Assembly (NCBI RefSeq): GCF_030345095.1
Contig: NZ_CP128360.1
Span: forward strand, 3,472,001-3,536,000
Reading direction: 5' to 3'
DNA: 64,000 bases
From: Solwaraspora sp. WMMA2056
Lineage (GTDB): Bacteria; Actinomycetota; Actinomycetes; Mycobacteriales; Micromonosporaceae
Shown: piece by piece, positions 1-64,000 of the stretch
Position numbering within the stretch: position 1 is the stretch's first letter
How the letters are laid out: every line of letters starts with the position of its first letter
The notes under the pieces: model-generated
What the model was told of the DNA's origin: nothing
Database searches by the model: none
Seen by the model: only the letters and a program-made list of their open reading frames with translations
Position numbers and translations under genes: made by a program

Positions 1-2
1 AG

Positions 3-299
3 GCGGTGAACCGGTGGAAGGCCCACCGTCGGGACACCGCTGGCGCCCAGCCGGTCGACGGCGTGTCGGTCGACCACGTCGCGCTGGTGGCGGCGTTGCG
101 GCAGATCACCGTCGACCAGCGCCGGGTCGTCGTGCTGCACTACCTGGCCGGGCTCAGCGTCGCCGAAGTCGCTGCGGAGACCGGCACCAACGTCAACACC
201 GTCAAGACCTGGCTGGCCCGGGGCCGCAAGGCCCTCGCCGCGCAGTTGGCCGACGGCGATCAGCAGACCACCGGCGACGGGAGGAGCTATGCGGTCTGA
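3..299 (+). CDS. ECF-type RNA polymerase sigma factor, C-terminal part (5' end outside window)
   Basis: The visible part is sigma-70 region 4: an 'ITVDQRRVVVLHYLAGLS' helix followed by the HTH 'VAEVAAETGTNVNTVKTWLARG', the -35-recognising helix-turn-helix of ECF/SigE-family factors. The reading frame is open to the left edge, so the sigma-2 region lies outside the window. An in-frame GTG at 6 is only an internal codon. It overlaps the next gene by 11 bases, so the two are translationally coupled, the usual arrangement of an ECF sigma factor and a membrane-bound regulator. The promoter set it reads is unknown. Confidence 0.85.
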   Translation, partial: AVNRWKAHRRDTAGAQPVDGVSVDHVALVAALRQITVDQRRVVVLHYLAGLSVAEVAAETGTNVNTVKTWLARGRKALAAQLADGDQQTTGDGRSYAV

Positions 300-1086
300 G
301 CCCAATCCCGAGCGGGTGCTGCGGGACATGGCCGAGCACGCCGGGCGGGCCGGTCGGCTCGCCCCCGCCGCCGACATCCGCCGCCGGGGCGACACGCTGC
401 GCCGTCGCCGGCAGGCCGCCACCGCTGTGTTCGGTGTGGTACTGATCGGTGCGTTCGGTGCCGGTGTCGCCGCCGTCCAGGCCAACCGGGCCGCGCCGCC
501 GCTGCCGGTCGGCCCGGCCGGCCCCACCCCGACCGCGACCCCGGGGGCACCGACCGGTTCACCGTCCGCCTCGCCGACCGGCCCGGCGTCCGACGACGGT
601 TCCGACCCGACAGTCGGTAAGCCGCCCGGGGACGACCCGTTGCTGTCCGGGCAGCGGCAGGTGGCGATCGTGCGTACGGACGGCTTCGAGTCGGCGGTGT
701 CGCTGCTCGACGAGGGCCGGCTCGGTGAGGTCGACGGGGTCGAGGGCCGGCGGTTGTTCGTGATCGAGCCGCTCGACGAGGACAGCTACCGGATCCGGAC
801 AGCGGACCCGGACCCGGACCAGGACGGATCGGACACTTGTTGGCAGGTGGGGTCGGCCGGGTCCGCACCACTCACCGTGGGCGCGGCGGTCTGCGCGGCC
901 GACGAACCACGCCAACGGTTCGAGATCACCGTCGTGCAGGCGCCGGGCGAGGATGCGTACGCGATCAGCAGCAGCGCCGCCTACCTGCAGTACTCCAGCA
1001 CCCGGGGGCTGATCCTCGAAGAGCTGGGTAATGCGACGTTGACGACGTTCTTCCGATTTGTCGACAACGGTGCGGCGCCGGGCTGA
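289..1086 (+). CDS. Single-pass membrane protein coupled to the sigma factor, candidate anti-sigma or sensor
   Basis: This 265-residue protein starts at an ATG preceded by GGGAGGAG, inside the end of the sigma gene. Residues 1-45 are charged and cytoplasmic-looking, about 46-66 form one membrane segment (AVFGVVLIGAFGAGVAAVQA), and about 70-115 are a Pro/Thr/Gly-rich linker. An extracellular domain of about 150 residues follows. Its repeated aromatic/hydrophobic pattern (RQRFEITVV, AYLQYSSTRGLILEEL) faintly resembles a beta-trefoil. Position and topology fit an anti-sigma factor or co-regulator, but no zinc anti-sigma HxxxCxxC motif is visible, so the role is inferred from context only. Confidence 0.6.
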   Translation: MRSEPNPERVLRDMAEHAGRAGRLAPAADIRRRGDTLRRRRQAATAVFGVVLIGAFGAGVAAVQANRAAPPLPVGPAGPTPTATPGAPTGSPSASPTGPASDDGSDPTVGKPPGDDPLLSGQRQVAIVRTDGFESAVSLLDEGRLGEVDGVEGRRLFVIEPLDEDSYRIRTADPDPDQDGSDTCWQVGSAGSAPLTVGAAVCAADEPRQRFEITVVQAPGEDAYAISSSAAYLQYSSTRGLILEELGNATLTTFFRFVDNGAAPG

Positions 1087-1337
1087 CCGGGCTCGCCCCG
1101 GCTGGCGCGGCTGACCGACCGTGCCGGCCGGAGCGGGGCAGGCCGCCGGAATGCCGGGCACCCCCCGGCGGTTGTATCCGGTACGCCCGCAAGACTGCCC
1201 CGCCCAATCGGCGGATGCGACACCGGTCGGCGGGGCGATTTTCCGACCGAGCATCTGTTCTGTCCCGTTCGCGGGGTCCGATGCCCGTCTGGTGGCGGCG
1301 TCCGGATCCCCCGTACCCCTCGGAACGGAGTCTTCTG

Positions 1338-2015
1338 ATGAACACGATCTTCCGTAAGTCTGCGCTGTCCGTTGCTGGTCTGCTCGTCGCCGGTGGTGTG
1401 GTGGCCGGCCCCGCCGTCGCGGCCCAGGCCGCCCCGTCGGGCGCGTCGGGAAACGTCGCCGCGGCGTCGACCGCCGACCGTGGCGGCGAGCACGGCGACC
1501 GTACCGGCGGCGACCGGGTGCTGAACACCCGCTACGAGCGGCAGCCGAACTTCTACTACTGCGGGCCGGCCGCGACCCGGATCGCGCTGACCGCCCAGGG
1601 CCACGAGCTGTCGCAGGACGAGGTCGCCGAGAAGCTGGGCACCACCGAGGCCGGCACCGACTCGGCCGAGGACACCACCCGGGTGCTCAACGAGCTCACC
1701 GGCGACGACAAGTACCGGACCACCGCGATCGAGGCGTCCAAGGCGAGCCAGGCGCAGATCGACCAGTTGCGCGACGACGTGCGGGCGACCGTGGACGACG
1801 GCCGAGCCGTGGTGGCCAACATCATCGGTACGGTGAGCGACATCGACGGCCGGACCCACTCGTACCCGGGCGGGCACTACGTGACCGTGGTCGGCTACGG
1901 CGAGGGCGGCGACGCTGTCAAGATCGCCGACCCGGCCTTCCTGGGCGCCGAACACTACTGGGTGAGCACCGAGACCCTGGCGCACTGGATCGCCACGCGC
2001 GGCTACTCGCACTGA
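1338..2015 (+). CDS. Secreted C39-like cysteine peptidase (copy A)
   Basis: A 225-residue preprotein with a typical Sec signal (MNTIFRKSALSVAGLLVAGG ... AAQA). The mature region carries QPNFYYCGPAATRIALTAQG, the Cys motif of papain-like C39-type peptidases, and later GGHYVTVVGYGEGGDAVKIADP, which provides the His and Asp of a Cys-His-Asp triad. The ATG at 1338 was chosen because the signal peptide starts there and a GGAACGGAG sequence lies just upstream. A close paralogue lies at 51009-51629, sharing the leader, signal peptide and catalytic motifs. A strong terminator follows at 2040. The substrate is unknown; C39 peptidases often process peptides, and this one stands alone without a transporter. 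Confidence 0.8.
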   Translation: MNTIFRKSALSVAGLLVAGGVVAGPAVAAQAAPSGASGNVAAASTADRGGEHGDRTGGDRVLNTRYERQPNFYYCGPAATRIALTAQGHELSQDEVAEKLGTTEAGTDSAEDTTRVLNELTGDDKYRTTAIEASKASQAQIDQLRDDVRATVDDGRAVVANIIGTVSDIDGRTHSYPGGHYVTVVGYGEGGDAVKIADPAFLGAEHYWVSTETLAHWIATRGYSH

Positions 2016-2039
2016 CGTCCTGACCTCGCCCTGACCATG

Positions 2040-2077
2040 TTGGCCGGGTCTGCCGCGTACGCGGCAGACCCGGCCAA
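2040..2077 (+). terminator. Perfect 38-nt palindrome, terminator of C39 peptidase gene A
   Basis: A 38-nt perfect palindrome, a 19-bp self-complementary hairpin beginning TTGGCCGGGTCTGCCGCG, lies 24 nt after the stop. There is no U-tract, as is usual in actinobacteria. It should also stop readthrough from the opposite-strand cas6. Confidence 0.85.
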
Positions 2078-2097
2078 CGGTCGTCACCGGCTGGCCT

Positions 2098-2159
2098 TGA
2101 TCCGCTGCGGTTCATCGACCCGACACGCCGTCGCCAGTCCAATGAACCGCAGCGGATCA
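2098..2159. repeat. Perfect 18-bp inverted repeat at the cas6 3' end
   Basis: Arm TGATCCGCTGCGGTTCAT at 2098-2115 has its exact reverse complement at 2142-2159, separated by 26 nt. The right arm includes the cas6 stop codon. It could be the cas6 terminator or an imperfect relic of a mobile element end. Confidence 0.7.
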
Positions 2160-2984
2160 CTGCTGCGGTGGCGGGCTGAGTCTGCGCCGGACGTGGCCCA
2201 TGCCCATCGCGGTCCGGTCACCGAAGCCGGCGTAGCTGGCGAACGCCGCCAGGGCGTCCACCGCCCGCCGCGCGTCGCCGGGCACCCCCGACGCCTCCGC
2301 CAACTGGAAGGTCACCGAGCCGACCGTGCCCCGGCGGAACCGGTGCTGCGGGTTACGCTGCCCCGGCTCCACCAGGTGCGTGACCATCCGCAGTTGGGCG
2401 TCGACCACCTCCAGATGGTCGACGACCGCCGGCTCCGCCGACGTCGGCAACGCCACCTCCCCGGCGAACGCGTCCCAGCGCCGGGTCAGGTTGGTGAACA
2501 CCCGCTCCGCGTCCGGCCAGGGGCGCTGGCGGCGGGCACCGTCCCCGCGTCCGGTGGCGAACCCGACCGGGGTCAGCAGGTCGTACGCCCAGGTGGTGCC
2601 GGCCGGGTCGGCGCCGGTGGCCAGCTCGGCGTACGACACCGCGTGCACGGCGACGTCGACGGTGCGGTACCGGGTCTGTGCGATCTGATGCCCGGCGGCG
2701 TGGTGCAGCGCGGCGAGCACCGGGGCGGCGTACGCGTCGATCAGCAGGCCGGCCACGATCCGGCCCGGCTGCCCCGGTGCCGACGGTGGCCGGCCCTGCT
2801 CGTCGAGGACCGGGCTGAGGGTGAACGGCTTGTACCGGGGGCTGTCGTGCATGATCGCGGACAGCTCCGGGTCGACGGCGCGGACCGCTTTGAGGAACGC
2901 GGCGTAGACGGCCGGGCCGGTGTGCGGCGGCGGGACCGCCGTGGCGGCGGTCGGCACCAGGGAGACGACGATCTGGGTGGGCAT
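2157..2984 (-). CDS. cas6: CRISPR-associated endoribonuclease Cas6
   Basis: A 275-residue protein that would cut CRISPR precursor RNA within the repeat, leaving an 8-nt 5' handle. Diagnostic features are the N-terminal beta-strand MPTQIVVSLVPT (first ferredoxin fold), the HDSPRYKPFTLSPVL segment near residues 51-65 that is conserved in Cas6, and the C-terminal Gly-rich loop YAGFGDRTAMGMGHVRR. The candidate general-base His is not obvious; H50 or a nearby His are possibilities. The ATG at 2984 is followed directly by the family N-terminus. It is unusual in being isolated: about 10 kb and seven unrelated genes separate it from the nearest array, and no other cas gene is adjacent. Because the other cas genes lack a Cas6, it probably serves all four arrays in trans. 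Confidence 0.88.
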   Translation of the reverse strand: MPTQIVVSLVPTAATAVPPPHTGPAVYAAFLKAVRAVDPELSAIMHDSPRYKPFTLSPVLDEQGRPPSAPGQPGRIVAGLLIDAYAAPVLAALHHAAGHQIAQTRYRTVDVAVHAVSYAELATGADPAGTTWAYDLLTPVGFATGRGDGARRQRPWPDAERVFTNLTRRWDAFAGEVALPTSAEPAVVDHLEVVDAQLRMVTHLVEPGQRNPQHRFRRGTVGSVTFQLAEASGVPGDARRAVDALAAFASYAGFGDRTAMGMGHVRRRLSPPPQQ

Positions 2985-3133
2985 CGGGCCGGCGTACCCT
3001 CTCGGTCTGGTGTGGTCGGTGGATGCCCCCCCACTCAAGCAGACCGGCGCCAACGGGCCGGGGGATCCGCTGCCCCACCCGGTCGGGGTCGGGCAGCGGA
3101 TCGGGTCCGGATTCGGTCCGAGTTCGGGTTCGC

Positions 3134-5182
3134 TCAGGACGCGGTGCAGCTCAGATCGGTCGGCGTGGTGCCGGGACCGGAGCCGACGAAGCCGACCGTG
3201 GTGGCGGCGTCCGGCGCGAGGGCCCCGTTGTACGGCTCGTTGCGTACCGTGTTCACCCCGCCGGACGTGGTCAACCGGCCGTTCCACAGCGACCCGATCG
3301 ACGTACCGCTCGGGTTGGTCCAGGTGAGCGTCCAGCCGGAGATCGCCGAGGTGCCGGTGTTGCGCACCTCGATGCCGCCCTGGAAGCCGCCCTGCCAGCT
3401 GCTGGTCACCGTGTAGGTGGCGGTGCAGCCGCCGTCGCCGGGGCCGCCGTCGTCGGCCGCGGTGGTGACCGTTCGCGCCGGTGAGGCCGGTGAGACGTTG
3501 CCGGCCGCGTCGCGGGCCCGGACCGTGAACGTGTAGCTGGTCTCGGGGGTCAGGCCGGCGGCGGTGTACGTGGTGCCGGAGACCGTGGCGACCGGGGTGG
3601 CCGGGCCGCCGGCGGTGGACCGCAGCACCTGGTACGAGGTGACGCCGACGTTGTCGGTCGACGCCGCCCAGGTCAACGTCACTGAGTCGGCGGTGACGTC
3701 GCTCGCGGTCGGCTGGCCGGGGGCGGTCGGCGCGGTCACGTCGTCGTCCCCGCCGCCGTCGCTGTAGCGCTGCGCGAGGCTGATCCCGGTGGTGGAGCCG
3801 GCCCCGCCGAGCGGCACCTGGTGGTCGAGGCTGACGAACTTGCCGTCGTGCTGCCACAGTGCCGGCTTGAGCACCTGGTTGTACTTGACCTCGTCCCAGC
3901 TGGTCCAGTCGTCGAGCAGCAGGCCGCCGGTGTCACCGGAGTTGGGGTTCAGCGACCAGAACGTGTGGTGGATGCCGTAGTCGATCATCAGGTCGCGCAG
4001 GGCGTGCAGCCACTTGTCCTGCCGGGCGTCCTGGCCGTACCGGCCGCCCCACTCGCCGATCAGCAGCGGCGCGGTGTCGTCCTCGTGGATGTAGAGCCAG
4101 TTGGGCCGCCACACGTCCTCGGTCAGCGACGCCTTGTCGAACTCGCCCTGGAACCACGGCTGCTCGTAGACCAGCGGGCCGTAGTCGTGCGGGGAGTAGA
4201 CCAGCTGGTCCTGGTTGGTGCCCAGGTCGACCGGGTGCTCGGCGACGCCCCGCAGGTTGCCGCCCCACCAGTTGTAGAAGTAGTTCGGGCTGAGGTCCGG
4301 GTTGGTGTTGGGGGAGTCCCAGTCGGCGTGCGGGCGCGGGTAGACCTCGATACCTTCGCAGAGGATCAGCAGGTCGGGGTTGATCGCCAGGATCCGCCGG
4401 CCGGCGGTCTCGCAGGCGTGCTTGAAGTTGTCCTGGTCGGTCGAGGAGTCCCACTTGGCCCGCTGCGGGTCGTTCGGCGTGCCGTGCGGCTCGTTCTTGA
4501 CGTCCATCGCGACGATCGTGTCGTTGTCGCGGTAGCGCGCGGTCACCCACTCCCAGCCCTGGTAGAAGTCCTCGACGGTGATCGAGCCCTTCCACCAGAC
4601 CGGGTAGAGGTGGCCGGAGTTGTCGGCTTCGGCGCTGTGCACGTCCAGCATGACCTTCAGGCCGTACTTTTCGCACAGGTCGAGCCAGTAGTCGAAGATC
4701 TGCAGGTTGTTCAGCCCGTCGAGCTCCGGGTTGACGTACGCGTTGATGTTGGGCCGGGCCAGCGGCTGGCCGGCCTTCCACTCCAGCAGCAGCTGGGTCG
4801 AGATCGGCACCCGGACGATGTTGACGCCACGCTGCGCCATCGCGCGGGTGACCGCCTCGATGTTGGCCGACCACAGGCCGTGGAAGACCCGTTCGGTGGC
4901 GTTGTAGCCGAACCAGTTGGCCCCGGTGAGCCACACCTGGTTGCCGGCCTCGTCGACGATCGTGTTCCCGTCGGTGTGCAGCCAGTCGTTCTCCGGCGCG
5001 GCCTGGGCGGCCGCGGCCGCGGCTGATGTGGTGGCTGTGGCTGATGTGGTGGCTGACGTGTCGGTGCGGGCAGCCGGTGGGGCGGCGGCTGCCGTGGCGG
5101 GGGTGGTCGGGACGGCGGCGACCGCTCCGAGCAGCAGGCCGGCCGCCATTGTGGCGGCCCACCGTGTCCGTATCGACGGCAT
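3134..5182 (-). CDS. Secreted GH5 endoglucanase with FN3 and CBM2 modules
   Basis: A 682-residue secreted glycoside hydrolase that would cleave beta-1,4-glucan. It has a Sec signal (residues about 1-32), an Ala/Thr-rich linker, and a GH5 barrel at about 50-430. The barrel has the acid/base Glu in VAMDVKNEPHG and the nucleophile Glu in LLIGEWGGRYG. A fibronectin type III module (about 465-550, APGQPTASDVTADSVTLTW) and a C-terminal CBM2 cellulose-binding module (about 560-682, CTATYTVTSSWQGGFQGG ... LSCTAS) follow. The ATG at 5182 was chosen because AGGAGAA lies 6-7 nt upstream and the signal peptide begins there. A CebR-like operator 34 nt upstream indicates repression relieved by cello-oligosaccharides. 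Confidence 0.93.
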   Translation of the reverse strand: MPSIRTRWAATMAAGLLLGAVAAVPTTPATAAAAPPAARTDTSATTSATATTSAAAAAAQAAPENDWLHTDGNTIVDEAGNQVWLTGANWFGYNATERVFHGLWSANIEAVTRAMAQRGVNIVRVPISTQLLLEWKAGQPLARPNINAYVNPELDGLNNLQIFDYWLDLCEKYGLKVMLDVHSAEADNSGHLYPVWWKGSITVEDFYQGWEWVTARYRDNDTIVAMDVKNEPHGTPNDPQRAKWDSSTDQDNFKHACETAGRRILAINPDLLILCEGIEVYPRPHADWDSPNTNPDLSPNYFYNWWGGNLRGVAEHPVDLGTNQDQLVYSPHDYGPLVYEQPWFQGEFDKASLTEDVWRPNWLYIHEDDTAPLLIGEWGGRYGQDARQDKWLHALRDLMIDYGIHHTFWSLNPNSGDTGGLLLDDWTSWDEVKYNQVLKPALWQHDGKFVSLDHQVPLGGAGSTTGISLAQRYSDGGGDDDVTAPTAPGQPTASDVTADSVTLTWAASTDNVGVTSYQVLRSTAGGPATPVATVSGTTYTAAGLTPETSYTFTVRARDAAGNVSPASPARTVTTAADDGGPGDGGCTATYTVTSSWQGGFQGGIEVRNTGTSAISGWTLTWTNPSGTSIGSLWNGRLTTSGGVNTVRNEPYNGALAPDAATTVGFVGSGPGTTPTDLSCTAS

Positions 5183-5215
5183 GTAGAGGTTCTCCTGTCG
5201 TGGGTTGGGCGATCG

Positions 5216-5229
5216 TGGGAGCGCTTCCA
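5216..5229. promoter_or_regulatory. CebR-type operator
   Basis: TGGGAGCGCTTCCA matches the actinobacterial CebR (LacI-family) box TGGGAGCGCTCCCA at 13 of 14 positions. It lies 34 nt upstream of the GH5 start codon. From family knowledge it would bind a cellobiose-responsive repressor. Confidence 0.82.
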
Positions 5230-5238
5230 TCGACAGAG

Positions 5239-5262
5239 ATTACGACGTACCAAGGTCGTAAT
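5239..5262. promoter_or_regulatory. Second operator-like inverted repeat upstream of GH5
   Basis: ATTACGAC, 8 nt, then GTCGTAAT: a perfect 8-bp inverted repeat next to the CebR-like box. Spacing and symmetry fit a second regulator or an extended promoter element. Confidence 0.45.
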
Positions 5263-5320
5263 GGAAGGACGTGGTCCCGGCGGGCGTACCGCTGGGCCCG
5301 TCCGGGCTGTTGCAGATCCA

Positions 5321-5350
5321 TTGACTTCCATTTTGTGGCTCCCGTAGAGT
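5321..5350 (+). promoter_or_regulatory. Candidate sigma-70 promoter facing the ThuA/PQQ gene
   Basis: TTGACT at 5321-5326 and TAGAGT at 5345-5350 are separated by 18 nt. The pair points toward the truncated gene starting near 5398. Confidence 0.45.
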
Positions 5351-5397
5351 TGCAACGACGGCCTTCGATAGCGACGCGGTGACTTGGAGCCGGTATC

Positions 5398-8300
5398 GTG
5401 TGTCGCCCCGGGCGAAGGCGAGCAGGGCCGCCCTGGCGAGCCCGCCCGTACGGCGACCTGGTCGGCGCGTACTTCTCCAGCCACCCCGCCAACCAGAACG
5501 CCACCGTACGGATCGAGGACAGCTCCCACCCGTCGACCGCCGGGCTGCCGACCGCGTGGAACCGGTACGACGAGTGGTACAACTACCGGACCAACCCCCG
5601 GGCACAGAACCGGATCCTGGCCACCGTCGACGAGAGCACCTACACCGGCGGCACCATGGGCAGCGACCACCCGATCGCGTGGTGTCGAAACTACGACGGC
5701 GGCCGATCCTGGTACACCGGCATGGGCCACACCAACGAGAGCTTCAGCGACGCCAACTTCCGCAGCCACGTGCTGGGCGGCATCCGCTACGCCGCGCAGG
5801 GCACCGGCAACTGCTCGACCAGCCAGACCCCGGCCGGCTACAGCCAGATCACCCTGGCCAAGGGGGTGGCCGAGGTCGGTGAACCGATGGGCATGACCGT
5901 GCTGCCCAACCGGGGCGTGCTGCACACCTCCCGCGAAGGCACCATCCGCTACACCGACGCCGCCGGCAACACCAAGGTGGCGCTGACCATCCCGGTCTAC
6001 ACCCACGACGAAGAAGGACTGCAGAGCATCGAGGTGGACCCGAACTTCGCCACCAACCGCTGGGTGTACGTGTACTACTCGCCGCCCCTGAACACCCCCG
6101 GCGGCGACGCACCGGCGACCGGGTCGGCGGCACAGTTCGCCCCGTTCAACGGCTACAACCGGCTGGCCCGCTTCACCGTCAACGCCGACCACACCCTTGA
6201 CCGGGCGTCCGAGGTGACGATCCTGGAGGTCCCGACCAGCCGGGGCATGTGCTGCCACGTCGGCGGGGACATCGACTTCGACGCCGCCGGCAACCTCTAC
6301 CTGTCGACCGGCGACGACACGAACCCGTTCGACTCCAGCGGCTACACCCCGATCGACGAGCGACCCAACCGCAACCCGGCGTACGACGCGCAGCGTACCG
6401 CCGGCAACAGCAACGACCTGCGGGGCAAGATCCTACGGATCCGGCCGGGCGCCAACGGCGGCTACACCATCCCGGCCGGCAACATGTTCCCCGCCGGCAC
6501 GGCCAGGACCAAGCCCGAGATCTACGCGATGGGCTTCCGTAACCCGTTCAAGATGTCCGTCGACAAGGCGACCGGCATCGTCTACCTCGGCGAGTACGGC
6601 CCGGACGCCGGCACCGCCAACCCCAACCGAGGGCCGGCCAACCATGTCGCGTTCGAAGGCATCGCCCAGCCCGGTTTCTACGGCTGGCCGTACTGCTCGA
6701 ACTACAACACCCCGTACATCGACTTCACGTTCCCGTCCGGCCCCTCCGGTGCACCGTTCAACTGCTCCGGCGGCCCGGTGAACAACTCCCCGAACAACTC
6801 CGGTATCACCCAACTGCCCCCGTCCCAGCGGGCCTGGCTGCCGTACGGTGGCGAGCAGAACCCGCCGGAGCTGTGCTGCGGCAGCCTGTCTCCGATGGAC
6901 GCCGTGGTCTACAACTACGACGCCTCGCTCGCCTCCGAAGTGAAGTTCCCGGCGTCGATGAACGGCAAGGTGTTCATCGGCGAGTTCGGCCGACGGTGGA
7001 TCAAGACGGTCACGGTCACCGGCTCCGGCGGGGTCGGCGCGATCGAACCGTTCCCGGCCTACACCGGCACCCAGGTGATGGACATGGAGTTCGGGCCGGA
7101 AGGTGCACTCTACGTGCTCGACTACGGCACCGGCTGGGGCAGCGGCGACGCCAGCTCGGCGGTGTACCGCATCGAGTACAACTCCGGCGGCGGTCGGGCC
7201 CCGACCGTGCTCGCCACCGCCAACCCGACCACCGGCAACGCCCCGTTGACCGTACAGTTCAGCTCGGCCGGGACCAGCGACCCGGACGGCGACGCCATCA
7301 CGTACGCGTGGGACTTCACCACGGACGGCAGCACCGACTCGACGCAGCCGAACCCGTCGCACACGTACACCAGCAACGGCGAGTTCACGGCGACGCTCAC
7401 GGTGCGTGACAGCACCGGCCGCAGCGCCACCGCGAGCGTGGTGATCGGAGTGGGCCGGCCGACGGTCACCCTCGACCTACCGACCAACGGCCGGCTGTTC
7501 GACTTCGGTGACGCCATCCCGTTCCAGGTCACGGTCACCGACCCGAACGCGGCGACCATCGACTGCAGCCGGGTGAAGGTCAACTACCTGCTCGGGCACG
7601 ACAGCCACGGCCACGGCATCACCAGCGCCACCGGCTGCTCCGGCACCCTGCAGACCACCGTCGACGGCGAACACGACCCGAACGCGAACATCTTCGGTGT
7701 CATGGTCGCCGAGTACACCCCGGTGGGCGCGACCATCCCGGTGACCTCGACGCAGACCGTCATGCAGCCCCGGACCCGCCAGGCCGAGCACTACGGCGGC
7801 CAGCAGGGCACCACCCTGGTGGAGAAGGCCTCCGCCAACGGTGGCAGCGCGGTCGGCTACATCGAGAACGGCGACTGGATCTCGTTCACCCCGTACAACC
7901 TGGCCGGGGCCACGTCGTTCACCGCCCGGGTCGCCTCCGCCGGATCCGGGGGCACCATCTCGCTGCGCACCGGCTCGGCGTCGGGGCCCGTCATCGGTAC
8001 GGCGACCGTCGCCCCCACCGGAAGCTGGGAGACCTGGACCACCGTCACCGGCACGGTCAGCCCACCAAGCGGTACGCACAACCTGTTCCTCGTCTTCACC
8101 GGAGGCTCCAGCTACCTGTTCGACGTCGACGAGTTCACCTTCCGCAGCAGCGGTACGACACCGCCGCCCACCACCGCCCCGCCGACCACCGCACCGCCGA
8201 CCACCGCACCGCCCACGACCGCACCACCGACCACCGCGCCGCCGACCACGGCTCCGCCTACCACTGCGCCACCGACCACGCCGCCGCCCACCGGGCCGTC

Positions 8301-8595
8301 GTGTGCGGCGACGTACTCGGTGACGGGCCAATGGCAGGGTGGCTTCCAAGGTGAGGTACGGGTCACCGCCGGATCCACGTCGATCAGCGGCTGGACGGTC
8401 ACCTGGACGTTCACCGGGGGACAGACCGTCACCCAGTCCTGGAGCGCCACCGTCACGTCGAGCGGCGCCAACGTGACCGCCCGCAACGTGTCCTACAACG
8501 GGTCGCTCGGCGCCAGCGCCAGTACGACGTTCGGCTTCATCGGCTCCGGCAACGGCGCGAACAGCGTGTCGTCGCTGAGCTGCACCGCCAGCTGA
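5398..8595 (+). CDS. 5'-truncated ThuA / PQQ-type sugar dehydrogenase with PKD, CBM6 and CBM2
   Basis: The frame encodes about 1065 residues, but the first 20 or so are Arg/Pro-rich and unlike any leader. From residue 20 it matches only the C-terminal part of a ThuA-like domain (WYTGMGHTNESFSDANFRSHVLGGIRYAA). A glucose/sorbosone dehydrogenase beta-propeller follows (about 145-600; VGGDIDFDAAGNLYLSTGDD, GFRNPFKMSVDKATGIVYLG), then a PKD module (about 605-680), a CBM6-like module (about 795-918, AEHYGG ... YIENGDWISF), a TTAPP linker and a CBM2. Family members begin with a signal peptide and a full ThuA domain. Both are missing, so export should fail and the gene is probably a decaying remnant, although its promoter and the rest of the frame are intact. 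Confidence 0.75.
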   Translation: MCRPGRRRAGPPWRARPYGDLVGAYFSSHPANQNATVRIEDSSHPSTAGLPTAWNRYDEWYNYRTNPRAQNRILATVDESTYTGGTMGSDHPIAWCRNYDGGRSWYTGMGHTNESFSDANFRSHVLGGIRYAAQGTGNCSTSQTPAGYSQITLAKGVAEVGEPMGMTVLPNRGVLHTSREGTIRYTDAAGNTKVALTIPVYTHDEEGLQSIEVDPNFATNRWVYVYYSPPLNTPGGDAPATGSAAQFAPFNGYNRLARFTVNADHTLDRASEVTILEVPTSRGMCCHVGGDIDFDAAGNLYLSTGDDTNPFDSSGYTPIDERPNRNPAYDAQRTAGNSNDLRGKILRIRPGANGGYTIPAGNMFPAGTARTKPEIYAMGFRNPFKMSVDKATGIVYLGEYGPDAGTANPNRGPANHVAFEGIAQPGFYGWPYCSNYNTPYIDFTFPSGPSGAPFNCSGGPVNNSPNNSGITQLPPSQRAWLPYGGEQNPPELCCGSLSPMDAVVYNYDASLASEVKFPASMNGKVFIGEFGRRWIKTVTVTGSGGVGAIEPFPAYTGTQVMDMEFGPEGALYVLDYGTGWGSGDASSAVYRIEYNSGGGRAPTVLATANPTTGNAPLTVQFSSAGTSDPDGDAITYAWDFTTDGSTDSTQPNPSHTYTSNGEFTATLTVRDSTGRSATASVVIGVGRPTVTLDLPTNGRLFDFGDAIPFQVTVTDPNAATIDCSRVKVNYLLGHDSHGHGITSATGCSGTLQTTVDGEHDPNANIFGVMVAEYTPVGATIPVTSTQTVMQPRTRQAEHYGGQQGTTLVEKASANGGSAVGYIENGDWISFTPYNLAGATSFTARVASAGSGGTISLRTGSASGPVIGTATVAPTGSWETWTTVTGTVSPPSGTHNLFLVFTGGSSYLFDVDEFTFRSSGTTPPPTTAPPTTAPPTTAPPTTAPPTTAPPTTAPPTTAPPTTPPPTGPSCAATYSVTGQWQGGFQGEVRVTAGSTSISGWTVTWTFTGGQTVTQSWSATVTSSGANVTARNVSYNGSLGASASTTFGFIGSGNGANSVSSLSCTAS
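8158..8294 (+). repeat. Tandem TTAPP-coding linker repeat
   Basis: About eight near-identical 15-nt units encode Thr-Thr-Ala-Pro-Pro and form the Pro/Thr linker before CBM2. Such tracts are slippage-prone and vary in length between strains. Confidence 0.8.
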
Positions 8596-8599
8596 TCAA

Positions 8600-8647
8600 C
8601 GAGGGCTGCGCGGCACCCACCGGCTGGTGGGTGCCGCGCAGCCCTCG
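8600..8647 (+). terminator. Hairpin terminator with a 22-bp perfect stem
   Basis: Arms 8600-8621 and 8626-8647 are exact reverse complements with a GGCT loop. It lies 4 nt after the CBM2 stop codon. Confidence 0.88.
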
Positions 8648-8679
8648 TCTGTCGGCCGCAGCGGCACTTCCTCGGCTCA

Positions 8680-8760
8680 GGTGCCACAAGGTGCCAATCT
8701 GGCAGCATTCTGGTGCCAAGATGGCTTGTTGATGGTGCCATCCTGTGCCATGATGGCACC
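8680..8760. promoter_or_regulatory. Helically phased GGTGCCA operator array
   Basis: GGTGCCA occurs at 8680, 8690, 8712 and 8734. A variant TGTGCCA lies at 8744 and the inverted TGGCACC at 8754-8760 abuts the start codon. Spacings are 10, 22, 22 and 10 nt, about one or two helical turns. A ribbon-helix-helix protein is encoded immediately downstream, so this looks like its autoregulatory operator. Confidence 0.7.
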
Positions 8761-9303
8761 ATGGACCTGACGTCGTACGTGAGCAACCTCGGGCGGGAGT
8801 TCGCCACCCTCGCCGAAACCGGCGGAGACGAGGCGCGGGCACTGGTCGAGCGCCTGACCGGGTCGCTCGAGTCGGCGATCCGGATGACCCTGCTGGACGC
8901 GTTGTCGGCCGCCGCCGACGAGATCACCCGCGACCTGGCACCCGGCTCGGTCGAGCTGCGGCTACGCGGCCGCGACCCGCACTTCGTCGTCACCACGCCA
9001 CCCGCCGAACCGTCCGATCCGACCGGGACCACCGCCGGGGATGGCGCGGCGACGGCCGACGGCCCACCCGACAACGACCTGCTGATCACCGAGGACGGCC
9101 CGGTGACGCGGATCAACGTACGCCTGCCCGAACAGCTCAAGGCCGCAGTCGAGGAGGCCGCCGCCAAGGAGGGGCGCTCGGTCAACGCCTGGCTGGTCCG
9201 GGCGGCAGCCGCCGGTCTGCAGCGGTCCGACCGGGACCGGCGCGGCGACGAACGCGGCACCGGGAAACGCAGCACGCAGACCTTCACCGGTTGGGTGCGC
9301 TAG
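8761..9303 (+). CDS. Ribbon-helix-helix (Arc/HicB-like) regulator
   Basis: A 180-residue protein. The N-terminal about 60 residues are helical (MDLTSYVSNLGREFATLAET), residues 65-115 include an acidic, Pro/Thr-rich hinge, and residues 116-155 form a ribbon-helix-helix fold (TRINVRLPEQLKAAVEEAAA, then KEGRSVNAWLVRAAAAGL) of the Arc/CopG/HicB antitoxin type. The C-terminus is basic. The ATG at 8761 directly follows the phased GGTGCCA repeats, which it probably binds. It sits just upstream of the DUF4097 and ABC transporter genes and may control them. No adjacent toxin was seen. Confidence 0.75.
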   Translation: MDLTSYVSNLGREFATLAETGGDEARALVERLTGSLESAIRMTLLDALSAAADEITRDLAPGSVELRLRGRDPHFVVTTPPAEPSDPTGTTAGDGAATADGPPDNDLLITEDGPVTRINVRLPEQLKAAVEEAAAKEGRSVNAWLVRAAAAGLQRSDRDRRGDERGTGKRSTQTFTGWVR

Positions 9304-9395
9304 CCGCACCGCCCCTCCCACCCACCGTCCACCTTCCACACCTCACGTCCCCGACCTGCGGGGACGGCCCACCAACCCATGATGCGGGGACAACC

Positions 9396-10241
9396 ATGCC
9401 TACTTTCGACACGCCCGAACCGATCTCCGTCACTCTCGAACTCGGCAGCGGCAACGTACAGATCGCCGCGACCCAGCGCACCGACACCGTCGTCGAGGTC
9501 CGCCCGAGCGACGACACCGACGACTCCGACGTGGCCGCCGCCGCCCGGGTACGCGTCGACTACGCCAACGGCACCCTGCGGATCACCGGCCCGAAATCAC
9601 CCGCCTTCGACTTCTCCCGCCGGACCAGGTCCGTCGAGGTGTCCATCCAACTGCCCAGCGGTTCCCAGGTCTCCGCCGAGACGCAACTGGGCGACGTCCG
9701 CTGCACCGGACGGCTCGGGCAGTGCCGGGTCAGGACCGCCGCCGGAAACGCCTGGCTGGAACTGACCGGCCCGCTGCGCGTGGACACCTCGGCCGGCCAC
9801 GTCACCGTCGACGGCGTCACCGGCGACGCCCGGATCACCACCGGCTCCGGCAAGATCCAGCTCGGCGAGATCGACGGCACCGCCGTGGTCAAGAACTCCA
9901 ACGGCGAGACCACCATCGACGCGGTCACCGGCGACGTACGGGTGCGGGCGGCCAACGGTGACATCCGCGTCGAACGGGCCGGCGCCGGCGTCGACGCGAA
10001 GACATCCAACGGCAGCATCCGCCTCGGCGAGGTGGTGCGCGGCTCGGTCGTGCTCGGCACCGCCATGGGCAACCTGGACGTCGGCATCGCCGAGGGCACC
10101 GCCGCCTGGCTGGAAGTGAAGACCGACTTCGGGCAGGTCCACAACCTGCTGGAGACCGCCACCCGGCCCGACGACGCCGACGAGACCGTCGAGGTACGCG
10201 CCCGCGTCTCCTACGGCGACATCACCATCCGCCGCTCCTGA
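9396..10241 (+). CDS. DUF4097 beta-helix repeat protein
   Basis: A 281-residue protein made of short beta-strand repeats with alternating Gly/Asp/Asn (VTVDGVTGDARITTGSGKIQ, VKNSNGETTIDAVTGDVRVR), the pattern of the DUF4097 putative adhesin / right-handed beta-helix family. No signal peptide is visible, so it is probably cytoplasmic. The ATG at 9396 was selected because the family N-terminus PISVTLELGSGNVQI follows directly. It is 29 nt upstream of the ABC ATPase; DUF4097 genes commonly precede DrrAB-like exporters in actinobacteria. The function is not established. Confidence 0.8.
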   Translation: MPTFDTPEPISVTLELGSGNVQIAATQRTDTVVEVRPSDDTDDSDVAAAARVRVDYANGTLRITGPKSPAFDFSRRTRSVEVSIQLPSGSQVSAETQLGDVRCTGRLGQCRVRTAAGNAWLELTGPLRVDTSAGHVTVDGVTGDARITTGSGKIQLGEIDGTAVVKNSNGETTIDAVTGDVRVRAANGDIRVERAGAGVDAKTSNGSIRLGEVVRGSVVLGTAMGNLDVGIAEGTAAWLEVKTDFGQVHNLLETATRPDDADETVEVRARVSYGDITIRRS

Positions 10242-10270
10242 CCCACTCCTTGCTCCAAGAGAGGGACACC

Positions 10271-11275
10271 ATGACCTCCACGCAGCCCCGGCCGGCGATC
10301 GCCGCCACCGGGCTCCGCAAGGCGTACGGCGATCACGTCGTGCTCGACGGCATCGACCTGCACGTACCGGCGGGAACGGTCTTCTCGCTGCTCGGCGCGA
10401 ACGGTGCCGGGAAGACCACCACGGTCAAGATCCTGTCCACGTTGATCCGACCGGACGCCGGGGACGCCCGGGTCGCCGGGCACGACCTCACCCGCGACCC
10501 CGACGCGGTACGCGCCGCGATCGGCGTCACCGGCCAGTTCTCGGCGGTGGACAACCTGCTCACCGGCGCGGAGAACCTGCGACTGATGGCCGACCTGCAC
10601 CACCTCGGCCGGGCCGACCGCCGCCGGCGCGTCGCCGGACTGCTCGACCAGTTCGACCTGACCGAGGCGGCCGGCAAACCGGCGTCGACCTACTCCGGCG
10701 GCATGCGGCGGCGGCTCGACCTGGCGATGACCCTGGTCGGCGACCCCCGGGTGATCTTCCTCGACGAGCCGACCACCGGGCTCGACCCGCGCAGCCGGCG
10801 CACCATGTGGCAGATCGTCCGGGACCTGGTCGCCGACGGCGTCACCATCTTCCTGACCACCCAGTACCTCGCCGAAGCCGACGAACTGGCCGACCGGATC
10901 GCGCTGCTCGACCACGGGCGGGTGGTCGCCGAGGGCACCGCCGAGGACCTCAAACGCCGCATCCCCGGCGGGCACGTCCGGCTGCGCTTCGCCGACCAGC
11001 GACGCCTCGAGGCGGCCACCCGCGTCCTCGGCCAGACACCCGGAGCGCTCGGCCAGGCATCCCACTCACTCGGTCAGGTCACCCGTGACCCCGACCCGCT
11101 CGCTCTGCGGGTGCCCAGCGACGGCAGCCTGCAGGCGCTGAAGACCCTGATCGGCCGGCTCGACGACCACGCCGTCGAAGTCGACGAACTGTCCGTACAC
11201 ACCCCCGACCTCGACGACGTCTTCCTCGCCCTGACCGGCGAACCCACCGACAACGACAAGGTGACCACCCGATGA
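10271..11275 (+). CDS. DrrA-type ABC transporter ATP-binding protein
   Basis: A 334-residue ATPase energising an ABC-2 exporter. Walker A GANGAGKTT (about 42-50), signature YSGGMRRRLDLA and Walker B VIFLDEPTTGLD, with the switch His replaced by a TTQYLAEADELADRI motif, are typical of daunorubicin-resistance-type DrrA proteins. The C-terminal about 90 residues carry the DrrA-specific tail ending in DLDDVFLALTG. The start is the ATG after GAGAGGGACACC. It overlaps the permease gene by 4 nt (ATGA). The substrate is probably a lipophilic compound but is unknown. Confidence 0.93.
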   Translation: MTSTQPRPAIAATGLRKAYGDHVVLDGIDLHVPAGTVFSLLGANGAGKTTTVKILSTLIRPDAGDARVAGHDLTRDPDAVRAAIGVTGQFSAVDNLLTGAENLRLMADLHHLGRADRRRRVAGLLDQFDLTEAAGKPASTYSGGMRRRLDLAMTLVGDPRVIFLDEPTTGLDPRSRRTMWQIVRDLVADGVTIFLTTQYLAEADELADRIALLDHGRVVAEGTAEDLKRRIPGGHVRLRFADQRRLEAATRVLGQTPGALGQASHSLGQVTRDPDPLALRVPSDGSLQALKTLIGRLDDHAVEVDELSVHTPDLDDVFLALTGEPTDNDKVTTR

Positions 11276-12135
11276 GTGCCCACGCCCTGACCGGCCCGGC
11301 CACCGCCGCCGCCGGCCTGCGTACCCACCCGCTGCGCGACTCGGTGACGATGCTGCGCCGCAACCTCAGACGCATGCTGCGTTACCCGTCGATGACGGTG
11401 ACCCTCGTCGGGATGCCCGTCGTCTTCCTGCTGCTGTTCGTCTACGTTTTCGGTGGCACCCTCGGCGCCGGGCTCGGTCAACTCGGTGCCATGATGCCCG
11501 GCGGGGCGCTCCCCGGCGGCGGGGCCGGCGGGCGCGCCGCGTACGTCAACTACGTGGCACCGGCGATCATCCTGATGACCGTGACGACCACCGTCCAGGG
11601 GACGGCGATCTCGATCGCGATGGACATGACCGAAGGCATCATCGGCCGATTCCGTACGATGCACATCGCCCGCGTCTCGGTGCTGACCGGACACGTCCTG
11701 GGCAGCATGATCCAGGCGGCGGTCAGCGTGGCGGTCGTCGTCGGCGTCGCGCTGCTGGTCGGCTTCCGGCCCACCGCCGGGCCGGTCGGGTGGCTGGGTG
11801 CCGCCGGTTTCCTGCTGGTGGTGACCTTCGCGCTCGTCTGGCTGTCCGTCGCGCTCGGCCAGGTGAGCCGCAGCGTCGAGACCGCCAGCAACCTGCCGAT
11901 GCCGCTGATCCTGCTGCCGTTGCTCGGCAGCGGGTTCGTCCCCACCGACTCGATGCCCGCCGGGCTGCGCTGGTTCGCCGAGTACCAGCCGTTCACCCCG
12001 ATCATCGAAACCCTGCGCGGCCTGCTGATGGCCGAGCCGGTCGGCAGCAACGGGTGGATCGCGCTCGCCTGGTGCACGGCCATCGCGCTCGGCGGATACC
12101 TCTGGTCGAAACGGCTGTTCAACCGCGAGCCCTGA
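11272..12135 (+). CDS. DrrB-type ABC-2 permease
   Basis: A 287-residue membrane protein with six predicted helices, including TLVGMPVVFLLLFVYVFGGT, a Gly-rich loop (PGGALPGGGAGG), then YVAPAIILMTVTT and SVAVVVGVALLVGF, and the conserved ABC-2 ending PFTPIIETLRGLLMAEP. Its start overlaps the ATPase stop, so the two are co-translated and form one exporter. A 12-bp hairpin shared with the convergent gene ends the operon. Confidence 0.92.
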   Translation: MSAHALTGPATAAAGLRTHPLRDSVTMLRRNLRRMLRYPSMTVTLVGMPVVFLLLFVYVFGGTLGAGLGQLGAMMPGGALPGGGAGGRAAYVNYVAPAIILMTVTTTVQGTAISIAMDMTEGIIGRFRTMHIARVSVLTGHVLGSMIQAAVSVAVVVGVALLVGFRPTAGPVGWLGAAGFLLVVTFALVWLSVALGQVSRSVETASNLPMPLILLPLLGSGFVPTDSMPAGLRWFAEYQPFTPIIETLRGLLMAEPVGSNGWIALAWCTAIALGGYLWSKRLFNREP

Positions 12136-12154
12136 ACCCTGACTGTGGCTGATG

Positions 12155-12184
12155 CCTGCTGCGGCACAACTATGCCGCAGCAGG
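12155..12184. terminator. Bidirectional hairpin terminator
   Basis: CCTGCTGCGGCA, 6-nt loop, TGCCGCAGCAGG: a perfect 12-bp stem between two convergent genes, overlapping the stop codon of the minus-strand gene. Confidence 0.85.
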
Positions 12185-13030
12185 ATCAGACCCTTCTGCG
12201 GTACGGCGTCCCCGGCTCGGTGTGCCGGCGGTCGCCGGCGTTCGCGTCGGTGACGCAGCGGCGACGAGGACCGCCGTGACGGTGAGCAGCCCGGCCAGCC
12301 ACGCCATCGGGCGCAGGCCGACCATCGTGAAGCCGAGCCACGGCGGCGCCCACGGGTCGCCGCCGGTGATCGCTGCATGGCTGGCGGCCAGCCCACCCAC
12401 GGCCAGAGCGGGCAGGCTCAATACGGCGGCAGCTCCGAGCAAGGAGACGGCGACGACTCGGACCCAGGCGCGTCCGCTGGTGTGCGCATCGAGCTGCCGG
12501 AGGGCAAGCAACGTGGTGATCAGGGCGACGAGGAATCCGGCGACCGCCAGCGGCCAGACCCACCACGGCCGCGCGCGGCCAACGTCGATCACGAAGCTCG
12601 TGGCGTCCCGCGCAGACAGACGCACGGCGACACCGTCCCGGGTCGCCGTGAAAGCGTCGTAGTCGCCGTTGGCGCGGAATCGCTCGGCATCCCAACCGGC
12701 AGCCGTGAGCCGGTCGACCGCCTCGCTGACCAGACGGCCGTCGGTGGTCGAAGCCGGACCGAACGGCAACGGCACCCTGACGGTCCCGGCGACGTAGCCG
12801 TCACCTCCGACGAGCAGGGTCCAGGCACCGTCGACAGCCGGCGGAAACCCGTGCCGGTCACCGTTTCGGGTCGGCTCACCCGCCTCGACGTCGGGAAACG
12901 CGACAGCGGCCACCTGTCGGGCTGCCGCCGTATCGGTGGTCGGCCCTGCCGCCTGCCAGCCCAGCCACGAACCGAACACGGCACCGACAAGACCGGCCGA
13001 CATCGCAAGAATCAAATAAGTGATCTTCAC
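12170..13030 (-). CDS. Hypothetical membrane protein
   Basis: 286 residues starting at GTG 13030. A hydrophobic N-terminus (ITYLILAMSAGLVGAVFGSW) is followed by an exposed domain of about 110 residues and then three or four membrane helices (WWVWPLAVAGFLVALITTLL, VVAVSLLGAAAVLSLPALAV, PMAWLAGLLTVTAVLVAA). No family is recognised. It is monocistronic, convergent with the ABC permease. Its upstream side abuts CRISPR array 1, so its promoter must lie in the about 50 nt before the array or within it. Confidence 0.65.
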   Translation of the reverse strand: MKITYLILAMSAGLVGAVFGSWLGWQAAGPTTDTAAARQVAAVAFPDVEAGEPTRNGDRHGFPPAVDGAWTLLVGGDGYVAGTVRVPLPFGPASTTDGRLVSEAVDRLTAAGWDAERFRANGDYDAFTATRDGVAVRLSARDATSFVIDVGRARPWWVWPLAVAGFLVALITTLLALRQLDAHTSGRAWVRVVAVSLLGAAAVLSLPALAVGGLAASHAAITGGDPWAPPWLGFTMVGLRPMAWLAGLLTVTAVLVAAASPTRTPATAGTPSRGRRTAEGSDPAAA

Positions 13031-13078
13031 CTTGTGTCCAGCGAGTAGAGCTGCAGGTCAACTGAATCTGGTGACCAG

Positions 13079-13194
13079 GTTTCAGTCCGGCGCGGTTTTC
13101 GTGTGCTTGGGGACAAATGCGCTTAGCGCTAAGGCTTCCTCTAGAGCGACGAGGAGATGTTTCAATCCGGCGCGGTTTTCGTGTGCTCGGGGAC
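13079..13194 (-). CRISPR. CRISPR array 1 (two repeats, one 44-nt spacer)
   Basis: Repeats at 13079-13114 and 13159-13194 belong to the same 36-nt family as arrays 2-4 (begins GTTTCAATCC, ends CGGGGAC). Both have substitutions in the GTGTGTCC segment and the left one also has CAGTCC for CAATCC. The reverse orientation ends in ATTGAAAC, the classic 5' handle, so transcription is assigned to the minus strand. The single spacer contains the 12-nt palindrome CTTAGCGCTAAG (13122-13133). This is a minimal, probably decaying array, although its leader is preserved on the right. Confidence 0.88.
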
Positions 13195-13394
13195 CGTGTC
13201 CGAAATGTCGGGCGGTCTGACCTGCGGAAACAGGGGTGCCTGAGGGCAACCTCCTGTCGATCATGATCTTGAGAAGTGGCTAGATGACCTCTGGAGACCG
13301 TGTTTTCGCAGCTCAGGTCTACTTTGGGATCTTTCCGCCAACCTACCCGGGATCCCGGGCGTGTCGGGGGTTGTCGCAACGGGCATTCCGGACC
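13195..13394 (-). promoter_or_regulatory. CRISPR leader 1
   Basis: About 200 nt right of array 1 are strongly similar to the flanks of arrays 2-4. The right flank starts CGTGTCCGAAATGTCGGGCG, contains GATCATGATC at 13259-13268 and the palindrome CCCGGGATCCCGGG at 13346-13359, and ends near TTCCGGAC. Conservation at the same end of four arrays identifies it as leader/promoter DNA read leftward. The remaining 130 nt up to the next gene show nothing recognisable. Confidence 0.82.
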
Positions 13395-13525
13395 AATCAC
13401 CTCCCTGGGTGGCTCTGGTGGGCCTGCCGGGCTCCAGTCTATTCGCTCGTCCACAGTGACGGAATAGGGGAGTGGGTGGGGCGGCGGTGGGGTTCCGTCG
13501 CCCCACCCACTCCCCGGATACCGGA

Positions 13526-14674
13526 CTATCCGGGCGGTTCCGATAGGAGAGCATCCAGCCACTCGACACCGGCACCGGCGACGAGGACCGCGAGGATTTC
13601 CAGTCGCCGACGGGCTGTGCCGGACGGCAGTCGCAGTCGTCGCGCGCAGGACCTCTCCAGGTCGACGGCGGATCGTTCGAGCGCGACATCGCACATCTCG
13701 GCGAGCAGCTTCGGCAGCCCGCTGCGGCGTACGGCCGGGTTGGCCAGCAGCCGCAGCAGCACCTGGCGGCGGCGACGCCGTTGGGGAGTGTCGCCGGGGT
13801 CGGCGTACCGCTCGGCCGGGTCGCCCGGGGCGGTGCCGCGGATCGGCCGGGCACCCGGCAGGTCGTCGCACGGGTCGAGTCGGTCGGCGCGGCGGTGCAG
13901 TGCGGCGGCGACGTTCGCCTCGTAGAAACTCGGGTTGATCCGTCGGAGCTGGTCGACGGCCGCCGTCAGACGCAGGCGTACCTGCTGGTCGGTGAGTCCG
14001 TGCTTGGCCGCCGCGTGCGGGATCCGCCACGGGTCGGCGACCTGGTCGCGTAACCCGATCACGAAGCTGATCAGCAGGTCGAGGCCGACCGGGTCAGCAG
14101 CGAGCGGCGCTGCCCAGCGGGCAGTGGTCAGGTCGCGTTCGGGGCGGGCGTGCATGCCGCGCGCGGTCGCCGACCGGCGGCGCAGCTCGGCGATGGCCTG
14201 GCGTTGGTCCTGGTGCACGAACTGCCAGTAGATGGCGCGCAGCCAGGGGGCGATGTCGGCGTTGGCCCGGTCCGGGTGGTGGGCGTAGCGGAGCAGGTCC
14301 GCGCCGGCGGCGTCGGGGTCGACCGTCGACGCCTGTGGCCCGTAGAGGAAGGACACCACCTGGTTGATCTCCTCGATCCGGCTGGGGCCGCCGACGCCGG
14401 TGCGGGCGCTGCCGCTGGCGGTGCCGTGGTCGGTGGCGTTGCGCCGCAGTCGGTCGAACTGGCGGCGGATGTGCTCGTCGCGTACGTCGGCGCAGTTGGC
14501 GCACAGGTGCAGCCACCAGTTGGCGGCGCGCGGGCTGTCGACGCAGTGGCTGGTGCCGTGCACGGTGCGGGCAATGACCATCCCCAGGTGGTGGGTCATG
14601 GCGCGGACGACGGCGAGGAAGAAGAAGGCGTACGTGTCTTGCGGGTCTTCCGGTGAGCGCAGTGCGGTGTCCAT
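13526..14674 (-). CDS. Hypothetical protein divergent from the ubiquitin-like cassette
   Basis: A 382-residue soluble, mostly helical protein. The ATG at 14674 is preceded by GGGAGG. Features include an N-terminal WWLHLCANCADVRDEHIRRQ segment with a CxxC pair (about 53-60) and an Arg-rich C-terminal third. No catalytic motif or known family is recognised. It reads away from the multi-ubiquitin/JAB/E1 genes across a 220-nt divergent promoter region and toward the leader of array 1. It could be a component or regulator of the ubiquitin-like cassette; this is inference from position only. Confidence 0.6.
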   Translation of the reverse strand: MDTALRSPEDPQDTYAFFFLAVVRAMTHHLGMVIARTVHGTSHCVDSPRAANWWLHLCANCADVRDEHIRRQFDRLRRNATDHGTASGSARTGVGGPSRIEEINQVVSFLYGPQASTVDPDAAGADLLRYAHHPDRANADIAPWLRAIYWQFVHQDQRQAIAELRRRSATARGMHARPERDLTTARWAAPLAADPVGLDLLISFVIGLRDQVADPWRIPHAAAKHGLTDQQVRLRLTAAVDQLRRINPSFYEANVAAALHRRADRLDPCDDLPGARPIRGTAPGDPAERYADPGDTPQRRRRRQVLLRLLANPAVRRSGLPKLLAEMCDVALERSAVDLERSCARRLRLPSGTARRRLEILAVLVAGAGVEWLDALLSEPPG

Positions 14675-14894
14675 CGAGGTGCCTCCCGTTGCGACGCAGG
14701 AGAACAGCGGGGTGGATGAGCAGGCGGGCTGGGTGCCCGCCGGACGACACCGGTGTCGTGATGTGGTGGGGAGCGACCGTCCAGGGCGCCGGCCCGAGAG
14801 CCGGTGACCGTCCACACACGTCCAGCTGGTGGACTGCGCTGCCACTTCGTCCATCTGTTCCAGGTAGGAGCAACCCCGGCAACCGGAGGACGAC

Positions 14895-15263
14895 ATGGGC
14901 AAGACGATCAGGATCAACGGGGTCGACGTACCGGTGATCGACGACATGCTGTCCGGCCGCGACATCAAGCGGGCGGCCGGCCTGCCGCAGGAACGGGTCC
15001 TGGTCCGCCAGGACGACGACCGCAACGTCATCGTCCCCGACGACCAGCGGATCCGCGTCGCCGATCAGCAGCAGTTCACCCACCACGCCCGGCACTCCAA
15101 GGCGATGACGACGCTCGACCCGAGGCGGCTGCGCATCCGCCACGAAGCAGCCCAGCTCGCGTACGCGTACCCCGGGCTGACCGTCGCCGACGACGAATCC
15201 TGGCTGCACATCCCGAGTTCCGGCTCCCGCCACACTGGGAGCCGGACCGCACCACCGTGCTGA
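14895..15263 (+). CDS. Multi-ubiquitin-domain protein fused to E2 N-terminus, truncated by frameshift
   Basis: Residues 1-70 form a ubiquitin-like fold of the bacterial multi-ubiquitin type (KTIRINGVDVPVIDDMLSGR, then IRVADQQQFTH). From about residue 72 an E2-like domain begins (LDPRRLRIRHEAAQLAYAYP). The frame then fails: at 15211-15220 the codons CAC ATC CCG AGT TCC read HIPSS, and one missing base breaks the continuation HIPEFRLPPHWEP, which is intact in the +1-shifted frame to 15511. The full gene would be 206 codons. Either the E2 is inactivated, the base loss is a sequencing error, or a programmed shift occurs; no slippery heptamer is evident. The start ATG lies between CCGGAGGACGAC and the family N-terminus. 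Confidence 0.75.
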   Translation: MGKTIRINGVDVPVIDDMLSGRDIKRAAGLPQERVLVRQDDDRNVIVPDDQRIRVADQQQFTHHARHSKAMTTLDPRRLRIRHEAAQLAYAYPGLTVADDESWLHIPSSGSRHTGSRTAPPC

Positions 15264-15511
15264 TCGTGCCGCCGGCCACCTACCCGGAGACCGCACCGGA
15301 CGGCTTCTTCCTCGGCGACCACCTGCGCCGCCGCGACGGCCGCGCGCTCGTGCAACCCGCCCACTATTTCTCGGCCTACAAGAACCGATACGCCGAGCTG
15401 GGCTACCGCTGGTACTGCCTGGAAGACCCGGAACGCAACTGGGATCCGCGCTTCGACTCGCTGGTCAGCTACGTCGAAGCGATCCGCACCTACCTCGGCA
15501 CGGTCGACTGA
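15214..15511 (+). pseudogene. Out-of-frame C-terminal part of the E2-like domain
   Basis: This segment continues the E2/UBC-like domain in a different frame: FRLPPHWEPDRTTVLIVPP, then TYPETAPDGFFLGDHL, and YRWYCLEDPERNWDP with a candidate catalytic Cys, ending SYVEAIRTYLGTVD. These match prokaryotic E2 family E proteins found with multi-ubiquitin and ThiF-E1 genes. Its TGA overlaps the JAB ATG (TGATG), so it was part of the same operon. Without the missing base near 15214 it has no start codon of its own. Confidence 0.7.
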
Positions 15512-16044
15512 TGACCTGCGTGCTGCGGATCAGCCACGACACCTGGGACACCGTACGGCGGCATCTGCGCGACAGTGACGACGAACGCGGCGCCTACCTG
15601 CTGGCCCGCGCCGGCCGGTGGACCGACCCGTGGGGCACCGGGGCCGTCACCGACCTGCTGGTCACCCGGGCCATCCCGATCCCGGACGACGCGCTGTCGG
15701 TGCAGAACGGCGTACGGATCGAAGTCGCCGCCTGGCTGACCCGGGAGGTGCTGATCGCCTGCTTCGAGACCGGCCTGTCCCTTGTCGACGTGCACAGCCA
15801 TCCTTTCGCCGACGACACCGTCAGGTTCTCTGGCCTGGACGTGGAGAACATGCGCCAGACGCACACCGAGTTCCTTGACCGGATGCCGGCCGCGCCGCCG
15901 GTCGGGGTGGCGTCGCTGGTGCTCGGGCAGGCGTCGGTGGCCGGCGCGTACACCGACCCGGACGACGGGACGCTGCAGATGCTCGACCGGTTGGTGCTGC
16001 TCGGCGACGACGACCTGACCGAGGTGAAACTGTGCCGATTCTGA
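15511..16044 (+). CDS. JAB/MPN-domain isopeptidase
   Basis: A 177-residue Mov34/MPN-type metalloprotease that would cleave ubiquitin-like tags from precursors or conjugates. The JAMM zinc motif is present as HSHPF followed by SGLD (VDVHSHPFADDTVRFSGLD). The H-to-D spacing is two residues longer than in Rpn11, and the upstream catalytic Glu is probably in GVRIEVAAW. Its start overlaps the E2 stop, and its end overlaps the E1 start by 13 nt. It is one member of the E1-E2-JAB-Ub cassette. Confidence 0.85.
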   Translation: MTCVLRISHDTWDTVRRHLRDSDDERGAYLLARAGRWTDPWGTGAVTDLLVTRAIPIPDDALSVQNGVRIEVAAWLTREVLIACFETGLSLVDVHSHPFADDTVRFSGLDVENMRQTHTEFLDRMPAAPPVGVASLVLGQASVAGAYTDPDDGTLQMLDRLVLLGDDDLTEVKLCRF

Positions 16045-17129
16045 CCACGCCGATCCTGACCGCACCGGCCGGTGGGCCGGACCCGCAGGCCGGTGCCACT
16101 GGGCCGACCCCGGCGGACCGCTACGACCGGCAGGTGCGGGCGTTCGGTCCGCAGACGCAGCGCAGGCTCGCCGAGCTGACCGTCGCCGTGGTCGGTCTCG
16201 GCGGCGTCGGCAGCCAGGTCGTCCAGTCACTGGCCCACCTGGGGGTGGGCGGCCTGCTGCTGGTCGACCCGGACACGGTCACCGCCACCAACCTGAACCG
16301 TCTGGTCGGCGCCAAGCCGGCCGACGTGGCGCGGGCGGCGACCAAGGTCACCGTCGCGGCACGCACGGTCCGGACCATCAACCCGCAGGTACGGGTACGC
16401 GGCATCGCCGGCAGCATCCTCGACCCGGTCGTCTGGCAGCAGGTGCGCCCGGCCGAGGTGATCGTCGGCGCGGTCGACGGGCACGCGCCACGCTGGGCGT
16501 TGAACCGGCTGGCCGTGCAGTACGCCCGCTGCTATCTCGACGTCGGGGTCGAGCTGGGGCCGGCACCCCGCCCAGAGCCGCCCGACGACCACAACCAAGA
16601 AACCAATTCCCGGGTACGGCTGGAAGCCGGCGGGCATCTGGCGGTGGTCCGCCCCGGTGGCCCGTGCCTGCTCTGCCTGTCCGGCTACGACCCGCGTCTG
16701 GTGGATGCCGAGCTTGACCCGGGGTTGGCTGCTGCGCGCCGGGCAGCCGGATACCGGGTCGACGATCCGGCCGAGCCGACGCCCAGCGTGGTTTTCCTCA
16801 ACCAGATCATCGCCGGGTACGCCGTCGGCGAGCTGCTGAACTATGTCTCGCCGTGGCGGTCACCGGTGCGGTATCTGCTGGTGGACGCGGCGGCGAACGA
16901 AACGACGGTGCTGGACGCCGACCGCGACCCGGAGTGCCTGGCCTGCGGGCCGGACTCGCCACGCGGGCTCAGCGACGCCGCCGGCCCACCGTCCGTGGCC
17001 CGGACGACCGCGCCACCAGCGGCCCACGACGCTGCCGGAGCACCGCAGAGCCCGAACACCCAGCCATCCCGATATCCGTCACCCGGCGAGCCAGGCCCTC
17101 GCAACGAGTCCCGCCACCACGACACCTGA
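16032..17129 (+). CDS. ThiF/E1-like ubiquitin-activating protein
   Basis: A 365-residue adenylating enzyme. The Rossmann nucleotide-binding motif VAVVGLGGVGSQVVQSLAHL, then LLLVDPDTVTATNLNRLVGA (Asp and Asn/Arg of the ThiF/MoeB active site), and two CxxC pairs (CLLC at about 214-217 and CLAC at about 300-303) for a structural zinc are visible. The last about 50 residues are a low-complexity Pro/Ala tail. It would adenylate the C-terminus of the Ub-like protein and pass it to the E2. The gene is the end of the operon and is followed by a branched hairpin terminator. Confidence 0.87.
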   Translation: MPILTTPILTAPAGGPDPQAGATGPTPADRYDRQVRAFGPQTQRRLAELTVAVVGLGGVGSQVVQSLAHLGVGGLLLVDPDTVTATNLNRLVGAKPADVARAATKVTVAARTVRTINPQVRVRGIAGSILDPVVWQQVRPAEVIVGAVDGHAPRWALNRLAVQYARCYLDVGVELGPAPRPEPPDDHNQETNSRVRLEAGGHLAVVRPGGPCLLCLSGYDPRLVDAELDPGLAAARRAAGYRVDDPAEPTPSVVFLNQIIAGYAVGELLNYVSPWRSPVRYLLVDAAANETTVLDADRDPECLACGPDSPRGLSDAAGPPSVARTTAPPAAHDAAGAPQSPNTQPSRYPSPGEPGPRNESRHHDT

Positions 17130-17162
17130 TCCCAGCCCGACCTGGCGCCGGCTCTCGATAGA

Positions 17163-17235
17163 CCCGATGCGATTTCGCGTGATCCCGTCACGGGATTTGA
17201 TCCCCTGACGGGATCACGCGCTGCGGTGCATCGGG
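17163..17235 (+). terminator. Branched hairpin after the E1-like gene
   Basis: Nested inverted repeats: outer CCCGATGC (17163-17170) with GCATCGGG (17228-17235); a 15-bp middle stem 17176-17190 with 17206-17220; and an inner GGGAT/ATCCC. It separates the E1 gene from array 2. Confidence 0.75.
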
Positions 17236-17294
17236 GATCAATGCTGCACCGTTGTGGTACGCCACTTGCGGACACCACGGCGGGCATTTTGCTT

Positions 17295-17682
17295 GCCCAA
17301 ATCCGGCGCGGTGTTCGTGTGTCCGGGGACTCTGGATGACGCAGTCGGGAAACCAGCCGCAGGTTTCAATCCGGTGCGGTTTTCGTGTGTCCGGGGACCT
17401 TGATGGTAACATCTGGGGTGGGGCAGTTCTTGTAAGTTTCAATCCGGCGCGGTTTTCGTGTGTCCGGGGACCCTACGGCGCCCCTGACACCCGATTCTTC
17501 CGGTGGTTTCAATCCGGCGCGGTTTTCGTGTGTCCGGGGACCCTACGGCGCCCCTGACACCCGATTCTTCCGGTGGTTTCAATCCGGCGCGGTTTTCGTG
17601 TGTCCGGGGACCGAGAAATCAAGCCCACAAACCGATCCATTCAAGAGTTTCAATCCGGCGCGGTTTTCGTGTGTCCGGGGAC
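17295..17682 (-). CRISPR. CRISPR array 2 (six repeats, five spacers)
   Basis: Repeats at 17295 (degenerate: GCCCAAATCC and GTGTTCG), 17363 (GGTGCGG variant), 17436, 17506, 17576 and 17647-17682, each 36 nt. Spacers are 32, 37, 34, 34 and 35 nt. The third and fourth spacers (17472-17505 and 17542-17575) are identical, so one repeat-spacer unit has been duplicated. Degeneration lies at the left and the leader at the right, giving minus-strand transcription. The array ends about 275 nt from the divergently transcribed RT-cas1-cas2 operon. Confidence 0.97.
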
Positions 17683-17885
17683 CCGTGTCCGAAATGTCGG
17701 GCGGTCTGAGCTGGGCAAACATGGTGCTCCGGGGGCAACCTCTTGTTGATCATGATCTTGAGGGAGCCTCAAATGATCTCCATGGGGAAGGTTTTCGCAG
17801 CTCAGGTTCACTTTGGGATCTTTCCGCCAACCTACCCGGGATCCCGGGCGTGTCGGGGGTTGTCGCAAGGGGCATTTCCGGACAT
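17683..17885 (-). promoter_or_regulatory. CRISPR leader 2
   Basis: Similar to leader 1 across about 200 nt, including GATCATGATC and CCCGGGATCCCGGG. It has one extra C at the repeat junction relative to the other three leaders. The region 17683-17956 should therefore hold back-to-back promoters for array 2 (leftward) and the adaptation operon (rightward). Confidence 0.85.
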
Positions 17886-17956
17886 AAGCTCCTGTTGATC
17901 TCGGCGGTGACGTCGATGCCACCGATTCTATCGGAGTTCGTCCGTCCGATCTCGGC

Positions 17957-18898
17957 ATGAATACCTCTCCTTCCCGGCTGTTGAGTCGGATGTCTGACCA
18001 GCCGACGTTGTGGGCCGCGTGGTCGCGGGTCGCCGCCGGCACCGCACTCGCCGGAGCGGACGGCGTGACCGTCGCCGAGTTCGCCCACCACCTCGGCCCA
18101 CGACTGGAGTCGCTGTCCACGCTGCTGCGCAGTGGCGAATACACCCCGCAACCCCTTCGACTGATGTCCGTCAACCGTGGTGGCGAGCGCCGCGACCGGG
18201 GCATTCCGACCGTCGCCGACCGGGTCGCCCAGCGCGCTTTCCTGCACGTCGCCGGCGACCGGTGGGAGACCCGCCGCGCCGAGGTCAGTTTCGCGTACCA
18301 GCGGGGTCGTTCCTGGGTGGATGCGTTGACGATGGCTCTCGCGTACCGGGACAAGGGGTTGCGCTATGTGGTCCGCGCGGACATCGCCGATTTCTTCGCC
18401 AGCGTCGACCACAAGCTCCTCCACGAGATGGTCAGCGGCAGTCTCGCTGACCCGGCGGTCAGCCGGATCGTACGCGGCTGGTTCACCGCGCCGATGCTGA
18501 CCGCCGCCGGTCTGCGTACCCGGGGTCGGGGTGTTCCCGAAGGCGCGCCGATCAGTCCAACCCTGGCCAATCTCTACCTGCGTGAATTCGACGCCCGGGT
18601 CGACGGCCGGCACGGCCGGCTGGTGCGTTACGCCGACGACCTGGCGCTGTTCTGCCTCGACCTCGACGCGGCGGTCAACGGTGCCCGGCAGATCGGCGCC
18701 GAGCTGGCCGCGCTCAACCTGCGGCTGCACCCGGGCAAGACGCAGATCACCACGTTCGACGCCGGGTTCAGCATGCTCGGCTGGGTGTTCGACGGCGAAC
18801 ACGGCCGGCCCGAGCAGCCCAACGCGGACTGGACCCACCCGCTGCTCAACACTCCGCAGCGGGGCAAGCTGCCGGCCAGCAACGGGAGCCGGCGATGA
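17957..18898 (+). CDS. CRISPR-associated reverse transcriptase (stand-alone)
   Basis: A 313-residue RT related to group II intron and retron-type enzymes. Visible motifs in order are RGIPTVADRVAQRAFL (RT2), RADIADFFASVDH with the catalytic Asp (RT3), GVPEGAPISPTLANLYLREF (RT4), YADDLALFC with the catalytic Asp pair (RT5), NLRLHPGKTQI (RT6) and GFSMLGWVF (RT7). No maturase/X, endonuclease or Cas6 domain is present. Its 3' end overlaps cas1 by 4 nt (ATGA). By analogy with RT-Cas1 systems it would let the Cas1-Cas2 integrase capture spacers from RNA. Unlike the best known cases it is not fused to Cas1. Confidence 0.93.
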   Translation: MNTSPSRLLSRMSDQPTLWAAWSRVAAGTALAGADGVTVAEFAHHLGPRLESLSTLLRSGEYTPQPLRLMSVNRGGERRDRGIPTVADRVAQRAFLHVAGDRWETRRAEVSFAYQRGRSWVDALTMALAYRDKGLRYVVRADIADFFASVDHKLLHEMVSGSLADPAVSRIVRGWFTAPMLTAAGLRTRGRGVPEGAPISPTLANLYLREFDARVDGRHGRLVRYADDLALFCLDLDAAVNGARQIGAELAALNLRLHPGKTQITTFDAGFSMLGWVFDGEHGRPEQPNADWTHPLLNTPQRGKLPASNGSRR

Positions 18899-19887
18899 TC
18901 GGCAAGGCGTTCCACGTGATCGGCCCGGACTGCGTCCTCGGCCGGCGCGACGGTCGGCTCGTCGTGCACCGTGACGGTGTGCTGCGTGCCTCCGCGCCGC
19001 TGACCATGGTCGGCGAGGTCGTCACCACCGGCCGGGTGACCGTCACCCCGCACGCGATGCACAGCATGCTCGCCCACGACATCCCGTTGATCCTGCTCAG
19101 CCGCAACGGCCGACCGCTGGGTCGGCTCGAACCGCCCACCGCCGGGCACATCGCCGCCCGGGTGCGCCAACTCGACCGGCACCGCGACCCGGCCGCCCGG
19201 CTCGACCTGGCCCGCGCCGTCATCCCCGCCAAGATCGCCAACCAGGCGACGCTGCTGCGCCGCCGCGCGAAACGCAGCGACGACCCGGCGACGGTGTGGG
19301 CGGCGGTCACCCGGCTCGCCGAGTTCGAGCAGGCCGCCAGCGCCGCGACCGATCTGGCACAATTGATCGGCATCGAAGGCGCGGCGGCCGGCGCGTACTT
19401 CCGCGCCATCCGGGTGATGACCCCGGCCGAGTACGGCTTCGCCGCCCGCGACCGCAGCCGCCGCGACGTGATCAACGCACTGATCAACTACTGTTCGGCG
19501 CTGCTGCGGGAAACCGTGCACGGGGCGGTCCTCGCCGCCGGGCTCGACCCGTACCTGTCGTTCCTGCACACTCCGAGCCGGGGCCGGCCCACGCTCGCCT
19601 TCGACCTGATGGAGGAGTGGCGGCCGGCGCTGCTGGAGAGCACCGTACTGGCGATGCTCGGCCTGCGTACCGTGACCGACGCCGACTTCGACGGCACCCA
19701 CCTGACACCCGGCGCGACGTCCGCGCTGATCTCGCGGTATCAGGCCCGGCTGGCCATGCCGGCCCGCGAATGGCCGGCCCCCGCCGACCAGCCGACCTAC
19801 CACCAACTGGTACGCCGCCAGGCGTTGCGGCTGCGCGGCTGGCTGCTCGACGAGCAGGCGCGGTACCGGCCGTTCCGCTGGAGGTGA
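18895..19887 (+). CDS. cas1: CRISPR integrase Cas1
   Basis: A 330-residue Cas1. The N-terminal beta-domain (MIGKAFHVIGPDCVLGRRDG) and the C-terminal helical domain are complete. Active-site residues are seen in LIGIEGAAAGAYF (Glu), FLHTPSRGRPTLAFDL (His) and DLMEEWRPALLE (Asp/Glu). Translationally coupled to the RT upstream and 5 nt from the first cas2. It would integrate prespacers at the leader-repeat junction of the four arrays. Confidence 0.96.
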   Translation: MIGKAFHVIGPDCVLGRRDGRLVVHRDGVLRASAPLTMVGEVVTTGRVTVTPHAMHSMLAHDIPLILLSRNGRPLGRLEPPTAGHIAARVRQLDRHRDPAARLDLARAVIPAKIANQATLLRRRAKRSDDPATVWAAVTRLAEFEQAASAATDLAQLIGIEGAAAGAYFRAIRVMTPAEYGFAARDRSRRDVINALINYCSALLRETVHGAVLAAGLDPYLSFLHTPSRGRPTLAFDLMEEWRPALLESTVLAMLGLRTVTDADFDGTHLTPGATSALISRYQARLAMPAREWPAPADQPTYHQLVRRQALRLRGWLLDEQARYRPFRWR

Positions 19888-19892
19888 CCGTC

Positions 19893-20171
19893 ATGCAGCC
19901 CAGCTGGTGGACCGTCACCTTCGACCTGCCCGACGACCGCGACCGCCGGCAGCTGACGACGCTGCTGCGCCGCCACGGCGTACGGGTGCTGTACAGCGTC
20001 TTCACCATCCACATCGGTGACGCACACCTGGACCGGCTGCTCGCCGCCAGCGCCGAACGGTTCACCGGCGGCGGGCACCTGCTGGCCCTGCCGTCCTGCC
20101 CGGACTGCGAAACCGCCGGGTACGGCGTACCGCTGGAGGTCCTCCCCGAGCAGGGCTGGGCCGGCTGGTGA
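19893..20171 (+). CDS. cas2: Cas2-like protein A
   Basis: A 92-residue ferredoxin-fold protein. The first strand WWTVTFDLPDDRDRRQL carries the Cas2 Asp, and GVRVLYSVFTIHIGDAHLDR is the Cas2 beta2 region. A C-terminal tail LPSCPDC contains a CPxC pair not normally seen in Cas2. It lies 5 nt after cas1 and overlaps the second cas2-like gene. Its divergence from Cas2-like protein B suggests the two form a heterodimer. Confidence 0.85.
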   Translation: MQPSWWTVTFDLPDDRDRRQLTTLLRRHGVRVLYSVFTIHIGDAHLDRLLAASAERFTGGGHLLALPSCPDCETAGYGVPLEVLPEQGWAGW

Positions 20172-20458
20172 ACCGGCCGGTGCTCGTCGTCTACGACATC
20201 GTGAACGACCGCCGCCGCGCCGAGGTACGCGCCCGGCTCGGCCCGATCGCCGACCGCTTCCAGTACAGCGGGTGGCTGGTGCCACCGGAGGTCAATCTGA
20301 CCGCGGCCCGGGTCGTCGCCGACCTGGCCGCGGTCGCCGGCCCGGCGGACCGGATCCACGGCCACGCCCCGTGCCCCGGCTGCGCCCGCCGGGCCAGGTG
20401 GCTGCCGGTCCGCCAGCCACACCGCCTCACTCGCCAACCCGGCTGGACCGCCCACTGA
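20168..20458 (+). CDS. cas2: Cas2-like protein B
   Basis: A 96-residue protein starting at a GTG that overlaps the cas2A stop by 4 nt. VLVVYDIVNDRRRAEVRARL and IADRFQYSGW are the textbook Cas2 YDIxDD-R and Q-x-S motifs. The tail APCPGCARRARW again carries a CPxC pair. Having two adjacent, dissimilar Cas2 proteins with one Cas1 is unusual. The operon ends here, and about 65 nt separate it from the next gene. Confidence 0.9.
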   Translation: MNRPVLVVYDIVNDRRRAEVRARLGPIADRFQYSGWLVPPEVNLTAARVVADLAAVAGPADRIHGHAPCPGCARRARWLPVRQPHRLTRQPGWTAH

Positions 20459-20524
20459 ACGTGGCCGCCGATTTACAGGGGTCGCCAACGTGGCTGGCAA
20501 GGCACCGGGCGGTACGGTGCCCGT

Positions 20525-20863
20525 GTGGAGCGGATCTCGCTGCAAGACCTCCGCGATGACGCGGGCAGGGCGCTGGAATCGGTCGGGCGCACCGGTGAGC
20601 CGGCCGTCATCACTCGGTACGAGCGGCCGGTGGCCGTACTGGTCGGGATCGACGAGTGGGAAGAGCTCGAAGCGTTCCGGGACAGCAAGGACGCTGCGGT
20701 GATCGCCCGCTCCCGTGCCGAGGGACAGTTCGTTCCGCTGTCGGCGGCGTTGGAATCGCTCGGGGTCGATCCTCGGGAAGTCGAAGCGTTGCTGGCCGAC
20801 CGCACCGACGGCGACGACCTGATCATCCACGCGGTCGGCCACCGCAAGGATGTCTACTCCTGA
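20525..20863 (+). CDS. Phd/YefM-type antitoxin, no adjacent toxin
   Basis: A 112-residue protein. RISLQDLRDDAGRALESV and EPAVITRYERPVAVLVGIDEW match the Phd/YefM DNA-binding fold. An acidic C-terminal tail (LADRTDGDDLIIHAVG) would normally wrap a RelE/YoeB/Doc toxin. No toxin gene follows; the next frame is a DUF397 gene on the other strand. It is therefore an orphan antitoxin, or a defence-island relic. The start is GTG 20525; GTG 20523 is out of frame. Confidence 0.75.
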   Translation: MERISLQDLRDDAGRALESVGRTGEPAVITRYERPVAVLVGIDEWEELEAFRDSKDAAVIARSRAEGQFVPLSAALESLGVDPREVEALLADRTDGDDLIIHAVGHRKDVYS

Positions 20864-21006
20864 ATCAGCCTGACAGCGGGGACGCCGCCATCGGCCGCGA
20901 CGGGGTCGGGACCGATGGCCGCTCGGGCGGGACCTGCTCCTGGCAGGTGCGGCCGAGTAACTTCCGGCTGTCTCGACCGCCGATCGCCGTACGGGCGCGG
21001 GCTGCT

Positions 21007-21204
21007 TCAGGCGTTGAACGCGTCGGTCTTGACCGCGTGGATGAAGGCGGTCCAGCCGGTGGTGGTGAAGGTGAGGACTGGGCCGGTGTGGTCTTTGCTG
21101 TCGCGGACTGCGGTGGTGGAGGACAGGCTGGCGACCTCGACGCAGGCGCCGCCGTTGTTGTCGCTGCGGCTGGACTTGCGCCAGGTGGGGTGGGGCGTGT
21201 TCAT
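21007..21204 (-). CDS. DUF397 protein
   Basis: A 65-residue protein with the family signature WRKSSRSDNNGGACVEVASL and AVRDSKDHTGPVLTF, ending in an aromatic-rich tail. DUF397 genes pair with XRE/DUF5753 regulators and are proposed antitoxin-like partners. Its own regulator is only a fragment (21207-21365). Confidence 0.9.
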   Translation of the reverse strand: MNTPHPTWRKSSRSDNNGGACVEVASLSSTTAVRDSKDHTGPVLTFTTTGWTAFIHAVKTDAFNA

Positions 21205-21206
21205 GA

Positions 21207-21365
21207 TCAGCCTCCGGTGTCGTCAGCGATCCGTTGGATGAGGGTGCGGGACTCGACCGGGCCGAGTGCGGCGGCGGTGAGTCGTTCCCAGAGCCGAGTG
21301 TATGCCCGGACCGCGTCGGGGCCGTCGAGGTAATCGGCGTCGGCGAGGGTCTCCACGTTGAGGTT
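21207..21365 (-). pseudogene. C-terminal remnant of an XRE/DUF5753 regulator
   Basis: About 50 codons (NVETLADADYLDGPDAVRAY, then TRLWERLTAAALGPVESRTL) match the C-terminal end of DUF5753 regulators. The HTH and central parts are missing; the intact divergent gene at 21452 overlies the place where they should be. It ends 2 nt before the DUF397 start, so this was once a regulator-DUF397 operon. Confidence 0.75.
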
Positions 21366-21451
21366 CCCGGGGTGTCGGCTGCCCGTGATTGCCGGTAGGT
21401 TCGCTCGTTGCCGAGTGGTGGAACATCGCTGGTAGGTGGAACGGATGGGGT

Positions 21452-22318
21452 GTGGGGTTGAGTAGTCCGTTGGTGCGTCGGCGTCGGTTGGCGAAGGAGC
21501 TGCGGCGGCTTCGGGAGGAGGCCGGGCTGACCGCCGACGAGTTGGCGCGGGCGGCAAGGATGTCGCGGCCGAAGCTGTCCCGGTTCGAGACGGCGGATCG
21601 GGTGCCGTCGGTGTCGGATGTGAGCGCGATCCTGGGCGCGTTGTCGGTCGATGGTGAGCGGTGGCACGAGCTGGTGCGGATGGCGAACGACGCCGCCGAG
21701 CGTGGTTGGTGGGAGTCGTACGGGTCGGGGATGGGCCGGCGTCAGGCGGTCTACGCGAACCTGGAGCACGGTGCGGTGAGCATCCGTGAGTACCAGTCGT
21801 TCGTGGTGCCGGGGTTGTTGCAGGTGCCGGCGTACACGCGGGCGCGGTCGGAGTTGGCGTTCAAGCAGGCCCGGTTGCCGTCGGCCGACCTGGATCGGAC
21901 GGTGGAGGCGAAGATGATGCGGCAGCGGATGTTGGCGCGGCCGGACGGTCCTCGGTACGAGGTGGTGGTTGAGGAGGTCGCGGTGCGGCGGCCGGCGGCG
22001 CCGCCGGAGGTGATGCGGGAGCAGTTGCTGCACCTGGCGATGTTGGCCGAGGGGTCCGGGCGGGTGTCGGTGCGGGTGTTGCCGCAGGGCGCTGAGCTGC
22101 GGGACTACTGGCTGCCGAGGTCGCCGTTCACGGTGTATCGGTTCGGTGGTGGTGATCCGGACGCGGTCGCGGTGGACACCGAAACGGTCGACTTGGTCTA
22201 TACCGAGCCGGATGAGGTGGCGCCCTATGCGGATCTGTTCGGTCGGGTGTGGGAGTCGGCGTTGCCTGCTGAGGAGAGCGCCAGGCTGCTCCGGGGTGTG
22301 GCGGGGGCGGGTCGGTGA
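21452..22318 (+). CDS. XRE-family HTH regulator with DUF5753 (Scr1-like) domain
   Basis: A 288-residue protein. The N-terminal HTH (LAKELRRLREEAGLTADELA, then RAARMSRPKLSRFETADRVP) precedes a DUF5753 sensor domain (about 95-280, containing IREYQSFVVPGLLQVPAYTR, the region following the HTH in Scr1 regulators). The GTG at 21452 was chosen as the closest start before the HTH; upstream in-frame codons are possible. The paired DUF397 gene follows 14 nt downstream. Confidence 0.85.
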   Translation: MGLSSPLVRRRRLAKELRRLREEAGLTADELARAARMSRPKLSRFETADRVPSVSDVSAILGALSVDGERWHELVRMANDAAERGWWESYGSGMGRRQAVYANLEHGAVSIREYQSFVVPGLLQVPAYTRARSELAFKQARLPSADLDRTVEAKMMRQRMLARPDGPRYEVVVEEVAVRRPAAPPEVMREQLLHLAMLAEGSGRVSVRVLPQGAELRDYWLPRSPFTVYRFGGGDPDAVAVDTETVDLVYTEPDEVAPYADLFGRVWESALPAEESARLLRGVAGAGR

Positions 22319-22332
22319 GGAGAATCGAGAGC

Positions 22333-22527
22333 ATGAGCAGCTTTCCAGCCACAGGTTGGCGCAAGTCCACGCGGTCCGGCGGCGACGACAACTGCGTGGA
22401 GGTGAACGTCACGGATGCTCGGGTGGGCGTCCGGGACAGCAAGGCGGGTCCGGCGGGTCCGGTCCTTGATTTCAGCCGTACGTCGTTTGCCTCATTGATC
22501 CACAGTCTGCGTGCCGGGCGGGGGTGA
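22333..22527 (+). CDS. DUF397 protein, partner of the XRE regulator
   Basis: 64 residues with the DUF397 motifs GWRKSTRSGGDDNCVEVNV and VRDSKAGPAGPVLDFSR. A GGTGAGGAGAATCGAGAGC stretch precedes the ATG. In this family the protein is proposed to bind and modulate the neighbouring XRE regulator. About 215 nt without a recognisable gene follow. Confidence 0.9.
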   Translation: MSSFPATGWRKSTRSGGDDNCVEVNVTDARVGVRDSKAGPAGPVLDFSRTSFASLIHSLRAGRG

Positions 22528-22744
22528 ACTGCGCTAACGCAGCTGACTGAGGCCACACCGAGCGGTGTCCGGGTTATCCCGGGCACCGCTTTCGTCTGTC
22601 CGGGTGGGGGAGACGGTGGTGGATGCCTCTTGCGTCGGGTGTCCGCCGGATGCATCCTGTAACGGTGTCGACGCTGGAACATTCCACAGATGCGACACAG
22701 TTTCGCGGTCTGCTGCCGTCTCGTCCGCGAGACGTGGTCGGTAG

Positions 22745-22921
22745 GTGGCGGTTGCGGTGACGGCGGAGAGCGGCGCGACAGCCGGGCAGGCCGAGTCGTG
22801 GCGGGTCAGGGCGGTCCGGTTCGGCCGGCGGTGGCGCGGGTTGGACCCGCAGGAGGTGTACGCGTACCTGCACCAGGTCGCCGATGAGCTGGATCGGCTG
22901 GCCGGATCCGTCGGTGGGCAG
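22745..22921 (+). pseudogene. DivIVA-like N-terminal fragment
   Basis: VRAVRFGRRWRGLDPQEVYA and YLHQVADELDRLAG match the DivIVA-type GLDPxEVYxYL motif also found intact at 28224-28517. After about residue 58 the family resemblance is lost, although the frame remains open to 23434, where it merges with the reading frame of the gene at 23255. It is probably a degenerate copy of the 28224 gene. Confidence 0.5.
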
Positions 22922-23036
22922 CGCCGGTCAAGGGCGCTACCCACCGAATCGGGGGCGGTGGTGAGCGTCGAATGCTGCCCCGTCTGGGTGCGCTTCGGCT
23001 CGCCCACGTCCCAGGTCCAGTTTGGAGGAGGCTCGG

Positions 23037-23255
23037 ATGACTCTGCATCGTCCCGTACGTCCGACCTGGATGTGCGCTGGTTGCGGCTTGCCGTGGCCGT
23101 GTCAGACGTGGCGGCGGGAGCTGCTGGCCGAGTACGCGGGCACGGTGGTGTCGCTGTCGGTGTACATGGCGGCGTGCCTGCTGGACGCGATGGCGGACCT
23201 GCCCGACTACCGGTGCGGCTATTTGTACTCGCGGTTCATCGGGTGGTGGCGCTGA
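23037..23255 (+). CDS. Small Cys-rich hypothetical protein
   Basis: 72 residues starting at an ATG with a perfect GGAGGAG ribosome site. WMCAGCGLPWPCQTWRREL has three cysteines in a zinc-ribbon-like spacing. The rest is helical (SLSVYMAACLLDAMADLP) and ends LYSRFIGWWR. This is a recurrent small protein in Micromonosporaceae-type accessory clusters; no function is known to me. It overlaps the next gene at TGATG. Confidence 0.75.
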   Translation: MTLHRPVRPTWMCAGCGLPWPCQTWRRELLAEYAGTVVSLSVYMAACLLDAMADLPDYRCGYLYSRFIGWWR

Positions 23256-23434
23256 TGTCGGTCATCCGGCCCGGGGACGAGGACATGCACTTCGAGGACG
23301 GCTCGCACCGCTGGTACCCGTTCGACCCGGACGACCAGGACCAGCAGGCGTGGGAGGAGCGGGTGCGCGAACACCAGCGGCAGCACCGTGAGGAGAACCC
23401 GCCCCGGCGGCGGTGGCGGCGACGGTCGATCTGA
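23255..23434 (+). CDS. Small charged hypothetical protein
   Basis: 59 residues (MSVIRPGDEDMHFEDGSHRW start), acidic then very basic (RRRWRRRSI end). Its start overlaps the previous stop (TGATG), so the two are translationally coupled. No recognisable family. Confidence 0.6.
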   Translation: MSVIRPGDEDMHFEDGSHRWYPFDPDDQDQQAWEERVREHQRQHREENPPRRRWRRRSI

Positions 23435-23540
23435 TCGCCGGGCTGAGCGCCAATGCCCTTGTTGAGCTGGGGTCGGGCCGCTGGCGGCAACCACCGGTCC
23501 GACCCTACCCCCGCACTGCTACGAGAGAAGGCAGACGATC

Positions 23541-23669
23541 ATGGACATCTGCGCGTTGACCAGCGCCGCGTTACTCGGTTTCCTGGCCGGGCTGTTCTCG
23601 TTCCGGGTCAAGAGCCGCTGGTGCCCCAAATGCGGCGAACTCACCACCACTCCACCGCCGCCGTACTGA
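23541..23669 (+). CDS. 42-residue membrane peptide with CPKCG ribbon (copy 1)
   Basis: MDICALTSAALLGFLAGLFS is a membrane-anchor-like start, then FRVKSRWCPKCGELTTTPPP with a CxxC knuckle. GAGAGAAGGCAGACGATC precedes the ATG. A near-identical copy lies at 29334-29462. Both copies sit on the left side of a 12-repeat CRISPR array, about 1.1 kb from array 3 and 52 nt from array 4. The strong conservation of the coding sequence argues that this tiny gene is real. Confidence 0.65.
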   Translation: MDICALTSAALLGFLAGLFSFRVKSRWCPKCGELTTTPPPPY

Positions 23670-23809
23670 CGTCCTCGCACCGACTCCCTGCTGATGGCCA
23701 GTGCAGCGGGGGTCGTGGCTGCCTGGCTGGTGGCCGAGTGGGAGTCGACCTGACCGATCCACATAGGAAGTACGAAGAGGATTACTACACGCTTATCCAG
23801 GAGGGAAAC

Positions 23810-24265
23810 GTGACCGGGAACCAAGGCCCCGCCAGCAGACACCATCTGCACCCGTACGTCAGGGTCAACTCGGGTCCGACGCCGGATCGGCCGCCGTTGC
23901 CGCGACGGACGCCGGGGCAGACGGACATCGAGCGTGATCCGCGCTTCCGGTTGATGGCCGATCGTGGGGTGGCGGCACCTGACGGTGACCCGCAGGGGAC
24001 GCCCTTGGACGGTGTGGCGGCGGCCATGCGGAACCGGCCGGACGTCGATGTGTTGGACCGTGCGCGGGAGGCGGTCGCCGTGCACATGCCGAGTCGGTTG
24101 GCCGAGTGCCGGGTGTGTGACGTGGCGGCGTTCTGTCCGCCGTTCACCAGCGCGTTGGCGCTGCTGGATCGCTGGGATCAGGTCAAGGCGCGTCGGGTGC
24201 GGGCGGTGTTGCAGTACGCCGGGTTGTGGCCGGACGGGTACGTGCACGACGGGCGGGACGACTGA
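23810..24265 (+). CDS. Hypothetical protein with CxxC motif
   Basis: 151 residues starting at GTG 23810 after CAGGAGGGAAAC. The first about 55 residues are Pro/Arg-rich. The core is RDPRFRLMADRGVAAPDGDP, then MPSRLAECRVCDVAAFCP with three cysteines, and a helical end (LALLDRWDQVKARRVRAVLQ). A truncated relative (27587-27792) lies beside the IS66 right end. Function unknown. Its TGA overlaps the start of the next gene (TGATG). Confidence 0.7.
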   Translation: MTGNQGPASRHHLHPYVRVNSGPTPDRPPLPRRTPGQTDIERDPRFRLMADRGVAAPDGDPQGTPLDGVAAAMRNRPDVDVLDRAREAVAVHMPSRLAECRVCDVAAFCPPFTSALALLDRWDQVKARRVRAVLQYAGLWPDGYVHDGRDD

Positions 24266-24549
24266 TGATCGACCGCGATCTGATCCGGGTGGGCGACACG
24301 CTGCATCTCGGCAAGGCCGACTGGGTGTTCGGCGACCGGTCGATGACGGTCCGGGTCTCCGACATCCGGTACGGCCTGGACGACGCCGACTCCCCGGTGG
24401 TCGGGATCCTGGCGACGATCACGTTGGCGGGGAGGGACGGACGGATGGCCGCGATCGGCGTCTACAAGTCAGCGCTGACCCGCCCCGGTGTGGTGCAGCG
24501 CCGGCGGCCGCCCAACGGCGTCGACTTCCCGGCCACCGAGCAGCCGTAG
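24265..24549 (+). CDS. Small beta-rich hypothetical protein
   Basis: 94 residues, MIDRDLIRVGDTLHLGKADW start, with alternating beta-strands (MTVRVSDIRYGLDD, VVGILATITLAGRDG). Coupled to the upstream gene through TGATG. No family recognised. The 210 nt between it and array 3 hold no gene I can support. Confidence 0.65.
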   Translation: MIDRDLIRVGDTLHLGKADWVFGDRSMTVRVSDIRYGLDDADSPVVGILATITLAGRDGRMAAIGVYKSALTRPGVVQRRRPPNGVDFPATEQP

Positions 24550-24761
24550 ACACCGGGGCGCGTAACCGCCGTAGCCCTGGTGGGCGATTGGGCACCGGGT
24601 ACCCGACGGGCGGTGACGCCCCCCCACGTCCGCCTCCGGGCACACGGACGACCGCTCGGCCCAGTGCCCTACCGCCGTCTACACGGTCACCCCACCGCCA
24701 CCGCGCTGACACTCAGCTCTGAAGTCGATTCGGGTCCTCTCATCCCTGACGTTTTTGGCTG

Positions 24762-25586
24762 ATTTCATTCAGGCGCGGTTTTCGTGTGTCCGGGGACACG
24801 AGGATCTCCGCAGCTTCGGCGGGGATGTGGACGACGTTTCAATCCGGCGCGGTTTTCGTGTGTCCGGGGACCAGGTTCGCCTCCGACGCGGGCTGGCGAC
24901 AGGCCCATGGTTCAATCCGGCGCGGTTTTCGTGTGTCCGGGGACACTGGAAGGACGACGGCAAGCGTCCGCTCATCGAGGTTTCAATCCGGCGCGGTTTT
25001 CGTGTGTCCGGGGACACTATGAACACTCAGAACTAGTGAGGGTTCTGAGGGTTTCAATCCGGCGCGGTTTTCGTGTGTCCGGGGACACTGACCAAGTTCG
25101 TGAAAGCCGTGTCCCTACCAAGTTTCAATCCGGCGCGGTTTTCGTGTGTCCGGGGACAGCTATGCGCAGCCGTCGGGGGCTCCCTTGGCGGCTGTTTCAA
25201 TCCGGCGCGGTTTTCGTGTGTCCGGGGACTTTCCATCACTAGTGGAGCTCCACCACCACCCAAAGTTTCAATCCGGCGCGGTTTTCGTGTGTCCGGGGAC
25301 CAACAGGATATACGGCTACTACGCGGAGCTCTTGGAAGGTTTCAATCCGGCGCGGTTTTCGTGTGTCCGGGGACTTTTTTTGCTGGTCAGCCCCCCCTCG
25401 CCAGTTGTGGTTTCAATCCGGCGCGGTTTTCGTGTGTCCGGGGACTGAGAGAGGGAAGGAGGTGAAAAATGGCCGAGAGTTTCAATCCGGCGCGGTTTTC
25501 GTGTGTCCGGGGACTTTTTTCGTGAACCCCCATGATCGGGCATGTTCTTCGTTTCAATCCGGCGCGGTTTTCGTGTGTCCGGGGAC
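24762..25586 (-). CRISPR. CRISPR array 3 (12 repeats, 11 spacers)
   Basis: 36-nt repeats start at 24762 (degenerate, ATTTCATTCA), 24836, 24909 (GGTTCAATCC), 24980, 25051, 25122, 25194, 25265, 25339, 25410, 25479 and 25551. Spacers are 33-38 nt and all distinct. The left-end repeats are the divergent ones and the conserved leader is at the right, so the precursor is read on the minus strand with repeats ending ATTGAAAC. The spacer at 25446-25478 contains AAGGAGGTGAAAAATG, a perfect ribosome site and start codon on the plus strand. Confidence 0.98.
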
Positions 25587-25940
25587 CGTGTCCGAAATGT
25601 CGGGCGGTCTGAGCTGGGCAAACAGGTGGCTCGGAGGGCAACCTCATGATCATCATGATCTTGGTGGTGGCTCGGATGATCTCTGTAAGGTGGGTTTCCG
25701 CAGCTCGGCCGCACTTTGGGATCTTTCCGCCAACCTCCCCGGATCCCGGGCGTGTCGGAGGTTGCCGCAATCGACATTTCGTCGCAACTCCGGCACCTAA
25801 TCTTGCGTACATCGATGGCTTGTCCGTCCTCGATGGAGGCTGTTGTGCCCGGCGTGGCTGTCTCACCTCCCGTCCGGTAATCGCCGACAGGCCGATGTGG
25901 AAATTGTCGCTCACCGGGTTGGCTCCGGCAAGAGGAAACG
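25587..25940 (-). promoter_or_regulatory. CRISPR leader 3
   Basis: About 350 nt closely matching leader 4 (30359-30710), of which the array-proximal 170 nt also match leaders 1 and 2. The array-distal shared part (CTTGCGTACATCGATGGC, CCGATGTGGAAATTGTCGCT) is found only at arrays 3 and 4, pointing to duplication of an array-leader unit. Confidence 0.85.
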
Positions 25941-25962
25941 ACTCGTCCTCGGGCAGCGGATC
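25930..25962 (-). pseudogene. Possible C-terminal relic of a second SAVED gene
   Basis: On the minus strand this reads YDPLPEDESF next to the IS66 end, then TTTCCTCTTGCCGGAGCC. That aligns with the last codons of the intact SAVED gene (TTTCCCTTGCCGGAGCC at 30684-30720) with one extra base. The VYDP...S pattern resembles SAVED C-termini. The evidence is short, hence the low confidence. Confidence 0.35.
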
Positions 25963-27586
25963 GTAAACATTCACGTCTTGCTGGCGGGTTTGCTGTTGGG
26001 TAGCGTGACTCGCCGGGCCGAGCTGGGGGTGGTTGCCGTCTCGGACCGATCGTGATCTTGTGCCCGGGTGGTTGATCCGGAGGCGCTGTCGCGGGACGAG
26101 CTGATCGCGGTGGTCCGTGATCAGGCCGCTCAGTTGGCGGATCAGACGGCCGAGGTGGAACGGCTACGTGCGGAGTTGGAGCAGATCAAGCGGTTGATCT
26201 CGCGGAACAGCCGAAACTCCTCGATGCCGCCCTTGACCGATGATCTGCCTGGCCGGTCGGGTAGGAGCAAGCCCGCCGGCGGTGGGCGCTCGGGCGGGAA
26301 GAAGCCGGGGCGAGGTAGACAGCCCGGTGCGCCGGGATCGTATCTGCCCTGGTTGGACGAGGCCGACGTCCGGGTGGTTGACCAGCGTCCGTGCGGGCCG
26401 TGCGAGTGCGGGACGGACCTGGCGGGGGCTGTCGACGAGGGGGTGGTGTCGGCCAGTCAGGTCACCGACGTGCCGCTGGTCACCGCGTCGACGGTGGAGT
26501 ACCGGCAGTACCGGGTCCGGTGCGGCTGCGGCCGGAAGCACGTCGCCGCCCCGCCGAAGCAGGCGGGGGTGGGTAACACCCGGGTGTACGGGGCGAACCT
26601 GCGCGCTCTCGCCGTGTACCTGCTGATCGTGCAGCACGTGCCGGTCGAGCGGTGCGTGCGGCTGATCGCCGATCTGGCCGGCACCCGCGTGTCGGCCGGG
26701 TTCGTCCACAAGGTCCTCGCCGCCGTCGCGGCGGCGGTGACCGACATCGTCACGATGATCAAGGCGTTGATCACCCTGGCCGAGGTGGTCCATTTCGACG
26801 AGACCACGATCCGGGCGGGTGCCGCGGGCCGCAACGGGTACGTATGGTCCGCGTCGACCGGCCGGTACACCCTGTACGCGCTGGCTGAGCGTCGCAGCGG
26901 CGAACAGTTCCGCACCATCGGGATCGGGCCGGCGTTCACCGGGGTCGCCGTGCACGACCGGTACACCGTCTACGACCAGGCCGGCAACTTCGCCGACGGG
27001 GTGCGGCACCAACTGTGCCGCGCACATCTGCTCCGCGATCTCGAAGACGCGGCCGAGACCTACCCCGACCACGTCTGGCCGGTCCAGTGCCAGCGGGCGC
27101 TACGCGGCCTGATCCACGCCGCGAACCTCGCCCGCGCCGCCGGACAGGCCGAGATCGACCCCGCCGTGCGTGACCCGCTGGTCCGCGAGTTCCGCGACGG
27201 CGTGATCGTCGGCCGTAAGGACGTCCCCCGCGTCGGCGGCCCCCGCGACAGGCAGCCGCCCGGCCGCAACCTACTCGAGGATCTCCACCACCGCCACGAC
27301 GACGTCCTGCGGTTCTGCTACGACACCACCATTCCGCCGACGAACAACCTCGCCGAGCGTGACCTACGGCCGAACAAGACCCAGCAGAAGATCTCCGGCC
27401 GGCTCACCAGCGAGAAAGCCACCCGCGACCGGCTGACCATCCGCAGCTACCTATCCACTGCGGTCAAACACGGCGTCAACGCCATGACCGCACTCCGCGA
27501 CGCCGTCACAGGGAACCCCTGGATGCCGCAGACCGCCCACATCCTCCAGGGCTGACCCCGCGCCCTCACAAGAGGTGAATGTTTAC
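25963..27586 (+). mobile_element. IS66-family insertion sequence
   Basis: Ends are GTAAACATTCAC at 25963-25974 and its reverse complement GTGAATGTTTAC at 27575-27586. The match extends to about 18 bp (then G/C, TCTTG) with one mismatch. The only gene is the TnpC-type transposase; the tnpA/tnpB accessory frames of classical IS66 are absent. The flanking 8-mers AGCGGATC and CATCGGGC differ, so no target duplication remains. Either an adjacent deletion or recombination between two copies followed insertion. Confidence 0.88.
26068..27555 (+). CDS. IS66-family transposase
   Basis: 495 residues from GTG 26068. An N-terminal coiled coil (QAAQLADQTAEVERLRAELE) with the IS66 motif SRNSRNSSMPPLTDD is followed by a zinc-binding region (CGPCECG ... 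CGCGRKH). The DDE catalytic core has Asp in VVHFDETTIRAG, Asp in VAVHDRYTVYD and Glu in PTNNLAERDLRPNKTQQKIS. The frame is intact, so the element may still be active. Confidence 0.95.
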   Translation: MVDPEALSRDELIAVVRDQAAQLADQTAEVERLRAELEQIKRLISRNSRNSSMPPLTDDLPGRSGRSKPAGGGRSGGKKPGRGRQPGAPGSYLPWLDEADVRVVDQRPCGPCECGTDLAGAVDEGVVSASQVTDVPLVTASTVEYRQYRVRCGCGRKHVAAPPKQAGVGNTRVYGANLRALAVYLLIVQHVPVERCVRLIADLAGTRVSAGFVHKVLAAVAAAVTDIVTMIKALITLAEVVHFDETTIRAGAAGRNGYVWSASTGRYTLYALAERRSGEQFRTIGIGPAFTGVAVHDRYTVYDQAGNFADGVRHQLCRAHLLRDLEDAAETYPDHVWPVQCQRALRGLIHAANLARAAGQAEIDPAVRDPLVREFRDGVIVGRKDVPRVGGPRDRQPPGRNLLEDLHHRHDDVLRFCYDTTIPPTNNLAERDLRPNKTQQKISGRLTSEKATRDRLTIRSYLSTAVKHGVNAMTALRDAVTGNPWMPQTAHILQG

Positions 27587-27792
27587 CATCGGGCGTGATC
27601 CGCGTTTCCGGTTGCTGGCCGCCCGTGGGGTGGCGGCGGCACCTGACAAAGACCCGCAGCGGACGCCCTTGGACGGTGTGGCGGCGGCGATGCGGAACCG
27701 GCCGGACGCGGATGTGCTGGCCCAGGCGCGGGAGACCGTTGCCGGGCACATGCCGAGTCGGTTGGCCGAGTGCCGAGCGTGTGACGTGCCGG
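27587..27792 (+). pseudogene. Truncated relative of the 23810 gene
   Basis: RDPRFRLLAARGVAAAPDKD, then RTPLDGVAAAMRNRP and MPSRLAECRACDVPA match residues about 47-105 of the protein at 23810-24265. The 5' part is cut exactly by the IS66 right end and the 3' part diverges after 27792. The missing halves are not elsewhere in the window. Confidence 0.75.
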
Positions 27793-27891
27793 CGCGCGCC
27801 GTCGACAGGTTACGACCTACATGGAAGGACGTAGATCAGTACATCGCCCGAGCCGGCCGGGTCCGCGCTGCCGACTCGGAGGGCGGAAAGG

Positions 27892-28116
27892 CTACTCGTC
27901 GGCGTCCGGGCGCGGCGGCCGGTTGTGCTTCGCCCACTCGGTGATCTCGGCAGCGAGGTACACCTTCATGCCGCGTAGCTCCTGGTAGGGCTTCGGAAAG
28001 CCGGGTCGGCGAGCGATCTGTTGGAACCGCTGTCGAGACACGCCGAGGTACTCGGCGATCTCGTACGGACCCATCAACTCGCCCGGTCCTCCGGTCATGA
28101 GCCGAACGGTAGGCAT
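27892..28116 (-). CDS. MerR/AlpA-type excisionase-like HTH protein
   Basis: A 74-residue protein. MGPYEIAEYLGVSRQRFQQI and PGFPKPYQELRGMKVYLAAE give the winged HTH plus 'wing' of excisionase/MerR-like DNA-binding proteins. The acidic C-terminus ends PDADE. It is monocistronic. Such genes accompany integrative elements or act as local regulators; no integrase is seen in the window. Confidence 0.8.
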   Translation of the reverse strand: MPTVRLMTGGPGELMGPYEIAEYLGVSRQRFQQIARRPGFPKPYQELRGMKVYLAAEITEWAKHNRPPRPDADE

Positions 28117-28223
28117 CTTCGGGTCTACCCAATCGGGCCTACCCTATTGACTACTCCTGCAAGTGTGGCTCATGATTCGCGTGTGCCAGCAGGGATCGGG
28201 AGACGCGGGATCGGGGTTGCGCA

Positions 28224-28517
28224 GTGTTCGAGGGCGTGAGGCATCAGGTCGAACCGCACCAGGTCAGGGCGGTCCGGTTCGGGTCGCGGTGGCGTGGGCT
28301 GGACCCCGACGAGGTGTACGTCTATCTGGGGCTTCTCGCCGACGAGCTGGATCGGCTGGTCCGACAGAGCGATGCCGCTCGGACCGAGTCCGAACGGCTC
28401 CGGGAAGGACTGCGGCAGTGGCGGCAACGGCACATCGGCTGCCGGTTTGACGACCCGCCGCCGGCATCGGGTGATCCGGAGCCCGGTCGGCAAGCCCGGA
28501 ACGGGGGTCGGTGGTGA
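28224..28517 (+). CDS. DivIVA-like domain protein
   Basis: A 97-residue protein. VRAVRFGSRWRGLDPDEVYV and YLGLLADELDRLVRQSDAAR have the GLDPDEVYxYL motif of DivIVA N-terminal domains, followed by a short coiled coil (ESERLREGLRQWRQRH). It lacks the long C-terminal coiled coil of real DivIVA. A degraded copy is at 22745. Start GTG 28224; GTG 28236 is an alternative. Confidence 0.7.
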   Translation: MFEGVRHQVEPHQVRAVRFGSRWRGLDPDEVYVYLGLLADELDRLVRQSDAARTESERLREGLRQWRQRHIGCRFDDPPPASGDPEPGRQARNGGRW

Positions 28518-28630
28518 ACGGCGGAGTTCGCTGGACGATCCGCGTACCCACCCCTGGCCAGACAAGGCGGCCCCGAGCGGCGCGGACACGCCAACCCGGG
28601 GCCTTGATCGGACACGGGAGGTCCGACCCG

Positions 28631-28879
28631 ATGAACAGTTTCCCCGCCCCACCAGACGAACCCGCACCCGCCCGGCTGATGGCGCTCTACCCGCCCGGTA
28701 AGAGCCCTGTCATCGACCGCGTGGAGAACGCGCTCCGGGCGTTCGAGGCCATCGACCGACCCAGCGCCGAACGTCTGCTGTCCATGTGGGCACACACGCC
28801 GGAGCTGTCTCGCCGGGAGCGGGCCGCCGTGCTCGCCCGGTTCGATCCCACCGGTTCGAGTGGAGGGCGTACGTCGTGA
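28631..28879 (+). CDS. Small hypothetical protein
   Basis: 82 residues starting MNSFPAPPDEPAPARLMALY after an AGGTCCGACCCG context. A helical core (VIDRVENALRAFEAIDRPSA) ends in a Gly/Ser tail. It overlaps the next frame by 4 nt (GTGA). No family recognised. Confidence 0.6.
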   Translation: MNSFPAPPDEPAPARLMALYPPGKSPVIDRVENALRAFEAIDRPSAERLLSMWAHTPELSRRERAAVLARFDPTGSSGGRTS

Positions 28880-29067
28880 CGATCCTGGTGATCGGCCCGC
28901 GTGAGCTGCCGAAGACGGACACGGTGGAGGTGTGGTGTGACGCGGGTTCCGGCGGGACGGGGCAGCGCGTCATGGTCTCCGTGAAGCTGCTGACCCTCTC
29001 CGAGCGCGACCGTGGGGAGGGCCGGGCGGCGCTGTACGAGTACGAGTCGTACTACTGCCGGGAGTGA
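28876..29067 (+). CDS. Small hypothetical protein
   Basis: 63 residues from GTG 28876 (TILVIGPRELPKTDTVEVWC start), beta-rich, ending in an acidic/aromatic tail YEYESYYCRE. Translationally coupled to the upstream gene. No family recognised. The 266 nt after it contain nothing supported. Confidence 0.55.
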   Translation: MTILVIGPRELPKTDTVEVWCDAGSGGTGQRVMVSVKLLTLSERDRGEGRAALYEYESYYCRE

Positions 29068-29333
29068 CCGAACCCGGGTAATTCTGGCCGGGCGTTCCGC
29101 CGTCCGTGTGGGTGAGGTGGCCGGAACTGGTTCGGGCGGTTACGTCGTACGGCGCCCCGGCTTCATGGCCGGTCACTGGTGCCCAACGCCTACGCCGACG
29201 GGCGTCGTACGGCCGGGCGCGCTCCGGGCCTTCCATTCCGCTTGGGCGACCGGGCGGACCTCGGGGGTCGGGCCGGTGGCGGCAACCACCGACCCGATCC
29301 CACCATCCTCATCCGTAGAGAAGGCAGAGGATC

Positions 29334-29462
29334 ATGGGCATCTGCGCGTTGACGAGCGCCGCGTTGCTCGGCTTCCTGGCTGGCCTGTTCTCTTTCCGGG
29401 TCAAGATCCGCTGGTGCCCCAAGTGTGGCGAGCTGACCACCACTCCACCACCGCCACGCTGA
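29334..29462 (+). CDS. 42-residue membrane peptide with CPKCG ribbon (copy 2)
   Basis: MGICALTSAALLGFLAGLFS then FRVKIRWCPKCGELTTTPPP: differs from the copy at 23541-23669 at only a few residues, while third positions vary more. It lies 52 nt left of array 4 and is part of a segmental duplication that also includes the leader of array 3/4. Confidence 0.65.
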   Translation: MGICALTSAALLGFLAGLFSFRVKIRWCPKCGELTTTPPPPR

Positions 29463-29514
29463 TACCCAGCCTCAAATTCGACTTGGGGCTTCTCGGCCGT
29501 GACGTTTGAAACGG

Positions 29515-30358
29515 CTTTCAATTCGGCGCGGTTTTCGTGTGTCCGGGGACAACACCTCTGGGTGTTCTGGGGTGACACGGTCGCGGGGGCGTTTCAATCC
29601 GGTGCGGTTTTCGTGTGTCCGGGGACCGGAGCCTGGCAAGCGCCTGCACACCATCGCCTTGTTTCAATCCGGCGCGGTTTTCGTGTGTCCGGGGCCCGCT
29701 ATCGGCGGCACTGTTGTCGGTAGAGGTACGGTTTCAATCCGGCGCGGTTTCCGTGTGTCCGGGGACTATATTGAAGGGAGAAATCCCCGCACTTACGAGT
29801 GCAAGTGTTTCAATCCGGCGCGGTTTTCGTGTGTCCGGGGACGGCCGAGAATACGACGGTGTGCGGGAAGCCCGTCGAGGTGACGTTTCAATCCGGCGCG
29901 GTTTTCGTGTGTCCGGGGACGGCCGAGAATACGACGGTGTGCGGGAAGCCCGTCGAGGTGACGTTTCAATCCGGCGCGGTTTTCGTGTGTCCGGGGACCG
30001 TCGGAAGCCTGAAGGTCCACGAGTTCGCAACCGAGTTTCAATCCGGCGCGGTTTTCGTGTGTCCGGGGACAACGACGGATCCGGCTCCGACACCCTCAGG
30101 CGCCCCAGGTTTCAATCCGGCGCGGTTTTCGTGTGTCCGGGGACAGTTGCGATCTTGTCGTTTCAATTAGCTCGTCCTGAAAGTTTCAATCCGGCGCGGT
30201 TTTCGTGTGTCCGGGGACCCGGACCCCTAAGGAGGGGCCATGCGTTACTACAGTTTCAATCCGGCGCGGTTTTCGTGTGTCCGGGGACGCTTTGCTGCGC
30301 CGTCGTACCGGCGATCTGGCTTGTTTCAATCCGGCGCGGTTTTCGTGTGTCCGGGGAC
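29515..30358 (-). CRISPR. CRISPR array 4 (12 repeats, 11 spacers)
   Basis: Repeats start at 29515 (degenerate CTTTCAATTC), 29591 (GGTGCGG), 29661 (ends GGGGCC), 29731 (TTTCCGTG), 29807, 29885, 29963, 30035, 30109, 30183, 30253 and 30323. Spacers are 34-42 nt. Two adjacent spacers (29843-29884 and 29921-29962) are identical. The spacer at 30219-30252 carries AAGGAGGGGCCATG, a ribosome site plus start codon on the plus strand. One spacer (30145-30182) itself contains GTTTCAAT. The leader is on the right, minus-strand transcription. Confidence 0.98.
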
Positions 30359-30710
30359 CGTGTCCGAAATGTCGGGCGGTCTGAGCTGGGCAAACGTGCT
30401 GCTCCGAGGGCAACCTCATGATCGTCATGATCTCGGTGTCGGCTCAGATGATCTCTGTGAGGTGGGTTTTCGCAGCTCGGGCGTACTTTGGGATCTTTCC
30501 GCCAACCTCCCCCGGATCCCGGGCGTGTCGGAGGTTGTCGCAATCGACATTTCGCCGCAACTCCGGCACTTAATCTTGCGTACATCGATGGCTTGTCCGT
30601 CCTCGATGGATGCTGCAGTGCCCGGCGTGGCTGTCTCACCTCCCGTCCGGTAGTCGTCGACAGGCCGATGTGGAAATTGTCGCTCACCGGGTCGGCTCCG
30701 GCAAGGGAAA
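30359..30710 (-). promoter_or_regulatory. CRISPR leader 4, overlapping the SAVED gene 3' end
   Basis: About 350 nt nearly identical to leader 3. The array-distal end of the conserved block runs into the last codons of the membrane-SAVED gene (stop at 30684), so the gene and leader-array are arranged as one leftward unit. Confidence 0.82.
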
Positions 30711-31811
30711 CGGTTGGTACGAGTGGGTCTCCCGGTCGAACGAAAAGACCGTCCACCGCCCCGGATCCGGTGCCGCCAGGCGGGCACCCAACGCCAGCGA
30801 GATCGCCACCGAGCCGCTGAGGAACACCGCATACCGGCCGGTGCGGGCGGCACTCGGCAACGCGGCGGCCAGCCACTCCCGGCGGGCCTGCTCCACCACA
30901 CCCGTATAAGTGGGCGCGTCCTCGGTCAGCAACGAACCCGCGCTGCGCAGCACCAGCAGGTGACCGATGCCGTGCTGTCGGCAGGTCTCCCGTACCGGAT
31001 CGGCGAACTGGTGCCCGAAGCCTTGCAGATCCAGCGCGAGCGCCGCCCGCGACGGATCCCCGCCCGCCACGACCTCCAGGCTCGCCGACAGCGGAGCCGC
31101 CGTCGACTCGGTGGCCCGCAACGCCGTCGCCGCGAAATACGGGGGAGAGCCGTCGGCCTGGCGGACGGCGTGGACCCGCACCTCACGCGAATGGGTGTGA
31201 CCCAGCCGGGCCCCGAACCAGAACGCCAGATGCAGCGGCATCGTCGGGATCAGATTGACCCGGGTCGCCTCCGGCGTCAGCCGCTGCGCCAGCATCAACG
31301 CGTTGAACGTCTCATCCGCCAGCTCCTCGACCCGAGACTTGTCCACCGCCGGATCGCCCGACAAGGTGACCGCCGTCGCCACCGTCACCGCACACGTCGA
31401 CCGGCTGAACTCCTCGGCCTGCTGCTCGTACTGCCGGGCCCTGGCCAGCCCGCGCCCGACGTCGCGCGCGGTCACCACGATCCCCACCTGCACTTGCCGG
31501 TGCGCCCGCTCCCGCAGCCCGAACCCGGCCACCAGCAGCGCCACCCCGGCCACGCAGCCCACCACGAACCACCACCGGCCGGCCGCCTCACCGACCATCA
31601 CCGACTTGGCCGCCTCGACACCGAACCCGCCGGCCAGCGCGCCGCCGACCGCCACCGCCGCCGTCCCGTCCGACAACGCCGCCCGCAGCCCGCCCGCCCA
31701 GCCGCCCCGGTCACCGCCCGACCCGCCACCGGCCCGGCCCGCCCGGCCGCCACCACCGGTGGCCGAGCCGAACACCGTCAACCGTGGCCCGTCCCAGCGA
31801 TCGTCCGTCAC
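30684..31811 (-). CDS. Membrane-anchored SAVED-domain protein, candidate cyclic-nucleotide sensor
   Basis: 375 residues from GTG 31811. Residues 1-40 are Gly/Arg-rich. Two membrane segments follow (TAAVAVGGALAGGFGVEAAK and WWFVVGCVAGVALLVAGFGL, about 50-105), then a cytosolic linker (about 110-170). A SAVED-like domain (about 175-370) has VNLIPTMPLHLAFWFGARLG near its start, a conserved ALALDLQGFG strand, and at the end GRYAVFLSGSVAISLALGAR, followed by WTVFSFDRETHSYQPF, the terminal SAVED pattern. SAVED domains bind cyclic oligonucleotides and are related to CARF. Next to a GGDD-bearing Cas10 this would be a membrane effector opened by cyclic oligoadenylate. The ligand is inferred. Confidence 0.72.
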   Translation of the reverse strand: MTDDRWDGPRLTVFGSATGGGGRAGRAGGGSGGDRGGWAGGLRAALSDGTAAVAVGGALAGGFGVEAAKSVMVGEAAGRWWFVVGCVAGVALLVAGFGLRERAHRQVQVGIVVTARDVGRGLARARQYEQQAEEFSRSTCAVTVATAVTLSGDPAVDKSRVEELADETFNALMLAQRLTPEATRVNLIPTMPLHLAFWFGARLGHTHSREVRVHAVRQADGSPPYFAATALRATESTAAPLSASLEVVAGGDPSRAALALDLQGFGHQFADPVRETCRQHGIGHLLVLRSAGSLLTEDAPTYTGVVEQARREWLAAALPSAARTGRYAVFLSGSVAISLALGARLAAPDPGRWTVFSFDRETHSYQPFPLPEPTR

Positions 31812-31966
31812 GGTGCCATCTTCGGCGCAGAGTCTGCCACTGTGGAATCAGCTGCCGGGACACGCCGACGATCAGATTTCCGACACGGCGGGACGGGTCG
31901 CTGACTCGCTGGTAACGTCGGCCGGCTCGACGTCATCATCGGAAAGTGATCGGGATAGGACGGACC

Positions 31967-34366
31967 GTGTTCCCTCGCACTGTCTACCTGCTACACGCCG
32001 TCGGCCACGCTGACCTGGGCGTACCCCCGCCGGACAAGACCGGCGCCGCCGAGCTGCTCGCCCGGCTCGGCCACCTGTCACCCGAGGACGACCGCGTCGC
32101 GGAGATTCTGCTGCTGCGTCTCCCGGCGCAGACCACCGGCGACACCGCGCCGCTCGCCGCCGCGCTCGCCGCACTGGGGACCGACCCCAACGCGGTCGAC
32201 CCGGGCACGGACATCGTCGCCGTACACCTGGTGCTGGTCAGCACCGCGCAGGTCCGCCCGATCGCCGCCGCGATCTCCGACGCCGTCGACCACCGGCCCG
32301 ACCTGTACGGCGGTCACGTCGCCGCCGTCACGATCGCCGAAGCCGACAGCCTTGACGAAGTCGACGTCGCCGACGCCGTCGGCCGCGTTCTCGACACCCG
32401 CGCCGACACCGCCACCGACCGGGCGTACGTCGTCTGGGGCAGCGGCGCCACCCAGTCCGCCCTCGGCGCGCTCGACGCCGTGATCGTCTCCGGGATGCCC
32501 TGGTCGTTGATCCGCATCGGGCCGACCGCCGCGCCCCGGCACGCCGTCTACGACCCGACCGCCAATCTTCCCGTCGACCCGGTCGTGCCGCTGCTGCGCC
32601 GCTGGCGCTACCACGACCTGCTGCGCGACCTCGCCGATGCCGGCCAGCTCAGCCTCACCGCCGACCAGCGGCGGATCATCGACGTCGAAGCCGACCAGTA
32701 CGGTCGGGCCCACACCGCGCCGACCGCCGACCGGGTCCGCGCAGCGATGGCCGCCGCGTTGATGCGCGGCGACGGCAGCAGCGGATTCGCCGTCCGGGTC
32801 TACGTCGTCTACCGCTACCAGGAGCTACGCGAGCACGACGGGAGCACTCTCGACCTGCTCGACTGGGCACGGCGGCGCAACGGGCGGCGGATCGCGACCC
32901 TCGGGCAGATGTTGCGGACCATTCGCGAGGAACAGCAGGACCCCGATGTGCTCGCCGCGAAAGCCGCCGCCAGCGGCCAGTGGCTCACCTCCCCGGTCGT
33001 GGCGCAGCTCAACGAGATGGGCAAAGCCAGCGCCCACGAACTCGCGCCGCCGCAGCCGGCGATGCTCGCCGCGCTGCGTGAGCATCTCGCCGCGTACGAC
33101 GCCACCCGCCCCGACGCCCCGCCGGCCCCGCCCGGACTCGGACCGGTGACCCTGGCACCCGGCGACACCGTCTGCTACCTCACCGTCCTCGGTGACCCGC
33201 CCCGCGACGGCAGCCCGTTCATCGTCGAACAGGTCGCGGCGGCCGCCGTCGACCGCGACCGGCGCAACGACCTCGACCCGGCGGTCCGCACCTACCTGGG
33301 AGTGCCGGCCGGCCACCCGGTGCCGGTGCGCGCCATCGTGCTCGGCACCGCGTCACGCACCTACCCGTACGCAGAGGCGGTCGCCGGCCGGCTGCAGGCC
33401 GCCGGGCACCCCGCCGTCGCCGCCCCGGTCGCCGACGTGGGCACCGCCGCCGACGACCCGGCAGCCTTCACCGAACAGGCCGCCGCCGAGCTGCTGGCGC
33501 GGCACCTCGGCGAGGACATCGGGGCGATCGTGCTGATCCCCACCGGCCCGAAGGAACACGTGCTGACGGTGCTCGCCGCCGCGCAACGGGCCGCCGCCGC
33601 CCGGGGCATCCCGCTGTTCCTGCGGCAACTCGTCACCAGCGACCGGGACGTGCTCACCGCCGGCACCCACCGGCTGCCGCTGCGCTTCGGCACCGACCAG
33701 GCCATCCTCACCGCCGCCGGCCACGCGCTGGACATCGCCGAACTCGACACCGCCGCCCGGCTGCTCGGCACCCTCGCCGGGGGAGCGCCGCTGAGCGCCC
33801 GCGCGTTGGGTCTGTCCGACGCGCTGCGCTGCGCCAGGGCGCGGCTGCGCAGCTGGCCGGCGCAGATCCAGGCGACAGCCACCGCCACCGAGGACTGCAC
33901 CATCCGGATGATCGCCGAACGGATCGACGTGTGGGCTGCGCTGCCCGGCGTCGACACCGACACCGCCACCGGGATGCGGGCCGTCGTCGGCGCCTGCGCC
34001 AGCTTCGAACACTCCCTGGACAACGATCAGCTCAAGGCCGGGGTCCGGCAGAAACTGCTGCGGCCGATGTTCGAGGTCCGCAACCGGCTGACGATCACCC
34101 ACGGCGGTGGTCCGTTCGACAACCGCGCCCTGGCCGAGCTGGTGCGGCAGCGGACCGGCGGAACGCAGCACACCGTCAGCGGTCTGCTCACCGAGATGGC
34201 CGGCGCGGTCCGGGACGTCCTCGGTGACCGGCCCGGCGACGGCCCCCAGCTGGTCGACCTGCTCGACGGGCTGCGTGCCGACGTACGGCGGCTGCGCGAC
34301 GCCGAACAGGCCCGCCGGTCGCGCGACGCCGCCCAGTCAGGACGGGCCGGGGCCGGGCTCCGGTAG
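31967..34366 (+). CDS. CARF/HEPN ribonuclease, Csm6/Csx1-like
   Basis: 799 residues. Two Rossmann-like, CARF-resembling regions: about 70-185 (VAVHLVLVSTAQVRPIAAAI, then AYVVWGSGATQSALGALDAV) and about 435-560 (VRAIVLGTASRTYPYAEAVA, then AIVLIPTGPKEHVLTVLAAA). A C-terminal HEPN domain carries the catalytic Rx4-6H motif as RNRLTITHGG (about residues 705-714), within the Csm6-like context MFEVRNRLTITHGGGPF. Such proteins degrade RNA when bound to cyclic oligoadenylate. GTG 31967 is preferred (AGGACGG 5 nt upstream); GTG 31946 is possible. It is larger than usual Csm6 (about 400-500), mainly through the duplicated Rossmann-like half. It converges on the RAMP operon. Confidence 0.72.
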   Translation: MFPRTVYLLHAVGHADLGVPPPDKTGAAELLARLGHLSPEDDRVAEILLLRLPAQTTGDTAPLAAALAALGTDPNAVDPGTDIVAVHLVLVSTAQVRPIAAAISDAVDHRPDLYGGHVAAVTIAEADSLDEVDVADAVGRVLDTRADTATDRAYVVWGSGATQSALGALDAVIVSGMPWSLIRIGPTAAPRHAVYDPTANLPVDPVVPLLRRWRYHDLLRDLADAGQLSLTADQRRIIDVEADQYGRAHTAPTADRVRAAMAAALMRGDGSSGFAVRVYVVYRYQELREHDGSTLDLLDWARRRNGRRIATLGQMLRTIREEQQDPDVLAAKAAASGQWLTSPVVAQLNEMGKASAHELAPPQPAMLAALREHLAAYDATRPDAPPAPPGLGPVTLAPGDTVCYLTVLGDPPRDGSPFIVEQVAAAAVDRDRRNDLDPAVRTYLGVPAGHPVPVRAIVLGTASRTYPYAEAVAGRLQAAGHPAVAAPVADVGTAADDPAAFTEQAAAELLARHLGEDIGAIVLIPTGPKEHVLTVLAAAQRAAAARGIPLFLRQLVTSDRDVLTAGTHRLPLRFGTDQAILTAAGHALDIAELDTAARLLGTLAGGAPLSARALGLSDALRCARARLRSWPAQIQATATATEDCTIRMIAERIDVWAALPGVDTDTATGMRAVVGACASFEHSLDNDQLKAGVRQKLLRPMFEVRNRLTITHGGGPFDNRALAELVRQRTGGTQHTVSGLLTEMAGAVRDVLGDRPGDGPQLVDLLDGLRADVRRLRDAEQARRSRDAAQSGRAGAGLR

Positions 34367-34389
34367 CGGGACCTCCACCGGAGCCCGGC
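34352..34389. terminator. Bidirectional terminator between the Csm6-like gene and the RAMP operon
   Basis: GCCGGGCTCCGG (34352-34363) and CCGGAGCCCGGC (34378-34389) form a perfect 12-bp stem with a 14-nt loop spanning the Csm6-like stop codon. Confidence 0.75.
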
Positions 34390-34396
34390 GGCCTGT

Positions 34397-36736
34397 TTAC
34401 CGGCGGTGGTTGCCCGGCCCGGGACGGTGGCCGTAGCCGCCGGTACGTCGATTGGCCGGCTGGTCCGTCGTCGGGTCGTACGGCAGCGGCAACGAGTCCG
34501 GATCCGCCGATGTGCCGAGGGACAGCCGCCGACCCCGGCGGCTGTCCCGCTGGTTGCCGATCTTGTCGTTGGCGACCCACCAGTCGTAGGTGGTGGCGCG
34601 CGGCCCGGTCTGCGCCGCCTGGTCCGGGCCGTCGGCGGCGTACCGGGGGTAGTGCACCGGGACACCGACGAAACCGTACGCCGTGTTGAGGAACCCGTCG
34701 CGGACCTCGGGCATCCGCTGTCTCAACATCCCGTCGTACGCGGCGGCCAGCCGTCCGGGCACTTCGGCGCCGTCGGCCGTCGGAGACAGCGACAGTGTGC
34801 GGTACCGGTCCAGCAGCCGGTCGCCGGTGAACAGCCGGGTGTCCGCCCAGTCGACCTCGACCCGTACCGCGCCGAAGCCCAACGGCTTGCCCAGCCCCAG
34901 CTTCAGACAGGCCCCGTCGGGCAGCGACAGCAGCCACAGCAGCGCGGCCAGCTCCATCCGGCTGAAGTTGTCGACCTGCAGTGTCAGCCGGAACGTGGCA
35001 CCGGGTTTCACCCAGTGCGACACCACCGTGCTCACGTCGGGTTTCGCGCCGTCCGGCGCGGCGTACTCCCGGTAGCGGGGCCGCCCGCCGACCTGCGGTT
35101 GCTGCGGGGGGTCGGCCGTCTCCGCCGGCGGCGTCCAGTACGCCGGCGCGCCCGGCACGTCGTCGAGCACCTCGGCGTGGGTCAGGTAGGTCTTGCGGCC
35201 CCGCAGCCGCCGCACGTCCGCCGCGTCCGGGAACCCCTGCGCCGGATGCCGACGCGGGTTGCGCAGCGGCGCACCGGCGCGGTCGCCCAGATAGAACAGG
35301 AACTGGGACGGCTTCGGCGAGTTGAGCGTGACCAGGGTCAACGGGCGCGGGAGCCGGTGGACCGAGTCGGCGCCGGGGGCGTCGTCGCCGTCGGGCGGCA
35401 GCACCCGCAGATGACCCCGGTGGGCCACCCCGTCGTCGTCGCGGCCCTGCCGGACCCAGCCGAACACCCGGTCGGCGGGGGAGAGCAGCGTACGGTCGGT
35501 CGCCGGCCGGTGCGACACCGGCAGACTGGTCAGCGGTGCCCCGGGGAACGGCTTGCGGCCGATCATCGCCGGATACAGCCCGCTCGGACTACCGTGCTCG
35601 TCGTACTCGACGTAGAGGGTGTCCCAGACCTGCAGGGTCCGCCACCGTTTCGCGTCCCACACGTAGCCGCCGTAGTTGCCTTTCAGATCGCGCTCCGTGT
35701 CGTGGGCGCGTTGGTAGGAGTCGATCACCGCCGACCAGCCGGTGACCAGCGACTCGTCGACCTTGATCAGGCTGTAGTCCAGCTCGACGGGGCTGTCGTC
35801 GTCGAGCAGGTCGGTGACGAACAACCGCTCGTCGTGCTTGCCCTTTCCTCGGACTCCGCCGGCAGGGAAGGTGCTGCCGGTCCAGTGCACGACACCGCGA
35901 ACCCGGACCAGCGGATGATCGGCGATGTGCTGTGCGTCCCGGCTGCGGTTCTGCTCCGCCCGGTCGCGGTCCCACTCCGCCCGGTCGCGGGGGACCTCCC
36001 GGCCCGTTTCGACGTACCCGGCCACCCGCCAGAACAGGAAATTCCGACGGCGGTGCCGGGCCAGATAGATCCAGGCGTCGACCTCCCGGCCCCGCTCTTC
36101 GCTGCACCGCGGCGGGTGCGGACCTTCGTTGTGGTTCGACCGCCCACGGCAGCCGCCGGGGCGGTGACAGGCCAGCCGCCGGGGCAGCCACGCCGCCGGA
36201 TGGACCGGCTCGTCGGAATGGCCGTCCGGCCGCAACGCGCGGATCACCTGCAGATGGACCGTACCGTCGCCGACCTCGTCGACCACGGCCGGGCGCAACT
36301 GCAGCGCCGACTTGTCGGCGGTGGCCCGGATCGCCAACTGCTGATCGTGGCCGGTGAACACACCGAACCGGGAGTTGGTGATCGCCTCGTACGCCGACCG
36401 CAGCGCACCCTTGACCGCCGATCCGGCCAGCTGAGGGCGGCCGGCGTGGTCGACCCGTACCGGCAGCGGCGCGTCGGGGCCGTCGCCGTCGGCCGCGCGC
36501 CGCCCGTGGTCCGGGATCAACATCGGCGTACGGGTGGTGACCCGCACCGCGATCGTGCCGCTCCACCGGGTGGCGTCGTACCGGTCGTGGCCGGCGGGTG
36601 GTCCGTCGCGCAGCGGCTCGGGCAGGCCGTCGCGGTCGGGGATCGGGACGAAGCCGTACGGGTTGAGAAAGCTGCGCTCGGCGGGCCGCAACTCCTTCGG
36701 ACCGTCGGCGTCGACGGGTGGGCGCTGGTCACTCAT
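34397..36736 (-). CDS. RAMP-superfamily protein, TIGR03986-like
   Basis: 779 residues, last gene of the effector operon. The N-terminus has the TIGR03986 hallmark SFLNPYGFVPIPDRDG, followed by TIAVRVTTRTPMLIPDHG and LAGSAVKGALRSAYEAITNS, the RAMP (Cas7-like) G-rich/KGxLR element. The middle contains a charged Cys/His segment (CHRPGGCRGRSNHNEGPHPP). The C-terminal half ends with LKLGLGKPLGFGAVRVEVDW, another RAMP Gly-loop, then a disordered tail. TIGR03986 proteins are found in III-D-like loci, where they are thought to be backbone or accessory subunits. The start overlaps the csx19-like stop by 8 nt. Confidence 0.82.
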   Translation of the reverse strand: MSDQRPPVDADGPKELRPAERSFLNPYGFVPIPDRDGLPEPLRDGPPAGHDRYDATRWSGTIAVRVTTRTPMLIPDHGRRAADGDGPDAPLPVRVDHAGRPQLAGSAVKGALRSAYEAITNSRFGVFTGHDQQLAIRATADKSALQLRPAVVDEVGDGTVHLQVIRALRPDGHSDEPVHPAAWLPRRLACHRPGGCRGRSNHNEGPHPPRCSEERGREVDAWIYLARHRRRNFLFWRVAGYVETGREVPRDRAEWDRDRAEQNRSRDAQHIADHPLVRVRGVVHWTGSTFPAGGVRGKGKHDERLFVTDLLDDDSPVELDYSLIKVDESLVTGWSAVIDSYQRAHDTERDLKGNYGGYVWDAKRWRTLQVWDTLYVEYDEHGSPSGLYPAMIGRKPFPGAPLTSLPVSHRPATDRTLLSPADRVFGWVRQGRDDDGVAHRGHLRVLPPDGDDAPGADSVHRLPRPLTLVTLNSPKPSQFLFYLGDRAGAPLRNPRRHPAQGFPDAADVRRLRGRKTYLTHAEVLDDVPGAPAYWTPPAETADPPQQPQVGGRPRYREYAAPDGAKPDVSTVVSHWVKPGATFRLTLQVDNFSRMELAALLWLLSLPDGACLKLGLGKPLGFGAVRVEVDWADTRLFTGDRLLDRYRTLSLSPTADGAEVPGRLAAAYDGMLRQRMPEVRDGFLNTAYGFVGVPVHYPRYAADGPDQAAQTGPRATTYDWWVANDKIGNQRDSRRGRRLSLGTSADPDSLPLPYDPTTDQPANRRTGGYGHRPGPGNHRR

Positions 36737-37283
36737 CGGGCTTTTCCTCCTGGTCCGCGTTGGGGTGTGGGCTGGCGGTCAGCCCGACGAGTCGTTCGTC
36801 GACCACGGCGACGTTGCCGTGCCGGTCCTGCTCGACGTACTCGACGACCCGCAGCCACACGAGATGGCCGTCGGCGGGAGCCGGGCCGTCGACCGGGACG
36901 TGCAGCACCCCGATCCGGGCGTCGTGCAACGCCACCCAGCCCGGCCCGGGAGCCGGGCCGACGACGGTGCCCCACAGCAGCCGCCGGTGTTCCGCCAGCC
37001 CGTCGCCGCCGACACCGGTCGCGGAACCGGACCCGGCGGAGACGTGCCGCCAGCGCAGCTCCTCGGCGGCGGTGAACGCCCGCAGCTCGAACACCCCAGT
37101 CAGGTCCAGGGCCGCCCCGTCCGGGCCGGTCGGCACCCCGTCGACGCCGAACCGGAACCAGCGGACGTCGGCCGGCCGGTAGCAGAACCCGACACCCGCC
37201 GTACCGCCGCTGGCGAAGTCTCGCAGGGCCGGGCCGACCGGGCCGTGCCCCCGGTCGACGACGACCCGTCCAGTGGTGCTCAT
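36729..37283 (-). CDS. Csx19-like (TIGR03984-type) CRISPR-associated protein
   Basis: 184 residues (MSTTGRVVVDRGHGPVGPAL start; GFCYRPADVRWFRFGVDG; ELRAFTAAEELRWRHVSAGS). The length, beta-rich sequence with RWFRF and LRWR motifs, and position directly beside a TIGR03986-like RAMP fit TIGR03984/Csx19, a III-D marker of unknown function. It overlaps the upstream RAMP gene by 4 nt (ATGA) and the downstream gene by 8 nt. The family match is from memory and not computed. Confidence 0.62.
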   Translation of the reverse strand: MSTTGRVVVDRGHGPVGPALRDFASGGTAGVGFCYRPADVRWFRFGVDGVPTGPDGAALDLTGVFELRAFTAAEELRWRHVSAGSGSATGVGGDGLAEHRRLLWGTVVGPAPGPGWVALHDARIGVLHVPVDGPAPADGHLVWLRVVEYVEQDRHGNVAVVDERLVGLTASPHPNADQEEKPDE

Positions 37284-38977
37284 GCGTGCCCTCCTGCCGT
37301 CGCCAGCCGCGCCGCCGTCCGCCGCGCCGTGGCCTGCCATGCCGCCGTCAACGGCGCGGTCACCTCGTCATCGGTCAGCATGTCGGCCAACGACCGGCCG
37401 TCCAGCGTGGTGCACCAGCCGGACCGTGGGCCGGCCCGCAACGTCACCGCGGCCGGGTCGACCCGGACCCCGCCCGAGCCCCGGGTGGTGCCGTGGCCGA
37501 AGCCGATCCAGCCGTCGCAGAGGTCCCGCAGCACCAGCAGCAGCAACGCCAGCGCCGCCCGCCGGTCGTCGTCGGCGCTGGCGGTGGCGTGGGCGCTGGT
37601 CGTCGTCGGATCCTGGTCGAGCCGGTCCACCGCCAGGTCGAGCGTGATCGGCTGCCACGCGCCCGCGTCGGTGGCATGCGGCTGGACCGTCGCGAACAGC
37701 AACGACTCGGCCGCCCCGCCGGTCCAGCGGTCCACCGCCACGTGATGGGCGATGGTGAACCGGATCCCGTCGACGGAGTCGTTGAGTTCGTCGACCGCGC
37801 GTTGCAGCGTGCCCAACGCGGCCCGTACCTGATCGGCCGTGCGTTGCGGCCCGTCGTCGCCGGGCGGATCGGAGCCGTCGTCGCCGGGCGGCTCGGCTCC
37901 ATCGTGGTCGACGGTGTCGGCGAGGCGTCGCTGCAGCAGGCGTACCGCCTCCCACTGCGCCGTCGGCAGGGCGGCGGTGCTGACACAGGTCGCCACCCGC
38001 AGGGCACCCCGGCGGCCGGCCGGCAGCGTCGGATCGTCGCCGTCGCGGGCGGCGGCGGTGCCGAACAGCGCCGCCACCGGCCCCAGCCCGTCGGCCCGCA
38101 TCTGGTCGAGGAACTTCTCCGGGGTGCAGGCACCGGTCACCGTACGGGCGATCCGTTCGGCGTGGCTGCGCAGCACCCCCTTGATCGAGCTGCCCGGCAG
38201 CTCCAGCCGGGTGTGCTCACCGTCATGTCCGGTCAGCGGAAACGCGCTGACCACGTCGCCGTCCGAGCTGACCTGCACCGCCAGCGGTCCGTGCGGACGC
38301 CACGGTACGACGAACCGCAGCACCCCGGGCGGCACCTCGTCCGGGTCGGCGGCCGGCAGGTCGACCGGCTCGCCGCCGGTACGCAGCGCGGCGAGCATCC
38401 CGGCCCGGCTGACCAGATCCGATTCCCGCAGTACGGCGTCGGTCAACCGGACCAGACCGAGCCCACGGGTGACGGCCGCGCCGACGCTGATCCCCGGACC
38501 GCGTAGCCGGGCCGCGACCGCGCCGACGAGGTCCTCCGCCGTGGCGGCGTCGGCGCCGGCCGGCGCGTCGACCACCATCCGGAACGCGAACCGGGTGCCG
38601 GCGGCCAGCACCTCGCGGCTGAACAGATGCCCCCGGGCGGCCACCCCGTGCACCCGGTCGATCGACACGTGGTCGCGCACCTCGACGTACGGCGTGCCGA
38701 CGGCGCAGGCGTCGTCGACCCGTACCCAGGAGGCTTCTCCGCCGGTGCCGTCGCGCTCCGGCGGCAACCCCCACAACCGGTGGTCGGGTACGCCGTCGGC
38801 GCGCAGCGCGGACTGGATCACCCCGGCCAGCGCGGTGCCCGGCAGCAGCGGTCGGCCCGCGCCGTCGCGGGCCTGGACCAGCTGCGCCGGCCCGGCGTCC
38901 AGGCCGCCGATGTGCAGCGGCGCCTGCGCCACCAGGGAGCCGGTCAGCTCCCAGCGCCTGATCACCCGGCGACTCAT
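37280..38977 (-). CDS. Tandem Cas7-like RAMP fusion protein
   Basis: 565 residues with two Csm3/Cas7-like units. Unit 1 (about 8-200) has PLHIGGLDAGPAQLVQARDG, RPLLPGTALAGVIQSALR, SIDRVHGVAARGHLF and VGAAVTRGLGLVRL. Unit 2 (about 225-540) has LELPGSSIKGVLRSHAERIA, RWTGGAAESLLFATV and WIGFGHGTTRGSGGVRV. Each unit has the G(S/T)xLKGxxR-like element and the terminal Gly loop of RAMPs. These would form adjacent backbone positions on crRNA; Asp candidates for RNA cleavage lie in GLDAG and ARDG of unit 1. Four-nt overlaps couple it to both neighbours. Confidence 0.83.
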   Translation of the reverse strand: MSRRVIRRWELTGSLVAQAPLHIGGLDAGPAQLVQARDGAGRPLLPGTALAGVIQSALRADGVPDHRLWGLPPERDGTGGEASWVRVDDACAVGTPYVEVRDHVSIDRVHGVAARGHLFSREVLAAGTRFAFRMVVDAPAGADAATAEDLVGAVAARLRGPGISVGAAVTRGLGLVRLTDAVLRESDLVSRAGMLAALRTGGEPVDLPAADPDEVPPGVLRFVVPWRPHGPLAVQVSSDGDVVSAFPLTGHDGEHTRLELPGSSIKGVLRSHAERIARTVTGACTPEKFLDQMRADGLGPVAALFGTAAARDGDDPTLPAGRRGALRVATCVSTAALPTAQWEAVRLLQRRLADTVDHDGAEPPGDDGSDPPGDDGPQRTADQVRAALGTLQRAVDELNDSVDGIRFTIAHHVAVDRWTGGAAESLLFATVQPHATDAGAWQPITLDLAVDRLDQDPTTTSAHATASADDDRRAALALLLLVLRDLCDGWIGFGHGTTRGSGGVRVDPAAVTLRAGPRSGWCTTLDGRSLADMLTDDEVTAPLTAAWQATARRTAARLATAGGHA

Positions 38978-41469
38978 GCCGGCACCTCCTCAGGGTGGTG
39001 GTTGGCGGCGGGACTGTCCTGCCCCCGGGTGCTGCGGCGCCGCTCGACAGCGGCCCGGACCACCTCGGCGAGCAGCCAGCCGGCGGCCGGTCGGTGCAGT
39101 TCGTCGGCGACACCGGTCGGCGGGCGGACCCCCAGATGCGACCAGAGCACCTCGTCGCCGGAGGCCAACCGGTCCAGCAGGTCGAGCCGCTCGACGCCCC
39201 AGGACTCCCGGCGCGCCCGGTTGCGGCGGGTCGCCGCGATCCAGCCCCGCACCTGGGCCGGGTCGTCGCCTGCGGTGAGCCGGTCGGCGAGGGTACGCAG
39301 CGCGCCGAGCTGCGCCATCGACACGTCCGGCGGCACCAGCAGGTCGCGCAGCGCGTCGTCGGCCACCCGTACCGCTGCGGTCCGGTGCAGCTCCCGCCGC
39401 CAGCCCCGGCGGACCAGCTCGGTGACCAGCGCCGGCGTGGCGCCAGGGCGCCCGGCGGGCGTCTGCGGGCCGGCGGACCGGGACACCGCTGCCGGCTCCG
39501 CTGCCGGCTCCGCCGCCATCGCGACGGTCGTCCGGTCGAGCAGTACGGGTTGCAGCGCCAACCGGCCGTAGCCCTCGGCCGTGCGATCCCCGACCCCGGT
39601 CGCCTCGACGCGGTGCAACGCCTCCTCGTCGGGGACACCGATCATGTCGAACCGGACGACGCTGCCGGCGGCCAGCCCGGTCAGCGACGGGCGCGGCATC
39701 GACCAGCGGCGCTGCCACGACTCGACCCGGCGGGTGGTGAGGAAACCCGCCGGCAGGCGGTCGGGGCTGTCGTCGGGCAACGTCAGGTCCACCCGCAGTG
39801 CTTCGGCGAGCGTGGCCGCCAGTGCCTGCGGGTCGGTCACCGGCTCACCGGCCGGCCCCCGCAGCAACAGGTCCGACAGCAGCCAGACGACCAGCTGCCG
39901 ACTGTCGGTCACGGTGCCCCGCGCGGCCAGGGCGGGCGTGCCCGGGGCGAGTACGTCGACCCTGACCCGCCCGTAGTCGTCCTTGCGGGACCGCCCGATC
40001 GCGTGTTCCCCGTCCAGCCAGTCGGTGTCCAGGTCGGCGTCGGCCGGCAGCCACAACTCGCAGCGCAGCGCCGTGCCGGCGGCGATCGCCTCGTAGACGA
40101 ACAGTCCGCCGGAGTCCTCGGTCGGCCGTTGCGGCCCGTCGTCGACGACGGCGTGCGCCTGCGTCACCAGGTCCACCTCGGCGATGCGGATGCCGCCGGC
40201 ACCGTCGGCGACGCAGAAGCCGACCATCGGCCGCAACCGCTGGCTGTCGTCGGCGCGTGGGGTGAGCAGGTTGACCAGCTGCTGATCCTGGTCGGCGTCC
40301 TTGGGCCGGTGCAGGGCGCGCGGCAGCGGCAGCGACCGCTCGCCGGCGATCTCGACGGTGGCGTTGGTGACCACCGCCCGCCCGCCGGTGATCAGCTCGG
40401 TCGCCTGCTCACCGAGTGCCTTTGCCACCATCGGCAGCAGCGACGTGCCCGGCACGAACCGTTCGGTCAGCACCATGTTGCCGAGCACGCCCCGGGCCAC
40501 CAGCAGCGGAGTCAGCGTGGTGATCCGCAGATCGTGCCGGTGCACCGGCGGGTCGGACATCCGGGCGCCCAGGGTCGCGCCGGCCGGGTCGGCGACAGCC
40601 GACGGCACCACCTCGGCCGGGGACCGGGCCTGGTCGACCCGCTCCAGCAGCGCCCCCAGCCGACGACCGACCTGCTCACCGGCTACGTCCGTACCGGCTG
40701 ATTCGGTGCCGGCTGCGTCGTCACGTGCTGCGTCGTCACCTGCCGCTTCGTCGCCGGCGATGGTCACCCGGCAGCGGCCGGCACCCCGGCGACGCTTGCC
40801 GCCGATCGCGTCGACCAGCCGGGCCGCGGCCCGCAACAGCAGCTCCGCCTCCCACGGCACCGGCGCGCCGACGGCGAGCCCAGGAAAGGTCAGCTGCCAG
40901 TCGGCGGTCACCGTCAACCCGACCGCCGCCCGCTCCTCGACGCGCAACGTGTCGTCGGCGGCGGTGTGCCGGTCGACGTCGATCTGCACCCCGGGGCGCA
41001 GCAGCACGGCCGCCTCCCGGGCCAGCACCCGGCTGCGTTCGTCGAGCGCGGCGATCGCCGCCCGGACCGGGCCGGGCAGGTGCAGCGGCCGGCCCTGCAG
41101 GGCCGCCGGGACCGGGCTGGTGCGTGGCTGCGGCCGGAACTGCCCGCCGGGGTCGAGGCGTTGTCGCGACGACGCGCCCGGCTGGCTGCCGAACACCGCC
41201 TCCACCCAGGCGTACCAGATGCCGTCGGCCGCGCCGTCGGCCAGGCCGACGGCGACGGTCTCGGCCGCGTCGCGCAGCACCGCCGTGAGTGCCTTGCCGC
41301 GCAGCATCGGCAACCCGTCGGCGTCGCGCTGCACCTCGCGGTCCACCGCGCCGTGCCGGGCCGTGCCGGTGCCGCACGCCCAGTCACTGAGGAACACCAC
41401 CGTGACCGTGAACGGCCGGCCGTTGCGCAGACCGGCGCCGGTGTCGTTGATCGGGTCCGGGCCGCTCAT
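38974..41469 (-). CDS. Large RAMP fusion (Cas7-like plus Csx10-like halves)
   Basis: 831 residues. The N-terminal half has TVTVVFLSDWACGTGTARHG, DGLPMLRGKALTAVLRDAAE and IGGKRRRGAGRCRVTIAGDE, a complete RAMP module. After an Ala/Asp-rich linker (about 240-270) a second half begins HDLRITTLTPLLVARGVLGN, with FVPGTSLLPMVAKAL and AIGRSRKDDYGRVRVDV, resembling Csx10/Cas5-like RAMPs. A C-terminal helical extension (LVTELVRRGWRREL onward) could stand in for a small subunit. It overlaps cas10 and the next RAMP by 4 nt each. No separate Cas11 or Cas5 gene exists, so these functions are probably fused here. Confidence 0.8.
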   Translation of the reverse strand: MSGPDPINDTGAGLRNGRPFTVTVVFLSDWACGTGTARHGAVDREVQRDADGLPMLRGKALTAVLRDAAETVAVGLADGAADGIWYAWVEAVFGSQPGASSRQRLDPGGQFRPQPRTSPVPAALQGRPLHLPGPVRAAIAALDERSRVLAREAAVLLRPGVQIDVDRHTAADDTLRVEERAAVGLTVTADWQLTFPGLAVGAPVPWEAELLLRAAARLVDAIGGKRRRGAGRCRVTIAGDEAAGDDAARDDAAGTESAGTDVAGEQVGRRLGALLERVDQARSPAEVVPSAVADPAGATLGARMSDPPVHRHDLRITTLTPLLVARGVLGNMVLTERFVPGTSLLPMVAKALGEQATELITGGRAVVTNATVEIAGERSLPLPRALHRPKDADQDQQLVNLLTPRADDSQRLRPMVGFCVADGAGGIRIAEVDLVTQAHAVVDDGPQRPTEDSGGLFVYEAIAAGTALRCELWLPADADLDTDWLDGEHAIGRSRKDDYGRVRVDVLAPGTPALAARGTVTDSRQLVVWLLSDLLLRGPAGEPVTDPQALAATLAEALRVDLTLPDDSPDRLPAGFLTTRRVESWQRRWSMPRPSLTGLAAGSVVRFDMIGVPDEEALHRVEATGVGDRTAEGYGRLALQPVLLDRTTVAMAAEPAAEPAAVSRSAGPQTPAGRPGATPALVTELVRRGWRRELHRTAAVRVADDALRDLLVPPDVSMAQLGALRTLADRLTAGDDPAQVRGWIAATRRNRARRESWGVERLDLLDRLASGDEVLWSHLGVRPPTGVADELHRPAAGWLLAEVVRAAVERRRSTRGQDSPAANHHPEEVPA

Positions 41470-43097
41470 CAGGCCGCCACCTCCTGCCGGGTCTGCGGCG
41501 CGCCGTTGCCGGGGCGGCCGGACTCCCGGCCGGCGTGCGGTGCGGTGCCGGCCGCCATGTCGATCAGGTCGACCGCGCCGGGGATCCGGCTGAACGAGAC
41601 CGGGCGATCCGCCGACGGCTCCGCGACCAGCAGATTTTCGTCCAGAAAGGACCGGGCTGCGGCCGGGTCGGCCGCCCAGACGCCGACCTGGTCGCTGGCC
41701 CGGACCGCTTCGGTACGGCCGGCGAGCAGCGCCTGGCGCAACCGGTGCAGGGCGCCACGGGCCAGTACGGGCGGGTCGTCCTCGCCGCCCAGCGCCTCGA
41801 GCACCTTCCGCAGCCGGGTGACGTCGTGCGCGTCAGCCCAGCCGCCGGGCTGCGGCGCACCGATCACCACCGGCCCGGGCCACAGCCGCGACTCAGCCAC
41901 GCCGCCGTCGCCATCCGGCACGGTCAGCGGTGCCCGGATCCGGGCCAGACTCTGCCCGACCGAGTCGTGCAGCACATGGAAGTCCAGCGCGCCGCAGCGC
42001 TCGTCGACCCGCTTGATCTGCTTGGCGGAGCCGCACAACTGTTCAGCCAGACCGTACGCCTCGCTGAACGGGTAGTGCGGTTTGACGTACGCGATCCCGG
42101 CGCACGCGGTCAGCCCCGGGTGGCCGACGTCGGCCAGTACCCGGGAGATGGCCTCGTGCCCGGCGGCCGTCTCGGCGAACTTCGCCACGAAGGTCGCGGT
42201 CACCTCGAACGCCGGCCGGGCGTCCATCACCACGGTCACGTCGTCGCCGCCGACGACCAGCGGCAGCAGCCAGCCGGTCCGGTCGGTGACCTGCGCGACG
42301 GCGTACCGCAGGGCGGCGACCGTCACCTCGTCGAGCGCCCGGCTGAAGGCACCCAGGTTGGCCAGGAACTCCTCGCCGGCGTAGGAGTCGGCGATGCTGC
42401 GGAACACGCCGCCGATGCCGTTGCCGTCGGCGTGCATCACCGCCACCCAACCCGCGTGACTCACCCCGTCGGCCAGCTTGGTGGCGTCGACGACCGCCTC
42501 GTTGCCGAGCTTTCCGGCCATCCGGTCCCGGCCGGCGTCGCGTCGCCGCCAGGCCGCGTCCACACTGGCCGCCCTCGGGTGCGGGGTGCCGCCCTCCTCG
42601 CCCATCGCGGTCGACGGCTGCCCCGAGTAGTGACAGGGCCGGGTGAACGGCAGCGTCGGGTGCCGCAGCAGCGGCGACGGTCGGCGGCTGCGCCACGCCG
42701 CCTGCCGCTGGTACGCCCGGGTCAGCGCCGGGCTCAGGTCGGCGTCGTCGGTGACCGGATCCGGGTCGACGGTGCCCCAGATTTCCAGGCCAGGTGCGTC
42801 ATCGAGAGCCCGACGGGTGACCGCCTGCACGACCGCCCTGCCGGTGTGCGCGTCGGCGGCCAGCAGCAGCGCCTTGCCGGAGGCGGCCACAACTATCTCG
42901 ACGACCGGTTCCGGACATCCTTCGTTGATCTTGTCGACGGCATCTTTCACCCACCCGGTGCCAGCCTGGAAGATCAATTCGCTGGCACCGACGTTCACCG
43001 CTTGTTTGTTGCTGGCGAACACGTACGCCTGATTGGCGCCGGTCTCTATCACCACCCAGTGCCGGCGCTTACCGCTCGCTGGAGACTGGCTGCTCAT
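41469..43097 (-). CDS. cas10: Cas10-like protein, HD-less, with GGDD cyclase motif
   Basis: 542 residues, first gene of the operon. The N-terminal Palm strand WVVIETGANQAYVFASNKQA, then NVGASELIF, is the Cmr2/Cas10 signature. VAVMHADGNGIGGVFRSIAD (about 218-237) and VVGGDDVTVVMD (GGDD at 283-286) give a nucleotide-binding palm with the cyclase motif intact. There is no N-terminal HD motif and the length is about half that of usual Cas10, so the DNase domain is absent. It should make cyclic oligoadenylate on target RNA binding, matching the CARF and SAVED genes. The ATG has GAGGGG 6 nt upstream. Confidence 0.88.
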   Translation of the reverse strand: MSSQSPASGKRRHWVVIETGANQAYVFASNKQAVNVGASELIFQAGTGWVKDAVDKINEGCPEPVVEIVVAASGKALLLAADAHTGRAVVQAVTRRALDDAPGLEIWGTVDPDPVTDDADLSPALTRAYQRQAAWRSRRPSPLLRHPTLPFTRPCHYSGQPSTAMGEEGGTPHPRAASVDAAWRRRDAGRDRMAGKLGNEAVVDATKLADGVSHAGWVAVMHADGNGIGGVFRSIADSYAGEEFLANLGAFSRALDEVTVAALRYAVAQVTDRTGWLLPLVVGGDDVTVVMDARPAFEVTATFVAKFAETAAGHEAISRVLADVGHPGLTACAGIAYVKPHYPFSEAYGLAEQLCGSAKQIKRVDERCGALDFHVLHDSVGQSLARIRAPLTVPDGDGGVAESRLWPGPVVIGAPQPGGWADAHDVTRLRKVLEALGGEDDPPVLARGALHRLRQALLAGRTEAVRASDQVGVWAADPAAARSFLDENLLVAEPSADRPVSFSRIPGAVDLIDMAAGTAPHAGRESGRPGNGAPQTRQEVAA

Positions 43098-43151
43098 CGG
43101 TTCCCCTCTGTCGTCGCGGCGTCTGCATCAGACACCGGCGGACAGGTGAAC

Positions 43152-43163
43152 CCGGTATACCGG
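43152..43163. promoter_or_regulatory. Palindrome in the cas10 promoter region
   Basis: CCGGTATACCGG, a perfect 12-nt palindrome 55 nt upstream of the cas10 start. It is a plausible operator or part of the promoter in the 256-nt gap before the next gene; nothing else stands out there. Confidence 0.4.
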
Positions 43164-43353
43164 TCCACCGCTGCGTCGAAGGGCAGCCGGCAAACATATC
43201 CGATGCGGCCGCCCGAGCGCAGTGGACCCTCAGCCGAATTTCGGACAGTCGTCCGGCGACGGCGATATCCAACCGGGGCCGGGATGCCAGTAGTGATCTA
43301 CTTCGGCTGATCGACTCGACACGCCGAGCCGCCGTTCGAGAGCGCGAAGTGGA

Positions 43354-45600
43354 TCACGACGCCGTCGATTCGGCGACGGCTGGTGACGGCACCGGCACCG
43401 GGATCGGTGCCCGGGCCGGATACGTTCCCCACGGTTCGACCAGGTACGGGGTGAGAAAGGCCAGCAGCAGACCGAGCGCGACCCCACCGGGCAGATAGCC
43501 GATCGGGTCGTAGCTCTGCTGGTACTCCAGCCAGGGAATCAGTTGGCCGACCCCGAGCGCGAAGACCACGCCGCAGATCAGGGCCACGTATCCGGCGGTC
43601 AACAGCACCACGCCGAGCCCAATGCCAGCGCCGACGCGGCGTGCTCTTGTGACACGGCCCGCCTTCGGCGTGCGACCTACTCGTGGGGCGCGGATCGCCG
43701 CGATGGTCAGCGCGGCGGCCGGCACTGCCAGCGCCGGCGCGACGGCCAGCAGGACGTAGCTGACCGGCGACGCCGTCGTGGCGCCGCTGAACAGCGCCGT
43801 ACTGAACACGGCCGCGCCGGCGCCGACGGTGAGCGACCAGGCCGCCGCGGTGGTCTCGGGCAGCGTCCTGATCGGGGTCCGCGCCGAGGACGCGGTCACC
43901 GCGGCACTGGCGACGATCGCCAGTACGGTCGACAGGCCGACGGTCACGGTCAGCGCCACCACCGGGACCGGTGGCCCGTCGCTGAGAAAGACGCCGTAGA
44001 GGTAGTTTCCCGGGACCAGGAACGCGGCCAGCACGGCGAGCCGCGCGATCAGCAACATGTCGCGTTCCGGGGTGCGTCGACGGGTGGGGGCGAGGTGATC
44101 GGTCGCCCACCACGCCGCGATCGTGAGCAGCAGCGCCCCGGCGGCCAGCCAGGGCAGCGCGACCGGGGTGTGCCAACCGGACCGGACCACCCCGACGGTG
44201 GCGGCGAGCAGCACGACCGGGCTGGCCAGCGCGGGCAGCAGCGAGGCGCGCCGGTACGCGGCGGCGGCCGCCAGACACACCGCGACGCAGCAGATGGCGT
44301 ACATCTGCAGATCCTGCATCCAGACCCGGCCGGTCGAGGTGTCCCACTCGGCCCAGCCGGCCGGCGCCGCGTCGGTGTGCGGCCATGGCGTCTGCAGCCC
44401 GATGTTCGGGGTCAGGTAGGCGAGGGCCACCGCCCAGCCGATCGCCGCGCCCGCCGCGCCGCCCCAGGCGAGGATCTCCCGCCAGGACCGGCGCAGCGGG
44501 CCGGACTCCGGCTGACCGCGAACGACCTCCGGCCAGCTCGGGTCGGGCCGGCTCGCCGGGATCCGGACGACCACCCAGTGCGCCACGGCGAAACAGAACG
44601 CGTTCGTGGCGAGGGTGGCGACCGTGACGACCGGTGTGGGCAGCGTCGCCCACCAGCCGTACGGGGTGAACAGGTAGGCGACGATCAGTCCGCCACCGAT
44701 GACCGGCACCGTCGCCACCAGCAGGCGTGGGGCCGGGGTCGGACGTGGTCGCGGCGGCGTCGGCGGTCGTGGCCGGACCGCCCGCACCGTGTACGCCAGG
44801 GACAGCGCGACGGTGCCGAGCAGGATTCCCGGCGGGATCGGCAACGGTGTCTGCGCTCCGGCCGGCCCGGCGACGAGCACGGTCGCGGTCAGTGTGATGG
44901 CGGCGGTGCCCGGTACGGCGGCGGCGAGCGCCCACCGGGTGGCGCGGCGGGCGAGGGTCGCCACCACGACGGTCAACGGGATCAGCGTCCCGGCGACGAC
45001 TGCTGTGCCCACGTCGGTGCCCGCCGGACCGGTGCCGGCGGCAGTAACTGTCGGTCCGGTGAGGGTGATCGCCAGGTGGCGTACGGCCGATCCGGCGACG
45101 ATCAGCCCGGCCAGCACCGGGATCGTCGCGGCGACGCACCACGGCCCGCTGACTGGTGCTCCCCGCCGTCGGCGCATCCGGTCGGCGAGCAGTACGCCGC
45201 AGCCGATCCCGGCGGCGACGTGCCCGGCGCGGTGGAGCAGGGTCAGGACCGACGGCAGGTCGTCGCCGGTGCTGGTGGCCATCCACAGTGGTCCGTTGGC
45301 GAGGATGGTCAGGATGGCCGCCGCCAGCGGGGCGAGGAACAGTGCGACGACGTGCAGCGCGGTCCGCTCGACTCGGTCGACCGGGACCGCGCTGACGGAG
45401 TCGATCCCGGATCGCCTGGCGCAGACGAGGCTGGCCGCGAACCGGACCTGCCGCCAGGCGCGCACCGGCACGGGAACTCCCGGTTCGTGACCGAGCATGT
45501 ACGACTCGGCGAGCCATTCGCGGATCAGTTCGTCGCGGTCGGCGGCCGGCCAGCGGCGGGCCGCGACGACGAACGCCCGGTGGACCAGCCGGCTCAGCAT
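43354..45600 (-). CDS. Large polytopic membrane protein in a PadR operon
   Basis: 748 residues from ATG 45600. The first about 60 residues (LVHRAFVVAARRWPAADRDE, then LIREWLAESYMLG) are a cytosolic permease-prefix-like segment. About 14-16 hydrophobic helices follow (for example ALHVVALFLAPLAAAILTIL and ILLGTVALSLAYTVRAV), separated by Pro/Arg loops. No transporter motif was recognised. It lies 5 nt after a PadR regulator gene and is probably repressed by it. Confidence 0.75.
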   Translation of the reverse strand: MLSRLVHRAFVVAARRWPAADRDELIREWLAESYMLGHEPGVPVPVRAWRQVRFAASLVCARRSGIDSVSAVPVDRVERTALHVVALFLAPLAAAILTILANGPLWMATSTGDDLPSVLTLLHRAGHVAAGIGCGVLLADRMRRRRGAPVSGPWCVAATIPVLAGLIVAGSAVRHLAITLTGPTVTAAGTGPAGTDVGTAVVAGTLIPLTVVVATLARRATRWALAAAVPGTAAITLTATVLVAGPAGAQTPLPIPPGILLGTVALSLAYTVRAVRPRPPTPPRPRPTPAPRLLVATVPVIGGGLIVAYLFTPYGWWATLPTPVVTVATLATNAFCFAVAHWVVVRIPASRPDPSWPEVVRGQPESGPLRRSWREILAWGGAAGAAIGWAVALAYLTPNIGLQTPWPHTDAAPAGWAEWDTSTGRVWMQDLQMYAICCVAVCLAAAAAYRRASLLPALASPVVLLAATVGVVRSGWHTPVALPWLAAGALLLTIAAWWATDHLAPTRRRTPERDMLLIARLAVLAAFLVPGNYLYGVFLSDGPPVPVVALTVTVGLSTVLAIVASAAVTASSARTPIRTLPETTAAAWSLTVGAGAAVFSTALFSGATTASPVSYVLLAVAPALAVPAAALTIAAIRAPRVGRTPKAGRVTRARRVGAGIGLGVVLLTAGYVALICGVVFALGVGQLIPWLEYQQSYDPIGYLPGGVALGLLLAFLTPYLVEPWGTYPARAPIPVPVPSPAVAESTAS

Positions 45601-45605
45601 GCTGG

Positions 45606-45965
45606 TCACGCGGGTTCGGGGGAGACGGTGCCGGGTCGGCCGGTGGCCGGGTCGGCGTGCCCGGGTGCGTGCGGGCGCAGCGTGGCGTAGAGCGCGGCCA
45701 GCTCGGTGCGGGCGGCGGCCAGGCCGTCCGGGGTGAGCTGGTAGTAGCGCCGGGCCGGGCGGCCTTCGGCCACCGGGTCGATCTGCTCCCACTGCGCGTA
45801 CACCCAGCCGGCGGCCAGGAGCCGGTTGAGGATCGGGTAGAGGGTGCCGCTGGGCTGCCCGGTGGCCCGCATCAGCTCCAGGCCGTAGCGGCCGGTGCCG
45901 GGGTCGTCGAGCAGTGCCGCCAACACCCGGGCCACCCCGGTGGTGATCTGGACCGGTCGCGTCAT
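45606..45965 (-). CDS. PadR-family transcriptional regulator
   Basis: 119 residues; the start was set at the ATG before TRPVQITTGVARVLAALLDD. The winged HTH reads GRYGLELMRATGQPSGTLYP, then ILNRLLAAGWVYAQWEQID, with the PadR wing ARRYYQLTPDGLAAARTEL. It is co-oriented with the large membrane protein. The 100-nt gap to the divergent HEAT-repeat gene would hold its operator. Confidence 0.92.
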   Translation of the reverse strand: MTRPVQITTGVARVLAALLDDPGTGRYGLELMRATGQPSGTLYPILNRLLAAGWVYAQWEQIDPVAEGRPARRYYQLTPDGLAAARTELAALYATLRPHAPGHADPATGRPGTVSPEPA

Positions 45966-46065
45966 ACCGGCAGCATACTCGGACATCTACATAGGGGTCC
46001 AGGTCCCGCCGCAGATCGATGTCGCTGACGGATATCCGGTTGCCGGCGGCTGGGACGATCATCCG

Positions 46066-49000
46066 GTGCCGCACCCCACCGCCGAACTGCTCGCCGCACT
46101 CGACCCGCTGACCCACCGGGCCCGGATGTCCGCCCTGGCCGGACACGCCCGCCGACTGGCCGCCGCCGGGAACCTGCCCGCCGTACTCGCCGAGCTGGCG
46201 CGCGGCGACGCCCACCAGCGGTTCCTCGGGCTCACCATGGCGGTGATCGTCGACGACCGGGCGACGGTGCGGGCCGGGTTCGTCGACCCGGACCGCCGGC
46301 TGCGGGCGGTCGCGGTCACCGCGTACCTGCGCTCCAGCTGGGCCGACCCCGCCGAGGTGGCGGCGCTGCTGCACGATGCCCCGGCCGACCTGCGGCGCAC
46401 CGCGTACCGGACGCTGCGGGCGGCCCGCCGCGCCGACCTCGCCGACGCGCTGATCGACCCGGTCCGCGCCCGGTACGGCGACGGCGAAGCCGCGGTCCTG
46501 CTGCCCGCCTGCGGCGCGGACACCGTCGCCCGGCTGCTGCCAGAGCTGTCGTACGCCATCGCCAACGGCACCGCGCTGGCCCGCCGGCACCCCACCGTGC
46601 TGCTCGACTTCGCGCAGACGCAACTCGCCGCCCGGTCCGGTGCCGCCCGCGACGACTGGTGGCACGACTGGGACGACGCCGTGCTGCACACCGCGCAGCG
46701 GCATCCGACGCGGGTGTTCGACCTGCTGGAGCGGTACGCCCCGACGACCAGCCTGCCCGGCGCGACGACCGCGTACGGCGTACTGGCCGGCGCGGATCCG
46801 GCCCGGACCCTGCGGCTGCTCACCGCCCCGGCGCGGGCCGGCTGGCTGCGCGGCCGGCCGTTGCCGTCCGGCCTGCTGTACCGGCTGCGCGACGCCGACC
46901 TGACCGACCTGGTGCCGCTCGGGGTACGGCTGCGCGGCACCGACCGTGCCTTCGCCCGGCTGCTCGCCGCGCTGGCCCCGGCCCGTCGGGGCGAGCTGTA
47001 CGACGCGGTGACGGCCGATGTGGACACCGCCGACGTGCTGCTGTCGGAGCAACTGTTGACCGTGCTGCCCCGCCACTGGCAGCACCGGGAGGTCCGCCGG
47101 ATACTCGACCTGGACCGGGTCCGGGCCAGCGAGGACTGGACGCTGACGTACACCGCGTTCCTGCCCTGGGCCGTGGCGGAGTCGGCGCTGGTCACGGCGG
47201 CCCGGCGCGCGGACGCCACCGCCCGGGGCACCGGCTACGCGCTGCTGCTGGACGCCGCCGGGCGCAGTGGCGACCCGGCGGCCGTCGTCGCCGCCGTCGA
47301 ACAGCTGCGCCGGCTGCGCAACGACCAGGACCCGGTACGGGCCCGCGCGTTCACCGCGCTGTCGCAGGTCGTCGGCCTGCTCACGCCGGCGATAGTGCCG
47401 GCGCTGACCGACGTCGTCACCCAGGCGGTGGCCGCCCGGGACACCTCGTCGGCCAGTCTGACCGCGATCGGCGGGCTGGCCGGGCAGGTGCTGCGCCGGC
47501 ACGTAGCCGACCCGGCGCTGGTCGGCTGGGCGCTGCAGACCTTCGACACGCTGTACGACGGCCGGCAACTGCCGTTCCTCGGCCGGCTCGACCAGGTGCT
47601 GCGCCGGGGCCAGGAGCACGACCTGTTCACCCGGATCGCACCGTGGATCGAGGGCGCGGCGGCCCGGGACCGGTACGAGCCGCTGTTCGCCGTCGCCTGG
47701 TCGCTCGGTCGGCGCGCCTGGCGGCTGCCGCACCTGCAGCGGCTGCTGCGCCGGGCGATCCACCCCGGCGTGGTGTCGTCGGTGTTCCGCCGGGCGGTGA
47801 CGCTGTGGCTGGCCGACCCGGCGACCCGGGCCGACCGGGTCGGCGAGGTGCTCGCCGTCGATGCGTCCACGGTGGAGGTTCACGAGGTGTGGCAGGCGAT
47901 CTGCACCCGCCGCACCGACCTGCTCGACGAGGTGTTCACCACGCCGCCCGGTAAGCGGACCGGCAAGTTCCTCTCCGCCGGTGCCCGCTGGGTGCCCGGC
48001 CCGGCGCACCGGGTCGCCCGGTGGCTGCCCCGCCACCAGCAGGCGTACGCCGACCTGCTGGCGTCGATCGCCGCCGACCGGAGCATGGCCAAACACCATC
48101 GGGTACGGGCGATCAGCTCCGCCGCCCCGGTGCCCGGTGCCGGCCGGGCGGTCGTCACCCGGTATCTCGACGCGGCGGACGTCACCCTCGCCGAGGCGGC
48201 GCTGGCCGCGCTGGCCTGGACCGACCGGCCGGACGAGGCGCTGCCGGTGCTGCTGCGGCACGTCGACGACGACCGGGCCCGGGTCGCCGTCTACGCGGCC
48301 GGCCGTACCGCCCGGCTCGTGGCACCGTCGACGCTGGTCGCCACCCTGACCGACGTGGCCCTCGGCACCGGCAAGGTGACCAGCCGCAAGCAGGCGCTGC
48401 GGCTGCTCGCCCGGTACGGCCCGCCGGAGGCGTTCGACGTGGTCAGCGCGGCGTACCGGCGGGTGGACCAGCACCCCGACGTGCGGGCCGCCGCGGTCGC
48501 CGCCGCCCGGCAGCGGCCCGACGTGCCGGCCAGCTGGGCGATCCTGGCCGGGGCGGCTGGTGTCGGCCGGCCCGATTCGGCGGCGCCGTCGCGGGGCGAG
48601 GTGTCGGCACTGCTGGACGCGGCACCGTCGACGATCGCCGAGTCGGACCGTCCTCGGTACGCCGCCCTGGTCGTGGCCGCCACCGGCAACCCTGATCCGG
48701 AAGCGGCCCGGCTGGCCTGGGTGGCGTTGCCGGTCTGGGCCCGCTGGGCACCCGACCTGACCGGGTTGACCGTCACCGCCCTGACCGACCTGGACGACCC
48801 GTACCGGTGGGCGTCGGCGATGCAGGTGGTGATCCGGCTGCTCGACGGAGCGACAGCGGCAGCCGACGGATCACCGCAGGCGGGCGACCGGTCGCCGTTG
48901 GTGGTCGCGGTGGCCGCGCTGGCCCGGCTGGACCGCGTCGACGACCGACCGGGTGACCCGGCGGGGGACCGGCCGGCCCGGCGCCGCCTCGACCGGATCG

Positions 49001-49482
49001 TCGACGCGGCGGCGCGCTGGTGCCGCGACGCCGACCCGCAGACCGACCGGACGGCGGTGCGGGCCGCCGCGCGTACCCTCGCCGGTTTTGCCGATTTGAC
49101 CCCGCAGACGGCCCGGCTGCTCGCCCACCTGGTGCCGCTGGCCGCACCGACCGCGACCCCGGTCGTCGCCGAGTTGGCCGCGCTCGCCGATCTGGTCGCC
49201 GACCGTCCGGTGCTCGCCGGCCGGCTCGCCGAGACGTTGACCGACCAGGTCCGCCGCGCCGAGGGCAGCTGGGAGCCGGCGGTGCTGACCGCCGTCGTCG
49301 GGGCGCTCGCCGACCGGGGTGACCTGGCCGGCGGGTTGTTCGCGGTGGCGCTGGTCCGGGCCGGTGACCGGTACGGCTGGTCGACGCCGTGGCGGTCGCC
49401 GCTGCACCGGCTGCGCCGCCATCCGGAGCCGGACGTCCGGTCGGCGGCCCTCGACATCGCGATGGTGGGCCGGTTGAGCTGA
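46066..49482 (+). CDS. HEAT-repeat protein
   Basis: 1138 residues from GTG 46066. Almost entirely paired amphipathic helices rich in Leu/Ala/Arg/Asp (DLRRTAYRTLRAARRADLAD; RARVAVYAAGRTARLVAPST; PDVRSAALDIAMVG), the HEAT/armadillo solenoid pattern. No catalytic motif, signal or membrane segment. Such large actinobacterial solenoids are probably scaffolds; the partner is unknown. It is transcribed divergently from the PadR gene. Confidence 0.8.
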   Translation: MPHPTAELLAALDPLTHRARMSALAGHARRLAAAGNLPAVLAELARGDAHQRFLGLTMAVIVDDRATVRAGFVDPDRRLRAVAVTAYLRSSWADPAEVAALLHDAPADLRRTAYRTLRAARRADLADALIDPVRARYGDGEAAVLLPACGADTVARLLPELSYAIANGTALARRHPTVLLDFAQTQLAARSGAARDDWWHDWDDAVLHTAQRHPTRVFDLLERYAPTTSLPGATTAYGVLAGADPARTLRLLTAPARAGWLRGRPLPSGLLYRLRDADLTDLVPLGVRLRGTDRAFARLLAALAPARRGELYDAVTADVDTADVLLSEQLLTVLPRHWQHREVRRILDLDRVRASEDWTLTYTAFLPWAVAESALVTAARRADATARGTGYALLLDAAGRSGDPAAVVAAVEQLRRLRNDQDPVRARAFTALSQVVGLLTPAIVPALTDVVTQAVAARDTSSASLTAIGGLAGQVLRRHVADPALVGWALQTFDTLYDGRQLPFLGRLDQVLRRGQEHDLFTRIAPWIEGAAARDRYEPLFAVAWSLGRRAWRLPHLQRLLRRAIHPGVVSSVFRRAVTLWLADPATRADRVGEVLAVDASTVEVHEVWQAICTRRTDLLDEVFTTPPGKRTGKFLSAGARWVPGPAHRVARWLPRHQQAYADLLASIAADRSMAKHHRVRAISSAAPVPGAGRAVVTRYLDAADVTLAEAALAALAWTDRPDEALPVLLRHVDDDRARVAVYAAGRTARLVAPSTLVATLTDVALGTGKVTSRKQALRLLARYGPPEAFDVVSAAYRRVDQHPDVRAAAVAAARQRPDVPASWAILAGAAGVGRPDSAAPSRGEVSALLDAAPSTIAESDRPRYAALVVAATGNPDPEAARLAWVALPVWARWAPDLTGLTVTALTDLDDPYRWASAMQVVIRLLDGATAAADGSPQAGDRSPLVVAVAALARLDRVDDRPGDPAGDRPARRRLDRIVDAAARWCRDADPQTDRTAVRAAARTLAGFADLTPQTARLLAHLVPLAAPTATPVVAELAALADLVADRPVLAGRLAETLTDQVRRAEGSWEPAVLTAVVGALADRGDLAGGLFAVALVRAGDRYGWSTPWRSPLHRLRRHPEPDVRSAALDIAMVGRLS

Positions 49483-49588
49483 CCGGGCGGCCGCTTGCCG
49501 CGCCCGACCGGGCGTTGACCTTGCGCGGTCACCTCACCATGATCAGCGAATCGGCAGGTCGGTGCCGGTGTGGTCGGAGAGGCGGTAG

Positions 49589-50503
49589 GTGCGCGTGCAG
49601 CGAACGGGACGATCGTGGCCGTACGGAGGTCTCGGGTCGGGCCGGTGGGTCCGGGCGGTGGCCGGGATCGTCGCGTCCGTCGTCACGGTGACCGCCGTCG
49701 CCGGCTGCGGCGACGACGAACGGTTGGCCGCCTTCGAGGAGGCGGTCATGCCGATCGTCGTCGAGATCGCCAAGGAGTCGGTGGCGGCGTTGCCGGCGCC
49801 GTACCGGATCGTCGCCGAGGTCGGCATCTACGCCACCGAGGAGGCGGCCCGCGAGCAGGCTGCCGACCAGGACGCCACCTATCTGATGATCAACCAGACG
49901 ATCGACGGTACGCAGCGGGTGAGTGTCTTCCGGATCGACACCACCCGCAAGTTGCGGATCGACATGGACGGGCGGTTCGTCACCGAGATCGAACAGAACC
50001 GGATCACCATCACCGCCGACCCGACCGTCGACTCCACGCTCGTGATCACCGACGCGCTGGACAGCGAACCGGTGTACGCCGGTGACCGGCTCGTCTTCAC
50101 CGGTGACGATCTGCACTACGACCTCGATACCGGGCGGTTCGGCGACCCGGAGCAGGATCCGGAGTTCGCTGCGGCGGTGGATCTGGTGGAGCCCCGGTTC
50201 GCCGGCACCTGGAGTTCGCTGACCGGCGGCCAGGCCGCGTTGCGTAACGGCGCACAGGCCGCAGACTGGAACGAAGGTACGCCCACCCTCGGCGGCTGCT
50301 CGTCGCTGCCCGATTCGGCCTGGAACGACGAGGAGGTCGTCCAGGGCATGTTCAGCGGCAACCGGTGGCGGCGGCTGTTTCCGGTCTACTGCATCCGGAC
50401 CAGCGACGGCCGGTACGGCACCCTCACCCAGCGCACGTCGGTCGACGGTGAGCAGGGCCCGCTGCAGCTGGAGTACGTGCTGTGGAAGAAGCCGGGCGAC
50501 TGA
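49589..50503 (+). CDS. Putative lipoprotein
   Basis: 304 residues from GTG 49589. The signal ends in VTAVAGCGDDE, a lipobox with Cys about 38, so the protein should be lipid-anchored outside the membrane. The mature part is acidic and beta-rich (TYLMINQTIDGTQRVSVFRI; TITADPTVDSTLVITDALD), with further cysteines in GGCSSLP and VYCIRTSDG. No family recognised. The 505-nt region after it carries an inverted repeat (50671) and two copies of GTGACCATGTGG. Confidence 0.7.
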   Translation: MRVQRTGRSWPYGGLGSGRWVRAVAGIVASVVTVTAVAGCGDDERLAAFEEAVMPIVVEIAKESVAALPAPYRIVAEVGIYATEEAAREQAADQDATYLMINQTIDGTQRVSVFRIDTTRKLRIDMDGRFVTEIEQNRITITADPTVDSTLVITDALDSEPVYAGDRLVFTGDDLHYDLDTGRFGDPEQDPEFAAAVDLVEPRFAGTWSSLTGGQAALRNGAQAADWNEGTPTLGGCSSLPDSAWNDEEVVQGMFSGNRWRRLFPVYCIRTSDGRYGTLTQRTSVDGEQGPLQLEYVLWKKPGD

Positions 50504-50670
50504 CCGGGGTCCGGCGGGCGTCCGAGGCACCCGGGCTCGGGGGAACATCGGCCGGCCGGGCGGCGTTGGATCCCGGCGTTGGACCGAGTAGCGCACAACG
50601 ATCGTCGTGCCCGGGCCGGCTTGCCCGTGCCGCCCACCCGCCCCGGCGGACCGGCACTTGCGGTCGAGCG

Positions 50671-50708
50671 GTATACCTGTGAGGAATAATCATTCCCGTG
50701 AGGTATAT
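50671..50708. promoter_or_regulatory. AT-rich nested inverted repeat upstream of C39 gene B
   Basis: GTATACCT and AGGTATAT flank GGAAT/ATTCC, forming nested symmetry in an otherwise GC-rich, gene-free 505-nt region (50504-51008). It lies about 300 nt upstream of the C39 copy B gene and could be an operator. Direct repeats GTGACCATGTGG follow near 50749 and 50779. Confidence 0.4.
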
Positions 50709-51008
50709 CGTCTGACGTGGTATTCCGTTCGCGCTTCGTGACGGACGGTGACCATGTGGCGATGGTGGCCATGTGCCGGTGACCATGTGGTTGGTCGACG
50801 CTCCGGCCCGTCGGGTCCGGCGGGCGGGGAATGATCGGCCGGTCGACGCGGTTGTACATGGTCGCGCCGCGCAGAAGGCCGGTAGCCCGGTCGACGGCGT
50901 CGTTCTCTCGACTTTCTGGTACGTGTTCTGTTCTGTCCCGTTCGTGACCGTTCATCGCCCGCGTGGGATCGGTGTCCGGTTCATCCCCCTCGGAACGGAG
51001 ATTCTGCC

Positions 51009-51629
51009 ATGAACACGATCTTCCGTAAGTCTCTGCTGTCCGTTGCCGGTCTGCTGACCGCTGGTGGTGTCGTGGCCGCTCCCGCCGTTGCGGCGCAGGC
51101 TGCTGGCCCGGGTGCCGCCGACGGTGGTGCGCGTGAGGTGCGGGTGCAGTACGAGGCGCAGCCGAACTTCTACTACTGCGGCCCGGCGGCGACGCGGATC
51201 GCGTTGACCGCGCAGGGCAAGGCCCCGTCACAGGACGAGGTGGCGGGCAAGCTGGGTACGACCGAGGCCGGCACCGACTCGGCCGAGGAGACGACCCGGG
51301 TGCTCAACGAGATGACCGGTGACGACGAGTACGAGACGACCGCGATCGGCGCGGACGCCGCCAAGCCGGAGCACGTGGAGAAGCTGCGGGCCGACGTGCG
51401 TGAGGCCGTGGACGACGACCGGGCCGTGGTCGCGAACATCATGGGTACGGCGACCGACGTCGACGGGGTGGCGCACTCGTACGAGGGTGGGCACTACCTG
51501 ACGGTGACCGGTTACCGCGACGGTGGTGACACGGTGAAGATCGCCGACCCGTACTTCGAGGGCCAGGAGTACTGGATGGACCTCGACGCGCTGGCTGACT
51601 GGGTCGCCGCGCGTGGCTACTCCTCCTGA
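51009..51629 (+). CDS. Secreted C39-like cysteine peptidase (copy B)
   Basis: 206-residue preprotein, paralogue of 1338-2015. The signal peptide MNTIFRKSLLSVAGLLTAGG and QPNFYYCGPAATRIALTAQG (Cys) are nearly identical, and GGHYLTVTGYRDGGDTVKIA supplies His/Asp. The about 40 nt before the ATG (TTCTGTCCCGTTCG, then CTCGGAACGGAG) match copy A, so the regulatory region was duplicated too. Copy B lacks the 20-30 residue Gly/Asp-rich insert after the signal peptide. A strong palindromic terminator follows. Confidence 0.82.
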   Translation: MNTIFRKSLLSVAGLLTAGGVVAAPAVAAQAAGPGAADGGAREVRVQYEAQPNFYYCGPAATRIALTAQGKAPSQDEVAGKLGTTEAGTDSAEETTRVLNEMTGDDEYETTAIGADAAKPEHVEKLRADVREAVDDDRAVVANIMGTATDVDGVAHSYEGGHYLTVTGYRDGGDTVKIADPYFEGQEYWMDLDALADWVAARGYSS

Positions 51630-51642
51630 TTGGTGACAGGTG

Positions 51643-51678
51643 CGCTGGCCGGGTCCCCCGCGGGGGACCCGGCCAGCG
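51643..51678 (+). terminator. Perfect 36-nt palindrome, terminator of C39 gene B
   Basis: CGCTGGCCGGGTCCCCCG followed directly by its reverse complement, 14 nt after the stop codon. The same style of terminator follows copy A. Confidence 0.85.
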
Positions 51679-51932
51679 GCGTGTCCGACGTTGCGTTTTT
51701 GTCGGCGGCAGGGTGTACTGTGAGAAGTGGTTAGAACGGGTGTTCGATAAACGGGTGTTCGGCAAAGGTGCTGCCGCTGGTCGGGTCCGCCGGTCCGCGA
51801 CAGTCCCGCCCTCGGGCTCCCCGTCCTGACCAGCCGGGAGGAGCGATTCGCGGCGCGAGTCCCGGCAGTGCGGCGCCGCGAGCCGCACACCCCGGCACTG
51901 GACTTTCGCGGGTCCAGCGCCACAAGGCAGGA

Positions 51933-52033
51933 CCGTTGCCCGCCGCCCCCGACCCCCGGGCGGCGGGCAACGGACCCCGCCAGCATCGCCGGTGCGGATG
52001 CGGTGTGGGGAAGCATCCGTATCCGCACCGGCG
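51933..52033. repeat. Two consecutive strong hairpins in an untranslated region
   Basis: Stem 1: 51933-51948 with 51958-51973, 16 bp, 9-nt loop. Stem 2: CGCCGGTGCGGAT (51987-51999) with ATCCGCACCGGCG (52021-52033). They sit 68 nt upstream of the next gene, within 470 nt that contain no supported gene apart from the terminator at 51643. Possible structured 5' leader or readthrough attenuator. Confidence 0.55.
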
Positions 52034-52100
52034 ACGCCCCGTCCGACGTCTTCCTCCGTGGGCGGGCACCCGACAGGTGACACGCGTGGAGGAGTGACCC

Positions 52101-52553
52101 ATGCCGACCAGCCCGAGCCCGCAGGCACCCATGGTGCCGGCGCACCTGCTGCCCAACCGCACCCCGGCTCAGCTGCTCGCTCTCGCCCGGCACGGGCTGA
52201 CCGAGGCGGCCGCCACCCGCCCCGACGGGCTGCGCTACGCGGCGGCCCACCTGGCGGCGCTGCGGGCCGCAGCGGCGATGCTCGCCGCCCGCGCCCGGCC
52301 GGCGCCGACCCGCCGCCACCGGGTCACCAGTGTCTGGACCCTGCTGCTGATGGTCGCCCCCGAGCTGACCGAGTGGGCCACCTTCTTCGCCGCCGGCGCG
52401 AGCAAACGGGCCGCCGCCGAAGCCGGCATCCCCCGGGTGGTCACCGCCCGGGAAGCCGACGACCTGCTGCGCGCCGCCACGGAGTTCGTCTGTCTGGTCG
52501 AAGACACCCTCGGAGTGGCCAGCCAACCCGCCCTCGACGGGCTGGCCGCCTGA
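52101..52553 (+). CDS. SAV_6107-family HEPN protein
   Basis: 150 residues. LLALARHGLTEAAATRPDGL, then RYAAAHLAALRAAAAMLAAR and VWTLLLMVAPELTEWATFFA are the SAV_6107 HEPN signature. It lies directly upstream of the imuA-imuB-dnaE2 genes, a conserved neighbourhood in actinobacteria. Its role there is unknown. A GGAGGAGTGACCC ribosome site precedes the ATG. Confidence 0.85.
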   Translation: MPTSPSPQAPMVPAHLLPNRTPAQLLALARHGLTEAAATRPDGLRYAAAHLAALRAAAAMLAARARPAPTRRHRVTSVWTLLLMVAPELTEWATFFAAGASKRAAAEAGIPRVVTAREADDLLRAATEFVCLVEDTLGVASQPALDGLAA

Positions 52554-52651
52554 CCTAACTGACGCGACACCCCGCCGCCGGCATCCGTGGTGCCGGCGGC
52601 GGACGACGCGCGCGTACCACGTACGGACGAGAACACGGGGGAGAGGCAGAG

Positions 52652-53494
52652 ATGGCGGGGCGGATGGTGGCCGGGACGGCGGCGTTGGCGGCGGTCGCCG
52701 CCGGGCTGGTCCGTCCGGCGAGCGCCCTGGCCGGGGCGACCGTCGCGGCGTACCCCGCCGACACCGCGACAGCCCCCGGCACCGCGCTGGCACCCGGTAG
52801 CGCGGCAGCACCGGGCACCGGGCCGGCGTCAGACACCGGGCCGGCACCCGGCATCGACCGGGCGTTGCCGGTGCCGGCCCCGTTGACCGGCCTGCTCCCC
52901 GGGCGCGGCCTGCGCCGGGGCTCCACCGTCAACGTCCTGCCGCACCGGTCGGCCCGGCTCGGTGCCACCTCCCTGCTGCTGGCCCTGCTCGCCGAGGTGT
53001 CCCGGGCCGGCCTGTGGTGCGCCGTCGTCGGGGTGCCGGCGCTGGGCGCGGGCGCCGCCGCCGAGCTGGGCATCGCCCTGGACCGGCTGGCGCTGGTCCC
53101 GCACCCCGGCCCGGACTGGCCGACGGTGGTCGCCGCGCTGATCGACGGTGTGGACGTGGTGGTCGTCGCCGCCCCCGCCGCCGTGACGCCGCAGGTCACC
53201 GGCCGGCTCGCCGCCCGCGCCCGACAGCGGGGCTGCGTGCTGGTGCCCTGCGGCCGGTGGGACGCCGCCGACGTGACCCTGCAGGTGGTACGCGGCCGGT
53301 GGGAAGGGCTCGGCTCGGGTCGGGGGCGGCTGCGCCGCCGGGAGATGGTGATCGCCGCCCGGGGCCGGGGCGCGATGAGCCGACCCCGGCAGGTGCAGGT
53401 CTGGCTGCCCGGCACCGCCACCGCATCGCCGGTCCCGGCCGGTCCGCCGCGCCGGTCGGGGCGGCCGGAGCTGACCGTGGTACGGCGGGGATGA
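52652..53494 (+). CDS. imuA: ImuA'-like mutasome protein
   Basis: 280 residues. After an Ala/Thr/Pro-rich N-terminus, LTGLLPGRGLRRGSTVNVLP, then SLLLALLAEVSRAGLWCAVV and VPALGAGAAAELGIALDRLA resemble a RecA-like fold lacking a clear Walker A, as in actinobacterial ImuA'. It is the first gene of the damage-inducible ImuA'-ImuB-DnaE2 operon for error-prone translesion synthesis. It overlaps imuB by 4 nt (ATGA). No LexA box was located with confidence. Confidence 0.82.
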   Translation: MAGRMVAGTAALAAVAAGLVRPASALAGATVAAYPADTATAPGTALAPGSAAAPGTGPASDTGPAPGIDRALPVPAPLTGLLPGRGLRRGSTVNVLPHRSARLGATSLLLALLAEVSRAGLWCAVVGVPALGAGAAAELGIALDRLALVPHPGPDWPTVVAALIDGVDVVVVAAPAAVTPQVTGRLAARARQRGCVLVPCGRWDAADVTLQVVRGRWEGLGSGRGRLRRREMVIAARGRGAMSRPRQVQVWLPGTATASPVPAGPPRRSGRPELTVVRRG

Positions 53495-55113
53495 GCCGCC
53501 CCCGGGCCGACCGTGGTGCGGGTGGGACGAGCCGCACCGACGGGGCCGCCACCCGGGCCATGGTGCTCTGGTGCCCGGACTGGCCGGTGACCGCCGCCGA
53601 GATCGTCGACGGGGTGCCGGCCACCGCACCGGTGGCGGTGCTGCACGCCAACCGGGTGATCGCCTGTTCGACCGCCGCCCGGGCCGACGGCGTACACCCG
53701 GGACTGCGCCGTCGGGAGGCGCAGAGCCGCTGCCCCGGCCTCACCGTGGTCGACCACGACCCGTCCCGCGACGCGCGGGCGTTCGAACCGGTCGTCACCG
53801 CCGTCGAGCAGATCGTGGCCGGTGTCGAGGTGCTCCGCGCCGGAGCATGCATGGTCGCCGCCCGTGGCCCGGCCCGCTACTTCGGCGGCGAGGACCGGGC
53901 GGCCGAGCAGATCGTCGAACACGTCGCGCAGAGCTGCGAGGTCGAATGCCAGGTGGGGGTCGCCGACGGCAGCTTCGCCGCCGGGCTGGCCGCCCGGGTC
54001 GGCCGGATCGTCGACCCCGGCGCCAGCGCGACGTTCCTGGCCGGCCTGCCGCTACGGGTACTCGGCCGACCCGACCTGGCCGACCTGCTGCGCCGGCTCG
54101 GCCTGCGTACCCTCGGCGACTTCGCCGCCCTGCCGGCCCGGGACGTACTCGCCCGGTTCGGTCCGGACGCGGCCCTGGCCCACCGGCTGGCCACCGGCCG
54201 TGACGAACAGCCGTTCACCCCCCGCCGACCGCCACCGGACCTGGCCGTCACCGCCGACTACGACGACCCGCTCGACCGGGTCGACGTGGCGGCGTTCGCC
54301 GCCCGTGCCCTGGCCGAACAGCTGCACGAGCGGCTCGCCGGGCACGGCCTGGCCTGCACCCGGCTCGGCATCGACGCGGTCACCGCGCACGGCCAGGAAC
54401 TGCACCGGGTCTGGCGGCACGACGGTGTGCTCACCGCCGCCGCGATCGCCGACCGGCTGCGCTGGCAGCTCGACGGCTGGCTGACCGGTGCCACCGCCCG
54501 CCGGCCGGGTGCCGGCGACGCCGCGCTACCGCCGGCGCCGACCGCCGGGATCATCCGGCTGCGGCTGATCCCCGACGGGGTGCTCGCCCAGACCGCGCTG
54601 CAGCCCGGTCTGTGGGGTGGGACCGGCGAGGAACGGGCCCGCGCGCACCGGGCGCTCAGCCGGGTGCAGGGCCTGCTCGGCCCGGAGTCGGTGCTGACCG
54701 CCGTGCCCGGCGGCGGCCGGTCCCCGGTCGACCAGGTCCGCTTCGTCCCGTGGGGCGACGAACGGGTGCCGGCCCGCCCCGGCGAACCGCCCTGGCCGGG
54801 TCGGCTGCCGCCACCGGCCCCGGCGATCGTGCTGCCCGCCCCGCTGCCCGCCGAGGTGTACGACGCGACCGGTGCCCCGGTCACCGTCGACGCCCGGCTG
54901 ACGCTCAGCGCCGTACCGGCCCGGTTGGCCGTCGACTCCGCCGCCCCGGTCGACGTCACCGGCTGGGCCGGCCCGTGGCCGATCGACGAACGCTGGTGGG
55001 CGCCGGCCGAGGCCCGCCGGCGGGCCCGGTTCCAGGTCGCCCTGGCCGACGGCAGCGCCCTGCTGATCGCCCGCGCCGACGGGCGATGGGTGGTGGAGGC
55101 CATCTATGACTGA
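53491..55113 (+). CDS. imuB: ImuB, inactive Y-family polymerase subunit
   Basis: 540 residues. The N-terminus MVLWCPDWPVTAAEIVDGVP replaces the catalytic Asp motif of DinB, and the fold continues through QSRCPGLTVVDHDPSRDARA, a little-finger region and the C-terminal extension ending EAIYD, all typical of ImuB, which links DnaE2 to the sliding clamp. Overlaps imuA by 4 nt and dnaE2 by 8 nt. Confidence 0.92.
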   Translation: MSRPRADRGAGGTSRTDGAATRAMVLWCPDWPVTAAEIVDGVPATAPVAVLHANRVIACSTAARADGVHPGLRRREAQSRCPGLTVVDHDPSRDARAFEPVVTAVEQIVAGVEVLRAGACMVAARGPARYFGGEDRAAEQIVEHVAQSCEVECQVGVADGSFAAGLAARVGRIVDPGASATFLAGLPLRVLGRPDLADLLRRLGLRTLGDFAALPARDVLARFGPDAALAHRLATGRDEQPFTPRRPPPDLAVTADYDDPLDRVDVAAFAARALAEQLHERLAGHGLACTRLGIDAVTAHGQELHRVWRHDGVLTAAAIADRLRWQLDGWLTGATARRPGAGDAALPPAPTAGIIRLRLIPDGVLAQTALQPGLWGGTGEERARAHRALSRVQGLLGPESVLTAVPGGGRSPVDQVRFVPWGDERVPARPGEPPWPGRLPPPAPAIVLPAPLPAEVYDATGAPVTVDARLTLSAVPARLAVDSAAPVDVTGWAGPWPIDERWWAPAEARRRARFQVALADGSALLIARADGRWVVEAIYD

Positions 55114-58100
55114 CGACCCGATGGTGGTCGACCCGCTCGCGGTCGACGGCGACGGCGGCGACGCGCCCGGCTGGACCCGTAAACGGGCACCGTACGTGCC
55201 GCCACCGGTGCCACTCGTGCCGCCGGACGCCGTCGGGGCCGGGCCGGTCACGCCGTACGCCGAACTGCACTGCCACAGCAACTTCAGCTTTCTCGACGGG
55301 GCCAGCCACCCGGAGGAGCTGGTCGAAGAGGCGGTCCGGCTGGGGCTGACCGCGCTGGCCGTCACCGACCACGACGGCTTCTACGGGGTGGTCCGCTTCG
55401 CCGAGGCGGCCGCCGCCCACGGGCTGGCGACGGTGTTCGGAGCCGAGCTGTCCCTCACCGCCGGGGATCAGCAGAGCGACCGGCGGGCGGTGCCGCGTAC
55501 CGGGGAGCCGGACCCGGCCGGGCGGCACCTGCTGGCGCTGGCCCGTGGCCCGGCCGGGTACGCCCGGCTGGCCCGCGTCATCTCCCGGGCGCAGCTGCGC
55601 GGCGGGGAGAAGGGCCGACCCGACTACGGCACCCTGGAGCAGGTCGCCGCCGAGCTGCGGGACCACGTACTGGTGCTCACCGGGTGCCGCAAAGGGCCGG
55701 TGCCGGCGGCACTGCGTACCGGTGGGGTGGCCGCCGCCGGCGCGGAGCTGGACCGGCTGGTGGCGCTTTTCGGCGCGGACGGCGTCGCGGTCGAGTTGAC
55801 CGACCACGGCGATCCGTCCGACGGCGACCGCAACGACGCCCTCGCTGCGCTCGCCCACGGCCGGGGCCTGCCGACGGTGGCCAGCGGCAACGTGCACTAC
55901 GCCGCGCCGGCGCGGCACCGGATGGCCGCCGTGCTGGCCGCGATCCGGGCCCGACGCGGCCTGGACGACATCGACGGCTGGCTGCCCGCCGCCGGCACCG
56001 CCCACCTGCGCTCCGGGGCGGAGATGGCGGCCCGGTTCGCCGGCTACCCGGGTGCGGTGGCGCGGGCCGCCGGCTACGGCGCCGAGCTCGCCTTCGACCT
56101 GCAGCTGGTCGCCCCCCGGCTGCCGGACCATCCGGTGCCGGCCGGGCACACCGAGATGAGCTGGCTGCGGGAGCTGACCTGGCGGGGCGCGCTGGAACGG
56201 TACGGCCCCCGCGAGGCCCACCCGGAGGCGTACCGGCAGCTCGACCACGAACTCGACATGATCGACAAGCTGGACTTCCCCGGCTACTTCCTGGTCGTGC
56301 ACGACATCGTGGCGTTCTGCCGTGAGCAGGACATCTACTGCCAGGGGCGGGGGTCGGCGGCCAACTCGGCGGTCTGCTACGCGCTGCGGATCACCAACGT
56401 CGACGCGGTCCGCCACCGGCTGCTGTTCGAGCGGTTCCTCGCCCCGGAACGCGACGGCCCGCCGGACATCGACGTCGACATCGAGTCCGGTCGCCGCGAG
56501 GAGGTCATCCAGTACGTGTACCGCCGCTACGGCCGGGAACACACCGCCCAGGTGGCCAACGTGATCTCGTACCGGCCCCGGTCGGCGGTGCGTGACGTGG
56601 CCCGCGCGTTCGGGTTCTCACCCGGCCAGCAGGACGCCTGGAGCAAGCAGATCGACCACTACGGTGCGGTCGCGGCCGCCGGGCCGGACATTCCGGCGCA
56701 GGTGGTGGCGTACGCCGACGAGCTGCAGACCTTCCCCCGGCACCTGGGCGTGCACTCCGGCGGGATGGTGATCTGCGACCGGCCGGTGATCGAGGTCTGC
56801 CCGGTGGAGTGGGCCCGGATGCCGGGGCGCACCGTGCTGCAGTGGGACAAGGACGACTGCGCCAGCGTCGGCCTGGTCAAGTTCGACCTGCTCGGGCTCG
56901 GCATGCTCACCGCGCTGCACGACGCGCACGACCTGATCGGCTCCGAACTGGACCTGAGCGCCATGTCGCTGGACGACCCCGAGGTGTACGCGATGCTGTG
57001 CCGGGCCGACTCGGTCGGGGTGTTCCAGGTGGAGAGCCGCGCCCAGATGGCCACCCTGCCCCGGCTGAAACCGACCTGCTTCTACGACCTGGTCGTCGAG
57101 GTGGCGTTGATCCGGCCCGGCCCGATCCAGGGCGGCTCGGTGCACCCGTACATCCGTCGGCGCAACGGCCAGGAGCCGGTGACCTACCCGCATCCGCTGA
57201 TGCGCAACGCGCTGGAGAAGACCCTCGGGGTGCCGCTGTTCCAGGAGCAGCTGATGCAGTTGGCGATCGACCTGGCCGGCTTCGACGCCGCCGGCGCCGA
57301 CCAGCTGCGCCGGGCGATGGGGTCGAAACGGTCGGCGTCTCGGATGGCCGCGATCCGCGACCGGCTGTACGCCGGGATGGCCGGCCGGGGCATCACCGGT
57401 GAGCTGGCCGACGACCTGTACGTGAAGCTGAGCGCGTTCGCCAGCTTCGGGTTCCCGGAGAGTCACGCGATGAGCTTCGCCTACCTGGTGTACGCCAGCG
57501 CCTGGCTCAAGCGCTACCACCCGGCCCCGTTCCTGGCCGCGCTGCTCAACGCCCAGCCGATGGGGTTCTACTCGCCGCAGACCCTGGTTGACGACGCCCG
57601 CCGGCACGGGGTGCGGGTGCACCGGCCGGACGTCAACGCCAGCGGCGCGGCGGCCACCCTGGTCGTCGACGCCCGCACCCGGTGGGGTGGCGCGCCGGGG
57701 GAGCCGCCGCACCAGTGGGGGGTCGGCGGCCCGCAGGTGCGCCTCGGCCTGTCGGCGGTACGCGGCATCGGTGACGACCTGGCGCAGCGGATCGAGGACG
57801 AGCGGGCCGCGCGTGGGCCGTACCAGGACATGTCGGACCTGGCCCGCCGGGTCGGGCTGACCGCCGCCCAGCTGGAGGTGCTGGCCACCGCCGACGCGTT
57901 CGCCTGTTTCGGGTTGACCCGCCGGCAGGCGCTGTGGGGGGCCGGGGCCGCCGCGCAGGAACGTGCCGACCGGCTGCCCGGCGTCGCCGTCGGCGTCGCC
58001 GCGCCGACCCTGCCCGGTCTGGACGAGGTCGACGCGTTGATGGCCGACGTGTGGGCCACCGGGCTGTCGCCGGACACCCACCCGGTGCGGTTCGTCCGGG

Positions 58101-58432
58101 ACCGGCTGGCCGCCGCCGGGGCGGTGCCGATCGCCGAGCTGGGCCGGGTCGACGCCGGCACCCGGGTCCGGGTCGGCGGCATCGTCACCCACCGGCAGCG
58201 CCCGGCGACCGCCGGTGGGGTGACGTTCGTCAATCTGGAGGACGAGACCGGGATGCTCAACGTGACCTGCTCACCCGGGCTGTGGCTGCGCTACCGGACG
58301 GTGGCCCGCAGCAGTGCCGCGCTGCTGGTGCGGGGCCGGCTGGAGAAGGCCGAAGGGGTGCTCAACCTGGTCGCCGACCGGCTGGACGCGGTCACCACCC
58401 CGGTCAGTCCGGCGTCCCGGGACTTCCGCTGA
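55106..58432 (+). CDS. dnaE2: Error-prone DNA polymerase DnaE2
   Basis: 1108 residues, full length. The PHP domain begins YAELHCHSNFSFLDGASHPE. The C-family polymerase catalytic region has PPDIDVDIESGRREEVIQYV, HLGVHSGGMVICDRP and RRAMGSKRSASRMAAIRDRL. The C-terminal OB domain has VRVGGIVTHRQRPATAGGVT. It carries out translesion synthesis with ImuA'/ImuB. It ends 29 nt inside the convergent gene. Confidence 0.96.
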   Translation: MTDDPMVVDPLAVDGDGGDAPGWTRKRAPYVPPPVPLVPPDAVGAGPVTPYAELHCHSNFSFLDGASHPEELVEEAVRLGLTALAVTDHDGFYGVVRFAEAAAAHGLATVFGAELSLTAGDQQSDRRAVPRTGEPDPAGRHLLALARGPAGYARLARVISRAQLRGGEKGRPDYGTLEQVAAELRDHVLVLTGCRKGPVPAALRTGGVAAAGAELDRLVALFGADGVAVELTDHGDPSDGDRNDALAALAHGRGLPTVASGNVHYAAPARHRMAAVLAAIRARRGLDDIDGWLPAAGTAHLRSGAEMAARFAGYPGAVARAAGYGAELAFDLQLVAPRLPDHPVPAGHTEMSWLRELTWRGALERYGPREAHPEAYRQLDHELDMIDKLDFPGYFLVVHDIVAFCREQDIYCQGRGSAANSAVCYALRITNVDAVRHRLLFERFLAPERDGPPDIDVDIESGRREEVIQYVYRRYGREHTAQVANVISYRPRSAVRDVARAFGFSPGQQDAWSKQIDHYGAVAAAGPDIPAQVVAYADELQTFPRHLGVHSGGMVICDRPVIEVCPVEWARMPGRTVLQWDKDDCASVGLVKFDLLGLGMLTALHDAHDLIGSELDLSAMSLDDPEVYAMLCRADSVGVFQVESRAQMATLPRLKPTCFYDLVVEVALIRPGPIQGGSVHPYIRRRNGQEPVTYPHPLMRNALEKTLGVPLFQEQLMQLAIDLAGFDAAGADQLRRAMGSKRSASRMAAIRDRLYAGMAGRGITGELADDLYVKLSAFASFGFPESHAMSFAYLVYASAWLKRYHPAPFLAALLNAQPMGFYSPQTLVDDARRHGVRVHRPDVNASGAAATLVVDARTRWGGAPGEPPHQWGVGGPQVRLGLSAVRGIGDDLAQRIEDERAARGPYQDMSDLARRVGLTAAQLEVLATADAFACFGLTRRQALWGAGAAAQERADRLPGVAVGVAAPTLPGLDEVDALMADVWATGLSPDTHPVRFVRDRLAAAGAVPIAELGRVDAGTRVRVGGIVTHRQRPATAGGVTFVNLEDETGMLNVTCSPGLWLRYRTVARSSAALLVRGRLEKAEGVLNLVADRLDAVTTPVSPASRDFR

Positions 58433-59462
58433 CCGTCGGGTCGGCCGCCGGCGCTGATGGCTCGGCGGCGGGCTCCGAGGGGTCGGGCGTCGGGGTCAGC
58501 GGGGTCAACGGAAGGTCGCTCGGCGCCATCCGCACCGGTGCCGACGGCGTCGGGGTGGAGACAGGCAGTCTGAACGGTGCCAGCTCGGGGCAGAACGGGT
58601 AGACGTACTGCGGTTCGTACCTGGGCGCGGGGGGCGGGACGGGTTGCCCGTCCTGTGAGTAGAAGTCCAGGTCGCCGACGGATTCTACGCACCGGTACGG
58701 ATCGCCGAGGGAGATCGGTTGGCCGTTCTCGTCGAACAGTCGGGCGCCTTCGACGAGCCGCCCCTGACCGTCGTAGACGTACACGTCCAGCATCTGCGGG
58801 TACGGATCGTGCTGGTAGTAGACCGGCCCGGGGGTGCTGCTGCGGGACCGGCCGTCGACCTCCGCCACGGTGACCGCACCGAAGATCAGCATGATGGCGG
58901 TCGCGGCGGTGAGCGTCCGGCGGGGCCACCGGGTCAACCCGGCCTGGCGGCGGCCGAGCCAGACCGAGCCGATCACGAAGCCGACGAGGGCCAGGAAACC
59001 GATGACGAGGCTGCCGCCCGGCCGGGGGAAGAGCCCGGGCGGGTTGCCGGAGGTGAGGTAGGCGAAGAGCATCGCGGCGAGGTAGCCGCGTAGCACCCAC
59101 CAGGCGGGGCGCAAGAGTCGCAGGAATTCGCTGGCGGTGCCGTAGCCGAGCAGCGGCCCGACGCGGTGGTCGGCCCGGCCCAGCCGGCTGCGGGCGCTCT
59201 GCCAGGCGGCGGTTACCCGGTGGCCGAACCCCGGCGTCGTCGCAGGGGTGTCCAACGCGGCGCTGGCGCGCAGCTCCGCCGCGTACTCCGTCGGGTCGCC
59301 GAGTCGGTCGACGAGCGTGCCGTCGCCTTCGGCCAGCACCTCGGCCAGATGCTCGGGTAGATCTTCGAGCAGCTCGTCGCGGACCGTCGTCGGCAGGTCC
59401 GCCAGGGCGGCCCGGACCTGCTCGACGTAGCGCGTGATCTCCATCTGCGTCGTGGCGTTCAC
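58404..59462 (-). CDS. HAAS-like membrane protein controlled by PadR
   Basis: 352 residues from GTG 59462. The N-terminal ITRYVEQVRAALADLPTTVR, then ELLEDLPEHLAEVLAEGDGT resembles HAAS/DUF1700-type signalling modules that partner PadR. Three membrane helices follow (AWWVLRGYLAAMLFAYL, SLVIGFLALVGFVIGSVWL, TLTAATAIMLIFGAVTVAEV). A Pro-rich exterior domain ends in PTP repeats. Overlaps the upstream PadR gene (GTGA). Confidence 0.82.
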   Translation of the reverse strand: MNATTQMEITRYVEQVRAALADLPTTVRDELLEDLPEHLAEVLAEGDGTLVDRLGDPTEYAAELRASAALDTPATTPGFGHRVTAAWQSARSRLGRADHRVGPLLGYGTASEFLRLLRPAWWVLRGYLAAMLFAYLTSGNPPGLFPRPGGSLVIGFLALVGFVIGSVWLGRRQAGLTRWPRRTLTAATAIMLIFGAVTVAEVDGRSRSSTPGPVYYQHDPYPQMLDVYVYDGQGRLVEGARLFDENGQPISLGDPYRCVESVGDLDFYSQDGQPVPPPAPRYEPQYVYPFCPELAPFRLPVSTPTPSAPVRMAPSDLPLTPLTPTPDPSEPAAEPSAPAADPTVSGSPGTPD

Positions 59463-59791
59463 GCCGCCACCCCCCGATCGTCGAGCAGGTCGTCCATGGT
59501 CGCGGCGAAGTCGCGCCAGTTCTTACCCGAGCGGGTCAGCTGGTCGCGGCCGGCGGAGTTGAGTGAGTAGTACTTGCGGTGCGGCCCTTCCTCGGACGGG
59601 ACCACGTAGGTGGTGAGCAGGCCGGCCTGGAACAGCCTGCGCAGCGTGCCGTAGACCGAGGCATCACCGACCTCCGTCAATCCGGCGGTGCGCAGCCGGC
59701 GCAGGATGTCGTAGCCGTAGCCGTCGTCGTGCCGCAGCACGGCGAGGACGGCGAGGTCGAGCACCCCTTTGAGAAGCTGGGTGGTATCCAC
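59459..59791 (-). CDS. PadR-family regulator
   Basis: 110 residues. The start was set at the GTG before DTTQLLKGVLDLAVLAVLRH, the canonical PadR N-terminus; TTG 59812 is an alternative. The HTH is DDGYGYDILRRLRTAGLTEV and the wing GPHRKYYSLNSAGRDQL. Translationally coupled to the HAAS-like gene it probably represses. Confidence 0.93.
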   Translation of the reverse strand: MDTTQLLKGVLDLAVLAVLRHDDGYGYDILRRLRTAGLTEVGDASVYGTLRRLFQAGLLTTYVVPSEEGPHRKYYSLNSAGRDQLTRSGKNWRDFAATMDDLLDDRGVAA

Positions 59792-59802
59792 GGTGTGCAG
59801 AC

Positions 59803-59838
59803 TACTGCGCAATCCGATATACCGTCAATCGCGCAGTA
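59803..59838. promoter_or_regulatory. Likely PadR operator
   Basis: TACTGCGC (59803-59810) and GCGCAGTA (59831-59838) form a perfect 8-bp inverted repeat with 20 nt between them, covering the region just upstream of the PadR start. TATATC inside it could be the minus-strand -10. Confidence 0.55.
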
Positions 59839-59942
59839 CCGGCGGGCGGAATGAGCCGGCGACCGGAGTGGGTCGGCGGCGGACGGTCGACCGGCGGGCC
59901 GCGCCGGGCGCGCCGGCGGTGCCGGCCGATAGGCTCGCGCGG

Positions 59943-60692
59943 GTGGAGCGCACACACATCCCGAGCGGCCCGACAGTCAGCCCCCGGACCGCCGTCGTCT
60001 GGTCCGTGCTGCGGCAGGAGCTGGACCGCCACCGTGACCGCACCCTCACCGTCGTCGACGTCGGCGGCGGCACCGGCGGGTTCGCCGTACCGCTGGCCGA
60101 AGCCGGCCATCAGGTCACCGTCGTCGACGCCAGCCCGGACGCCCTGGCCGCCCTGACCCGCCGCGCCGCCGAGGCGGGCGTCGCCGAGCGGATCCGGGCC
60201 GTGCAGGGCGACGGTGACGCGCTCGGCGACCTGATCGCGCCGGCCAGCGCCGACCTGGTGCTGTGCCACGCCGTGCTTGAGGTGGTCGACGATCCGGCCC
60301 GGGTGGTCGAGTCCCTGGCCGCCGCGCTGCGCCCCGGCGGCGCGGCCAGCGTCCTGGTCGCCGGCCGGGCCGCCGCCGTGCTGGCCCGGGCGGTCAACGG
60401 TCACCTGGACCTCGCCGCCGCGCTGCTGACCGACCCGCAGGGCACCGCCGGCCCGCGCGACACCCTGCGCCGCCGCTACGACGCGGCCAGCGCCGTCGCG
60501 CTGCTCGTCGCCGCCGGGCTCCAGGTCGAACAGACCCATGGGGTACGCGTACTGGCCGATCTGCTGCCGGCTGCCGTCGCCGAGGGCGACCCGCAGGCGG
60601 TGCTCGACCTGGAACTCGCCGCCGCCGCCCACCCGCCCTACCAGGACCTCGCCACCCAGCTGCACCTGTTCGCCCGGCGCCCCACGGCATGA
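59943..60692 (+). CDS. Class I SAM-dependent methyltransferase
   Basis: 249 residues from GTG 59943. Motif I TVVDVGGGTGGFAVPLAEAG, motif II HQVTVVDASPDALAALTRRA and motif IV ADLVLCHAVLEVVDDPARVV are complete. The substrate is unknown. Coupled to the next gene by a 4-nt ATGA overlap. This pair recurs in actinobacteria. Confidence 0.9.
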   Translation: MERTHIPSGPTVSPRTAVVWSVLRQELDRHRDRTLTVVDVGGGTGGFAVPLAEAGHQVTVVDASPDALAALTRRAAEAGVAERIRAVQGDGDALGDLIAPASADLVLCHAVLEVVDDPARVVESLAAALRPGGAASVLVAGRAAAVLARAVNGHLDLAAALLTDPQGTAGPRDTLRRRYDAASAVALLVAAGLQVEQTHGVRVLADLLPAAVAEGDPQAVLDLELAAAAHPPYQDLATQLHLFARRPTA

Positions 60693-61873
60693 GCGACGCC
60701 GAGCCGCCGGCCACCCCGGCGCACCTGCTGCGCCCGGCCCGACCCGAGTACGGCGTGGCCAGCCTCGCCGAGGTGGCGCCCAGTGTGCTCGCCGTCCTCG
60801 GGGTGCCCGGTGCGGTGGACCAGCTGCGACTGACCGACCCGCTGGCCGGCGTACGGCGGGTGGTCGTGCTGCTGATCGACGGCCTCGGCTGGCACCAGCT
60901 GCCGACCGCCGGTCGACACGCCCCGGCCCTGGCGCAGTTGGCCGCCGGCCGGTACGCCCGCCGCCTGACCACCGGTTTCCCGTCGACCACTCCGACCAGC
61001 CTGGTCAGCCTCGGCACCGGCACCCCACCCGGCCCGCACGGGGTCCTCGGCTTCCGCAGTCTGGTGCCCGGCACCGACCGGGTGCTGACCCACACCCACT
61101 GGACCGACGACCCGGACCCGACCTCGTGGCAGCCGCTGACCACCTGCTGGCAGCGGGCGGCGGCCGCCGGCATCGACGTCACCGTGGTGAGCCGGGGTGA
61201 GTTCGCCGGCAGCGGGCTGACCGTCGCGGCCAACCGGGGCGGCACCTTCCGAGGTGCCGACGGGGTCGACGATCTGGCGGCCGGCCTGCTCGCTGCGGTC
61301 GCCGCCGCCGACGGGCCGGCACTGGTCTACGGATACCACCCGGATCTCGACCGGGCCGGCCACGTCTTCGGGGTCGACTCGCCGCAGTGGCAGGTGGCCG
61401 CTGCCGGGCTGGACCGGCTGATCGGCCGGGTGGTCGCCGGGCTGCCGTCGGACGCGGCGCTGCTGGTGACCGCCGACCATGGCCAGCTCAACGTGCCGGC
61501 CGGGCCGGCGTACCGGGTCGATCTGGACGCCGACCCCCGACTGCAGGCGGGGGTACGGGTGGTGGCCGGTGAGCCCCGGGTGCGCTACCTGCACACCCGA
61601 CCGGGTGCCACGGCCGACGTGGTGGCCGCCTGGCGGGGGGTGCTGGGGCCGGCCGCCGAGGTGGCCGAACGTGACGCGCTGATCGAAGCGGGCTGGTTCG
61701 GCCCGGTGCCGTCGGCACACCGGGCCCGCATCGGGGACGTCGTGGTGACCTGCCAGGACCGGTTCGTGGTGCTGTCCACCGCGACCGAACCCGGTACGGC
61801 GGCGCTCGTCGGATTCCACGGCGGGACGACCGAGGTGGAGCTGGCGATCCCACTGCTGGTCACCACCGGGTGA
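60689..61873 (+). CDS. Alkaline-phosphatase-superfamily phosphodiesterase
   Basis: 394 residues. The N-terminal metal site VVVLLIDGLGWHQL and catalytic TTGFPSTTPTSLVSLGTGTP (Thr nucleophile), YHPDLDRAGHVFG, and LLVTADHGQLNVPAG metal-ligand motifs identify a nucleotide pyrophosphatase/phosphodiesterase. No signal peptide, so cytosolic. About 260 nt without a supported gene follow. Confidence 0.93.
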   Translation: MSDAEPPATPAHLLRPARPEYGVASLAEVAPSVLAVLGVPGAVDQLRLTDPLAGVRRVVVLLIDGLGWHQLPTAGRHAPALAQLAAGRYARRLTTGFPSTTPTSLVSLGTGTPPGPHGVLGFRSLVPGTDRVLTHTHWTDDPDPTSWQPLTTCWQRAAAAGIDVTVVSRGEFAGSGLTVAANRGGTFRGADGVDDLAAGLLAAVAAADGPALVYGYHPDLDRAGHVFGVDSPQWQVAAAGLDRLIGRVVAGLPSDAALLVTADHGQLNVPAGPAYRVDLDADPRLQAGVRVVAGEPRVRYLHTRPGATADVVAAWRGVLGPAAEVAERDALIEAGWFGPVPSAHRARIGDVVVTCQDRFVVLSTATEPGTAALVGFHGGTTEVELAIPLLVTTG

Positions 61874-62137
61874 CGGCAACGCGGTGGATCGCCCCGATCG
61901 CGGGAAGATCGGCTGGTTTGCTCGTGCTGGCCGAAGGGCGGACGGGACGTAGTGGGAACGGGCGGCTACGCTGTTACCAGGTGATGACGTCCACCGGACG
62001 GAAAATCAACCTAGGCGGTCCGTCGTCCGGCTTTCCGACCCGCGAACCCCCTCGTAGACTTGCGGGTAAGCAGCCGGTTGGCTGCCACGGTCTGTCGGTC
62101 CGACCGGGCCGACCAACGGTGACCGGGGAGGAGTGCC

Positions 62138-62524
62138 GTGCCGCTCTCGGAGCACGAGCAGCGGCTGTTCGAGCAGATCGAGCGGTCGCTTGCCGAGGAC
62201 CCCAAATTCGCCTCGGCCGTGCGCGCCAGCGACCCGCGTTTCCACACGCGGCGTCGCCTGCTCGTCGCTGCCGGTGTGATCATCATTGGCCTTGCCCTGG
62301 TCGTTTACGGCACAGTGAGCAAAGTGCCGCTGCTGGGCGTGGCCGGTTTCGTGGTCATGCTCGGCGCTGCGGCGTTCGCCATGCAGTCCCAGCGCAAGTC
62401 CAGCGCACCCGATCTGCGGGTGGTCGGCGGGACGACGAGCCGCAGGACCCGCAGCGGACGACGGTCATCGCTGATCGACCGGCTGGAGGAGCGTTGGCGC
62501 CAGCGGCCGGAGGGCCACCGCTGA
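62138..62524 (+). CDS. DUF3040 membrane protein
   Basis: 128 residues from GTG 62138 after GGGGAGGAGTGCC. PLSEHEQRLFEQIERSLAED and the two following membrane helices (LLVAAGVIIIGLALVVYGTV and LLGVAGFVVMLGAAAFAMQ) define the actinobacterial DUF3040 family. Function unknown. Confidence 0.95.
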   Translation: MPLSEHEQRLFEQIERSLAEDPKFASAVRASDPRFHTRRRLLVAAGVIIIGLALVVYGTVSKVPLLGVAGFVVMLGAAAFAMQSQRKSSAPDLRVVGGTTSRRTRSGRRSSLIDRLEERWRQRPEGHR

Positions 62525-62610
62525 CCTGACCGGCGGAGCTCTGCCGCCCGGGCCGGATCCGTCCCGGGCGGTGATGTCGTTCCCGCGACCAGGGTCAGCG
62601 CCGCCGTGCT

Positions 62611-62670
62611 GCCCAGCGTCGGCGTGCCCGGTGCCGTGCCGCCCAGCGTCGGCGTGCCCGGTGCCGGGCC
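62611..62670. repeat. Two tandem 30-nt repeats
   Basis: Units at 62611-62640 and 62641-62670 each begin GCCCAGCGTCGGCGTGCCCG and are nearly identical, in the 330-nt gene-free gap 62525-62854. No coding frame is supported there. Confidence 0.7.
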
Positions 62671-62854
62671 GCCCCGGGCACTGGTCACGATCGGGCATGC
62701 CGCAGCAGCGCCCCGGATCGGAGCGCGCACTGTCCCGCCGGTCCGTAGACCGCGTCCGACGGATCGCCGCTGTGGCACGAGGGCGATTATGCCGGGCCGG
62801 CCGGCCGCAGGTTGCCGGATTCCCGAAAGTGGTCCGGCCCGGTCCGCCGGAGAA

Positions 62855-64000
62855 CTAGCGACCCAGCCGGCTCGCCAACAGCCGGCGTGGGCTGAACCGG
62901 GCGACGGCGTCGCGCCACTGCCCGACCACCCCGACCACCCGCCCGTACGTGTCCGTGATCTGGGCGCGCCAGTGCAGCAGCACCGACGGCGGCAGCAGCC
63001 GGGCCAGCAGCCGGGTCCGACGGTTGGCACCCGCCGCCAACGCCGCTCGGGTCCGGTCGAGCGCCTCGACCAACGCCCCGCCCTGCATCGGCTGCCGGGC
63101 GTACCGTGCCCGCTCCTCGGCCCGGCCGAGCAGCCGTACCGCGTCGGTCGCCCCGCCGTCGCGGACCGCCCCGATCGCCGCGAGCCGTTCGGCGGTCGCC
63201 CGTGGGGTCTCCGACCGGTCCACCGGTACCCGCAGATCGACCATGGTGTCGATCAGTTCGTTCCAGGCGGCGTGCGCATGTTCCCGGGCCGCCCCCGCGT
63301 CCGCGCCGGTCACCGTCATGACCGGGCCGGCCGCGCCGCCGGGAGCCGACGCCGGGTCGGCGACGGCGCCGGGAGCAGCGCCCAGGGTGCTGCTGAGCCG
63401 TCGGCGACGTACGGTGGCCCGCCGCGCCGCCGGCACCGCCGCCAGCGCCAGCAGGACCGCCACCGCCGCCAACGTCCACAGCGGCCACGTCGGGCCGGTC
63501 GGCGTGGTCGACGTCCCGGCCAGGCCCTCGTCACCCGGGTCGACGTTGCCCGGATCGGTCTGCGGCAGCGGCGCCGCCGACGGACCGTCGGTCGGCCCGG
63601 CGGTCGGCCCGGCGGACGGACCGGCGTCGTCGGGGGCGTCCACGTCCGGCGCCCACTCGGAGCGCACCGACCCCGGCACGCTCGCCGCCGGCGTCGGATC
63701 GAACGGCACCCAGCCGAGCCCGTCGAAGTAGACCTCGGTCCAGGCGTGCAGGTTCAGGTTGGTCAACGTGTAGGTGTTCTCCACCTGCCGGGAGCCGTTG
63801 GTGAAGCCGAACGCCACCCGGGCCGGGATGTCCGCCGCCCGGACCAGCCAGGCCATCGCCGCCGCGTACTGCTGACAGAAACCGACCTTGTTGTCGAGGA
63901 AGTTGACGATGTCCTGGCTGGCCGTGCCGCCCTCGGTGGCCAGACTGTAGGTGAAGCCGTTGTCGCGGGAGAAATGGTCGTAGATGGCCCGGACCCGGTC
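62855..64000 (-). CDS. TgpA-like transglutaminase membrane protein, C-terminal part (5' end outside window)
   Basis: The window holds about 381 codons to the stop at 62855. The transglutaminase core is visible: TEGGTASQDIVNFLDNK, GFCQQYAAAMAWLVRAADIP with the catalytic Cys, then NLNLHAWTEVYFDGLGWVPF with His and, in FDPTP, Asp. A Pro/Asp-rich extracytoplasmic linker, one membrane helix (WPLWTLAAVAVLLALAAVPA) and a cytosolic DUF4129-like tail follow, the layout of DUF3488/TgpA proteins. The N-terminal membrane domain lies beyond the right edge. Confidence 0.9.
   Translation of the reverse strand, partial: DRVRAIYDHFSRDNGFTYSLATEGGTASQDIVNFLDNKVGFCQQYAAAMAWLVRAADIPARVAFGFTNGSRQVENTYTLTNLNLHAWTEVYFDGLGWVPFDPTPAASVPGSVRSEWAPDVDAPDDAGPSAGPTAGPTDGPSAAPLPQTDPGNVDPGDEGLAGTSTTPTGPTWPLWTLAAVAVLLALAAVPAARRATVRRRRLSSTLGAAPGAVADPASAPGGAAGPVMTVTGADAGAAREHAHAAWNELIDTMVDLRVPVDRSETPRATAERLAAIGAVRDGGATDAVRLLGRAEERARYARQPMQGGALVEALDRTRAALAAGANRRTRLLARLLPPSVLLHWRAQITDTYGRVVGVVGQWRDAVARFSPRRLLASRLGR

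Follow-up and report, generated by a model that had tools for sequence, protein, structure and literature searches.

Which parts of the CRISPR locus of Solwaraspora sp. WMMA2056 (NZ_CP128360.1) belong to a known type III system, and which do not? The window, that is, the whole stretch of 64,000 nucleotides analysed and to whose first letter all positions refer, contains adaptation genes starting at 17957 and an effector operon at 34397-43097. An initial annotation, made for 17295..43097, considered the locus a reverse-transcriptase (RT) type III system of unusual architecture and a candidate for an undescribed one. Its unusual features lie partly beyond this span, and the annotation overlooked cas6 (2157-2984, minus strand) as well as a cassette of ubiquitin-like (Ubl)-E2, JAB, and E1 genes (14895-17129), which adjoins the RT. 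We consider it probable that the locus constitutes a III-Dv CRISPR system equipped with Cas6, an adaptation module of its own (RT, Cas1, Cas2a, and Cas2b), and a CRISPR-linked Bub-like pathway, for which we propose control of spacer capture by protein tagging. Gene content and order, the kinship of the RT, the separateness of the two Cas2 families, and the recurrent linkage of the cassette to such loci are read from the sequence and its comparison with relatives.

The interference module consists of five genes:

41469..43097, minus strand: Cas10 with GGDD kept and without an HD domain (8s9t_C, 4e-51)
38974..41469, minus strand: Cas7-Cas5-Cas11 (8s9t_A, 4e-88)
37280..38977, minus strand: Cas7-2x, a double Cas7 (8s9t_D, 1.8e-67)
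36729..37340, minus strand: csx19 (TIGR03984, 2e-24, over cut-off; 8s9t_B, 6e-13)
34397..36736, minus strand: Cas7-insertion, TIGR03986 (6.5e-64, over cut-off; 8s9t_E, 8e-76)

The best PDB matches of these subunits are, in order, chains C, A, D, B, and E of the Synechocystis III-Dv complex (8s9t). In the part of the source used here, the gene order of Synechocystis PCC 6803 is likewise cas10, cas7-cas5-cas11, cas7-2x, csx19, and cas7-insertion, with cas6 and arrays nearby (PMC11026444). What sets the window apart from this system is its actinobacterial host and the linked RT, two Cas2 genes, and Ubl cassette. Given that the effector genes match III-Dv in content and order, the architecture of the interference module is not an undescribed one; that of the adaptation side may be. 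A new effector subtype is ruled out, since all five subunits match 8s9t best. The HD-less Cas10 with its GGDD motif, the multi-domain RAMP fusions, and the Csx19 and TIGR03986 proteins, all noted initially, are indeed present. GGDD is kept in all eight Cas10 rows compared; the window Cas10 matched no HD family, and its N terminus aligns to 8s9t_C from residue 20 onward. The III-Dv effector has three Cas7 cleavage sites, D26 of Cas7-5-11 and D33 and D246 of Cas7-2x. D26 is kept in the window's genus and absent in Crossiella and two Actinomadura rows. Unlike Cas7-2x of 8s9t, that of the window has Ser aligned to the catalytic D246 and a residue other than Asp at the D33 position, near which another Asp lies.

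Beside the operon lie two genes corresponding to the cyclic-nucleotide-type sensors that had been recognised earlier:

30684..31811, minus strand: SAVED effector with N-terminal hydrophobic (transmembrane-like) stretches (SAVED, 1e-8, over cut-off; PADLOC SAVED6--SAVED_TM, 8e-37, and 'CorA-like', 5e-111)
31946..34366, plus strand: Csm6-2-like CARF-HEPN protein (PADLOC CARF fused to diverged HEPN, 4e-61)

The PADLOC CARF/HEPN models span most of the Csm6-2-like protein (806 aa), a HEPN-type R...H is visible by eye near its C terminus, and a comparison with PDB sequences gave no match up to E 0.01. Csm6-2 itself is a CARF-HEPN-CARF-HEPN protein of about 795 aa in one chain, found in III-D loci. 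Both Csm6-2-like and membrane ('CorA') effectors are known from actinobacterial III-D loci, where, as here, the Csm6-2-like protein adjoins the membrane effector (Hoikkala 2024, PMC11229360). In contrast to the actinobacterial 'CorA' effectors of III-D, the membrane protein of the window has a detectable SAVED domain.

The arrays, their leaders, and the gene for crRNA processing are distributed as follows:

2157..2984, minus strand: cas6, crRNA-processing endoribonuclease (PF10040, 5e-14, and CRISPR_Cas6_N, 1.5e-7, both over cut-off)
13079..13194, minus strand (repeat sense strand): CRISPR array of 2 repeats, leader on the right
13195..13400 (approximate limits), minus strand: leader of the 2-repeat array, resembling the other three leaders
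17295..17682, minus strand: CRISPR array of 6 repeats
17683..17880, minus strand: leader of the 6-repeat array, similar to the other leaders
24762..25586, minus strand: CRISPR array of 12 repeats
25587..25937, minus strand: leader of the preceding array
29515..30358, minus strand: CRISPR array of 12 repeats
30359..30710, minus strand: leader of the preceding array, 93% identical to the 25.6 kb leader over 300 positions

Four arrays sharing one repeat had been described before and are real, with the two-repeat array lying to the left of the span then given. The repeat occurs in 30 copies in the window (<=3 mismatches; mean of 0.00 in 100 shuffles), and the whole 7.01 Mb genome holds these same 30 copies and no others. 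A related leader is found at the high-coordinate end of every array (pairwise identity of 72-90% over the first 100 aligned positions). The window and G079, a genome with a nearly identical RT (98%) and Cas1 (99%), have none of their 26 and 26 different spacers in common, a complete difference that suggests active memory. No phage matched the spacers of the two 12-repeat arrays, and neither Rfam at gathering thresholds nor tRNA scans gave a match in the whole window. In relatives, cas6 is placed directly after cas2b (Crossiella) or after a 3-repeat array (Protofrankia).

The adaptation module, in which the stand-alone RT, Cas1, and two Cas2 proteins seen at the outset are all found, comprises four genes on one strand:

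17957..18898, plus strand: stand-alone RT with YADD (RVT_1, 2e-22; PADLOC RT, 1e-73; tree)
18895..19887, plus strand: cas1 (PF01867, 2.8e-71)
19893..20171, plus strand: cas2a (PF09827, 9e-8, over cut-off; own clade at 96/94)
20168..20458, plus strand: cas2b (PADLOC Cas2 PDLC01124, 6e-31; Pfam Cas2 slightly below cut-off; own clade at 98/92)

RT and cas1 are separate genes overlapping by 4 nt. In the RT tree, 22 CRISPR-linked RTs, including that of the window, are split from 53 other RTs at 98/97, and the window RT's own clade is supported at 100/100; the check on the kinship of the RT thus came out in favour of a CRISPR-linked enzyme. The 53 other RTs were deemed non-CRISPR by the lack of a Cas1 match in loci of ~3-4 kb, a basis that excludes the plasmid RTs L178 and L179. 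Left out of this tree were Crossiella L091, whose RT is spread over two frames, the broken L103, and three rows (L045, L049, and L054) that duplicate L097, L100, and the window; the length filter removed no row, and L177, L023, L068, L098, L055, L179, and L176 form long branches. A passing group II intron RT is ruled out by the tree together with the Cas1 gene adjoining the RT in all clade loci read except G114. The module resembles other RT-associated type III modules in its group-II-intron-like RT beside cas1 and cas2 (Silas 2017; Toro 2017). According to the table of Toro 2017, the part of that work used here, type III systems with stand-alone RTs occur in other groups, and the actinobacterial clade 10 has an RT-Cas1 fusion in 12 of 12 records; the RT of the window, in contrast, is unfused, and clade 10 sequences are absent from our tree. 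Capture of spacers from RNA by this module is possible.

The second Cas2 is a recurrent feature of these loci: cas1 is followed by two distinct Cas2 families in 12 of 13, and each family forms a separate clade (26 rows, leaving out L090, L095, G079, G093, and Cas2a of L094). A Cas1-Cas2 module usually, though not by strict definition, has one Cas2 gene, and the window has two, from two clades. The AlphaFold model of Cas2b matches Cas2 structures, and a CxxC pair is invariant in the Cas2a as well as in the Cas2b alignment (9 rows each). Four annotated plasmid RT loci, in comparison, have one Cas2. One could regard the locus as an ordinary RT-associated type III-D system, in which neither the second Cas2 nor the cassette has a special function and both simply hitchhike. 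The reported stand-alone-RT systems (Toro 2017, table) and the known effector set fit this account; however, both Cas2 families, with their own conserved motifs, are kept in four actinobacterial families, and linkage of the cassette recurs although its proteins are only ~45-71% identical between genera, and we hold it to be quite improbable. What may be undescribed is that a clade of stand-alone RTs is combined with two Cas2 families and linked to a ubiquitin-like cassette; a limited literature search found no account of a ubiquitin-like pathway connected with CRISPR memory formation.

This cassette is encoded directly to the left of the 6-repeat array:

14895..15511, plus strand: Ubl-E2, a ubiquitin-like domain followed by Prok-E2_E (2.8e-7, over cut-off; Multi_ubiq, 0.016, below cut-off)
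15511..16044, plus strand: JAB-type metalloprotease with HxHP..S..D motif (Prok-JAB, 0.005, below cut-off)
16032..17129, plus strand: E1-like ThiF adenylating enzyme (PF00899, 1.5e-36)

E1-like, JAB, E2-like, and Ubl genes stand together as in the Bub pathway of Citrobacter (BubB, BubCD, and multi-ubiquitin; for example 9ea5, 9eae, and 9cd2), with the Ubl and JAB calls being weak by Pfam. Among solved structures, those of Bub are the closest relatives that the E1 and E2 parts have, and BubCD is the best PDB match of the E1 family profile (5e-31). The Ubl assignment is weak in structural terms too (model of Ubl-E2 with pLDDT 62; best Foldseek match at E 0.084). For JAB, PDB sequences gave no match up to E 1, and its motif is present in all eight sequences read, the window's among them. 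In contrast to BubCD, whose name, length, and match position indicate a JAB-E1 fusion, the window encodes JAB and E1 in separate genes; further differences from Bub are the single Ubl domain, which several members carry joined to E2, and the location in CRISPR loci. In family alignments, no cysteine of the E2-like domain is invariant, and just two pairs of the CxxC type are found in the E1-like enzyme; classical thioester transfer is therefore unlikely. In the window strain, Ubl-E2 is frame-shifted, with Ubl in ORF 14895-15263 and the E2 part in the frame ending at 15511; it is a single open frame in two genomes of the same genus.

At least the E1 of the cassette is present in 11 of the 13 genomes, from four families, that carry the window's RT clade; the other two are a strain that also lacks cas1 and cas2, and a MAG. 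Conversely, the cassette adjoins CRISPR arrays or cas genes in 12 of 13 genomes that possess it. In Protofrankia, Ubl-E2, JAB, E1, RT, cas1, cas2a, and cas2b form a single run on one strand, with 43 nt between E1 and the longest RT frame, and in Micromonospora, Crossiella, and Actinomadura the cassette has RT, arrays, or III-D genes as neighbours. In three overlapping samples, the Ubl-E2 family was found in 5 of 394 genomes of the class (E 1e-10), the cassette family in 4 of 35 of the Frankia family, and a close E1 (>500 bits) in 3 of 200 Micromonosporaceae; the RT or Cas1 of the clade, whole or as a remnant, accompanies it in 5/5, 4/4, and 3/3 (here the RT module). The nine Frankia-family genomes with only weaker Cas1 matches (<=161 bits) had no cassette family member, and a plasmid collection gave no Ubl-E2 match. 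We regard it as likely that the cassette is functionally part of the CRISPR system.

CBASS, Bil, and Bub are bacterial defence systems with ubiquitin-like pathways. The cassette might be an independent, Bub-like anti-phage system that shares the defence island and targets phage or host proteins, leaving the CRISPR machinery untouched. PDB titles show solved structures of Bub proteins that are unconnected with CRISPR, and weaker E1 relatives exist without any Cas match: among eight checked in Micromonosporaceae, five have a JAB-like neighbour, two of these also an E2-like one, and none an RT or Cas match (loci of 3.4-3.9 kb). Cassette and adaptation genes also decay separately. The cassettes of G902 and G815, the former itself damaged, are accompanied by a broken RT or Cas1; in M. 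antibiotica, another array replaces most of Ubl-E2 and JAB is broken. Actinomadura 7K507 yielded no more of Ubl-E2 than its E2 part and the last portion of Ubl, and Ubl and E2 are in different frames in CNU-125. Given this damage to Ubl-E2 or JAB, in the window strain as well, several strains either can dispense with the cassette or are losing it. Also against our reading, one A. latina locus, L094, has an adaptation module without a cassette within 10 kb, and its genome's other module copy has an adjoining one; the MAG G951 has RT, Cas1, and two Cas2, and no cassette. Against independence stand the confinement of the close family, in the three samples, to genomes with the RT/Cas1 clade or its remnants and the narrow E1-RT gap in Protofrankia, and we judge it unlikely.

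Alternatively, the cassette could work downstream of adaptation, as one more effector in the III-Dv signalling arm or as its regulator, with Csm6-2 or the SAVED membrane protein as conceivable targets. CBASS, too, combines SAVED proteins with E1/E2/JAB genes, the SAVED-TM gene is followed by Ubl-E2 in Actinomadura 7K507 and A. livida, and the CNU-125 contig also carries III-D effector genes. However, an array or the RT is the next feature after E1 in most loci, and G114 retains effectors, Csm6-2, and SAVED-TM, yet has no cassette in its genome and no cas1 or cas2 in the 55 kb examined. We consider a downstream role somewhat unlikely.

Our own reading, in which the cassette serves adaptation, can be put as a series of steps. 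By analogy with known families, Cas6 would generate crRNAs, the III-Dv complex would bind target RNA, Cas10 would produce cyclic oligoadenylates, and the Csm6-2-like RNase and the SAVED membrane protein would respond to this signal. RT, Cas1, and a Cas2a-Cas2b pair might capture spacers, possibly from transcripts. We infer that the E1-like enzyme would adenylate Ubl, that its E2-like partner would transfer Ubl onto an adaptation protein (RT, Cas1, or a Cas2), and that JAB would mature or remove it, such that tagging might switch or restrict spacer capture. That the adaptation machinery is the target of the cassette is a tentative proposal, and rather doubtful is the full version, in which Ubl conjugation is a working part of adaptation that tags an RT-Cas1 integrase built on a Cas2a-Cas2b heterodimer and thereby controls spacer capture, possibly from RNA. 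Should the link be functional, immune memory would be subject to a new layer of control by protein tagging, and an integrase with two Cas2 families would differ from the usual one, which is built on two copies of one Cas2.

The frame at 13526-15031 on the minus strand was rejected as a single gene, given that its start overlaps Ubl-E2 on the opposite strand. Relatives of its C-terminal part are found beside Actinomadura and Protofrankia loci and beside one locus of the Frankia family.

All the genes listed by the initial annotation (RT, Cas1, two Cas2, Cas10, RAMP fusions and sensors) were found in the window, and together they had been put forward as a candidate for an undescribed system. For the effector this was not borne out: the Synechocystis III-Dv complex 8s9t is the top PDB hit for all five genes at 34397-43097 (-) (Cas10, 8s9t_C, 4e-51; Cas7-Cas5-Cas11, 8s9t_A, 4e-88; Cas7-2x, 8s9t_D, 2e-67; Csx19, 8s9t_B, 6e-13; Cas7-insertion, 8s9t_E, 8e-76), and the gene order is identical to that of the Synechocystis operon in the available text of PMC11026444. 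The effector module is already known, and the apparently new part is the adaptation side, where Cas2 comes in two families and a Bub-like cassette is linked.

Cassette, adaptation genes and cas6 in the window
2157-2984: cas6
14895-15511: Ubl-E2, between the 2-repeat and 6-repeat arrays; E2 part above the Pfam Prok-E2_E cut-off
15511-16044: JAB, between the same arrays; below the Pfam cut-off, metal motif present
16032-17129: E1, between the same arrays; strong ThiF match
17957-18898 (+): stand-alone RT
18895-19887 (+): cas1
19893-20171 (+): cas2a
20168-20458 (+): cas2b

Citrobacter BubCD is the best match of the cassette E1 family profile (5e-31), and the E2 part resembles BubB (profile E 0.019; Foldseek probability 0.98, E 0.084); the likeness of the Ubl part to multi-ubiquitin proteins is weak (Foldseek, E >1, probability 0.4-0.7). 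The Bub names of the comparison proteins follow the titles of their PDB entries. The Prok-E2_E cut-off is passed by the E2 part in the window and in Protofrankia, JAB and Multi_ubiq matches of the cassette lie under their cut-offs, and all eight JAB sequences examined carry the metal motif. In the four-row E1 alignment, cysteines are invariant solely in two CxxC-type pairs; the E2-like domain lacks any invariant cysteine, one being shared by four of five rows and the Crossiella domain having no cysteine. A thioester relay of the classical type is therefore unlikely. The C-terminal stretch of the Ubl, HHARHSKA, is conserved in 5/5 rows; one copy, in the Frankia-family genome G902, terminates exactly after it, and others continue into a variable tail or the E2 domain.

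The RT clade comprises 13 genomes: the window strain (G000), G079, G093, G114, Protofrankia coriariae (G855, same contig as locus L097) and G949-G956, which are two Actinomadura species, MAG G951, Micromonospora antibiotica, A. latina, A. livida, Frankia californiensis and Crossiella. The cassette, or at least its E1, is present in 11 of them and was not found in MAG G951 and G114. Within the 55 kb examined in G114 (L080-L082) there is no cas1, cas2 or cassette; RT, effectors, Csm6-2 and SAVED-TM are retained there, and of the arrays two repeats and one lone repeat are left. Beyond these 13, the cassette also occurs in G815 and G902, together with remnants of Cas1 or RT, and in G815 it is flanked by arrays of ~30 and ~20 repeats. 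In 12 of the 13 cassette-bearing genomes, the stretch with the cassette also contains arrays of the window repeat type, RT/Cas1 or III-D genes; in the 13th, F. californiensis, the cassette is on a 12 kb contig that allows no judgement of linkage. Protofrankia carries on one strand Ubl-E2, JAB, E1, RT, cas1, cas2a and cas2b, then a 3-repeat array and cas6. In our samples, the Ubl-E2 family occurs in 5/394 class genomes and 4/35 Frankia-family genomes, and in none of the nine Frankia-family genomes having only weaker Cas1 matches. Of 200 Micromonosporaceae genomes, three have a close E1, and each of these also has the RT module; weaker E1 matches occur in 18 further genomes of this sample. At eight weaker loci checked, E1 had a JAB-like neighbour in five (two of these also E2-like) and stood alone in three, with no Cas match within the 3.4-3.9 kb examined. 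A functional partnership between the cassette and the CRISPR system is likely, and any mechanism by which the cassette would act in adaptation is a proposal.

Literature searches, with supplements and most subscription papers beyond reach, returned no report of a ThiF/JAB/ubiquitin-like cassette with type III CRISPR, RT or Cas1, nor of a Cas2a/Cas2b-like pair with CRISPR RTs, the latter including the available text of PMC9048733. The terms 'ubiquitin', 'ThiF', 'JAB' and 'two cas2' are absent from the main text of the 2025 classification paper, as is 'ubiquitin' from the available text of PMC11229360.

The cassette is either dispensable at times or undergoing loss in some lines, because it is altered in several strains and absent from a second adaptation locus of A. 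latina (no cassette within 10 kb). The window Ubl-E2 contains a frameshift or sequencing error and is a single frame in two same-genus genomes; in Actinomadura 7K507 the Ubl is largely missing, and in CNU-125 Ubl and E2 are in different frames. In M. antibiotica, most of Ubl-E2 has given way to an array with another, 30-nt repeat, adjoining a broken JAB (L090, ~5690-6650). Its Cas1 match is split over two frames, and in the stretches examined its own arrays have shrunk to two repeats and one repeat.

Both Cas2 genes are present in 12 of the 13 loci with a Cas1 of the window clade (window, G079, G093, L090-L098 and L100); in L100, a gapped contig, only Cas2a was seen. In a tree of 26 Cas2 rows (~94 columns), Cas2a groups apart from Cas2b, each as a clade of its own (96/94 and 98/92, respectively). 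Within each family a CxxC pair is invariant across the nine aligned rows, and the structures matched by the AlphaFold model of Cas2b (pLDDT 79.5) are those of Cas2 proteins, at E 7e-4 for the best. We infer that Cas2a and Cas2b may form a heterodimer.

As initially supposed, the RT, which has a YADD motif and is not fused to Cas1, belongs with CRISPR-linked RTs: a maximum-likelihood tree of 75 RTs places 22 CRISPR-linked RTs apart from 53 others (98/97). The 13 RTs of the window kind form a clade in this tree (100/100), whose exact sister group is unsure because of long branches (the MAG row L098, and four among the nine remaining CRISPR rows). In contrast to the window RT, those of the actinobacterial clade 10 are fused to Cas1 in 12/12 records in the available text of Toro 2017. 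The closest named relative for the adaptation module is M. antibiotica (Cas1 93% identical), which makes Micromonosporaceae the likely family of the window, and among 18 loci found with a two-row Cas1 alignment in the species-level genome collection, L090-L098 and the gapped L100 carry the Cas1 type of the window.

The four arrays indeed share one 36-nt repeat (2, 6, 12 and 12 copies), and a search of the single-contig 7.01 Mb genome (<=3 mismatches) found 30 copies, every one within the window (genome positions 3472001-3536000). Given the 3' end of the repeat in crRNA sense (ATTGAAAC, minus strand), the degenerate repeats at the left and the right flank common to the arrays, transcription is predicted to run leftward, with leaders on the right side of each array. 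The four leaders are mutually related, the two right-hand ones being 93% identical across 300 positions. The array blocks at 24.8-25.9 kb and 29.5-30.7 kb and left-flank pieces are duplicated (22787-30710), 76-95% identical and in partly changed order; an IS66 transposase (26068-27555) lies between the two blocks. No spacer is common to the window and G079 (26 different ones in each), although their RT and Cas1 are 98-99% identical. The mean GC of 63 different spacers from five strains (26, 26, 9, 1 and 1) is 60.4%, and random equal-length pieces of the window (72% GC) average 72.4%, none of 2000 draws being as low. The low GC is consistent with spacers from foreign sources and not from host transcripts; it has no bearing on RNA versus DNA origin, capture from RNA having been raised initially.

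In a broader search, III-D-type Cas10 matches were found in 13 of 14 genomes of the RT/cassette set; the exception is A. livida, without a match at E 1e-10 and with Cas7-type pieces adjoining its adaptation module. The window Cas10 retains GGDD and has no HD domain. The available text of PMC11026444 names three III-Dv cleavage aspartates, D26 of Cas7-5-11 and D33 and D246 of Cas7-2x. The cleavage aspartates of the III-Dv Cas7 proteins (window 37280-41469) differ between actinobacteria and cyanobacteria: D26 is retained in the genus of the window and absent from Crossiella and two Actinomadura rows, and in Cas7-2x the D246 column is Ser and the D33 column not Asp, although loop alignments are uncertain. 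These substitutions suggest fewer active cutting sites in the actinobacterial proteins and, as far as such loop alignments carry, weaker target cutting with more reliance on cyclic oligoadenylate signalling.

The 806-aa CARF-HEPN protein of the window resembles Csm6-2, reported from 16 III-D loci (PMC11229360, available text); for Csm6-2 of Actinomyces procaprae, the accessible part of PMC13187428 gives cA5 as the preferred activator, where the earlier paper reported cA6. Csm6-2-like genes stand two in tandem in the close relatives G079 (L074/L075) and G093 (L077/L078) and singly in the window. The membrane protein at 30684-31811 matches PADLOC 'CorA-like' (5e-111), SAVED_TM (8e-37) and Pfam SAVED (1e-8). 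According to a guess in Hoikkala 2024, the signal sensed by the 'CorA' effectors that neighbour Csm6-2 in Actinomyces is cyclic oligoadenylate, not SAM-AMP (PMC11229360, available text); the SAVED match supports this guess.

A protein at ~13526-14700 (-) without Pfam family has C-terminal relatives near III-D loci of Actinomadura, Protofrankia and a Frankia-family genome and is possibly a further CRISPR-associated gene. The 1195-aa protein at 45895-49482 (+) has no match in Pfam or PADLOC; its coding signal is strong, and it lies near the cas operon also in G093.
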